Positions 1 through 64,000 of a stretch of 64,000 nucleotides of DNA are shown here, in pieces; position 1 is the first letter of the stretch; each line of letters starts with the position of its first letter. The notes below the pieces were generated by a model. It was not told the DNA's origin. It made no database searches and was given only the letters and a program-made list of their open reading frames with translations. This DNA is from Aquanectria penicillioides. Taxonomy: Eukaryota; Ascomycota; Sordariomycetes; Hypocreales; Nectriaceae. A program made the translations under genes and the position numbers. Where the stretch lies: contig PYIU01000009.1 in NCBI GenBank assembly GCA_003415625.1, positions 62,001 to 126,000 on the forward strand. Reading direction: 5' to 3'.

Positions 1-195
1 ATCCGCAAAGAAGGTCCGTTGCGATTCTATCGAGACTTTTGGCCATACTTTTTCAGAATTGCGCCCCATTCGTGAGTAATATTGCTGCACCTTCGATATT
101 TCTCTCCACTATAGCTAACGAACTATGATAACAGTGTCATTGCTCTCTGCTTGACAGACTGGTTAAATGAGGGCATAAAGAAGCGCCGACAGTAA
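1..195 (+). CDS. Mitochondrial carrier protein, 3' end (partial)
   Basis: Two exons, 1-71 and 135-195, with the 5' part outside the window. The intron runs GTGAGT to ACAG. The frame gives KEGPLRFYRDFWPYFFRIAP, then HSVIALCLTDWLNEGIKKRRQ and a stop at 193-195. The segment 'EGP..FYR.F.PYF.RIAPH' is typical of the last repeat and sixth helix of mitochondrial solute carriers (di/tricarboxylate group). Too little is present to name the substrate. It is probably the conserved neighbour that borders the cluster on the left rather than a pathway gene. Confidence 0.72.
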
Positions 196-1298
196 GAGGA
201 GCTGGTTGATTGCACATCGCCTTGTCACTGAAAGTAAACTCCGTTTCCATAAGATACCAGTGGACGTAAAGAGCTGGGTAATCCAGCTAACGGAATCCGG
301 TTGATATGTGAAGGTCCATGTTTAAAGCTTATATTAGACTATAATGGCGCTTGATTAAAGATTCCAATAAATGGATAATATGACATCATCTATGCTAGCT
401 CAACTAATTGCCCAATTACTTGTATTTTGTGATTAATCATAGTGGTTAGCTTACTGGATTATCCTGCGTACTCCTATTTTAATAATTCAACTGCTCCTCT
501 GTATGAGCGAGGAGCATTTGAAGTTTTGCTTGCACAGGCTTTCGGCGCTGTTATATAATCCAAAATCCGGAAATGAATCCGTGGAAATAATGTGAATCTG
601 CTGAAGAACTAATTATTGCCCGCTACTGTCAAGGGTCCCAGAATTCTTCCTATCACTTAAATGACCGTTATAATCAGTAGAAAATAGGACCCCCTCCACG
701 TACAGATGAAGTTTTTCATCGTTATTGAAGAGATTCAATCTAAGTAGTGCAGGGATGGCTGCGGTGACTTGCTCGTTTATGCAGATACATTCATCTTTTG
801 TTGGAAGCGAGGATTATAGGTTTGTTATTAGGGCTATTAGCACAGGCCTCTTGTTGTGTGTATAATATTACTTTCAGTAGGAAAGATTGTGTTTTGCTCA
901 CCTCCAGAGCGCGGGCCGGACGTTATAGAGTATTGATATAAAGGGAAGTATCCATGTCAAGCAAACGATAAATTTGCCACTTACTATTCTTCCCAAATAT
1001 TCTGATACTAGTATTGATCAAAGTTGGTCATTCTCTTGCAGGCAACATGCCAAACCCGAGGCATACCAGAGTCCCATTCTGTCGCCTGAATACCTCGGGG
1101 ACTTGGCCCTCACCAGCAACTTGGGGCCCGCTAGAAGGGCGTCACTTCCACATCGGTCTCCTAACGTTAAGATATAAGTTATGGGGAAAAGTGCAATCGT
1201 TACAGTATATGAGACCCGTTTTTCCCTGCAACAGCTGGTCATGTACCACCGAGTAGCAAAACTCTTCATCAGGCTCGCATCTACGCATAAAGAATATT
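196..1298. promoter_or_regulatory. AT-rich intergenic region; one CCTCGG site before the MFS gene
   Basis: No convincing gene; the short ORFs around 974-1390 are non-conserved. CCTCGG stands at 1093-1098, about 200 bp before the MFS start codon. This is the leftmost copy of a hexamer that recurs before most genes up to 45.3 kb. Confidence 0.5.
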
Positions 1299-2831
1299 AT
1301 GACTACGCAACAAGACCACTACGAGAAGTCAAAGGATCCGAAATGTTCAGATGCGCCTCTGGAAGAGGGCCTCACAGCCGCAATCGTTGATCATGAAGAA
1401 CATTGTGGGCTGAAACTAGGGAATGTAGAAGCCATTGTCGACCCAGAAGAAGTATCCAAGGTCGTCAAAAAGATGGATCTTGTTGTTCTCCCAATAATGA
1501 CAATTGTGCTTGCCTTCTGTTACATTGACCGTGCGAACATGGGCCTCGCCGCGGTAGCAGGCATGACTAAAGAACTAGGCTTCAAAGGCTACGATTTTTC
1601 TATTTCGTTGCTAGTATTCTTCCCTGGATACGCATTGTTCGTCATCCCCAGCAACTACATTCTTCACAAAATATCGGTTCGTCACTGGCTTACACTTCTA
1701 ACTGTCACGTTCGGTCTCTTCACAGTGGGATCGGGCCTCATTCGCAACAAGGCCGGCCTCCTTGCCATGCGTCTGATTTTGGGCATGTGCGAAGCTGGGT
1801 AAGCAATGGGAGACCCGGCTGATGGTATAATAATTACTAATTTGAACAGCGTCTACCCTACCGTTATCATGGTAGTGAGCTCGTGGTATCCCCGCTACTA
1901 TTTTGGGAAACGAATGGCATTTGTGGGCTGTGGTGCCTCTCTGATTGCTTCCCTAGGTGGCGTTCTCGCGTTTGCCTTCTCGCGTGTGAATACTACTGAA
2001 TATGCTGGATGGCGCTGGATCTTCATACTGGACGGAGCAACCACTATTATAGCGGCACTGGCGGCTTTCTTCGTGATTGACGAGTACCCTGAATGGTCAA
2101 GGTTCCTCTCTAAACAGCAACGCGATGTTGCCATCGACTTGATTGCGCAGGACCGAGAAGAGCATAACGAAGAAGTCTTGACTGTCAAGATGGCCCTGAA
2201 ATTCCTTGCCGACTGGAAAATTTGGATTTTCGCAATCATGTACATGTTATGCGTGTCTACGACGTACGGTCTCGCATACTTCATCCCGCTGATTTTGAAC
2301 GGCAAGTTGGGTTTCACGGGAGCGCTCAGCCAGGTCCTATCCACTCCACCATATTTTTACTCAGCGATACTGGCTGCTGGAGTTTCTTGGATTTCTGATA
2401 AGCGTCGCATCAGGTCGCCATTTGTTATCTTCTTATCACTCAATGTCATATTGGGAATCTCATTAACACGATAGGGGCCAAATACTGGGTCTCAGTACCT
2501 GGGATTGTTTTTTGCATTTGGTGGCTCGCTGGTCAATGGCCCTATGATCATCGTCTTTGCACAGAACAACGCGCCGACACGAGCAAAGCGTAGCGTTAGC
2601 TCAGGGCTACAGCTAACCCTAGGCGCCGTGGGAGGGATCATTGGCTCAACCGTATTTCGGTCGCAGGATGCCCCGACTTATACTCCAGGGGTAATTGTTG
2701 TGCTGTGTGGTGCACTTGCAATCATCGGGTTCAGCTGTTTGCTTGCCTCCCGATTCCATCAATTGAATAGGCTCCACGAAGAGAGTGGTACCATCTTGGA
2801 AGGTCAACAGGGTTTTGTCTACACGCTTTGA
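1299..2831 (+). pseudogene. MFS carrier, Dal5/allantoate-permease (ACS) type, with in-frame TAG
   Basis: Exon 1 is 1299-1798 and exon 2 is 1850-2831 (intron GTAAGC to ACAG), coding 493 residues if read through, the usual length for this family. Family hallmarks are ILAFCYIDRANMG-like text after helix 1, the loop GMCEAGVYPT, GWRWIFILDG and the C-terminal RSQDAPTYTPG. These carriers move small organic anions across the plasma membrane, so uptake of the pathway substrate or an acidic intermediate is plausible. The frame is broken by TAG at 2472-2474, inside otherwise conserved sequence (NVILGISLTR, stop, GPNTGSQYLG). A 51-nt segment 2424-2474 (GTTATC to GATAG) could be spliced out in frame, but that would delete most of a membrane helix. 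A sequencing error, recent nonsense mutation or readthrough are the other options. Confidence 0.8.
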
Positions 2832-3300
2832 ACCAGACAGAAGAATTGGATATGATCCTGGGTGGAACCTTGGCAGATTGGATCCGTATGTATATTTGAT
2901 TTGACAACCCCGATGATCTGAATCTAATGATGTGATCATCAAACATGAATGGAATTTTACGTTATTATATATCTTATAATCGCCAAGTTCGATTGGAAAT
3001 GCTACCATTTGGGTTTGCTCAACATCCGTACCACTTGCTATTGCCATCCACAGGCATTTGCAATAGCATGGCGAAATATGGCGCGGATAATGAAGTGCCC
3101 ATTATTCATTGTAGGTCTATGTAATGCATGAAAAGATATGGCTTCAAGGGATTAAGGTCCCTCGGCCGTGATTTATCCTGTCTTTTGCCGAGGATTTATC
3201 AAAGTTTACTTCCGTACAGGTCAATCCCATGTATAACCGAATCAAGTAAACAATTCAGAATAACTCATGACCTCGGCTTCATCGCGTTATAAAGAGCTCA
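2832..3300. promoter_or_regulatory. Promoter of hydrolase 1 with two CCTCGG sites
   Basis: CCTCGG at 3160-3165 and its reverse complement CCGAGG at 3188-3193, 141 and 113 bp before the hydrolase start. The first half is the MFS 3' region. No gene seen. Confidence 0.55.
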
Positions 3301-4293
3301 ATGTCAGACACAGTTTGGGAGTTGATATATTGGCAATCCAAGATCCAAGGCCTCCTGCAACTGGAGCGAGCACCAACCATGCCTTCAAAAGAGTCACAAG
3401 TTATGGCGGATTTGTACTGCAAACTGAGCGCCTTTCTTCGAGCAGAGGGTCTCGACCCAGAACTGTATCGAATCATAATGGAAGAACTGGCAAGTGTGGG
3501 AGCGGAGCCGGCAGATGTTACTTACGAAGAGATCAAATGTCCCGGTACTGTCAGGCCGGCCATCTGGTGCAAACCACTGTCAACTTCTCCATCTCGAGTG
3601 ATTTTGTACCTACACGGAGGAGGATTCATAGGAGGCTCCCCAGCAAGTCACCGAAAAATAGCCGCTCACCTTGCGAAGAAAGCCGGATGTCACGCTATCA
3701 TTATAGACTACCGGAGAGCACCGGAGCACCAATTTCCTAAGCAGATTGAGGATGTTATAGCTACGTATAAATGGTTGATTCATGATAAAGGCATCGCCAG
3801 CAAGAACATTGCCTTTGTGGGAGACTCCGCAGGAGGAAATCTGACAGTCTCTGCCTCGCTTGCAGCAAGAAATCTCGGCCTTGACCCCCCGGCAGCAATT
3901 GTTGCATTCTCTCCCTGGATTGACATGAGATTGACAGGGGAAACCTTTCAGACGAACGCAAGCAGCGATGCACTTGTGGTACATGAAGCTATGCAAGGGG
4001 TGGTCACGGCTTACGTTGGCGGCGCTTCTTTAGATGATCCACTGATGGATTTGCTTCATACTGACCTTAAAGGTCTTCCGCCACTGTATCTAACAGCCGG
4101 GACAAACGAGGTGCTGCAAGATGATGCAGCTCGACTGGCAAATCATGCAAAGTTGGCGGGAATCGATGTGCAGCTAGAATTTGCTCAAGGCATGCAACAT
4201 GTGTGGGTGTTTATGGCCGGACATGCTCCAGAGGCGGATGAGGCCCTTGCTCAGGCTGCGAAATTCATCTGTACAAAGCTTGCAGACTTTTGA
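3301..4293 (+). CDS. Alpha/beta hydrolase 1 (HSL/fold-3 family)
   Basis: Single-exon ORF of 330 residues. It shows the oxyanion motif HGGG (105-108), the nucleophile motif GDSAGG (Ser176) and a C-terminal His300 in GMQHVW. The acid residue lies in GTNEVLQDD (Glu270 or a nearby Asp). DYRRAPEH before the nucleophile is characteristic of the hormone-sensitive-lipase group. Such enzymes hydrolyse short acyl esters and lactones. There is no signal peptide, so it is probably intracellular. It is one of three hydrolases in a cluster with two Baeyer-Villiger monooxygenases, suggesting hydrolysis of a lactone or ester they produce. Two CCTCGG-type sites lie directly upstream. The substrate is unknown. 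Confidence 0.88.
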   Translation: MSDTVWELIYWQSKIQGLLQLERAPTMPSKESQVMADLYCKLSAFLRAEGLDPELYRIIMEELASVGAEPADVTYEEIKCPGTVRPAIWCKPLSTSPSRVILYLHGGGFIGGSPASHRKIAAHLAKKAGCHAIIIDYRRAPEHQFPKQIEDVIATYKWLIHDKGIASKNIAFVGDSAGGNLTVSASLAARNLGLDPPAAIVAFSPWIDMRLTGETFQTNASSDALVVHEAMQGVVTAYVGGASLDDPLMDLLHTDLKGLPPLYLTAGTNEVLQDDAARLANHAKLAGIDVQLEFAQGMQHVWVFMAGHAPEADEALAQAAKFICTKLADF

Positions 4294-5398
4294 TACTTCT
4301 AGTCTAGTTTCATAGTCCCCATCGATACTCAACAAAAACTTGATACATTAAGAGGTGCTCACACAGTACCATGATTTCTCATTGACACGACGAATCCTTT
4401 ATTTATTAATTGTACGTGTCGCCTTTGTTCAACTTGAAAATGTACACACTGGACGAAATGAGCTGGGAGACTTTCAGTAGTGACCAGACTCTACAAGTTG
4501 AATTCATTCTACACTGTTGAATGTACACGGAAAACATGAGTCGCATTGAAATATTGAACCCCTTCGTTCTAGTGTCTTCGCAATCCCGCCAATCTACTTC
4601 CTGTGATACTATTATGCCTTGTGTATCCTTGTTGCTGGATTAGGTATCATAGCCAAGGCAACCTAGATGCCTCGGCAATCACAGCTGAAAGCCGGACACG
4701 ACTTGATGCATCCTTCATGCAGCACTTTGTAACCCAACCTGCGTCTACTAGCCCATTTTCCCATGTTCTGCCCCCTTAGCTTCAGTGTCATGAGTTCCAG
4801 CCTCTTGTAAGCAGTTGAACCTAGGAATGTGACTGGCTGGGCCATCATTCCGGCATGAGGGTCCTATCTGCAACGGAGGCGAGATGACGCAGGTGACAAT
4901 TGCGGGGTGATCGCTTTCAGTTTTTCTTGGAATTGAATTCGGCGCCGATGGCGACCTTGAATCTAGCCTCAAGTCCTTGCCTGACTTTTGATGCATCAAT
5001 GTTACCTCTGTCATACACATTCTTATCTCTGGATCCGCCTCCAGGGGACGCGTCCTTGGTTTTCTTTCATGTTGCGCATTGCGAGCCCCTGCTTATTTAA
5101 CAACATGAGCCCTTGCCCCAGTCTCAATTGTAGATGGTGTGTACCGGCGATTCGGGTCGGGATTTCAAAAACCATATGGGGAAGCGGGGAAGTGAAGAAG
5201 CGGGGAACCATGTCATCTGTGCCGGCTTCCTTAACTATTTGTTGCTTCTCGTCGGTTCAGTCGTGTTATGATGACCTCCCTCTAACCCACCGTTTATCTT
5301 GCATATAGGTAGCCACACTGCCGACTCATTGTGACTTTGATTTTGGCCTTGAAATTGGGCGCACTCATATTAATTGCCTCAGGCCCGGTCTGCTTCAA
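4294..5398. promoter_or_regulatory. Long intergenic region before the Zn2Cys6 gene; one CCTCGG site
   Basis: About 1.1 kb without a supported gene. CCTCGG at 4670-4675 lies 729 bp upstream of the regulator start, farther away than in most cluster promoters. The short ORFs here have no recognisable content. Confidence 0.4.
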
Positions 5399-7895
5399 AT
5401 GGCATCACCAAATCCGAATTCTGATCTCGATCAAGATGCCATTGTCGTCGACCCCAATACTGGTCCTGCTGAAGGATCAGGTCAGAAACGTCCGTCATGG
5501 GATAACAGCAGTGATCGTGCTTCCAAGCGACGCGCATCCAAAGCTTGTCTCTCATGTCGAAACCGCAAGGTGCGCTGTGACGTGGTAAGCGGGGGGCACC
5601 CGTGTACGAATTGCCGCCTTGACAAGCTGGAATGTGTTGTCAAGGAATCCAATCGAGGCCGAAAGCCCGGTCTGACAGCCAGCCACACTGCTCCCGAGTC
5701 TCCTCCTCGTACAGAGCCTACAGCAAATCCATCTCCTCCGCGAGTCGACCCGTCGCTGGTCGCTGACACGCCACCAGCGTCCCCCTCGAGAGCCAACCAG
5801 ACGAGCGACTACCTGGTGTCACTGTCTTTTGAAGGTGAGTCCAGTGAGCGCATCTGCAATGGCTAGGTTGATTTCTTGGACAGGAGGATTAAACTTTGTT
5901 CACTTAGAGCAGCAAGGGCAACCCCAACAGGTTGCTGACGAAATCCATGTTCATGTCGACCCTGGCAATAATCTTGAACATCAAAGCGACCCATTGTCAA
6001 AGGATCAGACCTCTTCAGACCAGCACACAGCACGACCCAGCATTTCACAGCCGCAATCTGAGCCTCATAGCTCATGTCGTCTACCCTCCTATATTCGACC
6101 GCTATCACGCCATCTAGACTTACGAGATCTGCAGTATCTGGCCGACAAGGACGCCCTGACAATCCCTGATGACTCCTTTCGAGACGAGCTCTTGAGAATC
6201 TATGTATACATTGTCTATCCTTTCATGCCTGCTTTAGATCTAGAGGACTTTCTCCACCCCATTCTGCATGGCGATGGGCGCGAGCCTGTAAGCCTGCTTC
6301 TGTTCCAGGCTGTCATGTTTGCCAGCGTAACATTTGTCGATGAAGATATTCTCCGATCCCGTGGCCATAAAAGCAGGAAGGCGGCTCGTAAGGTCTTCTT
6401 CAACCGTGTCCGATTATTGTATGGACTCGACTCTGAGCCAGACCGGCTGCCGCTGCTCCAGGCTGTACTGTTGATGACCTACTGGTACGACTCCCCAGCT
6501 GACGATAAGGATACATGGTACTGGATGGGTATTGCCCTGAGCCTTGCTCAAGTCGTTGGCTTTCATCGTGAGCCAGAGTCTTCTAGAACACCTACGAGGA
6601 AGAGACAGCTCAGGCGCCGCATCTGGTGGTCTTGCGTCATGCGAGACCGACTGTTGGCGTTGGGGATTCGCCGTCCCTCGAGGATTCGAGATGAGGAGTT
6701 CGGGGTTCCTCCGCTTACTATAAATGACTTTGATCTGCATACTCCCTCTGATGCAATCGCCAGCCTTCTTGGAGAGTCAAGGTTAACTGCGTCTGGCCCT
6801 TCAGCTCGCTCAGAGATGGCGGTCATGTGTGTGGAATTGAGTAGACTCTGCGTGTGTCTGGGCCATATCCTACATTCCCAGTACTCGCTTTCTAGCAACC
6901 AACAAGCCGGCTCGGAATTTCTACTGAAAGCCATTGTTGCTCCAAAACAAACCGAAACACAGCTGCAGGACCTGGCCAAATGCGATGCAGAACTCAACGA
7001 GTGGCTCAACAGTCAGGACCACCGTTCAAAGTACACACCGCCGGCGAGAGGGTCCGAGGATAACAACGATGAGGCCACCCGGATCATTAAACTGCACCAA
7101 GCTCTCCTGCAAATGATCTACCTCACCTCCATGGGGGTCTTACATAAGCCCCAAGTCTTCTATTTCGGTTACGAAGGAGCTGATGCTGCTCGCAAGAAGG
7201 CATCAAAGGAAAAGGTCACAGTGGCTGCCATTGCCATCACAAAACTTGCTTTCCATTTACAAACCAGTAATCAACTTCGCTATTTATCCACCAGTAGTAT
7301 TCCCGCGTTCCTATCTGCTAGCCTGATCCATTTGACGGATATTCGTTCGCCTGAAGAGGAGGTCCGCAATATCAGCATCGGCCGCTTCTATCAGTGTGTG
7401 CACGCTTTGCAGGAGCTGCAAGATATGTACGGTTCGGCTGACTATGCCGTCAAGTTTATCGAAGCAGTACTCAGGAATACAGACATTCATGTTCCTGTAA
7501 TGAGGCCTACCATTTGCGTACCCAAGGCCCATGAAACAGGGTCTCGGTTCTCAAGATGGACGTCGAATTGCATATCAGCTGGGCGTCTGGGAACGGCTTA
7601 CCCAAGTCCCTCGAGTTCCAGGAACCAGCAATTACACCAAGAGCCTCCTAATGAGGAATTTGGTGATGTTTTCGAGCCCGATATGCCCGCGCCTCCTAGC
7701 CCCCTCAACGCTCAATTGGCAGCGTGGTCAGCAGTAACAGATGCTCAGTTTGTGGGTAATGAAGTGTCTGGTGAAGGATTGCCAGACCCTTCCTTCATGG
7801 GAGACTGGATCGACATTGACAGTCTCGTCCCTGCATTGACGAGTTTCGAAAATGATAGTAACATGTCTATGCCAAACAATGTAGCATTCATGTGA
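5399..7895 (+). CDS. Zn2Cys6 transcription factor, CTF1/FarA-like, probable cluster regulator
   Basis: Exons 5399-5834 and 5884-7895 (intron GTGAGT to ACAG) code 815 residues. The N-terminal binuclear zinc cluster has Cys50, 53, 60, 69, 72 and 79 (CLSCRNRKVRC, then CTNCRLDKLEC), followed by a basic linker. The middle homology domain starts around 'RIYVYIVYPFMPALDLEDFL' and continues through 'LLLFQAVMFASVTFVDEDIL' and 'WYWMGIALSLAQVVGFHREP', which resembles cutinase transcription factor 1 and the fatty-acid regulators FarA/FarB. In Aspergillus these bind CCTCGG. That hexamer is found before nearly all neighbouring genes, so this protein is the obvious candidate activator. The Ser/Pro-rich region after the zinc cluster and the acidic tail are ordinary for the class. 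Which ligand it senses cannot be read from sequence. Confidence 0.9.
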
Positions 7896-8098
7896 AAATA
7901 TAAGCTGCGCTTAGATGGCACGACGAGGGAATCATTAGACAACGAGTAATAAATTGAATGCGAGTTGGAAACATCTGTCACTTGACCATCATCATCCCTT
8001 TTTACGATCTAAGTTTGCATGTTGTCGAGGAATAGTCAGGCAAGGTCCACCTATTTTGAACCGTGACATGCAATCTTGAGATGGGCGTTATGGTGCCA

Positions 8099-9294
8099 TC
8101 ATAGCCTGCTTCTTTTCAAAGCTGCAAAAACATTTTGGTCCCCGATGACGTAGTCTCTCCCCGTTTCCCATCCAAGCCATATCTTCAAGGCCTCCTCACC
8201 TCCTTGTCCGGGCTTGAGGATTTTGGCATTCCATGGATTGACCACGGGCTTCGCAGGCGATCTTTGCAGGTGTACGAGTGGTCTTTGTGAGTAGCCTGAT
8301 CTCTCAAGTTCCTCGTACTCAAGAACTGGGGTAACACACGCATCCAGGTTATCAAAAATAGTCTCCCACTCGCTTCGCGTCTTTTGTTTAAATCTCTCCT
8401 TGAAAATTTGATGCATCTGAGGCCAGAATCTCTTGTCCTCTCTTGGTATGCCACCAATAGTCTCGGGGCTCAACTCCAATCCCCGAAGTAGGTTCGTAAA
8501 GAATTGTGGCTCTAATGCAGCAACTGACATATACTTGCCCGTATCTTTGCATTCATAGCACCTATAAAAAGGACAGCCACCATCTAACAGGTTCGTGCCT
8601 CTGTCAGAACTCCAAACGGGCTCTTTCTTTCGTAGCCGGGGAATGGTTCCCAAGTAGCCGGCGCCATCCACCATGGTCGCCTCCACAACCTGGCCGTTGC
8701 CACTCAAGTTCCGGTGTATGACTGCAAGAAGCACGCCGGCAAATGCTACCAGTCCACCACCGGCATAGTCGGCGAGAATATTGGCCGGTGGAGATGGAGG
8801 CTCACCTGATACACCCAACATGCTAAGGAGACCCGAAACAGCGAGATAGTTGATATCATGGCCAGCTAAATCCTTATATTTTCCATCGCGTCGAAATCCG
8901 GTGAGTCGGAGAACTATTAGGCGCGGGTTGTCTCTCAGGAGGATATTCGGATGAAGTCCTAGCTTCTCCAGGACTCCAGGCCGAAATGGGTCGATTAGGA
9001 CATCAGTCTCAAGGATCAGAGACTTCAGCAAGGCTATGCATGGTGAAGCCTTTAAGTCCAGGACTATTGATGACTTGTAGGATGTGAGAACGTCAGAGTG
9101 ACTTGAGGTGCCCGGCCGATCAACTCGGAGGACGGATGCGCCGAAAGAAGACAGTAACTGGCCACAGAAAGGCCCTAGGGAGTCCTTAGTTCCGATTGAT
9201 ACTAGAGAGGCATAGAAAATCAAGCCAACGTACCAGGAGCTAAACCGGCAAGCTCAAGAACTCGTATATCTTTCAGTGGATGGGCACCAGACAT
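8099..9294 (-). CDS. Alpha-methylacyl-CoA racemase (CoA-transferase family III)
   Basis: Exons complement(8099-9174, 9234-9294); the intron is GTACGT to CCCTAG, and the product has 378 residues. The N terminus (LELAGLAPGPFCGQLLSSFG, then VDRPG) follows AMACR rather than a general CaiB/BaiF transferase. Catalytic residues of the racemase are visible: His126 in AGHDINYLAVSG and Asp156 in ADYAGGG, with LLDGGCPFY and a conserved Glu following. AMACR interconverts (2R)- and (2S)-2-methylacyl-CoA so that methyl-branched chains can enter beta-oxidation. The C terminus KRSRL ends in SRL, a PTS1 peroxisomal signal. It is divergent from the thioesterase across a region with four CCTCGG/CCGAGG sites. 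The precise substrate is unknown, but a 2-methyl-branched acyl-CoA is strongly implied. Confidence 0.9.
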
Positions 9295-10485
9295 TCCGAC
9301 GATGGGGATGTTGGCAGTTGCACTTTTCAAGGGAATGAAATCGTTAAAAAGATTCAAGGGCCCTCAAGTGCAGCTAATTAGGAGACGATACGACCTTGAA
9401 CCGTGCTTGTTGTCATCGATCGTGTACGCTTGGAAGAGCTCGTTAGTTTGTTGGCCATGATGATCAATACGTTGCTCATACCTGGTGGCTGCTCTTCTTG
9501 CCTTCTATATGTGCATCTGTGTCCCGATGTGGTCTGCGTTTATCTTGTCCCCTTAAGATAATTGGGAACAAGCCCGCTTAAGTTCATGCATGCTAGTGCA
9601 GCAAACCTACTTGCAACGTCTGAACATATGCGGGTTGGCAATTGAGAATGTCGTCTCCGGAACCTCCAACTAGCCGAGGATAGAATTCCTAACCGAGGAG
9701 ACAAGAAACAGTATAATTCGAGAAAATTCTAAAGATAATTATGGACACTATTGTTGTAAATTTCTGTTTCTTACAGCTTCATTTTCTCTAATCCTCTCAG
9801 TGCTTGTTCTGTCCGAATGAACTCGCGTGCCTCTTCCTGATTGTCCTTTGTATCAGAAATAGGAAGTGAAGCTCGTGAAACTGACCTGGTGCAAATGGAG
9901 GAACTCTCGGGTTTTGTGAGTAGAATCTTCGAGATGGGTGTATCATCTAAAGGTGATACGCCTTTTTCCAGACTCATTCATCACTGTACATGTTGATTCC
10001 GGTGGGTCGCTTTACATATTGGAGACCCTGATGTGAACTAGGACTTGAATAATTGGCTCTATGGACTCATTGATTTCCACAGATTACCACGATAGACCGC
10101 GTTGATTGAAGGTTCCAATAGTTTAAATCCTCCTACGTGGATAATTTGGTCATTGTGGGTCCACTTTAGTCGCATCCCGCGATCAACCAGAATCGAAGCT
10201 ACCCTGTAGCCTCGGCTGAAATTAGTAACCTCGGGTACTTGATAGTGGACTGGCAAGTAATTGATGGCTGCAAGGTCAGCCCCTATGCGGACTTCTGGTT
10301 GTCACTACTCGTAAGTTGTGTATTTCTATCTCAGGATGATGTAGACGAAGCCATTTCCTGTAGATAATACTTCACTACGTGACTTAAAAGCATTTAATCA
10401 AGCCGGCGCCATACAACGCAAGGCCATAGATTCTCGGTCCATAGTCAGCCTTCACCCAAAGGCGACACATATATGACAATTCTCG
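9295..10485. promoter_or_regulatory. Divergent promoter (racemase / thioesterase) with four CCTCGG-type sites
   Basis: CCGAGG at 9674-9679 and 9693-9698 (380-400 bp before the racemase start); CCTCGG at 10210-10215 and 10229-10234 (250-280 bp before the thioesterase). On the minus strand about 10059-10310 reads as a coding-like stretch (YRVASILVDRGMRLKWTHN) that might be an ankyrin-like remnant. It has no clear start or continuation, so I do not call it a gene. Confidence 0.55.
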
Positions 10486-11568
10486 ATGGAAGACCGGTCG
10501 CAAATCGAGCGCCTACTCTCTCTTTGTCACCTGACAGAGAAGTCTTGCCCAGACACGTTTTGTAATCAAGAACCTCTCCGGTGCCCACCATGGGCACGCG
10601 GGGCTTACGGTGGGCAGCTCATTGCCCAGTCACTGCTGGCTGCGTACGAGACGGTGCCGGATTATTTTGCTGCCCACAGCATACACTGCCTTTTCTTGAC
10701 CGCTGCTAAGGTTGATTTATCCATAAAGTATCATGTAGATCGACTGCGGGATGGGAAAAGCTTTACAACTCGAGTCATCTATGCAAAACAGGACCAAACA
10801 CTCATCATGTCTGCAACAGCCAACTTCACTAGAAGTGACAAAAGACAAAGTCTCCAGCATGCGACCCCGATACCACACAATGAACATCCGCCTAATGATT
10901 ATGTTGCAGCAGTCAGTCCATCTGCTGCCGGTCAAGGGGGCCAGGACCAACCATGTTACTGCGTTCGTTCGACTTCAGAGTGTAAGGGTCTGCCAAGCGA
11001 GCGAAGGGTTCGCCAATGGGTCAGAGCTCGTGGAAGAATTCAGGAGAAACCTCTAAAAGCTGAGAGAAGCCTGAACGGAACAGGATCGACCAGTACGACA
11101 ATTGGCCACAGGATGACAGATAATCATCGTACTCACCTCGCAGCATTGGCATATATGAGCGATAACTATTTTATTGGCACTGTTTTCCGCGTTCATAACG
11201 CTTCTCGGTTTTCCAAACTGTCATCAACTCATCCAATGCTATCTGAAACTCAAGGGAAACCTGCAGACGGCTTACGTGCATACTTTGATGCGTTGGTTGA
11301 AGAAGAAATCGTCGAGAATACAGACGCACCTAGAAACAACCAACAAGTGGAGATGCTGGTGACTCTGAGCCATATCATATACTTTCATCAGCCACGAAGC
11401 TCTCGTGCTGATGAGTGGCTGCTGGCTGAAATGGAAAGTCCATGGGCTGATGACGAAAGAGGTGTTGTTGTGGAGCGTGTCTGGGATCAGCAGGGCACAT
11501 TGGTAGCCACGTGTATTCAAGAGGGCGTTGTCAGGTTGGCACAAAATGAAAGCCAGAGTAAATTATGA
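10486..11568 (+). CDS. Acyl-CoA thioesterase II (TesB-like, double hotdog), peroxisomal
   Basis: Single-exon ORF of 360 residues, near the usual size of TesB/ACOT8-type enzymes. The N-terminal hotdog has WARGAYGGQLIAQSLLAA and HSIHCLFL. The second hotdog has LAALAYMSDNYFIG, with the conserved Asp, and ends with WLLAEMESPWADDERGVV. The C terminus is SKL, the canonical PTS1 signal, so it should act in the peroxisome. It would hydrolyse acyl-CoA to free acid and CoA, releasing an end product or relieving CoA sequestration. The insertion between the two hotdogs (about 130-200) is Ser/Gly/Arg-rich and weakly conserved. Confidence 0.88.
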   Translation: MEDRSQIERLLSLCHLTEKSCPDTFCNQEPLRCPPWARGAYGGQLIAQSLLAAYETVPDYFAAHSIHCLFLTAAKVDLSIKYHVDRLRDGKSFTTRVIYAKQDQTLIMSATANFTRSDKRQSLQHATPIPHNEHPPNDYVAAVSPSAAGQGGQDQPCYCVRSTSECKGLPSERRVRQWVRARGRIQEKPLKAERSLNGTGSTSTTIGHRMTDNHRTHLAALAYMSDNYFIGTVFRVHNASRFSKLSSTHPMLSETQGKPADGLRAYFDALVEEEIVENTDAPRNNQQVEMLVTLSHIIYFHQPRSSRADEWLLAEMESPWADDERGVVVERVWDQQGTLVATCIQEGVVRLAQNESQSKL

Positions 11569-11989
11569 TTTAAACCATTTCTTGATGCGTTGATACGTTG
11601 AATAAAAAACAGGGGGGAAACAAAAGGCGACGGCGCCGCGCGTGGTTTTGTTGTCAGAGCCTTTCGGAACGAGAGATAGAGAAGGCCACCCAGGCCAAAG
11701 GAATAGCATAGCGACCAAGGGTACGTGGGCCGTGGCCGGCCCCTGTACCCTTAGCTTTAAATGCCTTAGCCCTGAGCTCTTGACCACAATGCAACCCATG
11801 ACACAATCGACAGCATAATGCAGTTAAAATAATAAAGAAAAATGCAAAAAGAGAAGAACCACTTTAACACATAATATTCACGTGAGAAATCCTAAATAGG
11901 CAATGTGGAGAATTTCCTTTTTGAGATTCCTAGGGATAGGGAGGAGGGTAAGGGTCGGGCGGTACTAAGACCTTTCGTTCCGAAAGGCA
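11569..11989. other. Convergent 3' region, no gene
   Basis: Lies between the 3' ends of the thioesterase (+) and the thiolase (-). I see no further gene and no CCTCGG site, as expected for a region without a promoter. Confidence 0.6.
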
Positions 11990-13459
11990 CTACAGGTGCG
12001 CCTGAGCCTTAAGCCTATCTATAGTATCACCTAGAGCAAAGTCATTTCGGTTCTTCCTACTTCTGACCTTCTCGGCGTCTCTGTCTGTGACGCTTCGCGC
12101 CTCTACTGCAGGGTTATACCCCAACCATGAAGCTCGTGCTATATCATCATTGCTGATAATGGTGTTGGACTGACCGTCCGCCCGCTTGTAGACGTTTACG
12201 ACTACAGCGCCTCCGAGACCCAGGTTATGCTGGAGAGCCACCCGAGTCTTGTCGACGAGTCGGTTATTGGCCCATCCTCGCAGCTGCCAGGTCAGTTCGG
12301 CACACTGAGCCAACCCCGTTGCGCCGATAGGATGTCCCTTGGAGATCAACCCTCCAGATGGGTTCACTACCATCTTGCCACCAAATGTGATGTCTCCCCT
12401 TCGGACCATCTCATGGGCTTTTCCATGTGCGGAAAGTCCTAGGGCATCCAACAGCACCAGCTCGTTTGTGGAGAAGCAGTCGTGTAGCTCGCACACTCTA
12501 ACATCGCCAGGTGTGATTCCTGCTTCCCTCATTGCTGCCTTGGCGGCCCTCTGCGTCATGTCATAACCGACAAGCTCAATTGAGCTTGTTTGGAAAGCTT
12601 TTGGGGAATCAGTCATAAAGGCTTGTCCAGCCATTAAAATTGCTTGGCCCTTGAGATGGGGTCGAGCATCTAAGAAGCGCTGCGAGACTATGACGGCTGA
12701 TGCGGCCCCATCACTCGTGGGACTGCATTGTAACTTAGTAAGAGGAGCAAAGATCATTGGAGATTCTTGGATCTGCTTGAGGCTGTAAACTTGGCGGAAC
12801 TGCGCGTACGGGTTATTCTGGGAGTGTTCGTGTGAGATGCGACCAATCTCAGCAAAGTCTTCTGCCGTTGCTCCGTACCTGGATCTAATTAGCAACTTTT
12901 CTAGTCCTCTGTCGTCTCTTCCTTATGATCCTCATGCAATTGTAGAGCACGGGACTTACTTTTCCATATACTCCCGGCCTGCATTCGCAAAGTATTGTGC
13001 CGTCAATGGTGCTTTCTTCTCAATGCCCACTAATTCTGACATCTTGGCGGCAAATCGGCCGCTAGAACTTGGCCTATCGTCCCACACGCTTTTCAAGCTC
13101 CCAGGCTTCATCTTCTCTACTCCCACCACCAAAACGCAATCCACTTTGCCAGCCTTTACAAGTGTCCGAGCCAAATAGAGGCCCACAGATCCAGTTGCGC
13201 AGGCATTGCTGGTATTGACAATTGGGATGCTTGACATGCCGAACTGGTAGAAGATCCGTTGCCCGGATGTTGAATCACCGTATGCGAAACAGGCAACCCC
13301 GTGGTCAACATCATCGTAGTTGATTTGCGCATCTAGCATGGCCTTGATACCAGCCTCGTAGCCCATTTCTGGATACTCGCGTAACCCCCGAGGCTTGATG
13401 AACTGCGTCATACCAACACCAAGCACGTACGCTTCAGGTTCAGTTGCTATATTCGCCAT
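11990..13459 (-). CDS. SCPx-type thiolase (acetyl-CoA acyltransferase without SCP2 domain), peroxisomal
   Basis: Exons complement(11990-12878, 12960-13459), 462 residues. The start at MANIATEPEA fits the family N terminus (YVLGVGMTQFIKP); an in-frame ATG 96 nt upstream is less likely. The catalytic Cys87 lies in NACATG. CELHDCFSTNE and NPSGGLISKGHPIGATG carry the conserved His residues. This is the SCPx subfamily, which cleaves 3-oxoacyl-CoA including 2-methyl-branched forms. The C-terminal sterol-carrier domain of animal SCPx is missing; the protein ends DRLKAQAHL, and AHL fits the PTS1 consensus. With the racemase it forms the classical branched-chain beta-oxidation pair. Three CCTCGG-type sites precede it. 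Confidence 0.9.
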
Positions 13460-14205
13460 TGTAGGAATATGATTGGTACGTGTTGTTCGTTGGAGATGGC
13501 TCAATAATGATGGATTCGAACATGAAATTGAAGGTTTTTTTATCATAGCACGCAAATCACTACACAGCGTTATTCATCTCTTCCTAAATGCTTTTCATCT
13601 TACGAGGCATGAGGAAATTCTGCATTGCGGTCAAGCGGTGGCCCAACTAGACCCCTGTGACAAGTTTCCCGAGGCAAGCCCAGTGCGGACTGCAGAGTGA
13701 GGTCGCCTCGGTTTCTGTTCTCACATTGTGGAAGGCGTCGCTTAAACCTCGGCTGGAGCACCAACTAGAAAGCCCTTACTAGCGATGGGTGCACGCAATT
13801 TGGCTGATAGCTGGATCACTTTGAAGGAACTTGATCATGAATAATTTCAAAAAGGAGCTAGTTATTTCCTTGGAATGGCAATTGAATCGTACGCACGGGC
13901 CCTAGGAAGTTGTCTAATATCGCAAAGTTGATACCCTATGGGATCATACCACTGGGGTAGTCTGGATATCATCGTTGGGATTTTGAATTTCATCAAGACA
14001 ACTACCCCCTTGAGAATGATAACATTGAAGAACTTTTGCATTCAGATAAGACTGATTATCACATAAATAGAGAGTGTATTCACAGCCCATTACTAAGTTT
14101 AAAAGTCTTCCCTCGTAAAGACACTAACATCTTGATGGATATTGAAATTATGTGACTCAAAATCCTAACTTTGCTGGCACCTTTGATACATGAAAGTGTC
14201 TCAGA
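13460..14205. promoter_or_regulatory. Thiolase promoter with three CCTCGG-type sites
   Basis: CCGAGG at 13669-13674 and CCTCGG at 13706-13711 and 13747-13752, spaced about 40 bp and 210-290 bp before the thiolase start. The rest is the 3' region of BVMO 1. No gene seen. Confidence 0.6.
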
Positions 14206-16300
14206 TTAAAGTGATACAATTTCAAGACCTTCGAATTGCTTGGTAGCTCTCCACTCAGATAAGAACTTGCCGAAATGCGAAGGCCCCTTGGACCAGACCG
14301 CCCCACGTGCTCTCTGTTGCTGGACCTCTGGTGGAACGGCGCGGTCGAATTCTCCCTCGGCATTGAAGTAGCTGGGAGTACAGCCGGCTGTTGCTGCAAA
14401 GACGCCGGCTTCAGATGCAATCAAGAGAGACCACTCCTCTTCGGCAGCAACTGTGGGTTCGATGAGGAAGTTGTGTCGGTAGGTACTGGGAGAAGCAAGG
14501 GACGTCCTATTATTCGCATTTACTGAGGCAGCATGAGACATGATGCCGGCGATGTGGATCGCAGAGGCATCTATCGAGTAGATGAAGTTGGGGCTAGCTC
14601 CGCTTTGGTTAAGGCCGGGCCAAAACAAGTTGGGAAAATCGTGGCTCATCATTCCATGGAGCGTTGTAACCCCTTGATTCCATTTCTGGTCCAGCGAGAC
14701 TCCGTTGCGGCCCTTGATGTCGAGTCCAACTCGGCCAGGAGGACTATACAACACTGGGCTATTGTAGCCGGTGCTGAGAATCAGGATATTAATCTTGAAC
14801 TCCTTGTCCCCAACCTTGATCCCATCCTCCGTGATCTCATTGACGCCAAAACCGTTGGTGTCCACAAGCTTCACGTTGGGAGCGTTGAAAGATTCAAGAT
14901 ATTCATCGTGGAAACAAGGTCGTTTGCACCAGCTCGGATACCATGGTTTGAGCTTTTCAGCAGTGTCAGGGTCGATCACAACATCATCTACTCGTTTGCG
15001 AATACTCTCTTGTCGAGGCAGGTCAAGAGTGTAGAGTTCTTCCACACGTTTTTGAATGTCATCGAGCGTTCGGCAATCCAAGTCAGGATTACCTGACAAC
15101 GCGTTGTGGGAAAGCATCCTCGTCCATCCATCGTTAACCATGTTGACGGCGGGCTTATTAGCGACGTTGGCCACAAAGGCATTGAAATTTTCCAGCCGCT
15201 CCGCCTGCCAGCCTGGCTTTGAGAGCATTGCTTCAGCCCACTTTGGATCTGTTGGTTGGTTATCTCTTCGATCTACCGACGAAGGCGTCCGTTGGAACAC
15301 GTAAAGATCCTTGGCCCAAGCCGTCAAAGCTGGTACCACCTGGATTGCTGTCGCACCTGTGCCGATGATTCCGACACTTTGGTCTCTCAATTTCACCATC
15401 TTGGGATCCTGAAACGTGCCACCCGTACTTTCGTAGTCCCAGCGCGCGGTGTGAAAACACGGACCTTTAAACTTTTCGATGCCAGGAATTTGGGGCATGC
15501 GTGGAATTGAAAGAAATCCTGTGGATAGTACTGTGAACTGAGATCTGACGATGATGGAGGCACCTTCTTCGCCCTGAGGCAACTGAGGCTTGAGCCCAAT
15601 CACCCACTCCTTGCTGTTTTCGTCCCATTCAATAGAACTGACACGGTGGCTAAACCATGTAACTTTATCAAGACCCCATTTTTTTGCAATTCGTTCGGCA
15701 TGCACTCTCAGTTCGTGTCCAGATGCATACTTCTCTGTCGGTATGTAACTGGTCTCTTCAAGAAGTGGCATATAGATGTAGCTCTCGACGTCGCACATCA
15801 GGCCAGGATAGCGGTTCCAATCTTTATTTGTTAGCGATATGCGGCTAACACAGAGCGACTCACGTCTAAATTGGTGCTCCAGAGGAATGGGCTCGAAACT
15901 CACACCATGTGCCACCAAAGCCACCCGCGGAATCTACCATGTGAATATCCTCGAGTTTGAACCCAGCCTGAAGGAGGCGAACAGCATAAAGCAATCCTCC
16001 ATAACCGGCGCCAATGATTAATATTTCAGTGCGGGATCCATCTTGTGGCGCCGCGGCGCGGGTATGGGAAACATTCTCGTCAAACCAGGTATCTGCTTTA
16101 AAACGACGGAATTTTTCGTGATCATAGAGGTCCATGAACTGGCTGGAGCCATCAGGGCGGATCCTCTTATTACGTTCTTCGATGTATTTTTGCCGCACAA
16201 TATTAGCAACAGTACCTGCAACTCCAATCTCCGTGTTTGTAGACTTCAGCGTGGATGGCGTAGCAAGCTCTCTGTCTGTGTTGAAGGCTACTTTCGTCAT
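14206..16300 (-). CDS. Baeyer-Villiger monooxygenase 1 (FAD/NADPH)
   Basis: Exons complement(14206-15821, 15904-16300), intron GTGAGT to TAAAG, 670 residues. The FAD-binding GxGxxG is GAGYGG at 97-102; GGTWYWNRYPG is restored across the splice. The BVMO fingerprint FxGxxxHxxxW is present as [11 protein letters not shown], and the NADPH motif is GTGATAIQ. The roughly 90-residue N-terminal extension places it with large-ring/steroid-type BVMOs such as CPDMO rather than CHMO. It would insert oxygen next to a ketone to give an ester or lactone. The substrate is not predictable from motifs. CCGAGG lies 214 bp before the start. Confidence 0.9.
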
Positions 16301-17494
16301 GACGAAATCGAGTTTTGAGCTAGTGATGCTGGAATAATGCTTGACGTCTGTTCAATGTTTGGGTTGACAAATGGACGTATAGATTGCGAAGTGCAGTCTG
16401 TAAATACAAGAACAATGATTGCCATCTACTCTGAAGAGTAGAGGGTGGTTGAGGGACAGTTATATCTGTTGCCTAGCGAGCTAGAAAGGTCCCCGGCTGT
16501 GACAGAACCCATGCCGAGGACCTTCAACTTACACACTTACATAACCGTGCCGTAGAAAGAGTAATCAAACTGCATTGGGAATCTCGGGTATACTAGTGTT
16601 TGAATACTATGAGGCCTGCTAAAGCCATCCATCGTCTCATACCACGTCGGCACATTGTTCCACTCAAAGTTGTCGGTGCTTGGAGACCGGGAACTTTCGA
16701 GGGGCGTTCAAAAGTTACCATGACAAGTACATCGCTTTGGAATGGCTGGGACTATCACGTCACTATTATTCTGCCAGTTCATTTCACCATCTCTGATGTA
16801 GGTCTATCCTATTACTCTGGGTTGTGCAGACTGCTCAAAGGATGGAAAGCTCCACATGTGACACTGATGAATAGTGCATCTGTGAGAACTAAACAATGCC
16901 TAATTAATTCCCGTTAGAATTGTCTTCTACAGAAAAGGCTGAACTCTGTGGCTGGACTCATCGCTATTGTAGCCAGAAGTTGTGTTTCGGCTACTGTGTC
17001 AATGGTTAAGTTCTGTGGCCGTCACACCACCTAGCTTCCGTTATGAGCTTCTTCGCGAAGGTAGCATGGCCACTCGGATAGCCATGGGCCGAGGATATTG
17101 CTCTCCATATAGAATCGACACACACAGTCGATTTATCGGGCCCCTGAAATGTCCTCGTCTCTCCAGAGTTTACCAGACAATTGGTTGAGGACCTTGAGGT
17201 TTCGAACTTTGGTGTGAGTCACAGACAAATGAATTAGGGTGGCAAGTTCGCACAGAGGATGGGTTTCAGCCAGCCACAGCAGGTGTCTTGTCTAATTCGT
17301 TTCAATTCTTTCATTAGCTGAAAATACGTAATCATTATCTCTCAACCATGGTAATGAAGACGACAGGGCTATCCCTCAAAGTATATCGCAACTAAATAAT
17401 CATTGAAGAAAACAATCCAAAAAGCGAGAGAAATGATTGATGTAGTATTGGATGCCGAGGGCTGAGTTTAAACCTGCCATTTCAACAGTTTATG
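16301..17494. promoter_or_regulatory. BVMO 1 promoter region with CCGAGG sites
   Basis: CCGAGG at 16514-16519, 17089-17094 and 17455-17460. The first is in the usual position for BVMO 1. The other two are 0.8-1.2 kb away and could be chance or act elsewhere. No gene is supported in this 1.2 kb. Confidence 0.5.
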
Positions 17495-18852
17495 TTAGAT
17501 CTTGGAAACCAGAACTCTCTGTTCTTCGAGCTTCTTGACCCTCTGAAAGGCGGCGTCCAAGAACATTTTCGTTTTTGCGAAATACATGTGGCTAAAGTCG
17601 CTGCTAGCTTGGCCGCTAATTGTCCGAGCCTGAATGCCATGGCTGATCGTGCCTCCTCGGATATACTGAAAAATCGTAGCAATCTCCCAATCTTTCCCCC
17701 CTCCATCTTTGCGAGGATCAAAACCTACCAGTTCCTTGTAGCGGTCAAGTAACTCTGTAAGTTCCGGTATTCCATTTGCCATTCTATTCTCAGCTTTGTA
17801 TGGGGACTCGCCACGCTCTTGGACTGTCACATAGTCCACAAAAAAGGGACTGACATGGAAGACAAGATCCATAAGCGGGTGGCCGAGAGTTGACAATTCC
17901 CAGTCTAGTATCGCAATGACTTTGGGCTCGGTTGGATGAAGGATCTAAACAATAGTAAGCAAAGTCACTCGTCGTAGAGATCAACACAAAATACCAGATT
18001 GTCAAACTTGAAATCTCCATGGACAATAGCATACCGCTCGCCTGGCAAATTCCTCCTCAGGTAGTCCATTATCAGGTCATATTTATCATGGGCTCGACCT
18101 AGAGCTTTGCCGGTTTTATTGTGCCTCGCCATGGCTTGTTGAGCTTCAATGCGACTCCACGTGTTGCAATGCCGAGCATAAAAATTAGTTTTTTTTCCGT
18201 AACTACCAAGGCCAATCGAGTCTGGGTCTATCGAATGGAGCCATGCAAGAGTCTCAATAGCCGAGAACCAACTGTGTAGACTTAGAAAGCATTACAAAAA
18301 AGCGGAGTGATATGACTTACACTTTGCGCCTATCGATGGTTGACAGCTCCTCAAGGTTTGTATCCGTGATGATTCTTCCTTTTACAAACTCCATCGCCTA
18401 TCTTGATATTTAGCATGTGTAAATTGAATTGGCCTGGTTACTTACGTAAAATGAAGTTCCAATCACCGAGGAGTCCATACATAAACCATAGACCTTGGGA
18501 ACGGGAAACCCTTTCACCGAGCCAAGTGCCTGTAGCACCTTGTACTCTCGATCTATTTGATGCGCAACCGGGCTAATGATCTCTCCTGGTGGCTTCTTTC
18601 TCAGGACGAACCTGAAACCACTATGGCCACTGAGTTAGTACAAGGTACTTAGTCCTAGGATTCAGGATCCTCGTTTACTCACGCTGCATCATCAACATAG
18701 TAAGTAGGATTGCTCTGGCCATACCCGATCTTTGTCGTCACGATGGGGAGCTTCAGGCCTGGGATTTCGCCCGTATGATGTAAGTATTCTCCCAAAGCCC
18801 CATCATCAAGGCTATGCTGTGAGCTAGCCACTAAAGGATTGTCTGAATTCAT
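17495..18852 (-). CDS. ACAD10/11-like acyl-CoA phosphotransferase (APH fold kinase)
   Basis: Five exons, complement(17495-17944, 17995-18271, 18321-18397, 18446-18620, 18683-18852), 382 residues. The N-terminal half reads [31 protein letters not shown] and SSVIGTSFY, matching the kinase domain of human ACAD10/ACAD11. The Brenner motif HGDFKFDN (225-232) gives the catalytic Asp and metal-binding Asn, and [12 protein letters not shown] (Asp247) the metal-binding loop. In ACAD11 and bacterial LvaA this domain phosphorylates 4-hydroxyacyl-CoA. It is divergent from the acyl-CoA dehydrogenase across 344 bp, i.e. an ACAD11 enzyme split in two genes. The C terminus is LVSKI; SKI is only a weak PTS1. 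A true antibiotic kinase is unlikely. Confidence 0.88.
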
Positions 18853-19196
18853 CCTTGTTAGCGCTAGTAGAGCAATGAAGGCGTAGGAGGTTACCTGTCA
18901 CCACTACAGCCAATCTGAACTTATTATGAGAATTTCAGCGAGAGGCTCTCATCTTCAGCACATGATTATTGCCCAAGGTCTCAATTGCCAGAATACGGGA
19001 GGTTGCTAGATTGCCGATAAAGCCGAGGGTTCTCGGATCATGCCTACTTTCGCAGTGGCGTAGCACAGACCTAACATGGTCTAGTCAAACTCCAGTGTAC
19101 CTCGACAACGACCATCACGTAAATAAACCCAATGTCTAATTCTTCACTGTGAATCAACACTATTAGATTTAACGCCAACTTCTCGAAATCATCATC
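18853..19196. promoter_or_regulatory. Bidirectional promoter, kinase / acyl-CoA dehydrogenase, one central CCGAGG
   Basis: A single CCGAGG at 19023-19028 lies almost exactly midway, about 170 bp from both start codons, so one bound regulator could drive both genes. Confidence 0.6.
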
Positions 19197-20552
19197 ATGA
19201 ACTTCGAACTTCCTCTAGAGGTGCAAGGCTATCTATCACGCATCGATGCTTTCGTAAAAAGCACAATAATTCCGATACAACAAAGCGATGACAACGCCCG
19301 CTTCTTTGATCACCGCCGCGAAAACTCGCGGACACAATGGGAAAACCAGGGTTTACCAACAAGGGATTGGGAGGACCTTCTCCGCCGAGTCAAGAAGCTC
19401 GCTGATCAGGCCGGCTTTTATCGCTTTGCTTGCCCGCAAGAATATGGTGGATCAGGAAGCGATTCATTAAATTTATACATGTGTGCCATTCGATACCACC
19501 TTACCTCTCATCCTGTGTACGGTGGCGGCGTCAGCCTGGCCAACGACCTCCAGAGTGAGCATAGTGTTGTCGGCAACATACCATTTGTCATTATGATTTA
19601 TCACTATGGAACTCCAGAGCAGCAGAAAAAGCTCATTCCTGCTAGTATCCAAGGCGAGATGAGAGCGACCTTTGGTTTGACTGAGATTGAACATGGCTCC
19701 GATGCTACCTATATGGAAACGACGGCTGTACCCATCAAGCTTCCTTCAGGAGAGCTCGGGTATGAGATAAATGGGAACAAAAAATGGCAGACAGGAATGC
19801 ATACAGCCAATTACTGCATTGTATTTGCTCGCACCTCTGGAAAAGCTGGAGACGCAAAGGGTATCACGGCCTTCATGGTGCCTCGAGAATCTCCGGGCGT
19901 AACCATAATTTCATATGAATGGACACTCAACATGCCTAGCGATCATGCAACTGTCAAGTTCCAAAACGTTCGCGTTCCGGCATCTTCAATTTTGGGTCCG
20001 CTGGACAATGGGCTTGCCATTGCTCAGACCTTCACTCACGAGAATCGAATTCGTCAAGCTGCTTCCAGCTGTGGTGCTGCACGATACTGCATTGATCGAA
20101 CCGTGGAATATTCGAATAAGCGCAAGGTGTTTGGGAAACCTCTCTCGTTCAACCAAGCTATTCAATGGCCTCTCGTGGAACTGTCGACTCAAGTTGAGAT
20201 GCTGAGACTGTTGATTCTCCGTACTGCTGTGGAGATGGACCAAGTCGCCGCACGAGCTAGGGCAACTGGGAAGGCGCCATGGGTGGCCATCGAAAAACAG
20301 CTTGGGCATAAAATTGGAATGTGCAATTATTATGCGAATCGTCTAGCTTGTGAATCAGCCGACAGGGCCATTCAAATCCATGGTGGAGATGGATACTCAA
20401 GGCATCTTCCTTTCGAGCATATTTGGCGTCATTTCAGGAGGTATCGAATTACAGAAGGAAGCGAAGAGGTACAAATTCGGAAGGTGGCAGCGTACTTGTT
20501 TGGCTACAAGACGACGGGCGAGAACTCCACAAAGGGAGAAGTCAAGCTTTGA
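19197..20552 (+). CDS. Acyl-CoA dehydrogenase, ACAD11-like
   Basis: Single exon, 451 residues. It shows TFGLTEIEHGSDATYMETT (flavin-binding strand region), NGNKKWQTGMHTANYCIVFART, RKVFGKPLSFNQAIQWPL and IQIHGGDGYSRHLPFEHIWRHFRRYRI. The C-terminal TEGSEEVQ aligns with the YEGT region of medium-chain dehydrogenase, making Glu420 the likely catalytic base. FAD-dependent alpha,beta-dehydrogenation of an acyl-CoA is the family reaction. ACAD11-type members also remove phosphate from a 4-phosphoacyl-CoA, which fits the adjacent kinase. The C terminus VKL is not a standard PTS1. The usual beta-oxidation role alone remains possible. Confidence 0.9.
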   Translation: MNFELPLEVQGYLSRIDAFVKSTIIPIQQSDDNARFFDHRRENSRTQWENQGLPTRDWEDLLRRVKKLADQAGFYRFACPQEYGGSGSDSLNLYMCAIRYHLTSHPVYGGGVSLANDLQSEHSVVGNIPFVIMIYHYGTPEQQKKLIPASIQGEMRATFGLTEIEHGSDATYMETTAVPIKLPSGELGYEINGNKKWQTGMHTANYCIVFARTSGKAGDAKGITAFMVPRESPGVTIISYEWTLNMPSDHATVKFQNVRVPASSILGPLDNGLAIAQTFTHENRIRQAASSCGAARYCIDRTVEYSNKRKVFGKPLSFNQAIQWPLVELSTQVEMLRLLILRTAVEMDQVAARARATGKAPWVAIEKQLGHKIGMCNYYANRLACESADRAIQIHGGDGYSRHLPFEHIWRHFRRYRITEGSEEVQIRKVAAYLFGYKTTGENSTKGEVKL

Positions 20553-21003
20553 TTTTACTTCTGGATGGTAATAACTAGTCAAATAAAGATTTATAGTCAA
20601 GTCACGAATAAAAGAAACAAAATCTATATGGGACAATTCTTGTATGAAGGGTCGTTAAATGTAAAGTGGTGTGATGGAAAGATCATTTGTCCTTTATTAT
20701 TTGCCAACCTGAGGATAGGTAAATTCTCGCCCTTCTTCAATTCTCGAGGGCCAACCTCCTTGGCATGGATGGTCAAGGAATATTCGCACTGTTGTACTAT
20801 TGCCCGTACTTGAAGATATTCGGCCCTCGGGTAGGTGGTTTCACTACAAGTCTCTCCTTGCTCGGGCCTCGGGCGGGGAACCACAGTTCTCGCTCCATTC
20901 GGCGTGTCATTGATGTCACATAAATGGTACAATAGCTATTCATTGATCCCCATTGTAGCCCTGCGACCTGGTATACAGTTGCCGATGTCAAAGTTGAGCC
21001 AAG
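20553..21003. promoter_or_regulatory. Hydrolase 2 promoter with two CCTCGG sites
   Basis: CCTCGG at 20825-20830 and 20867-20872, 179 and 137 bp before the start codon, in the same orientation. No gene seen. Confidence 0.6.
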
Positions 21004-21951
21004 ATGCCTCTACACTATGACGCGGAATGGTTTGCGTTAGCCAGCCCCAAACTAGAAGCGCAGAGTGAGGTCCTACCGCTTCATGACATTGCAACGAGAA
21101 GAAGTCGATATGAGCAGCTCTTTGTCCAGTCTCACTACACAATATCAGATGACATTGAAGTCAGAGTCTACAACACTCTGGCTTCAGATGGTCATGAGAT
21201 TCCCATTTATCACATCTCGAAAAGAACCTTACAGGCATCCCCTGAGCGTACACCAGCTGTGTTACATATTCATGGCGGAGGGTTCATATCTGTTCACGCG
21301 AAGGATATAATTCCTTCGCTTGTGCCGTTTGTTTCCCAGTCTGGAATACCCATATTCACAGTCGACTACCGGCTGGCACCCGAGAACCCTTACCCAACGC
21401 CGGTAGAGGATTGCTGGAGTGGGCTACTATACCTCCACTCCCAGGCAAAGGAACTCGGGGTCCATGCTCATCGGATAGCTGTTATGGGTGAGAGTGCGGG
21501 GGGTGGCCTGGCTGCCGGGGTAGCCCTCTTATCAAGAGAACGCAAGTTGTCACCGCCCCTAGCGAAACAGATCTTGATATATCCTATGTTGGATGACAGA
21601 ACCGTGACAGATCACTCGGAGGGCTTGGCAATTTTTAGCATGAACGATGTAATCACCGGCTGGGCCGCCTATCTCGGCCGAGATCGGGGCACTGACAGTG
21701 TGTCGCCGATTGCTGCGCCTGCTCGAATCGTCGACGCAGAAGGTCTACCACCACTGTATCTTGATATCGGCCAGTTGGATGTTTTCCTTCATGAGAATAT
21801 TAACTTTGCAAGAAAGTTTCTTGAGGCTGGGATTCAAACGGAATTGCATGTATATCCAGGTGTGATTCATGCTTTTCAGCGGTGGGCGCATACCTCGCAG
21901 ATTGTAAAGCAAGCGTTTGCGAATAGGCTGAGAGCAATAACGACTGTTTAA
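21004..21951 (+). CDS. Alpha/beta hydrolase 2 (fold-3 family)
   Basis: Single exon, 315 residues. Oxyanion motif HGGG (90-93), DYRLAPENPYPTPVED, nucleophile motif GESAGGG (Ser164), acid Asp259 in GQLDVFLHEN and His289 in GVIHAF complete the triad. Cytoplasmic esterase or lactonase of the hormone-sensitive-lipase group; it differs from hydrolase 1 in using GESAG instead of GDSAG. Likely acts on an ester or lactone in the pathway. Two CCTCGG sites precede it. Confidence 0.88.
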   Translation: MPLHYDAEWFALASPKLEAQSEVLPLHDIATRRSRYEQLFVQSHYTISDDIEVRVYNTLASDGHEIPIYHISKRTLQASPERTPAVLHIHGGGFISVHAKDIIPSLVPFVSQSGIPIFTVDYRLAPENPYPTPVEDCWSGLLYLHSQAKELGVHAHRIAVMGESAGGGLAAGVALLSRERKLSPPLAKQILIYPMLDDRTVTDHSEGLAIFSMNDVITGWAAYLGRDRGTDSVSPIAAPARIVDAEGLPPLYLDIGQLDVFLHENINFARKFLEAGIQTELHVYPGVIHAFQRWAHTSQIVKQAFANRLRAITTV

Positions 21952-22490
21952 AATAGATAAATAGCAGATAAATCATGATAGACAGTGATATTAAAAGAAA
22001 TAAGCTTGATTTAAACTTTTCGGTAAATTCACGAATCCCTCGACTCGATTTTAGGGTTGAGGTTTGGGCCAGTCTGGAGAGCCAGATCTCGTATTAACTC
22101 CACTATCTAACTTCTACTAAGGCTCCTTACGAAAGACAGGATTCGCCCAATTGGTGATAATGCTTCATTTAACGTTATAAGTATATAAAACTACAAACGA
22201 TACACGCCTTTAGTTGGTTGAATTTGCAACTATCCAACAAGCCGCAGGGACTTCCATCAAGTATACGTCACCTTGACATTATTGTGTACTTCCGAGGGGT
22301 CCGGGGATAAGACAGTATATATAAACACCTAGGTAACCTCGGTCCGAGAATTGGGGCTTCCTTGAAACATATTTTAACGCGATAGCTGTGTTAGATTGAA
22401 AATACCTTTCAGTCCACAATTCATTCAGTACGGTAATTCACCACGTACACTCAACCTCTTTAAATACCAATCTTGCAGTCAATTATCAAG
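21952..22490. promoter_or_regulatory. Promoter of the seven-TM protein with two CCTCGG-type sites
   Basis: CCGAGG at 22292-22297 and CCTCGG at 22337-22342, 199 and 154 bp before the ATG at 22491. No other gene seen. Confidence 0.6.
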
Positions 22491-23213
22491 ATGGGGAACA
22501 TCGATTCTTATAAGCGCCTTACAGAAGTCCTTTCTTTGGATAATATACCGTTGCTTCTAGCTGCAGGTATCACTTATACTGTTGGGTTCCTTCAGTACTT
22601 TTATGCGATCAAGCTATCTGTACGGGACGGAAAGGCACCCATGCCCTTCTGGATGCATTCGTTCTACCTCGCCCACGATTCTATCATGTCTTACCTCTTC
22701 TCCCAAGCTGCTCCAAGGTATAACAATCATTGGTTTCTAAGGGGCACATCAACAGCAATGTTCGTATGGTCGACTTTGGAAATATGGTGTATCCACAGAG
22801 CCATCACCAAAGAGAGGAAGGCAAGCTTCTCGTCTCTTTTCGGACCAAATCCCCCTTTGATCTCAGTGCTCGCATACGCTGTTGCGCTGCAGTTGGTTAT
22901 GTATGCCACGGTCATTTTAGGAACTCTCTTCATGGGACACGGGTGTTTTATGCAATGGTTTTGCCTAACCAATGTAGTGATCGTTATTGGTCCAACACAC
23001 GAATACATACGGCGAGGATCACGAGAGGGTTTATCGCTGAGCTTTTGTTTCATTAATATCGTGGGGACCATTTTCACATTTGCGCCATTCGGCTTCTGGG
23101 CCTTGGCTATTCCTGAAATGTTTGCTCGGCCTGAATATTATTCGCTAGGAGTTGTTTTCGTGCTTTATACCATTTGGTGTTTTTTTCTAGTGTTGCAATA
23201 CCCCGAAAAATAG
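22491..23213 (+). CDS. Seven-TM integral membrane protein, function unknown
   Basis: ATG at 22491 starts a 240-residue ORF. About seven hydrophobic segments are visible, beginning near 'LLLAAGITYTVGFLQYFYAI', 'WMHSFYLAHDSIMSYLF', 'TAMFVWSTLEIWC', 'LISVLAYAVALQLVMYATVI', 'WFCLTNVVIVIGPTHEYI', 'FCFINIVGTIFTFAPFGFW' and 'LGVVFVLYTIWCFFLVLQ'. Charged or polar residues inside helices (HD in helix 2, LE in helix 3, HE after helix 5) and the loop RRGSREGLS look functional. Size, helix number and an RG..G/GT pattern recall Pyr4-type membrane cyclases or EXPERA-fold isomerases, but similarity is too weak to assign either. The promoter has the cluster motif, so a pathway role such as isomerisation or membrane handling of a lipid is plausible. 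Confidence 0.7.
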   Translation: MGNIDSYKRLTEVLSLDNIPLLLAAGITYTVGFLQYFYAIKLSVRDGKAPMPFWMHSFYLAHDSIMSYLFSQAAPRYNNHWFLRGTSTAMFVWSTLEIWCIHRAITKERKASFSSLFGPNPPLISVLAYAVALQLVMYATVILGTLFMGHGCFMQWFCLTNVVIVIGPTHEYIRRGSREGLSLSFCFINIVGTIFTFAPFGFWALAIPEMFARPEYYSLGVVFVLYTIWCFFLVLQYPEK

Positions 23214-23618
23214 TCAATACCGATACTGTATCTCAGCACTTGGATCGTGTCATTGAGTTTTTCAAAAAATGTGAAACAAAACACCGAAGAATTTTGAGCT
23301 AACAGCGCACACCACACGTCTTAGATTCCATGAATATTGTACAAAGAGATAGGAAATAAGCAAAAGGCAGCTGTCAATTCACATCAAGACCACGCGATTG
23401 GAATTTGGAGTGCCCAATTACTGAACTGCGCTAGTCTGTCGGCGTAGTGAAAGTCGCAATCCAGGCTTTTGGTACGACATCCAGACTCGATGAGATGGGA
23501 GTTGATAACCATAAAATCTGGGTTGTCGCTATACATCCGCCGCAACCCACTTATTCAACTAACAAGCATCCAAAGCCGCTCGAAATGTTTAAACCATGGA
23601 ACCCGTATGCTTGTTCAA
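23214..23618. other. Convergent 3' region, no gene
   Basis: Between the 3' ends of the seven-TM gene (+) and P450-1 (-). No CCTCGG site and no supported ORF. Confidence 0.55.
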
Positions 23619-25374
23619 CTATTTGATGGGCCTGGGGATAAGGCGAACGTAAAGCTCAGGTTTAGCCCAGAGGAATGAAAGAACATTCTTTTCCAACCAC
23701 CCTTCACTGCGAGGGTCAAGTTCCAAGTCAAAGTTCCAGATCATTCTAGCCAATATAAGTCGCATTTCAGCATACGCAAGACTAATGAGAGATTAGCAAC
23801 GGTTATCTGCATGCGAAATAGTGCGCTTACTTTAAACCAATGCAATTGCGAGGGCCCACGGAAAATGGCTGAAATGCTCCTTTTTGGTCGCTATCAAACC
23901 TTGGATCTCCAAGCCATCGTTCTGGAACGAAGGATTCTGGATCTTTGAAAAATGTCGGGTTGTGGAACATGGGCCACTGCCAGATGCCGATTATGGTCTA
24001 GATTCAGAACATTAGCAGTTACCATAGAAATCTCTTGTAAGACCTAATCACATTTGGTGGTATGTATTCTCCACAAATCATGGCTCCACTAGAAGGCGTT
24101 TTGCGAGGTATAGCTGTGGGCACAGGCGGATAGATACGGAGGGCCTCATGCAGCACGGCCATCATATACTCCAGCTTTTGAACGCTAATGAGATCGATCT
24201 CATCTTCTTTTTCAAAGGTTTCGTTCAACTCTTTCTTCAACTTTTCCAGAATTGGTTTATGAGTAGCCAGTAAATAGGTGGCGCCTGACAAGACAGTTGC
24301 GGTTGTCTCAGAGCCACCAACGATTAAGTTGTGGGCATTAGCGAGAATCTCAGGATGAGAAATTTTCTATTCAAGATTAGATAATAAATATTATTTTGTA
24401 TCTCTACAGTCGACTTACCGATTTCCTGCGCGCATTTATCATGGACTCCATAAAATCGGGCCTCGGTTCTTCGAAAGATAGTCGCTTAGCAACCTTTGCT
24501 TCAGTGAACTCAGCGTGTGTCTTCATGTCTCTTTTGATATCCTTTGGGATCATAAACTGAGAAAAGAAGTTCAGAACCGGGAATCGGATGAGAACAGAAG
24601 AAAATGCTATTCCCTGGACATGCTGAAAGATGAGCTTTACCCATGGGTGATAGCGAGATTCTTCCAAGCAGCCAAACGATTCGCCAAATATTAAGTCACC
24701 AATCATGTCAAACGTAGCCCAGTTATACCAGGAGGTCATTTCCTGTGCGTCTCCCTGGGCCGAGGCCGTTTTGAGTCTGTCAATTAGCAAATCAACGTAG
24801 CGTCGGAAAATAGGCTGTTGATCAAACATAGCCTGAGCAGAGAAACCATGAGAGAGGATTTTTCGTACTCGACGGTGCCTTTCGCGGTTGGAGCCAACAA
24901 GGGTAAGTTTGTCATTACCTCTCCAAAAATCAGGATCTTTGCCATTCTCATCTTGATCCTGCTTTCGATGACCCATCATATCATTCCATGAGTCAGGAGA
25001 TCCAAATATGAGCTCATTGGGGGCAATTCGAACAATATCTCCATATTTTTGATGCAATTCATAGATCGTCTTATGTCCGCTGCCGGAGACCCAGGCAATG
25101 GAAAAGGGGACACGAGATGCGGCCCAGGTTCTCGGACCTGGGAACTTGCTGAGGGGATGGAAATAGAGATTGTATATTATGGAGCCGACTTGATAGCATA
25201 TGAGCTGAGGGTTAGGATTCCAAGTTAGCAAAACATTCTCATAGCCCGGGATGCAATCTAACACAAACAAGTCGGGTTTTCTTTTCATAATGGACAACAT
25301 ACAGAGCCTACAAGAAAAACAAAAGAGGATATGAGAGGGTTTTGGCCAAAGAAAGTCTCGAGAACCCAAGACAT
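23619..25374 (-). CDS. Cytochrome P450-1, microsomal
   Basis: Five exons, complement(23619-23781, 23831-23997, 24052-24366, 24419-25204, 25312-25374), 497 residues. The first 21 residues ([21 protein letters not shown]) plus [20 protein letters not shown] form the membrane anchor; I chose this start because the 107-nt intron restores the family N terminus before KFPGPR. I-helix VGGSETTA, K-helix EALR (HEALRIYPP), PERW region and heme-binding [10 protein letters not shown] are all intact. It resembles the isotrichodermin C-15 hydroxylase-like group. It probably hydroxylates a lipophilic pathway compound at the ER. A CCGAGG/CCTCGG pair lies 243-268 bp upstream. Confidence 0.9.
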
Positions 25375-26155
25375 GATGAAATAGCAAGTACTTTCTCTTG
25401 ATCGGGAGATGCAGTTCAATCAAACATATAATCTAGAGTAATGATCGGACTCTGTGCGAACGTTTCGACGGGATGCAAGACCTTTACACCTAGTTCTATC
25501 AAGCAACTATTGTTGACCAATTCTGTTTGCGTTTGAAGTATCGGGAATAACATTCATTTCAATTTAAATGACAGATGAAATCATTGTCACTGAGGAACAA
25601 GCAGCAAAGGTGGTTGCCGAGGAGTGAATTTGCTGTCCTCGGCTATAGGCAGAGTTAACGTCTCCTCTCGTCCTTAGTCTGCATCTGTGTCATTGTATAT
25701 TAACCGCTTATACTAACCATGCCGACAGTATTAATGCAACCCTAACCCGGACATTAGACCAAATATTGTTCTACTTTCAGGCCTAGGGTTATGGATACAT
25801 GGAGGGTCAATACCCCGTGAGTTTAAACTTCGTGCCAGGTTTGAATTGGCAACGGCAGAAGCAGTCCTTCCCATTTTATGAGTCAAACCACTTTCATCCT
25901 TGATCCAGCTTCAAGTGCAAGATTGGACGATGATTCTTCCGGCGCAGATCGATAGGTTGATTCCGTAATATTAGACACAAAGTTGAATAGCACACCCGGA
26001 GGAGAGAGGAGAGATGATAACAATCAAGCAATTGCATCAGTTTCGCCGAATGATCGAGGAACCAAGTCATTTCAGTGCCAATTTATTCCAAAGTATTTTG
26101 CACCGAATGGTCTTCAGGCGACAAAACTTGCACCAGGTTCATCCGATGTTTCATC
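25375..26155. promoter_or_regulatory. P450-1 promoter with an inverted CCGAGG/CCTCGG pair
   Basis: CCGAGG at 25617-25622 and CCTCGG at 25637-25642 form an inverted pair separated by 14 bp. The remainder is the SDR1 3' side. No gene seen. Confidence 0.6.
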
Positions 26156-27063
26156 TCACAGACCACGAGTCCAACCCCCATCCACGGCAACATTTTGACC
26201 AGTAATCTAAAGAAACGTAGTAAGCTGGTCTGACAACCTTAAATCCACATATTTGGTAATTCGCTTACATAGCTAGCCCTCTCAGACGCTAGAAAGAGGA
26301 CTTGGGCTGCCAGTTCATCAGGTCGTCCTGGGCGCTTCATTGAGATAATAGGTTGCGGTTCCGGTTGAGCTTGGCCTATTTGTTCCCCTTCTGTTTCAAT
26401 TTTTTCACTCACACCTGTATCAATAAGACCTGTTGCAATGGTATTAAAAGTTATACCGAAGGACGAGAACTCATTCGAAAGCGATCGCATAAGCCCGACA
26501 GCGGCCCTGGAATCAAGAGTGAGTTCATTATCAATCAGCAGCAGGTTGGTAGTGTCAGATCAACGAACTCACAATCGGAAAGTATTTCCTAAAACGATAT
26601 GATGCCATCTGTGAGGCTCTAGAGTGCAAACGCTTCCCAAATTGATAAATCTCCCCCACTTCTTTTCCTTCCAAGCAGGCAAGACAGCCTTTGCTAAATA
26701 CACAACACTCAAAACACACTGCTCTGAGCTTGTCCTGAAGTCATCTGCACTCGCGTTGTCAAAGCCAAACCTCACCAAAGATCTCACATTGCACACAACT
26801 ACATCCGGCACAGTCCCAAACACCTCTTTTGTCTTGGCGATAGCTGCAGTCACGTCCTCTTCTTGCGTCATATCCGCAGGAACGTAGCTAGCTTTACCAC
26901 CAAGAGCTTTGAGTTCTTGGACAGTTTCTTCCAGTGGACCGATGCGACGAGCCGTGATCATCACCGAAGCTCCTTCTTTCGAAAATTCCACGGCCACTGC
27001 CTTACCAATCCCGCTGGATCCGCCTGACACAAGTACGACCTTATTTTCGAGGCCAAGTTTCAT
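26156..27063 (-). CDS. Short-chain dehydrogenase/reductase SDR1 with atypical active site
   Basis: Exons complement(26156-26206, 26269-26506, 26573-27063), 259 residues. Cofactor motif GGSSGIGKA at the N terminus, NLGS strand, and a C-terminal exon giving ITGQNVAVDGGWTRG, the standard SDR ending. The usual YxxxK is replaced: after GSVCTLEPHRWHH comes IVLGNTFRLAAVGLMRS, so Tyr and Lys are absent. This belongs to an SDR subgroup with SN..R or GN..R at this place; catalysis is therefore uncertain. It could use another residue or have a different role. It is divergent from the YCII gene with two CCGAGG sites between. Confidence 0.85.
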
Positions 27064-27579
27064 GATTATTGTGAAATGCCGTATGACCTTGTGAAAGAGA
27101 TGTTTTAAGTGGTTTTAACTCAAAATTAATAAGCATTGGGGAGGATATGCGGTAGACTTTGCATATTATGGGCGGCATGGCATTCTTGTCTGATTTTGTT
27201 TTCTTTCGCCCACCTTGCACCTATTCGCACAGCCGAGGCTACTTCTCCACGCTGCACCATCCGACGGCCTCGCTCTCCATGATTTCAGTAGCGGATGAAG
27301 CAAGATCGTCCGAAATAACAACCGGTTCACCTAATGAATCCAAAACCCAGGCTACAAAGCCAACTTTTCTCCCCGAATGTAGCTTAGTAGAAAGTAGCCA
27401 CGGGCCGAAAGAGATGTACCGAGGCATTTTCAACACAACACCTGACTATTGATAGGGAAGTATATTATCTTTCGCAGGAAGGACTGCCCAAATACTAGTT
27501 GATAAATCCACCTTGGCGAATACCTCAGCAGCGCTACTCCAGTAATCCATCAACGAAAGCCTCTTTTCTGTACTTCTCA
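27064..27579. promoter_or_regulatory. Bidirectional promoter SDR1 / YCII protein, two CCGAGG sites
   Basis: CCGAGG at 27233-27238 (170 bp before SDR1) and 27419-27424 (161 bp before the YCII gene), one for each direction. Confidence 0.6.
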
Positions 27580-27915
27580 ATGGCTTCATCCTCAGGACCT
27601 AGAGAGTGGCTCGTGCAGGTACCTTTGATACAGGGGAGTGTCGAAAAACGGCTTTCTCTTCGACAACAACACATTGACGAAGCGATGCCGAAAATTAGAG
27701 ATGGCATCATATCGTTCGCGGGGGGCGTTCTCTCTAAACCAACAATAGATGGTGACAACAAGGATATGATCCTTACCATTTTCACGCTGAGAGCAGATAC
27801 TCAAGAGGAAGCACAAAAGATTATTGAACAGGATATATACACAAAAGAGGGTGTGTGGGACACAAAGAAGGCGCAGATACTTCCTTGGAAGACTAGTGTC
27901 GCCATCCCTTCATGA
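27580..27915 (+). CDS. YCII-like dimeric alpha/beta-barrel protein
   Basis: ORF of 111 residues from the ATG at 27580 (MASSSGPREWLVQVPL); an in-frame ATG at 27499 would add 27 poorly conserved residues. It has the YCII pattern R...R..H (KRLSLRQQHIDEAMPKIR), SFAGGVLS and EEAQKIIEQDIYTKEGVWD. YCII/muconolactone-isomerase folds occur as small cyclases, isomerases or lyases in fungal pathways; the true function here is unknown. Its promoter carries the cluster motif, which suggests co-expression with the pathway. Confidence 0.8.
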   Translation: MASSSGPREWLVQVPLIQGSVEKRLSLRQQHIDEAMPKIRDGIISFAGGVLSKPTIDGDNKDMILTIFTLRADTQEEAQKIIEQDIYTKEGVWDTKKAQILPWKTSVAIPS

Positions 27916-28946
27916 TTACATTTTCGACATACCACATGACACATACAACAGATCATTGTACTATATTCCGAGTCTGTAGCATGGCGATTAATTGTGACTA
28001 TTGATCTCAACTTCCCACCGCTGCTTGGCCCGCTCATTGCTCTGGGGGGAAGGCCCACTCCGTCCCTTCGGATCGCCCTACCCTATACTACATAGCCCTT
28101 ATCACATGTCTGACAAAAGTTCTAAACTTTTCTTGAAGACATGGGCTATGATCTACTAAATGCTTTCGATTTAGGGAAACATTAGTCGGGATTCTAAGAG
28201 AATATTGGTTTTATGTAAATGTATCGATGATGTTTGCTTTTAACTGAGTAAGCTTACCAGAATGCGTCAATTGACTCAGTTAGAAAAGTTTTGATGGGAG
28301 GAGAGTCACGGCATAAAAATGCCGGTGAAAATGAACTTGGCTTAAAATGGCTGAGGTGGAGAACCTGACTTTTTGAATTGCACCTATGTAAAGTAGAAAT
28401 TAAAAACCAGAAAGGTTAGCTGCTCTCCAGTAGCTGAACATGTTCCGACTTCTTGAGGTGTTTGGAGAGTATGTGGCTTTGATAGAGGTTTGGCTTACCC
28501 TTGGGCTAGAGACAAATTTGTGGTCAAGTTTAAATACATGATGTCATTTGGATCGGCAACACACTTTCTGGTATTCAACAAAACCACTAGTGCACACTGA
28601 AGAGCACCATCTTGAAAACAAGATCAAAATGCCAGGTCAGACCGATTTCGGAGCAGTCGCCCGAGGTGTTCGGATACGAGTGGTTGAGACTACTAGGCAT
28701 GTTCGGACAGGATTCAAGAATGTGATGAGTAACCGAGGCAAAACTAAGTAGTCACCGAGAAGCCAAGGAAATGGTAATCATCAATGTTGCCAACCAAAAC
28801 AATACAGCTCTCAATTTATTCATACCATACGCATATAAGGGAAACATGGCTACACCTTCTTCTATTTCCACTTCCAAAGATATTGACAGATATCACCACT
28901 GATCTTGTCAAGTTTCCCTTCTCAATTAAACGAGTCAATCCAACGT
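27916..28946. promoter_or_regulatory. Intergenic, CCGAGG site before SDR2
   Basis: About 1 kb. CCGAGG at 28733-28738, 214 bp before the SDR2 start. A short ORF at 28629-28751 shows no conserved content and overlaps the likely promoter. Confidence 0.5.
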
Positions 28947-29931
28947 ATGAATATGGCAACCTTCTCAGGCAAAGTCATCGCGGTCTCTGGTACGCCGGTG
29001 TTTCAATACTGCCCCTGCAACAGAAGCAGCCGCTGACGCTGTGTGCAGGTGCGGCATCCGGAATTGGCCTTTCTACTGCTAAGATACTCTACTCCCGCGG
29101 AGCATCTTTGGCCCTTTCTGATATTCGAAAGGACGTCCTTGATGGAGTCAAGGATCAGATACTTGAGCAAGGCGTACAAAAAGACCAAAGACTCACCACA
29201 TGCAAAGTAGACATTACCAACACAGAGGATGTCAACGGGTGGATTGATCAGGCAATTGGAGATTTTGGCCGACTTGATGGTGCCGCCAATATTGCAGGCA
29301 CCGTGGTTCTTGATGAACTCATCGAAGGCACAACTGATGAATCTTGGGAGCGCATCATGGCAATTAACTCGACTGGAACGTAAGTCCATTGTATGAGAGG
29401 CCCCACCCTCGCAAAATTCCCATCATCATCGGCTTTGTTGACATGTAACTGGTCTCAAGATTTAAATCTCTCCGAGCTCAGTTACCCAGGCTTCCGTCTG
29501 GTAGCTCGGTGGTGACTATTTCGTCCATTGCTGGGCTCGGAGGCGCTCCACATATGGTAGCTTATGGTGCAAGTAAACATGCCGTGATTGGCCTCACACA
29601 AACTGCAGCAGTTGAGTATGGACCAAAGGGTATTCGCGTCAACACCATCGCACCGTAAGTTGAACTTCTTGCGCAAATGATAGTCTAGACCAGTTAACTC
29701 TTCATAACTAGATCCGCGATTGCCACTCCTCTTGCGTTGGGGTTTTTTAAAGAGGAAGACAAGCACAAGTTTAGTGCAAATCGGTCATGCCTCAAGCGTG
29801 TAGCACAGCCAGAGGAAGTCGCGAAAGTCGTTGCATTTCTTCTCTCAGATGAGTCCTCGTACATCACAGGCTCGGTGATTAATGTTGACGCTGGGTGGAC
29901 GGTGTCGACGCCTGTAGATTTTGTAATTTAA
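28947..29931 (+). CDS. Short-chain dehydrogenase/reductase SDR2, canonical
   Basis: Four exons, 28947-28989, 29049-29379, 29460-29654, 29712-29931, 262 residues. The first intron falls inside the cofactor motif, which becomes SGAASGIG after splicing. NIAG, Ser in TISSIAGLGG and YGASK give the complete SDR triad, and ITGSVINVDAGW the ending. An NAD(P)-dependent alcohol or 3-hydroxyacyl-CoA dehydrogenase is likely. It could fill the 3-hydroxyacyl step of side-chain beta-oxidation, but the sequence does not prove this. MATFSGKV, six bases downstream, is an alternative start. Confidence 0.88.
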
Positions 29932-30023
29932 TGCATGACAAGTCGTGGCTATTTTAACAGATCTCTTCAACTGAGATAGCCTATTGTTTTAAATGATGAG
30001 TTTTATATAACCTTTATATTAAT
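29932..30023. other. AT-rich spacer before the MITE
   Basis: Short AT-rich 3' region of SDR2 leading into the inverted-repeat element. Confidence 0.4.
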
Positions 30024-30652
30024 GAGTAGTGCTAGGGGCACCAACAACTATTGCTATTCGCACTAATAAATCGTCATGTGACTAAAATTGCGGCCAATTG
30101 TCCTCTTTTCCCTTCTATACATATAAATTTTATATGCAACTAAAAGAGCTTAAAGAATCACACAATACATACACAAAGGCTGCTTATTTCAATACATTAA
30201 TGCTATCCCTATAGCTCAAATAGCCTAAAAAATACATTTCCATTAAAATAAATACATTAGCCTAGGCCAATATATTATCTAGCGCTAGCCTTATCTAACA
30301 AGGCTGCAACCCTAATGACCTCTCGGGTCCTTAAGGACACCTTACCCCTTGCAGCCCCTCTCCCCTATCTCCCTTATGTTTTTTGCCTCATAGAATATAT
30401 GTGTAGTCGATCTTATTGTAGATATACACTGATGCCTGTAAGGTCCGTTATTAGGATTGGGCTGAAGGTTGTGTGATGAGGGCTGGAGGAATAGAGGAAT
30501 AAGGGGCTGTAGATGAAGAAGGCAAGTTGCGGCGGATGATATCAATTTCAGAGGAGGTTGCCCGAAATAACCATTGTTCCGGGATTTCCCGGTCACGTGG
30601 TGTATTTTGTTGGTACGAATAGCAATAGTTGTTAGTGCCCCTAGCACTACTC
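30024..30652. mobile_element. MITE-like element with 37-bp terminal inverted repeats
   Basis: A 37-bp sequence at 30024-30060 is repeated in inverted orientation at 30616-30652 with one mismatch. Weaker inverted similarity continues inward about 20 bp (…GTCATGTGAC against the complement of GTCACGTGGT). The 629-bp interior is AT-rich, with no transposase ORF. TA lies just outside the right end; the left flank reads TAAT, so a clean TA target duplication is not evident. It fits a non-autonomous pogo/Fot1-like MITE inserted between SDR2 and the 129-aa gene. Confidence 0.8.
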
Positions 30653-31602
30653 TAGATAATTATGACCGCCTATCCAATAACATTGTTGACCTTGCTGACG
30701 CATCTTGAAACATGGGGTGGCTACACACTGTGCAACTGAATCTCTACCCAACATTACAACAGGATGAGGATCATTAAACGAGGCCGATATCTCACAATTA
30801 TACCCGATATTATTTTACTGATCTAGAGATGGATAATTCTACCCGCCTTTCTAGTAGACACAGTGACCATTCTGCCTCGGAATTAATACCGTTGGAGCTA
30901 TATTATTGAATGAAGCGCGCAAATCACACTGCATAATAAACCTCTAAATTAAGCATAAGAATAACAGCCTGATCATTACGAATAGCCGACACCTAACCAG
31001 TTGCCACCCATAAACCTTTGATGGGGTTGTGTTTGATAATTAATTTGGAATATTCCAGTGTCTACAGGATACCAGTGTCAATTAGCTTGAACCTACTCCG
31101 TGCAATCCAGGGTAGCATTCTTCCCGTGCCATGTTTCTCGTCACCACATTCTCCATTCCCGAGATCCTTTTCAAATGGCTTCCTCCATCATAACAAAACA
31201 GCAATCTCGACCAAGAATCCAATGTGAAGGTTGAAGGGATGGATGATCAGATAATGAGAAGCCATGAAAGAATCCCAAAATGCTAAGTGAAAAGCTCACA
31301 TTAGTCTATCTGACGAAATCGTAAGGGCGTTTAGCACCAAGATTCAGATAAAAACGTTCCTACCTAAACAATCAGGTGCGTCGAGTCGATAGACTGTGCA
31401 TTAAGCCCTTGGATATGAGAGAAGCAAGGACACAGTTCATCCATAAAGAAATACACACCATCGTGAATATGGAGTAGAAAATAAGCACAACTAACGAAGG
31501 ATGAATTTCAAATGGAAATGGAAATCACGGGGTCATCCTTGCCCAATACTTCAAACCAAGATAATATTAAAATAAATCTTCAAGACGTAAGGTAATAAAA
31601 GT
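30653..31602. other. Intergenic, nothing recognised
   Basis: Nearly 1 kb of AT-rich sequence, without CCTCGG sites and without a supported gene. Confidence 0.45.
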
Positions 31603-32051
31603 CTATGTCAGACTAATAGAAATATGCCGGGGCTCAAGAGAGGGAGTGCCTGACATCGGTCTGCACTCCTGGATAACGCTAACACTAAGAGTGTATCCTA
31701 TCTTTCTGGTCCTTCGCCCAAAGGCGTCCTTTCTCTTCTCATCATAATGCACTAAAATATTGAATTTCTCTTCCTTAAAGACAATGGCCCACTGATTCCC
31801 AGTGCCATTTCCAACCAGAGTACCGTATTGAATAGACCCAGCACTTGGATCTAGCAATGCAGCGTTTACACAAGCTTGCCGATATGCTGCAAGTCTTCCA
31901 TCCGCATGCTCTTGGGGGCTGACATCAACACCTAACCGGGTCGTTAGAAAAAGGAATAAAACCACTGCAGTGCTTCTATTTAACACAAACCTTTATGGTG
32001 GAAGACTTGGGAATAAGTGTTTGTGAAGGACCTTGTATTGGCAGCTGACAT
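31603..32051 (-). CDS. Hypothetical protein, 129 residues
   Basis: Exons complement(31603-31931, 31991-32051), intron GTTTGT to GGTTAG. The spliced protein starts MSAANTRSFTNTYSQVFHHK, continues GVDVSPQEHADGRLAAYRQA and ends EPRHISISLT. There is no signal peptide or membrane helix in this model. I do not recognise the family. Mixed alpha/beta composition and length would fit a small SnoaL- or barrel-type enzyme, but no motif supports that. A CCGAGG lies 702 bp upstream, farther than usual, so cluster membership is uncertain. Confidence 0.55.
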
Positions 32052-33301
32052 GGTGAAGGGTTTTCGGCTGGGAATAAGTTTGGTTTCTTTTCGTCAAGCA
32101 AGACAGTTCTTCGGGTTCTGAATGATACTAGTATTGCGAGTGATGAGGTGTTTGTGATCATGTAGATGCGCGACTTCCCTTTATACATGTTTCTGTCCCT
32201 CCAAAGTTATGAAAAGGTACATGGAGTTCTATGGTCAAAGTTTCGGTTCTGACCTTCGTATTCATGCAGCTGAGAGGCACATGGCGCTAGGATGCCTATG
32301 GCTAAGACATGCCTGACGCTAAAACGTTTCTCGCTAAAGTTGAGAGAAGTGTGAGGTTGAACCATATGTCGCCAAGACGTAACTGAAACCAATGTGCGAA
32401 GCTGAAATCTGGACAAAGCTGAATTGGATATCGCCAAGATACAAGTCAAAATGTGGAGAGCTGAAAATTATGGACCTGGGAGGGGTTCACACCTTGGATT
32501 GATTTGGAGCCAGAATTTACGCATTGAGATGGAGTAAATCTAAGTTTGGAGGGCTGAGCTGTTTGGGGATGACATTTATGTAGAGGTGCGATATTCATGC
32601 CGCCAAATGTTCTATTGTTGTCAAAATAGAGTTTATGTTGAGATACCAGTGACGGTACCCCGGATTTCAAGTTTATTGCTAATTGCAATCGAGGCCAGTC
32701 GGTTGCATTGGTCGGAGGAAATAATCCGATACGCTTAAAGCTTGGGTTTGCGCCGAGGGGCAGTATTGTTCGCCGAGATGTCCCACATGTTTATTGTTGG
32801 ATCCTCAGACAATGACGCAAGTACTTGGCCGAGACTCAAAGACCCAAATCCATTCATCGAATTGGAATGCACCCTGAAGCTCCGAAATTAATCACATGCA
32901 CGATCAATATCCCGGAGTGTGCGGGCCTGTGGAATCAGCAGTCCACTTTTTGAGGAGCTAACTGAGTCTATCGAATATCGTTTTCCTCTAATGCTCCTAT
33001 CACATTTGTTGGCTGTATCCAACGTGAGAAATCTCGTTAAGCGAATATGACGCCAAGAAAGCCACCGCTTCACCCTCCCCCATCTCCTATGTGCGTGTCA
33101 ACAAGTGCTTACGAGTGCTTGCCGGATTTTGGCTGTCCTATTGATTATTGCCGAGTACAACGGTCAAATTCTTCTCGAGAAACAAATAAGTGAAGATACT
33201 TCATCAATATCCTTCAATAGTGAACAATCACTGGTCAGGTCCTAGTTTTGGGGGGGATGAGATGAGTATTGAGAGTTCAAACAGAAAGATGCTAGTCTAG
33301 T
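32052..33301. promoter_or_regulatory. Intergenic, one CCGAGG site
   Basis: About 1.25 kb between the 129-aa gene and the 3' end of the alcohol oxidase. CCGAGG at 32753-32758; near-matches CCGAGA follow within 80 bp. No supported gene. Confidence 0.4.
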
Positions 33302-35811
33302 CTATATTCCACTGGTATCCTCGTTACTCCCTTTCACTTCTTGGATAATTCCTGAGCTGATCCAATCGCTTATTGCCATTACCGTAATCATGGGATTGAC
33401 GCCACTGGCACTAGGGAGAACGCTGGCATCTGCGACATACAATCCTTCTGTGCCCCAGACCCTTCCCCGCTCGTCCACAACGCCATAGCTCTCCCTTGCG
33501 CTCATCCGGCACGAGCCCATCTGATGCGCTGAGCCGAATGGTGTTTCTGGAGTCCTGTTTCCATGTCTTTCCATTTCCGCTAGCCATGACTGGAAGAGAA
33601 AATCTATAGCCGCCTGGCTTGAGCTGGAGGCATCAGACTGATGTATCCCCATCAGAACACCTGGGGGTACAGATTTCGGACGAATGAAAGGTCGAAGTCC
33701 TGGAAGCATGGGGTGGATCTCCAAGGCCCCTTGGACGTAGAGAATCTTCGCAAGAGAAATCATACCCAGCAGGTTATGACGACGGTCGAATGCTGATGGC
33801 GTATATGCGATGCAGGGTGTCCTTGTCACAGGATCAGGAAACACTTGCCCGCTATCTCGATCACGCGTGATAGCAATAAAAATATCTGTATGTCGATACA
33901 TTGAGAGAAGGAGTTTGTACTCAAATCCCGAGGTCCAGTTCAGCCAGGTTGCGGACATTGATGGCTGTTGGGTAAGCTTTGGTTAACTCTGTGAGAGGAT
34001 AACATACCATCATGGAAGCCCGCTCTAATTTTACCCCATGCCCCTTGCCATCGATATTATCAAAGCTTGAAACTACGGAAGTAAGTATTCCACCTATGTC
34101 TTGTTAGCGACAATGGCATAAGACATCATTGATCGGAATGATCTCTCACCTTCCCATGGTCGGACATCCTCTTCAAAAAGCCCAGCCACAAATGATGTCG
34201 GGTGAAGATGCAGGTTTCTCCCTATGTGATTGTTCTTCGCCTATTAGCAAGAATTCCAAGGTAATCCAAATTCGATGCAATCGCGCAATAGGGTCCGGAC
34301 TCACCTTCAGTCCACTATTCAACAGAATCATCGGACTCCACAGAGAGCCTGCAGAAATGACTACCCTTCGCGCCCTGATGAATACTTGACGAGAAGTGTT
34401 TTCCCCAGATGAGGTGTCCACTTGACCGTCTACATGGCTTGACTTCCATGTACCAGTCACGCCATCTGCGACTTTTCTCCCGTTTGACTCGGTAAACAGA
34501 ACCCGTTTTACGGTGAGTCCTTCAATGAACCTTGCACCGAATTTTGCTGCATCTGGAAACCAACCATTCGCAGGCCCTTGTTTAGCACCATTCCAGCAGC
34601 CCATGGCGCAGTAGCCATCGTCATGCTGGCATTGGTAAGTATTTTGTGGGACAGTGTTGGTGTTGAAACCCAGCTTCCGCCCACCTTCGAGGAGGGTTGC
34701 ATTGCCATGATTATGTTCGATAAATTTGTGGTCTACTTTCATGTGATTACAGACACGATCAAGACATGTCTGAAAATTAGTCGAGTTGAAAAATGGGAGT
34801 CCGTGATCGTTAGCCCACTCATCACGCACGGTATTTTGCGTTTGGAGACAGGCACTCCAGTTGATGGTCCCTCCCCCGCCAAAACATGAACCTGCCGTGA
34901 CATTAACCGACCCATCTTGTGTAGCAATCATGCCACTTTTTTCGTACAGATGGAAAAAGCCTTCTTCTTGGTCAAGCGGGAAGCATGATGTCGGAAAGTG
35001 ATATCCCTTGTCCACGACGATAACCTTTTGGCCCGCGGCAGATAGATTCCTCGCTGCTACGCCAGCACCACATCCTGACCCCACTATAATTACGTCTGTT
35101 TTTAAGAATATCGGAGAATTCGAGGAAGGAAATTGCATGAACTCGAAGGGGTAGCTCCAGGTTCGAGACCAGGAGGACGGGACTGGCGGAAATCCAGAAA
35201 TTGTGTTAAACAGTGTACTGGTACGGAGGTAAACATGCTTAGCGATTGTGGTGAGCTGTTTGAAAGCTGACCGAAGGATTGAAAAATGGCTGGTCCTCCA
35301 GGAGTGAAGCACCATTGTTCGGTTTTCTACGGAGAGATTGGTAAATTCAGCAAGTTTTCCGGTGACAGGGAAAGCTTTGATTCGGTTTCTAAGTCCGCCT
35401 TGTCAATCCCATAACCGTGTCCCCGTTGATGCTTCAGACTTACTCCAGTATTGATAACAGCATCTGCAAGGGAGATATCTGATCCTTAGAGAAGCCAGTT
35501 ATCAGCCGTTTCAATACTTCTTGGAAACGGGCCATCTTTGATGGCCTTTCAGAGAGGTATTGATCAAAGACGTCCGTGTCGGGGAGGTCAACAGTAGTTG
35601 TTTTACGGAGATTGTCAATTGCTTCGGTATCTGCAGCGACGAAGGTACATCCCTCTGTATGTTTGCCCGAGCCGCCCCTTCCACTGGATGAGATGATTGT
35701 ATCCATAATCGCCATCAAGGTATCCCATTGAGGCTCTGTAAGAGGGAAGGAGCCTGTAAGTGGGGGCAGGCCGATTCGGGTAGGACCAATTGTTTGTGTC
35801 GTTCCATCCAT
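33302..35811 (-). CDS. Long-chain fatty alcohol oxidase (FAO-type GMC oxidoreductase)
   Basis: Five exons, complement(33302-33964, 34008-34093, 34150-34240, 34305-35388, 35444-35811), 763 residues, matching the size of FAO proteins. FAD motif DVIIVGSGCGAGVAARNL, GGGGTINWSA, the GMC C-terminal block GSAHQMGSCRMS with the active-site His, and LYVADASVLPSASGVNP are present. The long N-terminal domain before the FAD motif is typical of FAO and absent from glucose-type GMC enzymes. It oxidises long-chain or terminal alcohols to aldehydes with O2. With P450 and the fatty aldehyde dehydrogenase it could complete terminal oxidation of a chain to the acid. Its promoter holds only CCGAGA near 36048, a one-base variant of the cluster motif. 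Confidence 0.9.
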
Positions 35812-37034
35812 GTTGTGTGACAAGTGGTAATTTGGAATATACGCAGGGTATTCTGAGATTTTCCACGGGGTATGGCGATAAATACATCAAATATGTAGAC
35901 ATACCGACGCTTTTGACTGAGTCTCTTGCAACAAACTAACAAAAAGCCGAAGGGACATGAATGATTGCTTGCTGAGTTGAATCGGAATTGTTCCGTAAAG
36001 TTATCGTGCTCAAGAGAAGAGCTTCTATGAGATCAAATTAGGACAGCCGAGAGTGCATGTGAACGAGACGGGATGGTTCCGGTAGTGATACAGTGTGTGC
36101 ATCATACATGGATACGACAAATAATCTATACCTGTCTCGAAGACTGTCACAGCCATAGGACCTAAGTCTTCGACCAAATCGGTTGGCCACTTGATGTCCG
36201 GGACTTGTAAGCCGTGTTCAACAATGAGTTCTTGACTTTAATTTCGTCAATACATCTTATTTATCACGATTTTCTAAATTCGAACTGGTCCAAAGCTCGT
36301 ACTTTGGTGGACACGGCGGCTGGTTCCTGTATCAGGGGAGAAGTTGTGTTCTCCTAATGGTCTCACTTTCATCATTCCAACAACCAATACCCAAGATTCG
36401 TGATGTTAGAAGTTCCTTGAAGCAAAGGCTCGTGATCTAAGGGACGCGGATATCTCTACTGCACGGTCTTCACTTCTGTCCACTTCGCCTATTGAAGAGA
36501 CTCCTTGCTAGCTGAAAGATTTTGAAGTAGAGACAAACCGAGTCCGCAGATGAGAACATCATTATGACCCTAAGAGTTCCAGCATGATGGGTGTTTTGCA
36601 ACTTATGGTATCTAGAAGGTATTACTCCCTGCCATGATCGTTCCGCATACTTTTGATCCTGACCTAATCACTGTGTGGAACCGAGAGTATATCACATCCG
36701 AAGGCTCTGTCAACGTGTCCATACGATATAGTGCTCAAGGGTGGCTTGTCTCGAGCTCAAACCTAAAACACCATCACAAGTACGGCAATTAGTCTCGGCA
36801 CTTATCAAATGTTAATGGAATTCTTATAGGCAGGCACCTAAGCCTTTGCACCATTAGCGTCTTTTTACCACTAGCGTGATGCGGAGATGCAGCGATGCCG
36901 AGGCACCAGATCTCGGATGTCGGGATGATCCCGCTGCCAAATGAGCGACATGGTAAACTCTGCGAGAAATGGGCAATATAGGGGCTATGGCCTCTTGACA
37001 CTGCATCCCATCTTACCATGCCTTTATCGCACAC
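35812..37034. promoter_or_regulatory. Divergent promoter, alcohol oxidase / hydrolase 3
   Basis: 1.2 kb without a gene. CCGAGG at 36898-36903 lies 137 bp before hydrolase 3. On the oxidase side there is only CCGAGA near 36048. Confidence 0.5.
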
Positions 37035-38325
37035 ATGACGCTTGCAAGAAATCCCAGATTCCTTGCGGCAATGACTGTGAATTTATCTGCCACTGAAAAA
37101 CTTCGGCTAGCATGGCGCCTAACATGTGTTGGTACGAGAAACCCCATATTCTCATCAAGTTTACTCCTCGAGCCACCTGTAATACTAATGCCTTGCTCTA
37201 GTACCAGGGAAAATAGCCCTGACCGTGGTGCGTTCTCTCTTCATGGCCTGGGTACGCGGCATTCCTCCGCGCATGTACCTTGCCTGTGGATTCGTCAGAG
37301 TGTTCCTGGGAACATTCACGCCACGTGAGATCCAGTGCCTTTCTCCTCCAACAAGGGAATGCTACAGAGCATGGGTTCAACGCAAAACGGCCGACACCAA
37401 GAAAAATACCCAGTTGGGGACTGTGGGTATAAAAGTCGATATCGAGTCTTTGGAAGACGGCAAGTCTTCGCTGCTCTGGCTTGGAAACCGCGAAAAGGCC
37501 AAGAAAGTGGTACTGTTTTTCCATGGTGGCGGCTACATTGCACCTCTCCTTCCTGGCCACCTAGAGTGGTGTTGGAGAGCATATGTGTGCGCGGGGCTTG
37601 ATATGGGCGTTGAAGTTGCTGTGGCAATCCTCGAATACACTCTTTGCCCCAATTCAAGCTATCCAGGCCAGCTCTGTCAAGCTGCGAGTGGCCTTCTTCA
37701 TCTTCTTCAATCTGGCTTTCGACCGCAGGAAATCATCATTGGCGGAGATTCTGCAGGCGGAAATCTATCAGCCCAGTTGATCTGCCACCTGATACAACCC
37801 CACCCGACGGTTACACAGATTGAGCTTGCTGAACCACTTGCTGGCGCATTTCTCGTCTCACCTTGGCTCTCTCAACATACTAGCGACTCGTCATTTTTAG
37901 AGAACCGCTGGATCGACATGCTTTCGGCATCAATTGTGGACAAATCCACCAATCAGATATTGAGAATCGGAAATACAAATTTGGACCGGAAAACTCTTGA
38001 TGCGCTCGTGTTCCCTGCGGGGATGTCGGGATCCTGTTATCGGGGATTTTCCAAAGTCTTGAGTCGCATGCATGTTACTGCAGGGAGGCATGAGGTTTTT
38101 CACGATCAGGTAGCACAATTTGTGTACGAGGTTCAGCACTTGAACCCGATGCTAAAGGTGCAACATGACATTCAAAAGCACGCCGCACATGATTTCATCC
38201 TTCTTGAAGGCCAAGAGGAGCGTAACGGGGAGTATATGGAAGCTATGAAAACATGGATGCGCGGCGTGTTGAAGGAAACCCATGTCACACCAATCGCTGT
38301 GAGCACTGCAACTATTGAGTCGTAA
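37035..38325 (+). CDS. Alpha/beta hydrolase 3 (steryl-acetyl-hydrolase-like)
   Basis: Exons 37035-37131 and 37202-38325, 406 residues; a start at 37071 (MTVNLSATEK) is also possible. A hydrophobic N-terminal region (IALTVVRSLFMAWV) precedes the hydrolase fold, which has HGGGY (FFHGGGYIAPLLPGH), GGDSAGGNLSAQ with the nucleophile, and HAAHDF with the C-terminal His. The layout, an N-terminal hydrophobic stretch plus a HSL-type catalytic domain, is like fungal Say1-type steryl acetyl hydrolases. Ester hydrolysis of a lipophilic pathway intermediate is inferred, not shown. CCGAGG is 137 bp upstream. Confidence 0.85.
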
Positions 38326-38685
38326 TTTACATATTGCAATGCAACATCTATCTAGTTATTGCCATGCGTATCATATTTACCTATGCATCTGTTGTTTCTT
38401 GTCTTTTTTTTTTTTTCAAATACGACGAGACCGTGTATCTGTTTCGTTCATTGATCTTGACCTGCGTCAGATCGGCCTTTTCACCATCTGCGCTAATTGA
38501 ATGGTTACGAATGAGTGACCTTGTCCGAAATGTGCGAACTACCGCATGATTCACAAAGATTCCGCAGCAGCATAAAATCGGTTGAGCAAGACCCTTGTTC
38601 TAGAAATCACACATCAGTCTTCTTGGAAACATTTCATCGATCTTCTTCCAATACAAGTACAGCGGTGGCTCAACTTCACACATTC
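38326..38685. other. Convergent 3' region, no gene
   Basis: Between hydrolase 3 (+) and aldehyde dehydrogenase (-). It contains a T-run near 38406-38416 and no CCTCGG site. Confidence 0.5.
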
Positions 38686-40420
38686 TCAGTAAAACCCGTC
38701 CAATGCCGAAATCCGATTCTTCAGGAACTTCCACAGCTCCGGAAGCTTTTGATCCCTCGATCTGAACATCAAAACATATAGAATTGCCATTACTATCCCT
38801 CCCCATATTAGTGGGGATAGGCGCTGGACTCTTCTCCCATCTCGATCGAACCAGACCTTATCGGTCGGTCTAAAGGTCTTTGCCAAAGTAGCTGCAGTCT
38901 TTTCCGTGTACGGTGGGTACTTGGAACCCAGTACCAGATCTAACCACTTTGGAATGTCAACAACCGTTCTCATATGAGTGAATTCTTTGAAACCATAGGC
39001 CCCATGGTATGCGCCAATTCCAGAGTGCCCGGCTCCGCCAAATGGAGCACCTTCGGCGAGCATGTGTACGATTGCATCATTGATAGACACTCCACCAGAT
39101 GTGGTTAAGCCTAGTATGCGTTCCTTTTCAGCGTGTGATGTTGTGAACGGATACAAAGCCAAGGGAGTTTCCCGACTTGTAGTGTGCTGGATAGCCTCGT
39201 CCAATGTTGCCTCTAAAATTGGTAGAATAGGACCAAACAACTCTTCAGACATCAATGAATCTGAAGGCGAGACATCGACAACGATAGTTGGGGTAAACGC
39301 CAGGCTCTTAACATCACATTCTCCGCCGTAGATGATTTTGCCGGATGTCTTATCGAGGAGGGCCTTGAGGCGATTGAAATTCCGCTCGTTAACAATATGC
39401 GAGTAATATGATGGAAATTTCGTGCCACCGGAGAGGAATTTATCAAAGTATTTGATTAGTGCGATCACGAATTTCTCCTTGACGGCCGGATCAACAAATA
39501 CGTGGTTTACAGTCAAGCACACCTATTCCACATGTAAGCATCAAACTATGGATACTTAGAAATAAACACTCACCTGTCCAGCGTTGAGAAATTTTGCGGC
39601 CGCGATTCTTTTAGCTGCAAGTTCAACATCTGCATTTGCAGAAACTATCGCAGGGCCTTGGCCTCCAAGCTCCAAGGTGACGCTAGTAAGGTGCTTTGCT
39701 GCCTTTTCATAGATAATTCTACCAACCTTTGTTGATCCTGTGAAGAAAATGTGATTCCATCTCTTTTGCAAAATGTATTCCATCTCCCTTGGCCCAGCTG
39801 TTACAACCTGAATGGCATCCTGGTCCAAGTATTTGGGAATGATTTCTTCAATCAGCTTTTGTGAGGACAGAGCTACCTCGCTGGGTTTGAGAACCACACT
39901 ACATCCTGCAGCAATCGCGGAGATCATTGGCTCCAGAAGTTCCATGAATGGGTAATTCCAAGCAGACAAAATTAGAGCTACACCCTTCGGCTCTTTCCGG
40001 ACTCTGGACTGGCCGAAGAGGTTCAGGGCATCGAGTCTTGATGGCTTTTCATCTGTTGTCCATTGCCCAATGTTCTTGAGCACGTACAAGCAGGTTGTTT
40101 GTATGCCGTAGACATCAACTGTAATAGCTTCAAGGCGATGCTTGTGTAAATCGTCGTGTAAAGCCTGGACGATCCTCTCCTTGTTATCCTCTAACATCCA
40201 CCAAACCTTCTGAATTTGGAGGACGCGCCAGTGGATTTATTTGGTCTTTTGGGAAGCGAATGCTGCGACGGCATTGGAGTGTACCTGGGCCAATTTGAGT
40301 CAGAAATCCGACACAATGATTCAACACCTCTCGTGGCTGTGAAACTTCGTGTGAAGACGGTGGGGTATGAAAATCACAAGGAGCTACCTGATCAATGTGT
40401 GCTTGCGAACTGAACACCAT
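38686..40420 (-). CDS. Class-3 fatty aldehyde dehydrogenase with C-terminal anchor; in-frame TAA near the N terminus
   Basis: Exons complement(38686-39522, 39574-40284, 40388-40420). The catalytic Cys is in NAGQVCLTVNHVFVD, Glu in LELGGQGP, and APFGGAGHSGIGAYHG is typical of ALDH3. The C-terminal helix SPLIWGGIVMAILYVLMF anchors it in ER or peroxisomal membrane, as in human FALDH and yeast Hfd1. It oxidises fatty aldehydes to acids. The predicted N-terminal exon reads VHSNAVAAFASQKTK, stop, IHWRVLQIQKVWWMLEDN with TAA at 40237-40239, where homologs have coding sequence. Translation from the ATG at 40197 gives 486 residues lacking about 35 N-terminal ones. Use of a later acceptor (exon from 40209) would skip the stop in frame. 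Confidence 0.82.
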
Positions 40421-40987
40421 TTTGACTCGCACTAGGAGGCAGATCTTCTAAGCGATGTTGCGTATTGTACTAGCGCAAGCCCTGTGCGTTGGATGAATGG
40501 GCCGAGTGTCAACTGTGTTGAGAATCGGTGAAGATGAATTGGCGTGGTATAGTCTCCACAAGTACCTAATCACCCCCTCCCAAGTCTACCATCAGCCTCG
40601 GACTAGCACGAGGCACCGAGGGAGACCTTTCAGACACAAATTCTTTTCTTCCATACAGTCCGACGGAACCAATCCGTCTACGGTCATCTTCAGTCGAAGT
40701 GACTACTTGGCGTGCTACCCTAGAGCAAGGCAGCATTATGCCGAGGCTGAATGACAAGAACCCCGCTTCATCACACCCATAGGAGATGAGCTGAAAGAGG
40801 CACATCTCCTAGTGCTGGTAAATATAGCTTAGGAGCAACCGATTTAGGCTTAGTCTACTGGGTGTCTCATGTGGGAAGTTAACCGAATGAACACCGCCAC
40901 CTGCAATGTGAAATGTGAAGAAGGAAGTGAAGCAAACAGTTGATCAAATTGCAACGAAAGCTAAAATAAACATTCAAAAACACAACA
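40421..40987. promoter_or_regulatory. Aldehyde dehydrogenase promoter, three CCTCGG-type sites
   Basis: CCTCGG at 40596-40601, CCGAGG at 40616-40621 and 40741-40746, 176-321 bp before the dehydrogenase start. The first two form an inverted pair separated by 14 bp, as before P450-1. The right part is the BVMO 2 3' region. Confidence 0.6.
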
Positions 40988-43050
40988 TTAGCCCCTTAAA
41001 TAGGACCACGCAAAACAATCTCGAAAGTTGATAGAAAGTTTGTTTCGGGTGTTATCCTGGGCAGCTTTGGTGTTGAGACCGGCCGGCTTCTGGCTGATGA
41101 CGGGTGTTGTTGATCCGTCTCCACTAATTATATCCATGACCACTTGAGGATGCATTTTCGCTATACCCTTCATCCCCAACCACCTATTTCAAGTTGATGC
41201 AACGTCTCATTTGTTGGACAATAACGGGGAGGTACCTGGTGAGATCGCCATGATACCTCCAACCCAAATAGGATAAACTTATTAGGGACAATACACCTCC
41301 GAGGAGAACCCAGGTCCTCATTAACCTCTGGAATAATGGAAAGTGCGTGGAGTTGTTTGTGCCCTACAGTCGTTAGTTTTGTTTGTCAACAAGACCGTTG
41401 CCCGTTGGCAATGCTCACCGCGATTGTCCAGTCGCTCCATTTCGGGAACAAGCTGCGATACCAAAAGTGAGCTTGCGAATACGGGTAGCTCATCGCATTC
41501 CACGTGCGGTCTTTGGCTACAGTTTCTTGGATGTACCAGCTCTGGCACCCAGAGTTCCACACGGTTTTCCCCAGATCGTTTTGGATTCGGTCAACATAGG
41601 CCATCTCAGCGCCGTTCCTGAGCTCAACTACGCCTCTCTCACTTTCTAGTATTGGCTTGATGATACGAAGTGCATAATTGATGCTGTTTTCGGATGCCAT
41701 AATAGCAGATGTATGGCCTGTAGCGGCATTGGGACCTGATTGGCAAAACCCATTAGCCTGTCTGACCATGATAAAAGCATGCGATGTAGGAACTAACCGA
41801 GAAGAATGAAAAAGTTCGGGAACCCATTCATGACGGAACAATTGTAGGCTTCGGCTCCCCCAAATGAATCCCAATGTTGGGTCAAATTTTCCCCTCGCCC
41901 AACGACCTCAATGCCTCCAAGAAATTTATTAGTGACATACCCATTAGCCAATACGATGACGTCTGCTTCAATAATGCCCCGTGCAGTCCTGACGCCCTCT
42001 GGTACGATTTCTAGAGCCCGATCGTCTGTCAGGGTTAGATTGATAGCATGCAAACAATCCAGATACCCGGAATCGAAAATCCTTCGTTTACAACCAACTT
42101 CGAAATCTGGAATCAAAATGTCGTGATACTTGACCGGGGCTCTCGACTTCATGTGCTTCTCAGCCTGAGTGAGCCGTTTTCGGCGAAAGACAGCAGCAGA
42201 TTCAGTCATGGGAAATCCTCTCAACTCATTTTCCGCGACAAGGAAGATAATTAAACGCTGAAGTGCCATGCTGCCTGGGATGAACTTGAATAGAAGCCGG
42301 ATCATATTGGTATTGACACTGTCAATTGCAGGAAGAATCCAGTGTTTAGATCGCACAATTTGGGTGAGATGCTTCGTTTTTTCGACGATGGAGGGTACAA
42401 TTTGCGCAGCTGTGCAACCATTTCCAAATACAACCACTCTCTTATCGTTGAGGTCAACATCGTCCCTCCACTTAGATGAATGAAAGATTGGGCCGGCAAA
42501 GGTCTGGGCTCCTGGTACATCCAGTTCTCTGGGTTGAACTAACTGACCCGCTGCAGTAAATAGAAATTGTGACTCGTGGGTAAAGACTTTGCTTGTCTTC
42601 ACGTCGCGTATGTGCAATCGCCACCGCTTTGTTTCTTCAACCCACTCACACTTTTCGACATTGACTCCAAAAGTCATTTTTGTTGGAAGCGAGTATTTTT
42701 CGGCTACTTGTTTGAGATAATTCAAAAGTTCTTCATGGGAAGGCAAGACTCTAGTCCAGTGTGGGTTGGGCTCGAAGGAATAACTGTATAGTGCACTTGG
42801 AACATCGCAGGCACACCCTAGTCGGTCAGTACGCTGCCTTTTCACATCTCAATATCATTTCTTCGCGGGCAATACCTGGATATTTGTTCGTAAACCAAGT
42901 CCCTCCTAAATCAGAATGCCTGTCGAAGAATTTGATATCTTCAATTCCGTACCATCGTTTCAATGTTGCCCCGAGACCGATAGCGGAGAAACCGGTGCCG
43001 ATACACGAAAAGCGGCTATAGCCGTGTTGCTTTTCATCCTGGAGATCCAT
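40988..43050 (-). CDS. Baeyer-Villiger-type flavin monooxygenase 2 with C-terminal membrane helix
   Basis: Five exons, complement(40988-41183, 41236-41363, 41419-41735, 41798-42817, 42876-43050), 611 residues. N-terminal GTGFSA is the FAD motif; GGTWFTNKYPGCACDVPS is restored by splicing. The BVMO fingerprint appears as FAGPIFHSSKW, and GNGCTAAQIVPS is the NADPH site. The last exons code WVLLGGVLSLISLSYLGW, a likely membrane helix, and a hydrophilic tail. It resembles the shorter fungal HAPMO-like monooxygenases and is clearly different from BVMO 1. Ketone to ester or lactone conversion at a membrane is inferred. CCGAGG lies 217 bp before the start. Confidence 0.88.
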
Positions 43051-43924
43051 TCCAAACCGATTATTATCGACAATAATAAGTGATATAGAGCTTTAGGGAT
43101 GATTTCGGGTGCTCGATTGCTTTATAATTAACAAATGCAACTATCATCAAGGGGCATGTGACCGACCTGCTCAGTGCCCTATTTAATACCCTTTGGGCTC
43201 ATGGCCAAACTAAGCCAATGCCTACAATCCCGGCTACTTTGCCACAAAGAATCACAACAATAACATCCGAGGTTCTTACTCCTCCGTATGTCGTGGGAAG
43301 CGGGGAAGCTGTTGGTCATGGAGCTTAGACAGTCACCAGTCGGCATGGCCCCGAATCGCCGGAACAGTTCCGTGCCACAAGCAGTCATGTTGGGGATCTA
43401 GAAGTGGAAATTTATACCTGGAAGAAACCTTCAACAAAAATTTATGGCTGATGGCAGGATTGACGCTGGTGATCAGAAACTTGCGAAGCTGTTTCGAGGT
43501 TGAAGAGATGGGATCATGCCACTATTTGGCTGTCCATGTAAACCAAGTAGACTAAGCCATTCAAATCGCTAGCTCCATCAAAGGTTAAATTATCTAATAT
43601 ATTGAGGTTTGGATTTCATGGGTGTCGGCGTATTAAATGATCCATATTCACAAAGTCTCATCATTCACATGTTGCTGCTTTGATGCTACCACTTGCAATT
43701 CAATTGACTAAATGTACGCCCTAATTAGTCATTTTTATCTCTTGGATGGACCATGCTTAAATCAGTCTTTGATAAACAAGATTTACATCTTGTAAAACAC
43801 GTATTCAAAAAGTACCTGCAGCGCAGACCCGTGTCGCCATGAAGCCCACCTTTCAGATCAGACATCACAGGCAATACCATCGGTGTTGCGCGCTCAAAAC
43901 CTTGCCAAAGCATCGAACATTATG
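43051..43924. promoter_or_regulatory. BVMO 2 promoter with one CCGAGG
   Basis: CCGAGG at 43267-43272, 217 bp before BVMO 2. The remaining 650 bp is the SDR3 3' side with no gene. Confidence 0.55.
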
Positions 43925-45133
43925 TCAGTTGCCACAAGCTTGTATCAGTCTGCCCGTTTTGGGGTCGACCTGCTGTCTTCCTCTGAAGTCAACCCCTAGT
44001 TTGTTTGTTCTCTCCCTCGCCAATCTCCACATCCACTCTGGACCTCCTTTCTATGGTAGCGAATTAGGGTCCGCGAGCCATCTTCATTTCTAACTAAGAC
44101 TCACCATGATAGCAACATACCGCATTACCCCGGGCATGTATACCGTCCTCCCGTATCCACTGTGCAAGGTTTCGGTGAGCGTTTCACACACCGTCTCGAC
44201 GTCCAAAAGAGGGAACAAAAAGTTTGACTGTTTCGTGTCCCCTTTAAATAATGGTGTTCGGATGAAACTGAATATGCCGAGTGACAATCTTACTCGAGGG
44301 GCTTTGTGGATATTTCTTAACTCTAGTTGCAGTGCCTACAAATGTCAATTCCATAACAAACATATGGGTTAAATTTAACCGCAGCTCACTTCATGCAGCG
44401 CTATCAAGCCGGCCTTGGATGCCGCGTAATCCGCTACCCGGCTCGGTGGGAGCAGCGCACTCATTGAGCTAATATTCACAATGTGACCGTGATTTTGAAG
44501 CACCATATTTGGTAAGAATTCCTTTACGAGCAGGAATGGAGCAATAAGGTTAGTCTGAATGGTAAGCTGGACATCACTATAGTCACCCTCGCAAACGGCA
44601 AGACCACGACAGATGCCAGCATTATTGATAAGAACTGTGGGATTGCCAACTTCGTGACGAACTTTGTCGCAAACCAGCCGGATTTGAGTCGAGTCGCTGA
44701 GATCACACTGGTAATAGTTGATGGAAGAGTGTGGAGGAGGTTTCCAATTCAATGGCACGTAATCGATAATCACAATCTTCGTCTGTGAATGCCGCGCATG
44801 GAGGTGTTGTGCCATGTGAGCTCCGATTCCGCTGCTCCCTCCTGTAATAACGACAATCTCTTTCTCCCAATTCCAATCCCCGCTCGGTTCCCAGTTGTTG
44901 TTATATCTTCCATTAACAAACTCGGTGATGGAGAACAAAATGCTGCAGACCGCGAGGATGTATATAATGATCTGAGCATAGCTCAAGATACGAGCATGGG
45001 CTAGTATCAGTGCATTGGAGGGGCTCCAATACGTACCAAGTGCCAATGGTACAAGTATGAAGGGGTTGAAAATACTTCTCAGTGCGATTGTGCCAACAAC
45101 GTCAGCTGTAAATCCTTCTCGAGAAAAATACAT
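43925..45133 (-). CDS. Membrane-anchored SDR3 (17-beta-HSD11/RDH10-like, SDR16C)
   Basis: Exons complement(43925-44050, 44105-44335, 44390-45133), 366 residues. An N-terminal hydrophobic segment (YAQIIIYILAVCSILFSITEF) precedes the Rossmann domain with VVITGGSSGIGAHMA, INNAG, NISSMSAL and YAASK, the full catalytic set. The C-terminal helix region (MKGGPEWMWRLARERTNKLG) is like that of the SDR16C family, which oxidises or reduces steroids, retinoids and other lipophilic alcohols in ER or lipid droplets. That fits a terpenoid or steroid substrate but does not prove it. CCTCGG lies 134 bp upstream; this is the last promoter on the right with the motif. Confidence 0.88.
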
Positions 45134-45744
45134 GGTTTGTGACAGTGTGGAATTGATGCTTGATAGCTACTGGTTTCGTATGAGAAGCGAAGGGTTGCAG
45201 CCAACCAACCCAAGCCCTTTTATTGCTTCTGGGATACATAACATCGGCATACACGAACTTGTTGAGCCTCGGGTGTCGGGATGCACCCGTCGAAAGGCGG
45301 GGGCTGAGGATTATATTCCGCCGTCTCTTCAATGCCCAACCTGTGTGCTCTGTCGGCGAGGTAATCTGATGAACTGGATCTCAAGACTCGAATCCTGTTG
45401 CCTCATGATAATATTCGCGGCTTTATTTGATTTCTTACTTTTAATCCTGTATTTATAGATCCGAAGACCACAAGTGATCTCTATAGTACAATAGTTGTCA
45501 ATCGGTTATACAGCGCCGAGCCGATGACAACTGATTTTCGCAATTGCAATATAATGCATTTATTTATTATCAAGATTAGATCATAGTACAACTTTCATTA
45601 AACGTCATGCAGCATCTTTCCATCAGTCAATGTAGGTAAATAGTGGATAACAGGAATAGATTTTCGGTTGAAGAAATCATGGATCTACTGAAACAAATTG
45701 CAACCTAAGATTACTGAAAGCTACGATCAGCATATATCTAACTA
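45134..45744. promoter_or_regulatory. SDR3 promoter with CCTCGG; right limit of the motif series
   Basis: CCTCGG at 45267-45272. No gene is supported here. To the right the motif is not seen again in a promoter position. Confidence 0.55.
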
Positions 45745-47498
45745 TCATTCTCGATCAAGTTTAGCATCGTCAAGAACCCCTGCTCTGGCAGCTTCTTCAA
45801 AAATTAACCTCTCGTAGTCCTTGCTCCGGATGGTTGCTTGGACAGGAAATGGCTCATCTGTAGACTCTTGATTCAGAATCTTTGGATTATATGGACCGTC
45901 CTATGCGAAATAGTTAGCAAACGATTCTACCTCAGGAGTTAAGGAGAACAGACAGCCTTGTAGTTGACGCACTGAACCAGTCTTGCGATGTTGATAAAAA
46001 GACTCCTTTGAGCCAGTCGGTACCCAACGCAGATTCTACGGCCTCCTCCAAACTGCCACAGGCCATGACTGATGTCAGTTTCGTGACCATCCATCCACCT
46101 CTCGGGATAAAAGCTCTCGGGATTCTCGCATTCATTTGCAACTGGTAGTTCGTTTATGACGAAACCAGTGCCTTCTGGGAAGCGATATCCTTCAAACTCG
46201 ATGTCCTGGGATGCCACATGGTCGGGAGTTAGAATAAAAATCGGCCTCCACCGCAAGATCTCCTTGGAGATGGCACAAATAAAGCGCAAGTTCTCCATGT
46301 CTGCCAACACTGGAAGCCGTGCACTCTCTCCAATACCGCATACTACGTCAATCTCATCACGGGCTTTCCGGAAGGTCTCTGGATACTCCAACGCTGCCAT
46401 GACCATAATGTTGAGAGCCTCTCTTGTAGTATCGCTTCCTGCCTCAATCAACTGCATAGCAAGATACATGCAGTCTTCATCGCTACCTCTATACTTTGTG
46501 TCCTTATTCAAAAGAACATCTCGCACAAATGACGGTGGAGCGGTGCCATCCTCGATCTGCTTCCTGGCAGGAGCCCACCATGAGTTGTAGACATTGTAGT
46601 TCCATTCTGCCAAGGCCTCCCATTGTGGCCGCCAAAATTGCATGAATTTGGGCAACCTCGCCAAATCTGGGAACCAGTCGATAATGCTCGATCCAATGCT
46701 ACCAACAAAGAAGGTAACACAATTTTGGAGGTCAGCTAATTCCTGTGTTGATTTACTGAGTCGTTCTCCGAGGGTGATCCGATGAATGACCGAATTTGCA
46801 TATCGATAGTGATGTCGGTACCAGAGCTTTGGTTTGAAGACGTACTCGGCCATCATTTGTGTGCTTTCCACTTCCTGCCATTCACCGTATTGCTTCAATG
46901 CACTTCCACTGAGAAGGCTGTGCATCACCCGTCGTCGCTCCGACCAAGTCTCCTGAGGTAAAATTAACGACCTGCCGTCATGGCTAAGAATGCCACTTGA
47001 TATAGGCATTGGGGATCGCGTATTGGTGGTGATTCCTCGTTTAGCAATGATCTCAGAGACAACGCGGTGAGTATTGAGAAAAATCCAAGTCTTGGAACCA
47101 AAATGGACAGTCGCCATTTCACCATATGCGGCGAGGTTAAAAAGCTGTGCACATTTAAATTAGCAACTTAGTGTTTATATTTGCGTTTTACATACAAATT
47201 TATGGTCTGGGTCATGCCGGCCATCTTTTAATAGATGCAGCGATCCAAGGATCGGGTAACCTCTCGGTCCTGGAGGAAGACAGGGTTTCCTGCCATCTTT
47301 CAGTCGTCGTTTTCCTACGGGTTTAAAATACCGAGCAACCACGACGAAAATGGTAGCAATCCCAGTTGTGAAAGCAATAATGAAACAGAGAGCCGGGCTC
47401 TCCTGCTGTAAATGATAAAACTTTTTGTTTAATTGGCCGATCATGTTGCCTAAAGTGTTGTTCTGTGATGTCTCGATTCTTGAATCGTCAGTGGTCAT
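45745..47498 (-). CDS. Cytochrome P450-2
   Basis: Exons complement(45745-45900, 45954-47144, 47196-47498), 549 residues. The start at MTTDDSRIETSQNN precedes the anchor ALCFIIAFTTGIATIFVVVA and the hinge PCLPPGPRGYPILGS. I-helix IEAGSDTTREAL, K-helix KEILRWRP, PERW and heme-binding FGGGRRICVG are intact. The last donor is uncertain: GTCTGT after KA, or a GC donor after YK; both leave the DGPYNPKI tail in frame. It resembles the OrdA-like multicopy fungal P450s. It has no CCTCGG in its promoter, so it may be regulated separately from the cluster. Confidence 0.85.
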
Positions 47499-48273
47499 GT
47501 GCCTTCGTATGATTTGCGAGGAATTGCGTGCGTTGAATATAATTATGGTAATTGCCTCAGCATCTTCAGTCCCAGATTCATCCCTGCAATTGATCCAATC
47601 CTTCCGTCCGCCTTGAAATAATATCGCATACTGGAGCGGGGGTGTTGACATCACTAGGCGGCCGCATATCACAGGCACCGGAGAGATTCCGCCAAACTCC
47701 CGGAAGCGGCGGATTTAACGCAAAGAACTGCTCGGTTTCTAAAGCCCTGACTACCAAGCCTTCAAACCAAGTCAACGAAGATATGAACTGCCATCGCACC
47801 TCCATATCCAAGGCATGTGACACACAAGGCTGGAGGAGCGTAACGGAACTGATCCGACTGCCCCACTCCTCATTAGAAACCCAAGTTGCAATAAGAATTG
47901 TGTATCGGAATAGATCCGTTGAGCGCCAAAGTCGGTATATGATTTATAATCTAGCCTAGGTTATTCTTAAAAAAAAGAGCCTTATCTGGCTATACTTGTC
48001 CACATTGGATCATAGCTCCGCGTTCGACAACACTTCCACAACACTTCCACTAAGAGTTCCAACGACAAGGGGCGGGATCAAGCCGACAATTGAGCGGGTT
48101 CCGGCGGCCGACACAGGCTGTAGAGTTCACGGATGGGGCTTCACATGACAAGAGTCGAATTTAGACCGAGCCCACTTTAAGGAGTAACGATATGATTTCG
48201 AACAAATGATCGAGTGATTCCATGTCAGGGGCATTTTTCAGCCCACCACCATAAAATATCAGACAAACTAAAG
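47499..48273. other. Divergent intergenic region without CCTCGG site
   Basis: 775 bp between P450-2 and the decarboxylase. No gene and no CCTCGG/CCGAGG hexamer, in contrast to the promoters to the left. Confidence 0.5.
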
Positions 48274-49441
48274 ATGCGCGGTGGTTATCCAATATTCGTT
48301 ATTTTTGCAGCTCTAGTCACTCCTTTGATCTTTGCCATGATTCCATTTCGCCGTTTGGTCTATGTTATCGGCACATTTGGAGCTGTGGTATGGGGCAACC
48401 GCATCGACACCCATTTTCACGCCCTTCCGCCTGCATACGTCGACGCGCTTGGGGCAGCTGGTGGTGATCCATCTGGATACCCTACGCCCGATTGGACTCT
48501 TGATGCCGCTATCAAGTCCATGAATTCGATTGGAACCTCACTAGGTATGGATATCCCTCCTCTTTTGACCCAGCCGTGTATTAACCGCTGGTCGTCCAGG
48601 CTTCCTCTCCATATCGTCGCCCGGAGCCCCTATTGCTGGGACAGGTCAGGCAGCTCGAAATCTATCCCGAACTTTGAACGAGGTTTTGGGTGGTCACTCT
48701 ACGGCCAAACAATATGCCGGGAGAATTGGGTTTTTTGGCGTTCTTCCCGACTTCCAAGATGTGAATGGGACCTTGGAGGAGCTAGATTTCCTCTACACCA
48801 AACAAAAGCTTTGCATTGGCGTCACAGTGTTCACCAGCTATGGTGGCAAGCTTCTTGGGCACCCAGAATTTGCGCCCATTTGGGCCAGGCTACAGTACTA
48901 TAAAGCTCTGGTATTCCTACATCCTTCTGTGCTTGACGTCACACCACATCTCATCGGCCCGGCGATCCCGCAACCCATCGTTGACTATCCCCTCGCCACA
49001 ACTCGCGCTGCCGTCGATCTGGTTATGACCGGTGTATTCCGAGCATGTCCTAATGTTGATATCATTCTTTCGCATGCTGGAGGCACCATCCCCTTCGTCG
49101 GAAGCCGTGCCATCAACTCTCTTGGTATTCCCAGCGTTGCGGCTTTGGCCAAAGTGAATTTGCTCCAAGCCAAGAATGACTTTGCACGATTTTACTATGA
49201 CATCGCATTGAGCACAAGCTCTGCTCAGCTAGATGGACTTTTAGACTTTGCAAGCTCCGATCATATCCTTTTTGGTTCTGATTTCCCTTATGCTCCTCAG
49301 TACGGCATTGATGCAGTCCTGTTCGAGTACGCGAAGTACGTCTCGACTAATTCACGAGGATCAAACGTTGCACCTGAAATTCTCCGCCAGAATGCACTCA
49401 CTTTGTTGAGCAAGCATTCGCAGGGCCAAAACTATTCCTAA
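48274..49441 (+). CDS. ACMSD-family amidohydrolase, PatG-like (6-methylsalicylate-decarboxylase type)
   Basis: Exons 48274-48544 and 48600-49441 (55-nt intron), 370 residues. Metal ligands are visible: HxH (His47, His49 in THFHALPPAY), the His in ALVFLHPS, the His in ILSHAGG and Asp in LFGSDFPYAP. DALGAAGGDPSGYPTPDW and TVFTSYGGKLLGHPEF follow the PatG subgroup, whose members decarboxylate 6-methylsalicylic or related acids. Unusually, about 45 residues with hydrophobic character (YPIFVIFAALVTPLIFAMI) precede the catalytic domain; a start at 48337 would shorten this. An aromatic-acid decarboxylase has no evident place in the branched-chain pathway, so it may be an independent neighbour. Confidence 0.85.
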
Positions 49442-50329
49442 ATGGCCTTAGTTGGACCAATTTTCTTTCTGGTCGTGGTTACTGTTTGTTGCACACGTTT
49501 AGGGTATGCGAATAAGGTCGGGCGGTATCAACCCCCTAACTTATTCACCTCATGTCAGGAAACAACTCTTGATACCCATCCCATCCTAGTCCTGAATTCC
49601 TTGCCCCAGATCCATATTCGCTCCAATGGTTCAGTAGACCTGCTAACTAGACTGACCACTTCATAGCCTTTTGCACTAGCTTCATATTATTTTAGCAACC
49701 CCTTTATTGGCCAATTTTTTAAATAGAATCATTGTCGTCAAACATCTCATCTTATCCAGGGATCAAGTGCGCTCGTAAGCTTGTTTCGCCATCACTGTTT
49801 TATTAACCCTGGGAAGGAGATTGACGAGTTAAATTCGGAGAAGAAGCGAGTTTAGGAGTAGGATCAAGCACGAAAGAGAACAGTCAGCAAACTAAAGAAC
49901 CGTCCTGTAATTTCATAGCCTTGTTATGTTATTGACCAGAAGAGTGGAGATCCCGCTCCAATGGCGCCAAAAATGGCGGCTATCTTACTTAGCATTGCTG
50001 TTGACGCCACTTGCACACTTGTGGCGGAACATTATTATGCACTTTGTGGCCTCTGCCTTCGACCATCTCCCGCGATCTAAGATTGAATTCACAAGTAGAC
50101 TGCATTACGGCACATTTACTTTGAACTGGTGGCTTGATTAAAATTGTCCTATCCATTATCATAAATTAAGGGTTGAAATCTATCCTAGAGAGGGAATGGC
50201 TGGCTGCAAAATATGGATTAAGCTTGCTTTAATGCCGATAGACCTTTACTTCGTATGCGTATGGATAAATTTTTAAAAAGGAGTGAAAAAGGGAGAGTCG
50301 TAAATCGTAGCTCATGTTGGGCATGATGC
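49442..50329. other. Intergenic, nothing recognised
   Basis: About 890 bp with only short, non-conserved ORFs. Confidence 0.45.
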
Positions 50330-51359
50330 TCATTTCTTGGAAGTACTCGTCGTGTAGGTCTTCGATGACCCACAATATTGAATCCAACCGTCCAGGTTCA
50401 TCTTCTTCAAGACAGTGCTGAAACCGTCAGTGCCTGCGCCACTGCCAGTTCTGGAACAAGCCTTGGTGACGACATTGGCAGCCATTTTGTTGGGGGCACC
50501 GCGGGGGTATTCGATGTGGAAGACTGGCTTGCCGGCCTTGATGAAAGGTGCAAAGGACTTGCACTCAGAGTACTGCACGCACTGCTCGTTAACTGAGAAG
50601 TGCACATCGTCAAGTACACTGGTGACGATGTCGGCGCTGTTCTTGAGGCCAATGGACATGTTGTAAGAGATGGCGGTTTGGGACAGGAACTTGACGTAAT
50701 CAATCGCATCGGCCTTGGTCAGCTTGAAACCAGTGTTGCTTTCCTGAACGACTTGTTAGTTGAAAAAGTCACCAAGTCAGCGCTATTCAGAGGGAGCCAT
50801 ACATAACCATCAACGTTGTCGGGGTCAACAGCATTGCATCCCTTCTGGCTGCATAAGCAATTCGCTGTTTCATGATATTTCGAACGTTGGCGCTTCGAAT
50901 GTCCATCCAACGCTCACCAGGCCAGCCATCCATGTTGTTGCCAAGATCGGTCGCCTGGAATTTATTCTTGTCGGATCTCCAGTTTTCCCAAGATCCAGCA
51001 CTGAAGTAGCAAATAACCTTCTTGCCAGCCTTCTGCAGGGTCTGGAAAGTTTTGATGTCATTGTCGTACATGTCTAAAGTCCAGACATTGACATCAGGGG
51101 AGAGTCCGGTACTAGAGATTTTGATAGGATTCGAAATAACAACCTGCCAAGTGTCGCCAATCTTGGGTTGCCAGATGGCGGCGTTGGTGGTGACCTTGCC
51201 ACTGGGCTTTGCTGCAGTAGCGGCTCTGCATCGAAGCTTGCCAGCATCAGCATTTACTGCGGCTGAAGCTGCCAAGGGGCTCGCGATGAGAATCCAGAGT
51301 CCGATTGCAGCCAGCGTCTTTGCAAAAGGCCGAGAGCTTCGGCAGGAGTTGGTGTACAT
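50330..51359 (-). pseudogene. Glycoside hydrolase family 114-like secreted protein, frameshifted
   Basis: Complement(50330-50743, 50803-51359). An N-terminal signal-anchor (LAAIGLWILIASPLAASA) is followed by the GH114 barrel: WQPKIGDTWQVV, VNVWTLDMYDND, GKKVICYFSAGSWENW, DGWPGERWMDIRSANV. Near 50850 the frame slips: the conserved text GCNAVDPDNVDGY is encoded, but one frame away from RIAYA; loss of one base would explain it. After the intron the frame continues intact to the stop (VTKACSRTGSGAGTDGFST). GH114 enzymes cleave alpha-1,4-galactosaminogalactan. It is a recent pseudogene or a sequencing error. Confidence 0.75.
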
Positions 51360-53399
51360 TGTGGATGTTCTAGACGTTGGGGTCATGGAGATTGGTGGGT
51401 ATGCCCGGAAAGTCAGAGCCAAGCGTGGGGATTGATGACTTCGAATATTCCAGGGGTCCCAATGATATGGCGAAGTCAAAGTGAGAAAGAGAAGGGGATG
51501 GTTGTGTTGTAGGATTGATTTTTCTTTTGACGATGGAGGATTCGAGCAGTGTTTATAGAATGTCCAGGTTCCGTATCAACTCGCTCAGGAGTATAGCAAC
51601 GGTCAATATGGCCTATTGCATCGAATGCAAGCACCACAATTTGCTCTCCCGCGATGGCACGATGGTTCACGCATCTAATTTAAGGTTTGTGTGTAGTGTC
51701 CAAACCCACCGATCCAAGCTCGCGTGCATTGACCGAATCTCGGGAGCGCAGCTCAGAGTCGACTCGAATCAGGCACCGCCAAGACCACGTTAGATCAACC
51801 GAGAAGCGGTTGTCGCCCGTATTACCTGCCTCAAGGGGATCTGTGAAAGTCATGCTTGTGAACAAGCGCTCTAGAGACGGCGATAAGCTGCTGCGTAGCG
51901 GAGAGCCAGAGGCCAGGCTTGCGTAGGCTCGCCAAGAAGCCATCAGCCGATCTGGGATAACATCGCGGACGAATCGAAAATCGCGACGGCTCAGTGGCAA
52001 CACTATTCCTTATTGGGACCACGTTCGATCTCTTGCCTGACTCGATTGTACGTCTTGTGGGTGGCGAAATCGGGCTTGTGCCAAGTCGCATTCCAACGCA
52101 CATTCCAGCCCCCTGATGGCTCTCATATTCCGAATAACTGCTTAAACCTTTACTTCACCAGTGGCCTCCAGCCGAGTTGCCGAGAAATGCGGGAGCCAAC
52201 TTTTGCGCGTCAGCTGTTAACAACGGCGAAAAGGGGTCTCGCGATTTTGCGGAGTTGCGTGCGACCAACGGGGCTCTAAACAATAAACCCACGTGTGTCT
52301 CAGGAACAGGCTGCGACAAACATTTTGCCAATAGCTGCCCGGAAGTCAGAATGAGCCCACGAAGGATTTTCATCAGTCGCCAACTATAAGCGATTTCTAG
52401 ACCATAGCGATTACAACCTAGCGCATATACACAGTCCTTAGCAAGAGGTAGGAGAGTCCGAATTGATGTCAGGATCTTTTAGCAATGAACAAAGTGAGAG
52501 ATGTCCGATATGGTACAAGCGTGTCGCTTTAATGGATCGGTACTACACCCATGCTTGCGGTCTGATTCGAGGTGTTGGAGCTGTCTCCATCAATAGCTGA
52601 ACAGGTTCGAGTGGCGATGGACCAGAGTTGCTTGGCATAGAAATGTGGGTTGTGGTAAGAGAATCTATGAGAAGAGGGACAGTTACGGTTGTAGATGAGA
52701 GTTTGCCGACTTAGAAAAAAAACGCTCGGTCTAACCATTCTGCGAAGAACTAAGGCGAATCCATCCATACAAGCCCCGTAACCCACTTAACTGTGGATGG
52801 CACCATAACGCTAGTTCATCGCTTTGGAATGCCAATGCAATATTGACCAGAAGCGAAGTCATGAACATGCTCATGTGACCATTGAATCCATCTTGGATTC
52901 AAAGTAGTCAGAAATCACCGATGATGCCATTGCTATCCATAAGGTGCTGTAATACTTTTTTTGGTACCTGAATAGCAACCCCTCTTGCTCCTTCGACGCG
53001 AGAGCCCCACAGAGCGATATTGTTAGCATCAGCATCAGGCGCTCGATCCTAGGCTTGTCATTGTACAGGACCTTCTTAAAGAGATCTCTGATAAATTCAG
53101 TTTTATGTCCATCCGTTTCATACTTATAATATTTGAGCCTGTGCGCGGTGAATATGAGTAATCTTCTATGTTTGGCGAGAAACTTCGAGCCGTACCATCA
53201 AATCATCCTCACCTTGTTTCCTAGGCCGCACAAATTTCCTCTCTCATAAGATCGCTTTAGCACCAATGTTCAATCAATATCCAAGGTCAAAGGGACACTA
53301 CTGGCACAGATGTGAGGACGTTCTTGATTGTCATTGAATGGGAGCAAAAATGCAGGAAAATGACTTCGAAGAACAACCACACCAAAGTGAAACAGGCGC
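51360..53399. other. Gene-poor region
   Basis: Two kilobases without a supported gene. A moderately GC-rich block at 51680-52380 has only overlapping short ORFs on both strands and could be an old, unrecognisable relic. Confidence 0.4.
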
Positions 53400-53600
53400 C
53401 TTTGCGGGAAAAGGGAAGGTGGAGGGTAAGTAGAAAATAAATAAATAAATGGCTGAAAAATTGTCAACTGAGCCAAATCACCTAAATACATAAACAACAA
53501 ATAATAGATAATAGGCCAACTTGGTCAATTGGAAGCACCCAAAAGAAACATCCAAATCGGCCGAAAGGATTGTGTATTGTGAATTCTTAGCCAGGCATCT
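53400..53600. repeat. Diverged repeat copy B (matches 55005-55200)
   Basis: The order of short identical blocks (AAATGGCTGAAAAATTGT / AAGTGACTGAAAAATCGT, CCAAATCA, CCAATTGG-like, AAATCGGCC, TGTGTATTG) is shared with 55005-55200 in the same orientation. By eye about two thirds of the positions match. These look like decayed segmental copies. Confidence 0.6.
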
Positions 53601-53887
53601 AAATCTGTCCCAACCAATGATGGGCCACACATGCACACCTATTATGGGATATGGCGCACGCCCAGCTAGCTGTGCGAATAAGATACATTACATAAGCCAG
53701 TCGTGTGCGCAAGAAATGTCTCTCATTTATCTTTGAGAACAGCATTAATTTATATAATTAAAGAATGGCAATAATATATTCAAAATGTAGTTATCCTGTG
53801 TATAGTGTATTACTTATTGGTGATGCACTAGGCTGCCTAAGCATTGATGGCTGTAAATAGTTCCTTCCGTGAGGTGAATTGACCTTG

Positions 53888-54324
53888 GGCCCTGATCGGC
53901 TCGCTGACATTTGCAAATTCGATATTCGATATGGTGTTATTTTGACGCTAAAATACCAGACCTTCGGGAGACCCTTGTATTATAGAGTTATGCAACGTAC
54001 TTTCAGGTATCTTTTTCCACTAGCTTTAATTAGGAATAGATGCTAAGGAAAATACTGAAAATATGGCCATTTTATCGCTGAAATCGAGGAAAAATATCGA
54101 ACGTCTTTGAGCAGCATCTTTTTTGATATTCGATATTTAATATGGAATAAACATACCGTAGAGTAAGGGAAGCGCCAGGGTTAGGGTTGGGGTTAGGGTT
54201 GCTGGCATAACTCCTGCATGAAAGTACATATAGATACATTAGAGCATTGATGCGGACCCACAAGTCACTATGTCACTTTCGGGTTGATATCGAATTTGCA
54301 AATGTCAGCGAGCCGATCAGGGCC
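53888..54324. mobile_element. MITE-like element with perfect 38-bp inverted ends
   Basis: The 38 bp at 53888-53925 (starting GGCCCTGATCGG) recur as an exact inverted copy at 54287-54324. The 437-bp element has no ORF of interest; its interior is AT-rich and contains GATATTCGATAT motifs and a telomere-like tract near the right end. No clear target-site duplication is visible. Confidence 0.8.
54177..54200 (+). repeat. Interstitial telomere-like TTAGGG tract
   Basis: About four units of TTAGGG, one of them altered (TTGGGG), inside the MITE-like element. TTAGGG is the telomere repeat of most filamentous fungi. Confidence 0.75.
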
Positions 54325-54794
54325 TTATTAGGGACTAGGTGTAAACAATATACAGGCACGCGCAGGGACGGTCACAGCGGGCGACATGCGCAACGGGTCG
54401 GTCCAGATCAATTGGGATTCGTAAGGAACAGCTAGATAGTGGTCGCAGAATGCAGTCACCTATTTACAGTGCAGGGATTCCCTTGTGAGGATACGTGGCC
54501 TCAAGACCTAGGCCCACAAGGCCCCCGAGGTCGGCTTGTGGCCGGCCGCTATGTCTGTAGCGACGACCACCTTCGCCCAGCCGCTATATCCGTCAACACT
54601 AGGTGCTACGTCCTCCAGTCAGCGAAAGGGTACATCACTTATGTTCATGATGATAGAATCGGCCCATGTTCGGCAAGCGGAATTGATACTTGAAGAAGTA
54701 GAAGGTATTTATTATTGAATTGGTAGGGAAATTTAAACCGCGTTCCCCTTATATAATGCAGCTTATTTGCAAAGCTTGCTGTGCATATAGAGGC

Positions 54795-55320
54795 CGCCCA
54801 AATCATGTTGGTGATGACTAATATTTACACTTACCCTGTACCATTTCTCTCCCACTCACTCTATATTTCTAATCCTCCTTTAGTGTTGCATCTAGACTTT
54901 ATGCATTTCCCTGCGAAAATATTAAAAGTGAAAGCGGTGAACAAAAACCCAGCAAGGAAATGAACTCTGGAGAACACCAACGCCACCTAGAGCAGCGGAT
55001 GTCTTGTCAAGGAAAAGGGGCAGGTATAGAGGAAGTCGGAAAATGAACAAATAAGTGACTGAAAAATCGTAAACTGGACCAAATCATCCAAAATAAAAGT
55101 GAAGAAATATCAAGCCAACCTAGCCAATCAGACCTATCCAAACGAAACTTTAAAATCGGCCCAGAAAAGTGTGTATTGAGGATGCTTGCCTAGGCAGCCT
55201 TGGTGTTGAGAGCAGCCGACTTTCCCACAGAGACAGATATTACTGAATCCGTCTCTACTAATCATATTTATGCTGACTAATAATACAATTCCCCTGTACC
55301 AACTTTCCCCGACTCAGTAG
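54795..55320. repeat. Diverged repeats including a relic resembling the BVMO 2 last exon
   Basis: 55190-55290 matches 41065-41135, the last exon and flank of BVMO 2, in the same orientation: blocks GCAGC.TTGGTGTTGAGA, GCCG.CTT and ATCCGTCTC.ACTAAT.ATAT are shared. The reading frame is destroyed. 54800-54860 in turn matches 55258-55320 (ATCATGTTGGTGATGACTAA, CCCTGTACCA). These are degraded segmental copies. Confidence 0.55.
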
Positions 55321-55752
55321 TATGGTTGTTGATGCCAAGAATGAGGGTCCTAGCATACATCCCTCACAGATTCTGTGTGGTGCAATGATCAGCCTAGGTA
55401 GTCCTATGCGGACGAACTTCAAATGATGGTACTACAACATGGCAAACTTGAAGCTCTTGATGCGCTAAATCTTGCATCCGTTCAACCTCCTGTCAATTCT
55501 TAGTCAACATCAATATCAACCAAACTCATTCAGAAGTTCTTGGAACGCACGTCGGCTACACTTTCAATCCTACTAACTTGAGTCGAATTTGGCAACAGAG
55601 CGGTTCCGACATGATGTATCAGCCCATCCCTGCGATGATGTAAAGAGTGAAAATACTTCCTCATGTATGCCGGTATTGGCAACTCGTATCTCTTGAGCGC
55701 GGCTTGAATTCTGGAGAGGACATTTGTTGCTAGTGGAAAGGTGATCCTCATT
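55321..55752. other. No gene recognised
   Basis: Region between the repeats and the broken MFS gene; the minus-strand ORF at 55530-55751 has no family resemblance. Confidence 0.35.
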
Positions 55753-56347
55753 TCATGAAGGCACTAGCAAGGACAAACGATCGTATCTATTCAGCGGTAG
55801 TGCAACGACGACACCGCTGAAGAAGCCCGTGACGAAGGCCTCGACGACCATGCCGGCGGCGTTGTGCACGCCGAGCATGCACAGCACGGTAACGCCAAGG
55901 ATCAGCGTGATGGGCGCCATGGTGTTGAAGACGCCGATGCGGTCCGACAGCGCGTTCGGCGCGATCCGTCCCAGAACCGACCCGGCGTTGAAGATAGCCG
56001 CCATGTAGAAGGCCAACGACTCGTCGGTGAAGCTTGTCTCGTAGTAGGTCTGGAATACAGCAAACGCATTGATCATGCCCCATGTGCTGAAGAAGAGCAT
56101 GAAGCCTGCGGCGACCTGGAGGCTGGAGCCATGCGATGAGCTCGCCGTCGGGAGGGGCCGAGGGCGCGTTGGTGAAAGTTTGAGGGTTTGCCAGCTGTTC
56201 TGGATCATGTAGATCGGATTGCACCTTGGCTTCAGTATCGAATGGGTCGGCATTGGTAGTTTCGCTGCTAAGTTTGTCTGTTGCCATTTCTTCTTTGCCC
56301 ACGCCCGTGGCAGCTTCAGACCCCAGGGCGTAGCTGGAAGTATACAT
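55753..56347 (-). pseudogene. Monocarboxylate-transporter-like MFS gene, truncated and frameshifted
   Basis: The first frame gives PPDGELIAWLQ, the usual start of helix 1 in fungal monocarboxylate-type MFS proteins. The next part, VAAGFMLFFSTWGMINAFAV, is one frame away; a repeated CCTCCAG heptamer at the junction explains the shift. The text then jumps from FQTYYETSFTDES directly to LAFYMAAIFNAGSVLGRIAP, which belongs near helices 7-8, so helices 2-6 are deleted. The C-terminal part is missing after GFFSGVVVALP. Clearly non-functional. Confidence 0.8.
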
Positions 56348-56999
56348 CTTAGCTGACGACTGGTGAGGCTTATGCAGTCAGGATGTTGTCGATGAAAGAT
56401 GGCCTACTGCGCGTATTCTAACATGAATTTCAGGGGGCCAGACGAGACGGAATAGCCACTCGGACTGATGGACAAATTTGTGCACAAATCACACCCGTGT
56501 CTTGTTGTGTCATTGATACAGATCTTAGTTAATATAAAGCTCTGTGCTGCTGGTTTAGAAAGCTCTGCAGTATAAAAGAGCAACTTAAGTAGCAACTGAG
56601 GAGCATCTTTGTCGGGCGCTCGTCCAGCTACACAGAAATGGTGCATTTCCACCGGAGCGGGTGAACGCCGCGCATGATTTCGAATGACTTCAGCAACACG
56701 GGAATGACAATGGCATCAACTATAGTTAGGAAATTGCTCTCGATCGTCTGAATAATCGGAGCTGTAAGTTCGACATGGCGGACTCTAGCGAAATGCCAGA
56801 CTTCGCCCGCGACGGCGGAGCTCGTCTTGTCGACAACATCTCCAACTCAACGCATCACCACAGTTTCATAACCCGACTTTCATTCTCCCCGCCGCGCGGG
56901 AAACTCCCTCAGATGCCGGACCACCGTCCACGACGAACGTGGAAAACGAGGAGCTAGGGACGGCAATGTCCTCAAATAACAAGGCCACAAGCCACGGCG
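56348..56999. other. Spacer between two pseudogenes
   Basis: No supported gene. The 5' end of the following transcription-factor relic may reach into this stretch. Confidence 0.35.
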
Positions 57000-59134
57000 G
57001 CGTCTCACCCACCCGCAGAGCACCAGCGAAGCGGAGAAAGGTTCGCAAGGGACGAGATCTTGCTGGGAATATAAAAGGCGAAAGATCAGGTGCATATTTG
57101 CATGGTCCGATATGCCAGTTGCATCAACTGCCGGCGAAGGCGCGCGCTCTGCGTAAGCTAGGAAATGCCGGAAGATCTGGCTCCGGCAAGGGAGGGAAAC
57201 CGGCATCTCATCGAACGCATCACTAGAGTCGAAGATTTCATGAATGAATATCTTTCAAACAAAGATGCCGACAACTAGACGACCCGGGCTAGGGAAAAGG
57301 CACGGCAGCAGAGAAAATCACGCTCTACTGTCGCAGTAGCCCACCTAAATGACCCAGCGCCCGCATCCATCGAAGCTCCTGTCACACCTGCAGGGGTAAG
57401 CAAGCCACTAATATCTACACTTGCAGCGCCCCTAAATTTAATGATCGTTCAGAGTCTTGAAGAATCCGGTACCGGCATTGCAGGGAGCTTCAGGCCAATC
57501 CGAGCTCAAAGCAGCCCTTGTCCACTTATGGAAAGCCTTCCCAACCGAAGCCGACGCCAAGATCCTACTCAGAGAGAGCCACACAACCTCGCTTGGCACG
57601 GGGATCGTCAACACTCAGCCGCACAGCAAGCTGACACTCGAAACGCTTGCAGCGCCGTACCTGTTATTCTGGCCAAACTTATGCTGACGTTTGCAATCAC
57701 TCTGCAAAGCCCAAGTGGGGAAAAGGTCCTTGGCCACTCTGAACTGCAGCACGTCCTCATGCGTCGCTTGATGGCTGCTGGTTCGACATGGGTAACAACT
57801 AAAGATGAGATGCAAGGAACCGTGGAGGGTTTGATTTGAATCATCCTGGAGGACGCATTTGAGATGAACAATGGTAATCTTTGGAGAGCGTGGGCCGTTT
57901 ACCGCAGGGTAGTGACAGTAGCCCAATTGATGGGCCTTCACCGTTCTCCTTTACCACCGCTGAAACGCATTGACCCAGAGCTTGATGCTGACCCAGACTT
58001 CATCTAGTTCCTAATTGTCTACTTGGACCGATATCTTAGCCTTCTGCTCGGTCTACCTCAAGGTACATCTGACAAGAGTATGGGGCGACAACGGCCCTGC
58101 TGCACGAACCACGTCTTGGCCAATTCGAGCGCCTGCTCACTGTCATTGCCTCTCGTATCTTGGAGCGCAATGAAGGCGTCTTTACCGCAAGCGATCTTGT
58201 GACAACCCAATCCACCGACTCCGAGCTGTTGAGTGTCTCCAAGAGCATACCGGCAAGCTTTTGGCGCCCAGCGAATTTCCACAGCCTCACCCCAGGAACA
58301 CCGGATACTCTCTTGGAGACGGTGCGTCTAGAGGCTCAGGTTTACTACTATGGCCTCTTGATTCAGCTACATTTGCCATATAGGATGTAGGGTGGTCATC
58401 ATGTGCAGCAGGAGTACTCCAAGATGACCAGTGTCAACGCTAGCCGAGAGATTACGGCGCGCTTTGTCGCTCACCGGACCTTTAACCCCACGTCTTCCTG
58501 TTCCCGACCAGTGGACTTCTTTGCTCTACTGGCGGCGGTGACGCTGCTGCTTGCTCATCTCGACACTCACCGCCATGGAGAAGTGACCAGCCTACTCGCT
58601 CACCAGCGCTTGAGCGACCGCACCATGCTAGATCAAGCACTAGAGACGATGGACGTAATGAGTAACATGAAAAAAGACATAATAACAGGAGAAAGCGCTA
58701 AATTGATCCGAAAGCTTCTGAGAGTCGAGGACCATTACGCTGCTACGAGTGAAAGAGAGGACAATAGTGCGCCCACAGTCAATGAAGAATGCGAAGAGCT
58801 CCGACTAGATATCCCGTACCTTGGTATCATCAAGATTGCTCTACCGAGCCCTATATCCCGTGAACCCAGGGTCGGAAATGCGTCATATCTGCTTCATTGC
58901 ACGTCCCAGGTCGAGTTTTCACACGGAGGGCTGGTCGCGACAGCCGCGTCATTTGCGACAACCGACGAAGCATTTGCAACAGCCGACGACACATTCGTGT
59001 CTCGACCTCCTCTAGCGCCGATAGAAGGGCAGCCAACTTGGCCAGCTACACAGCATCACCCAAAGCGCCACGCCTTTAGGGAACACACCTCTATCAAGAC
59101 GATCCAGCCTGCCGCTGCATGCGCCATGGTGTGA
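57000..59134 (+). pseudogene. Zn2Cys6 transcription-factor gene, decayed
   Basis: Pieces of the expected protein occur in order but in different frames: EYKRRKIRC, then CINCRRRRALC (zinc cluster, around 57065-57150), RITRVEDFMNEYLSNKDAD, LVHLWKAFPTEADAKILL, NGNLWRAWAVYRRVVTVAQL, LMGLHRSP, VYLDRYLSLLLGLPQGTSD, and EYSKMTSVNASREITARF with VDFFALLAAVTLLLAHLD. Stops interrupt the frame, e.g. TAG at 58005-58007 where the family has Trp, and TAG at 58388-58390. It is not the same group as the cluster regulator. Confidence 0.8.
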
Positions 59135-60020
59135 GCAGTCCATTCCGTAGTGCACCAGCGCGCAAGCAGATGAAGACTTCCCCTCCATCCCGTTTGCAGA
59201 CAATACGTGGGCGTTCCAGGGTGTTGACATGGCCTTTTTTCGACAACTTTGATGCGAGCAACGACATGAGTGAATTCCGCCCAGCCAGACCAGTAGCGCA
59301 TCGCGGATTCTGTTGGAGAGCGCGTGGTTATTTAGCAATAGCCGCTCCCTGCGGTCGTGTGCTCCCACGCATGGGTTGCCCATCAAGGCCCTGATTACCC
59401 CGTGTTTACGCGGACTGAAGCAATACGAGCGTAAGAAAACACGAATTTTGCATCAAGTGACTGCAACCGGCCCCATGTTGCGCCGACAACACGAAGCCAC
59501 CCGAATTCCGCGTACCTTGGTCAAGAATAGGCGCCTTCTTACGCGTATACTACATCGCCACCTCTCGGCGTCACACATCAGACGAAAAATATTACTGGCA
59601 GCAAATTTTCTGCGTTTCATGTTAGCATCCATCTTAAGGACATATCTCGTGTCTGCAATGTTTAATTAAAGCCGCTTATCGGAGCAGTCAGAGTCACAAT
59701 CTACTGCTTATTCACACCACCAGTTCGGATGGCGCTTACTTCGTCCACCACAGGTGGGGTCTCGATTCGACAAAGGTCCTCCTCGCCAAGATTTGCTAAA
59801 CGTTTTTGGAGACATTTATCGAGGCCAAATAGTGAATCACCATCCGTCACACGGAACCGGTCGATCATCTTGCCTGCAACAGCATTGCCCCTGATTTCTG
59901 CGACCCCTTAATCATACACGGAAATCCTGCACGTAGTGTGATGGCTAACTCGTATTTAAAATACTTGCGGTGCCAAAGTGGTTTTGGACGTTGAATTTGG
60001 TTGGAGATAGCTTCGTCGTT

Positions 60021-60056
<36 letters not shown>

Positions 60057-60105
60057 CCCAACCCCTGCGCGTTCTGCATATCTCGTCTCCTACGCAGTCG
60101 CCATA
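59135..60105. other. Intergenic with 29-base poly-T tract
   Basis: No supported gene. An unbroken T-run lies at about 60023-60051, some 55-80 bp upstream of the glycosyltransferase start; poly(dT) tracts in promoters can exclude nucleosomes. Confidence 0.45.
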
Positions 60106-61662
60106 ATGATCAATCCAAATGGGATGGCTTCCCGAAAAGCCATTACCATAGCCGTTTCGGTCACGATGTTGTTCGTGGTGGCCCTTAGTCTTCACCAATC
60201 AGTGCGTATCCCAAAGTACTGACTCTTTCATACAACACTAATTGTATTCTTCGAGCAGGGCCTCTCCCAGAATATTCACATTCCTTCGTTTAATCTGAGT
60301 TCAACACCAGCCAGCCAAGTTGAAGTCTCTCGATTACATTATCTTATTCCCTCGAGCCTAGTCAAACCCCCTCTCTGTGCCGTCGTTTCTTCCGCACTTG
60401 CCAACCGCTACTCGATCCCGACAATTCTTGGCTACAAAGGCGAAGGCGACTACGATGCCAAAAAGGCGCATATTGCGAAACTTCGCGTCATCCAGCGTTA
60501 TCTCTCCAACTCGACCGCGGACGTTGATGACCTGGTGGTGATCGTGGACGGATTCGACGTGTTGGCACAAATTCCTGCGCAAACTATGATAGAGAGATAC
60601 TTTGAGATGACAGCTGCAGCAGATAAGAAGCTGGCAGATCAAAGAGGTATTAGCGTAGAGGAAGCTCACGCGCGTGGCCTGCGTCAGACAATTCTATGGG
60701 GGACTGACAAGGGATGCTTTCCATCGGATCCGAAAGCTCCTCGGTGCTGGCTCATACCTTTCTCACCTACGCCTCGGTTCAAGTGGGGCCCCAAGACGGA
60801 TAATGGCGAAGTGCAATTTAGTGATTCCCGCTTTTTGAATTCTGGGACTGTTATCGGGCCTCTAGGGGATTTGAGCAAGCTCATCGATGCTTCACTCAAG
60901 TTGATCGAAGAAACATGGGACCCGAACTATCATTTTCGAAACTCGGATCAGTTCTATCTCTCCTCGATATATGCCCGCCAGGAATACCAACGAGCCCTTC
61001 ATCTTAACGGTGGGCACTTGGACTACGACGTCGGAGACCGCAACCTCCCCGAGATTAGAGAAGACGATGTTACTGAGTATCACATTTTTGTTGATTTCGA
61101 CTCGACTTTTACTCAAACCCAATGCCACAACGAGCGGTTTCTTCACAAATTTACCTACAACAATAGCGACTTAACAACAACAGTGAGACAAGACTTCCTA
61201 GATGAAGGAAAAACGTTTCAGCCATACAATATCCAAATGCCCTTGAACCTATTTCAGGGCTTGAGCGGACTGTACGAATCTCTCCTTGATGATGAGCGTA
61301 CCTACGAATCAGAACGGGAATGGGTGGAGACCCTGCGGCTTGGCACGAATATTGGCACAAACCAGATTTACGGCTTTTATCACAACACTTGTGATAAAAG
61401 AGCGTTTCTCGACAAGTACAAGGATTCCTGGTTTTATCCGCTAATTCAACCGCTGCTGAGAGCGGCAACGAGAGCAATCCGGAACGACGAGCCTATCAAC
61501 TCCGAGCTTATTGATGGACGTATATGGAAGGCAGCGATGGAATATCCTGCCGAAACCCAAGATGATGATTACGGGGGAGTGTTTACCGATTTTGTGGACG
61601 AACCTTTCATACCCTTGCGACAATTGTGTAATGAGAGTTGGAAAGATACTGTGGGCGAATAA
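60106..61662 (+). CDS. Type II membrane glycosyltransferase (PLOD/GT25-like domain)
   Basis: Exons 60106-60201 and 60259-61662 (intron GTGCGT to AGCAG), 499 residues. An N-terminal signal-anchor (ITIAVSVTMLFVVALSLH) is followed by a lumenal domain with CAVVSSALANRYSIPTILGY, KLRVIQRYLSN and the acidic motif VVIVDGFDVLAQ, which fits the donor-binding DxD-like site of PLOD-type glycosyltransferase domains. LNSGTVIGPL and DQFYLSSIY are further family blocks. Probably a Golgi enzyme acting on protein or lipid glycans; the sugar is unknown. It appears intact and unrelated to the catabolic cluster. Confidence 0.8.
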
Positions 61663-62617
61663 GTTGCCGAATGCCGAACAATGTAATTAGAGCGACAAAA
61701 AAAAGAAATGTAAAAATGTGCAATTCATGGATATCGGGCACCCAGCAATGCAATCCTTTAATTTCAGGGGTAAGCCAAGTATGGCCGCTATACTGATACA
61801 GTTGCGCATGCCGGGATAAACTTGGGATACCTCCCGAAGCGGGGTCTCACAGCCGAATCACTTGAGCTCACGGCGTCAGGGGCACATCAGCTTTAGCATC
61901 CCACTCGAGTTCCATGCTAGGATCCTTGCTAGTGTGTATCCATACCGCTTTTAGCCTAGTAATTGCAAGATGGAACGGACAGGAATTGATACCTAGGGCA
62001 AAATGACAATGAGCAATCATGCTACTGCTCCAGGGTGATTGAAAGGAATTAAATCTGCCAGTGCGTACGGACTACAATAGTAGGTACTCCACATTATAGA
62101 TAAGCGGGCATGTTGGTCTCGGGACTTTTGCCAACCCCAAGGATGTTGGAGTGGGAGCAGATCATTCTACTGCATCCTCCAAATAAATGCAGCGCCAAAT
62201 AAATTTGTTGGATCATAATTTATTACAGCCCAGGCATAATTTTAAAGTGTCCCAAATAAGATCGGGCATTCATTTTCGGCACCCCATGCAACTTCAAGAT
62301 CAGGATTCGCTTCATCTAGTAATGTTTGAGGAGCATCTCTTATAATAAGCAAGTTACACCTATTAGGACATTGTTTAAACATCATCTAAAGTTTCTTTCC
62401 ACCTGCCATGCACTTCCACATGGTCCAAACACAAGATAGGTTGTTTTGCACGGTAGCATTTGCGGCGCTAGTAGTTATCAATTTGCGTTGACTCTTGGCA
62501 GATTCAAGATGGGCGCCAAAGCCGCGTATCTGTATATTAGGATAGAAGATATGTCATAATTTACACCACCCAAATTATGAACATCATTTGTGTGCACAAT
62601 ATCAGATGTTCCATGGC
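61663..62617. other. Convergent 3' region, no gene
   Basis: About 950 bp between the glycosyltransferase and the acyltransferase 3' ends; no supported ORF. Confidence 0.5.
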
Positions 62618-64000
62618 TTAGTTAGAAGCTTCCACGTTCATACTTGCTAGAATGTCGCCAATCTTATCCCAGTTGCCTTTATTCAAATAACCCGACAACC
62701 AGTAATTGCCGTCACCGTCCTTTCCCATAATTGGAAAAGCATTGGGTAGTGTCAACCCAAATTGACAGTTCTGAATATATGTTGGTCGTCCGGGGTGGTG
62801 CTCATCCGTTCCCTTCGTTACAACGACAGAAGAAAAGTCGGTCTCGAACAGTTTTGCCTTTTCCCAGTTGGAGTATGTTACCATGTGCATAGATGCATCT
62901 CCAAAAAATGGAGGAGTCTTGCTCTGCGATTCGCGGGTCATCGCCATGAATGCCTCAACCTGCTCTCTGGTGCCATATTCAGATATGGAATGCCTGATCT
63001 GAGAGGCGACGTGTCCGATAGTGGTTGTAAAAACGTCCTTGATAGGCATGATGACATGAATGAATCCAATTGCGTTTGAAAGATATGACTTATTCTCTGG
63101 AAGCAAATCGTATTTGAGCACCTTGCGAAGGGAATATGCGTTGTATAAAACAACATTCGTTTCCAGATTCTGGGGTAAGTGTGATAGGGCCATTCGAGTC
63201 CACCAAGCACACAGAACATCTCCCTCGGTCAAGAAGGAAGTTTCGTCGGGACTTTGAGATGCCAAATCGGTGAACGCGTCTTTTTGGAGCTTTTTCATAA
63301 ATGCAGCTGGGATACAAACCATACGGCACTCATTGGGACGCCACATGAGTTCAACCAAATGGCTGAGACCATACTGGACCAGTTGGAATGTGGAAAGCCT
63401 CTGACTAGCCAACTTGTGCGTCTCCGTTGGACGGCAACCTAGTTCTACAAGAGGGTCGGCGTCAGCACCGCACAGCGGAAGCACCTCGTCCTGTCGATCC
63501 TTGAGGATCAGGGACCAGGCAGTCAAAAGGGCCTTCTTCCCCAAGGCGTCGAAAAGTGTGTGTGGCCAGTACATGCACACTATCGTTGCATCCGAAAATG
63601 AAACAATGTGGAGACCAAGTTGAGGAATATCCACGTTTACGTAGTCGTTAAGCTTTGTTGGAGCATCATCGGGATGAAAGAGCGGGACGAATCGGTCGGG
63701 ATCTCCAACAATAGCCGGGTTCGCTGTGGCTTTGGGCAAATGACGGGCAAGAGAGTGCTCATTCTTCGATGTTGAATGTTGTACATGAGAGTAGGCGAGG
63801 CCCGGACGATCCTTGGTAAACTCGACGGGTATATGATATTCAAGATTGCCTCGAGCCTTGACAGTATTAGCAATGAAAGTACACATAGATAGATATTGTC
63901 TCACATCTCGACGTAGCCTCGCACCAAGCTTCTCCCAGCCTTTTGTTCGGACGAGTTGCTCTAATCCATTACACAGCTTTTCCGCATCAAGTACATCGTC
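62618..64000 (-). CDS. BAHD-type acyltransferase (partial, 5' end outside the window)
   Basis: Exons complement(62618-63856, 63905-64000 and beyond); a 48-nt intron GTGAGA to TCAAG joins LGARLRRD to ARGNLEYHIPVEF. The HxxxD motif is HTLFDALG in VCMYWPHTLFDALG. CIPAAFMKKLQKDAF, FLTEGDVLCAWWTRM and YNAYSLRKVL follow the fungal transferase family (PF02458 type, e.g. trichothecene acetyltransferase relatives). The final DFG-like block is not obvious. It would transfer an acyl group from CoA to an alcohol or amine. It is 17 kb from the motif-bearing cluster, with no evidence that it belongs to it. Confidence 0.8.
   Translation of the reverse strand, partial: DDVLDAEKLCNGLEQLVRTKGWEKLGARLRRDVRQYLSMCTFIANTVKARGNLEYHIPVEFTKDRPGLAYSHVQHSTSKNEHSLARHLPKATANPAIVGDPDRFVPLFHPDDAPTKLNDYVNVDIPQLGLHIVSFSDATIVCMYWPHTLFDALGKKALLTAWSLILKDRQDEVLPLCGADADPLVELGCRPTETHKLASQRLSTFQLVQYGLSHLVELMWRPNECRMVCIPAAFMKKLQKDAFTDLASQSPDETSFLTEGDVLCAWWTRMALSHLPQNLETNVVLYNAYSLRKVLKYDLLPENKSYLSNAIGFIHVIMPIKDVFTTTIGHVASQIRHSISEYGTREQVEAFMAMTRESQSKTPPFFGDASMHMVTYSNWEKAKLFETDFSSVVVTKGTDEHHPGRPTYIQNCQFGLTLPNAFPIMGKDGDGNYWLSGYLNKGNWDKIGDILASMNVEASN

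What the first reader, a model, noticed from the sequence alone, without database searches (positions are those of the whole stretch)
1093..45272. CCTCGG/CCGAGG hexamer marks nearly every promoter from 1 to 45.3 kb and defines one large regulon
I counted about 31 intergenic copies: 1093, 3160, 3188, 4670, 9674, 9693, 10210, 10229, 13669, 13706, 13747, 16514, 17089, 17455, 19023, 20825, 20867, 22292, 22337, 25617, 25637, 27233, 27419, 28733, 32753, 36898, 40596, 40616, 40741, 43267, 45267. Chance expectation for roughly 20 kb of intergenic DNA is about 10. Most sites lie 110-380 bp before a start codon, they serve both genes of divergent pairs, and convergent 3' regions lack them. FarA/FarB/CTF1 regulators are known to bind CCTCGG, and the cluster encodes a protein of that type at 5399-7895. 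This gives the cluster a regulatory definition with sharp limits.
Basis: partly seen in the sequence, partly recalled or inferred. Interest (0 to 1): 0.88.

Follow-up and report, generated by a model that had tools for sequence, protein, structure and literature searches.

The report
Shared promoter code in fungal cluster
Near a fungal chromosome end lies a run of about 35 breakdown-pathway genes, nearly all with the same six-letter DNA site at nearly the same distance before the gene, beside genes for two regulators of a family reported to bind that site, so the run looks like one jointly controlled unit.

Summary
All 31 listed CCTCGG/CCGAGG copies exist. Beyond the window's left edge the pattern continues about 28 kb towards the telomere. 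In C13:30001-107272 I modelled 36 genes; 32 have a site within 500 bp upstream of the ATG, against 4.55 +/- 2.09 (maximum 13 in 1000) for shuffled copies of the same promoters. With mechanical gene models: 25 of 36, against 25 of 83 elsewhere. CCGAGG ranks first of 2080 hexamers in cluster non-coding DNA, and again in the left flank alone. 47 of 58 intergenic sites lie 100-300 bp before an ATG. Sites stop at 45.27 kb. The cluster encodes two Far/CTF1-type Zn2Cys6 proteins, the family reported to bind CCTCGG (PMC5068947, passages). Gene content (four BVMO/FMO-type monooxygenases, esterases, beta-oxidation, a joint HMG-CoA-lyase/hydratase frame) suggests breakdown of a cyclic isoprenoid. Best reading: one subtelomeric catabolic cluster driven through CCTCGG by resident Far paralogs. 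Binding, expression and substrate are untested.

The parts
1056..2831 (+). MFS transporter gene 1299-2831 with sites 1056 and 1093 (238 and 201 bp upstream)
3160..4293 (+). alpha/beta-hydrolase (Abhydrolase_3) gene 3301-4293 with sites 3160, 3188, 3271
4670..7895 (+). TF1, Far/CTF1-type Zn2Cys6 regulator gene 5399-7895 (intron 5835-5883, 815 aa); only site 4670, 724 bp upstream
8099..9698 (-). CoA-transferase family III gene 9294-8099 with paired sites 9674 and 9693 (19 bp apart)
10210..11568 (+). acyl-CoA thioesterase II gene 10486-11568 with paired sites 10210 and 10229 (19 bp apart)
11990..13752 (-). SCP-x-type thiolase gene 13459-11990 with sites 13669, 13706, 13747
14206..16519 (-). BVMO1, Baeyer-Villiger-type monooxygenase gene 16300-14206 with site 16514; further sites 17089 and 17455 lie 789 and 1155 bp upstream
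17495..19028 (-). APH-type phosphotransferase gene 18852-17495; site 19023 shared with the divergent gene 19197-20552
19023..20552 (+). acyl-CoA dehydrogenase gene 19197-20552 with shared site 19023
20825..21951 (+). alpha/beta-hydrolase gene 21004-21951 with sites 20825, 20867
22292..23213 (+). 240-aa protein with weak PQ-loop similarity, gene 22491-23213, with sites 22292, 22337
23640..25642 (-). cytochrome P450 gene 25374 to about 23640 with sites 25617, 25637 (20 bp apart)
26170..27424 (-). SDR gene 27063 to about 26170; sites 27233, 27419 shared with the divergent YCII gene
27580..27915 (+). YCII-domain gene, shares sites 27233 and 27419
28661..29931 (+). SDR gene about 28947-29931 with sites 28661, 28733
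31617..32758 (-). small ORF 32051-31617 without Pfam match; nearest site 32753 is 702 bp upstream (weak member)
33302..35811 (-). GMC oxidoreductase gene; no site within 1 kb upstream (exception)
36898..38325 (+). alpha/beta-hydrolase gene 37035-38325 with site 36898
38686..40746 (-). aldehyde dehydrogenase gene 40420-38686 with sites 40596, 40616, 40741
41240..43272 (-). BVMO2, FMO/BVMO-like monooxygenase gene 43050 to about 41240 with site 43267
44090..45272 (-). SDR gene 45133 to about 44090 with site 45267; last gene of the cluster on the right
45750..49441 (.). outside the regulon: divergent P450 (47498 to about 45750, -) and amidohydrolase (48274-49441, +); their 775-bp gap has no site

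Best explanation
CCTCGG is the operator of one cluster-wide regulon of about 35 genes near the end of contig C13 (about C13:34.4-107.3 kb, i.e. window about -27.6 to 45.3 kb). One or both resident Far/CTF1-type Zn2Cys6 proteins (TF1 at 5399-7895; TF2 at about C13:53.9-56.2 kb) bind it, mostly 100-300 bp before the start codons, and switch on a catabolic pathway when its substrate or an acyl-CoA of it is present. The pathway probably opens the rings of a cyclic isoprenoid (terpenoid or steroid) by Baeyer-Villiger oxidation and ester hydrolysis and degrades the product by CoA activation, beta-oxidation and a hydratase/HMG-CoA-lyase step. Shown: the sites, their enrichment and position, the gene families, the regulator family, linkage in other fungi. 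Inferred: binding, which regulator, activation, inducer, substrate.
For: 32 of 36 hand-modelled promoters against 4.55 +/- 2.09, maximum 13, in 1000 dinucleotide shuffles. Mechanical models: 25 of 36 against 25 of 83; control hexamer 6 of 36 against 22 of 83. 47 of 58 intergenic sites at 100-300 bp, none at 400-700. Convergent gaps hold 2 sites in 5.5 kb, divergent gaps 20 in 7.3 kb, tandem gaps 36 in 14.2 kb. No promoter-to-promoter similarity that could explain the sites. Two Far-type Zn clusters in the cluster. The family is reported to bind CCTCGG (PMC5068947, passages). Close linkage of TF1 relatives and a relative of a left-flank acyl-CoA dehydrogenase in seven other fungi.
Against: No binding or expression data. 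Four of 36 genes lack a site within 500 bp, among them TF1 itself (724 bp) and the GMC oxidoreductase. The hand models were built with the sites known. With a stricter mechanical model (ORFs >=200 aa, 500 bp) the contrast is weaker: 20 of 32 against 18 of 55, p 0.007. In the left flank alone the first rank is not significant after correction (p 2e-4, Bonferroni 0.42). 25 of 83 background promoters also have a site, so a site alone is not diagnostic. The genome has many Far-like genes.
Confidence: 0.8

Rival explanations
1. The sites are real operators but are read by the genome's global FarA/FarB proteins; the cluster is a dense patch of the ordinary fatty-acid regulon and the two resident regulators do something else.
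For: The global regulators are reported to bind the same hexamer (PMC5068947, passages); a better counterpart of an Aspergillus Ctf1B protein than TF1 exists on C10; TF1 has no near site of its own.
Against: Two Far-type genes lie inside the cluster, and TF1 relatives are linked to a cluster gene in seven other fungi, which a purely global control would not need.
Confidence: 0.35
2. There are two abutting regulons, a left one under TF2 and a right one under TF1, with the same operator by common descent of the regulators.
For: Two different Far-type genes, about 11 kb apart; Aspergillus nanangensis also has two TF1 relatives on one contig.
Against: Site density and distance are alike on both sides. 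Fusarium nematophilum holds TF1, a window gene and a left-flank gene within 12 locus tags.
Confidence: 0.25
3. The hexamer is a general promoter or composition feature, or was spread by duplication of a promoter or a mobile element.
For: CCTCGG is common in the genome (32,933 copies on both strands against 28,776 for the reversed word) and 25 of 83 background promoters have it.
Against: Blind ranking, background promoters and shuffles; 37 intergenic stretches show no cross-similarity except one repeat pair outside the sites and one element with inverted ends; flanking columns are near random apart from a C after the hexamer in 29 of 58; the next promoter right of the limit has none.
Confidence: 0.05

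Closest known systems
FarA/FarB regulon of Aspergillus and CTF1alpha/CTF1beta of Fusarium solani (PMC5068947, PMC4117967: passages seen)
   Same: Same operator CCTCGG, same regulator family by sequence, beta-oxidation genes among the targets.
   Different: As described in the passages, targets are listed as individual fatty-acid and cutinase genes; here 32 of 36 neighbouring promoters share the site, two Far paralogs sit among the targets, and the enzymes point to a cyclic isoprenoid.
Terpene-responsive gene cluster of Grosmannia clavigera (30 genes; PMC3680317, PMC8120277, PMC4368105: passages seen)
   Same: Large fungal cluster with Baeyer-Villiger monooxygenases and beta-oxidation genes for terpenoid use.
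   Different: I saw no operator or Far-type regulator reported for it in the passages; gene-by-gene homology was not tested.
FarA/FarD control of ferulic acid use in Aspergillus niger (PMC10512302: passages seen)
   Same: A Far-family regulator used beyond fatty acids.
   Different: FarD lacks the Zn2Cys6 domain; TF1 and TF2 have it.
Cluster-specific Zn2Cys6 activators of fungal biosynthetic clusters (AflR-like; recalled)
   Same: Local regulator with a repeated operator across a cluster.
   Different: Catabolic content, and a regulator family known for global control.

Membership tests
Far/CTF1 transcription factor family (TF1) | Far-type Zn2Cys6 DNA-binding domain plus PF04082 | tested here: met
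   Zn cluster matches relatives named CTF1 beta; PF04082 E 1e-28
Far/CTF1 transcription factor family (TF1) | Binds CCTCGG | not testable with these tools
   Family property from PMC5068947 passages; only the sites in the cluster were shown here
FarB/CTF1beta ortholog in the strict sense | Best counterpart of a canonical Ctf1B in this genome | tested here: not met
   Aspergillus Ctf1B P0095: pieces of C10:2113593-2116619 sum to 602 bits, TF1 pieces to 533. F. oxysporum P0054 does match TF1 best
Far/CTF1 family (TF2) | Far-type Zn2Cys6 domain plus PF04082 | tested here: met
   Zn_clus and Fungal_trans in neighbouring frames; Zn cluster 59% identical to TF1; exon structure not resolved
Far regulon | CCTCGG in target promoters | tested here: met
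   32 of 36; 25 of 36 with mechanical models
Far regulon | Induction by fatty acids through FarA/FarB | not testable with these tools
   No expression data
Fungal metabolic gene cluster | Contiguous pathway genes with a local regulator, conserved as a linked set | tested here: met
   Pfam content; close linkage in seven fungi
Fungal metabolic gene cluster | Co-expression | not testable with these tools
   No expression data
Isoprenoid (terpenoid or steroid) catabolic cluster | Ring-opening BVMO, CoA activation, branched-chain beta-oxidation ending at HMG-CoA | tested here: inconclusive
   Family resemblances present; no substrate shown; not compared with the G. clavigera cluster

The most novel reading that the evidence does not exclude
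Far/CTF1 paralogs have multiplied in these fungi as heads of separate catabolic clusters that all keep the operator CCTCGG, and specificity comes from site arrangement and inducer sensing, not from operator sequence. In this cluster 7 of 17 close neighbour pairs are 16-20 bp apart, about two helical turns, in every orientation (0.3% of 20,000 jittered trials fill any 5-bp bin as much). Direct pairs at exactly 19 bp occur 11 times in 53.8 Mb, two of them in the single CoA-transferase/thioesterase promoter. A second Far-type gene, on C1 near 191.2 kb, has five sites around its start (190992-191220) and 21 in 15.2 kb; that region was picked partly because its sites looked dense.
Probability: 0.3. 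Interest if true: 0.75.

Novelty: new variant of a known kind. Interest (0 to 1): 0.58.

Why it matters
Fungal gene clusters are often delimited by gene content alone. It would move the Far/CTF1 family from dispersed control of fat use towards heads of local pathway clusters, raises the question of how many paralogs with one operator stay specific, and names a candidate gene set for fungal breakdown of cyclic isoprenoids, for which one review says that the only characterised fungal terpenoid-detoxifying enzymes are from G. clavigera (PMC8120277, passage, 2021).

Tried and rejected
General promoter feature: rejected on a sample of background promoters and blind ranking. Spread by duplication or a mobile element: rejected. 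Raw copy density without separating coding DNA: uninformative, since the word is frequent across the genome. The spaced inverted pair CCTCGG N15-40 CCGAGG as the true operator: 169 genome-wide against 121 for the reversed control, and pair orientation in the cluster is mixed, so no single palindromic site. GMC oxidoreductase N-terminal part: no PDB relative at E 0.001. Promoters of the linked loci in other fungi: no tool at hand holds that DNA. Literature: searches with CCTCGG and FarA, CTF1 and cutinase (28), gene cluster and Zn2Cys6 (48), a catabolic combination (49, no hits), CTF1 with gene cluster and catabolism (66) and BVMO/subtelomeric/degradation cluster (67) listed no title or abstract start that describes a cluster-wide CCTCGG regulon; most listed papers were not opened, and most subscription papers are not held. 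Papers were seen as passages found by term, none in full. Rows dropped before counts: L021, L022, L027, L030 (19-28% GC) and L001-L004 (fetched because they carry site pairs) were left out of the background; C13:1-30000 (mostly 20-26% GC) was left out of the cluster.
Full report
WHAT IS THERE. The window is bases 62001-126000 of contig C13 (3.51 Mb) of a fungal genome of 53.76 Mb in 13 contigs. C13 begins with telomere repeats, followed by about 29 kb of mostly 20-26% GC, so the window lies near a chromosome end. All 31 listed hexamers are present. The stretch 1-45272 has 44 copies: 35 intergenic and 9 in genes by my models.

IS IT MORE THAN CHANCE. Three tests agree. First, density: with ORFs of 100 aa or more masked, non-coding DNA holds 1.96 sites per kb in window 1-45272, 0.15 in the rest of the window, 0.33 in the next 60 kb and 0.64 in nine 10-kb stretches (five from C13, two from C1, one each from C3 and C6); other masks change the figures but not the contrast. 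Second, blind ranking of all 2080 hexamers (strands merged) in the whole cluster: CCGAGG/CCTCGG is first, 45 in 23.5 kb against 24 in 52.2 kb, p 5e-9, Bonferroni 1.1e-5. Third, promoters: with mechanical gene models (ORFs of 150 aa or more, first ATG, 500 bp) 25 of 36 cluster promoters have a site (10 of 16 left of the window, 15 of 20 in it) against 25 of 83 elsewhere (12 of 34 right flank, 13 of 49 sample), Fisher p 7e-5; the reversed control hexamer gives 6 of 36 and 22 of 83. Over the six settings tried, p ranged from 1.5e-5 to 0.007.

THE LEFT EDGE IS WRONG. It encodes an alpha/beta-hydrolase of another family at its left end, a multifunctional beta-oxidation protein (MFE-2), an alcohol dehydrogenase, two acyl-CoA dehydrogenases, an HMG-CoA-lyase/enoyl-CoA-hydratase frame, an Abhydrolase_3 protein, two BVMO/FMO-type proteins, a CoA ligase, SDR and NmrA proteins, a second CoA-transferase, a mitochondrial carrier and a second Zn2Cys6 regulator, TF2. 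I take it as the same cluster and as an out-of-sample check of the motif.

POSITION. With hand-built models of 36 genes (15 left, 21 in the window) 32 have a site within 500 bp upstream of the ATG: 14 of 15 and 18 of 21. Dinucleotide shuffles of these promoters give 4.55 +/- 2.09, maximum 13 in 1000. The exceptions are the leftmost hydrolase (none), TF1 (724 bp), a small ORF (702 bp) and the GMC oxidoreductase (none within 1 kb). The hand models were made with the sites known, so the mechanical result is the fairer one. Of 58 intergenic sites, 47 lie 100-300 bp from the nearest downstream ATG, 3 at 300-400, none at 400-700, 1 at 25 and 7 beyond 700. Gene spans (51.1 kb) hold 17 sites, intergenic DNA (26.2 kb) 58. 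By gap type: divergent 20 sites in 7.3 kb, including the empty pair right of the limit; tandem 36 in 14.2 kb; convergent 2 in 5.5 kb. Eight of nine divergent pairs of the cluster have a site within 500 bp of both ATGs. The divergent P450/amidohydrolase gap right of 45.27 kb (775 bp) has none, so the right limit holds.

SITE ARRANGEMENT. Neighbouring intergenic sites 60 bp or less apart have spacings 7, 16, 17, 19, 19, 19, 20, 20, 28, 37, 37, 41, 42, 45, 46, 50, 55. Seven of 17 fall at 16-20 bp, in mixed orientation; with sites jittered by up to 40 bp, a 5-bp bin as full arises in 0.3% of 20,000 trials. Direct pairs at exactly 19 bp occur 11 times in the genome, twice in the promoter at 9674-10234; the control read backwards gave 14, so the pair is not enriched genome-wide, only concentrated here. 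The base after CCTCGG is C in 29 of 58. A comparison of 37 intergenic stretches found no similarity that could explain the sites by duplication; one repeat pair and one element with inverted ends were the only sizeable hits.

THE REGULATORS. TF1 (5399-7895, intron 5835-5883, 815 aa) has a Far-type Zn cluster and PF04082. Its best relative is from Dactylonectria macrodidyma (67%), and several of the 120 listed of 880 relatives are named cutinase transcription factor 1 beta. The CTF1/Far family is reported to bind CCTCGG (PMC5068947, passages). TF2 (about C13:53.9-56.2 kb) has the same kind of Zn cluster. The genome has many further Far-like genes. An Aspergillus Ctf1B protein matches C10:2113593-2116619 better in total than TF1 (602 against 533 bits, summed over pieces), so TF1 is best called a cluster-resident paralog; a F. 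oxysporum protein named CTF1 beta matches TF1 best.

OTHER FUNGI. Contig lengths and locus tags in the best-120 lists of TF1 and of the left-flank acyl-CoA dehydrogenase show close linkage in seven: Fusarium decemcellulare (tags 2922/2903), Aspergillus nanangensis (3989/3998; a second TF1 relative at 4010), F. nematophilum (5611/5616, with the PQ-like protein 5604), F. avenaceum (1971/1976), Fusarium sp. NRRL 66182 (4145/4150), Cladophialophora psammophila (6205/6189) and Dothideomycetes sp. NU459 (7290/7306). At least four more share a contig length only. The linked regulators are 41-64% identical to TF1 and need not be the same paralog. No DNA of these fungi was at hand, so promoters could not be compared.

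FUNCTION. BVMO1 is closest among solved structures to 5mq6 (E 1.3e-149), which I recall as a polycyclic-ketone monooxygenase. The left BVMO3 is closest to steroid monooxygenase 4ap3. BVMO2 and the left BVMO4 were seen only as FMO-like in Pfam. The thiolase is of the SCP-x/lipid-transfer kind. One open frame joins the C-terminal part of an HMG-CoA lyase to an enoyl-CoA hydratase whose best solved relative is 4zu2, putative isohexenylglutaconyl-CoA hydratase, an enzyme of acyclic terpene use (recalled). With several esterases, CoA-transferases, a CoA ligase and a thioesterase this suggests ring opening and beta-oxidation of a branched cyclic isoprenoid. That is inference from families.

VERDICT. 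The mark is real and cluster-wide. The Far/CTF1 explanation is the best available, but binding is unshown. The left boundary must be moved about 28 kb out of the window. I class it as a new variant of a known kind: a known operator and regulator family, organised as a contiguous regulon with two resident paralogs.

Noticed in passing
C13:1-29000 (window about -61999 to -33000): Telomere repeats at base 1, then about 29 kb at mostly 20-26% GC with TpA/ApT about 1.4-1.6, as in repeat-induced point mutation.
   Followed up: partly
window 30024-30652: About 630-bp element with 47-bp terminal inverted repeats (91% alike), MITE-like; its ends match seven other places in the genome.
   Followed up: partly
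window 11722-11988 and C13:56762-57059: Inverted copies of a repeat of about 300 bp, 76% identical, in two intergenic stretches of the cluster.
   Followed up: no
L008:8178-9596 (-): One open frame holds the end of an HMG-CoA lyase and an enoyl-CoA hydratase closest to isohexenylglutaconyl-CoA hydratase: possibly a fused two-step isoprenoid enzyme.
   Followed up: partly
L002, L031, L032 and L001 (C1:184772-200000): Second region with a Far-type Zn2Cys6 gene (near 191.2 kb) and 21 CCTCGG copies in 15.2 kb, five of them around its start; partly chosen for its site density.
   Followed up: partly
window 2472: In-frame TAG in the MFS transporter frame (1803-2831): either an unrecognised small intron or a nonsense change.
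   Followed up: no
window 22491-23213: 240-aa protein of unknown function with weak PQ-loop similarity; 37 relatives found, the named ones all fungal, one linked to a TF1 relative in F. nematophilum.
   Followed up: partly
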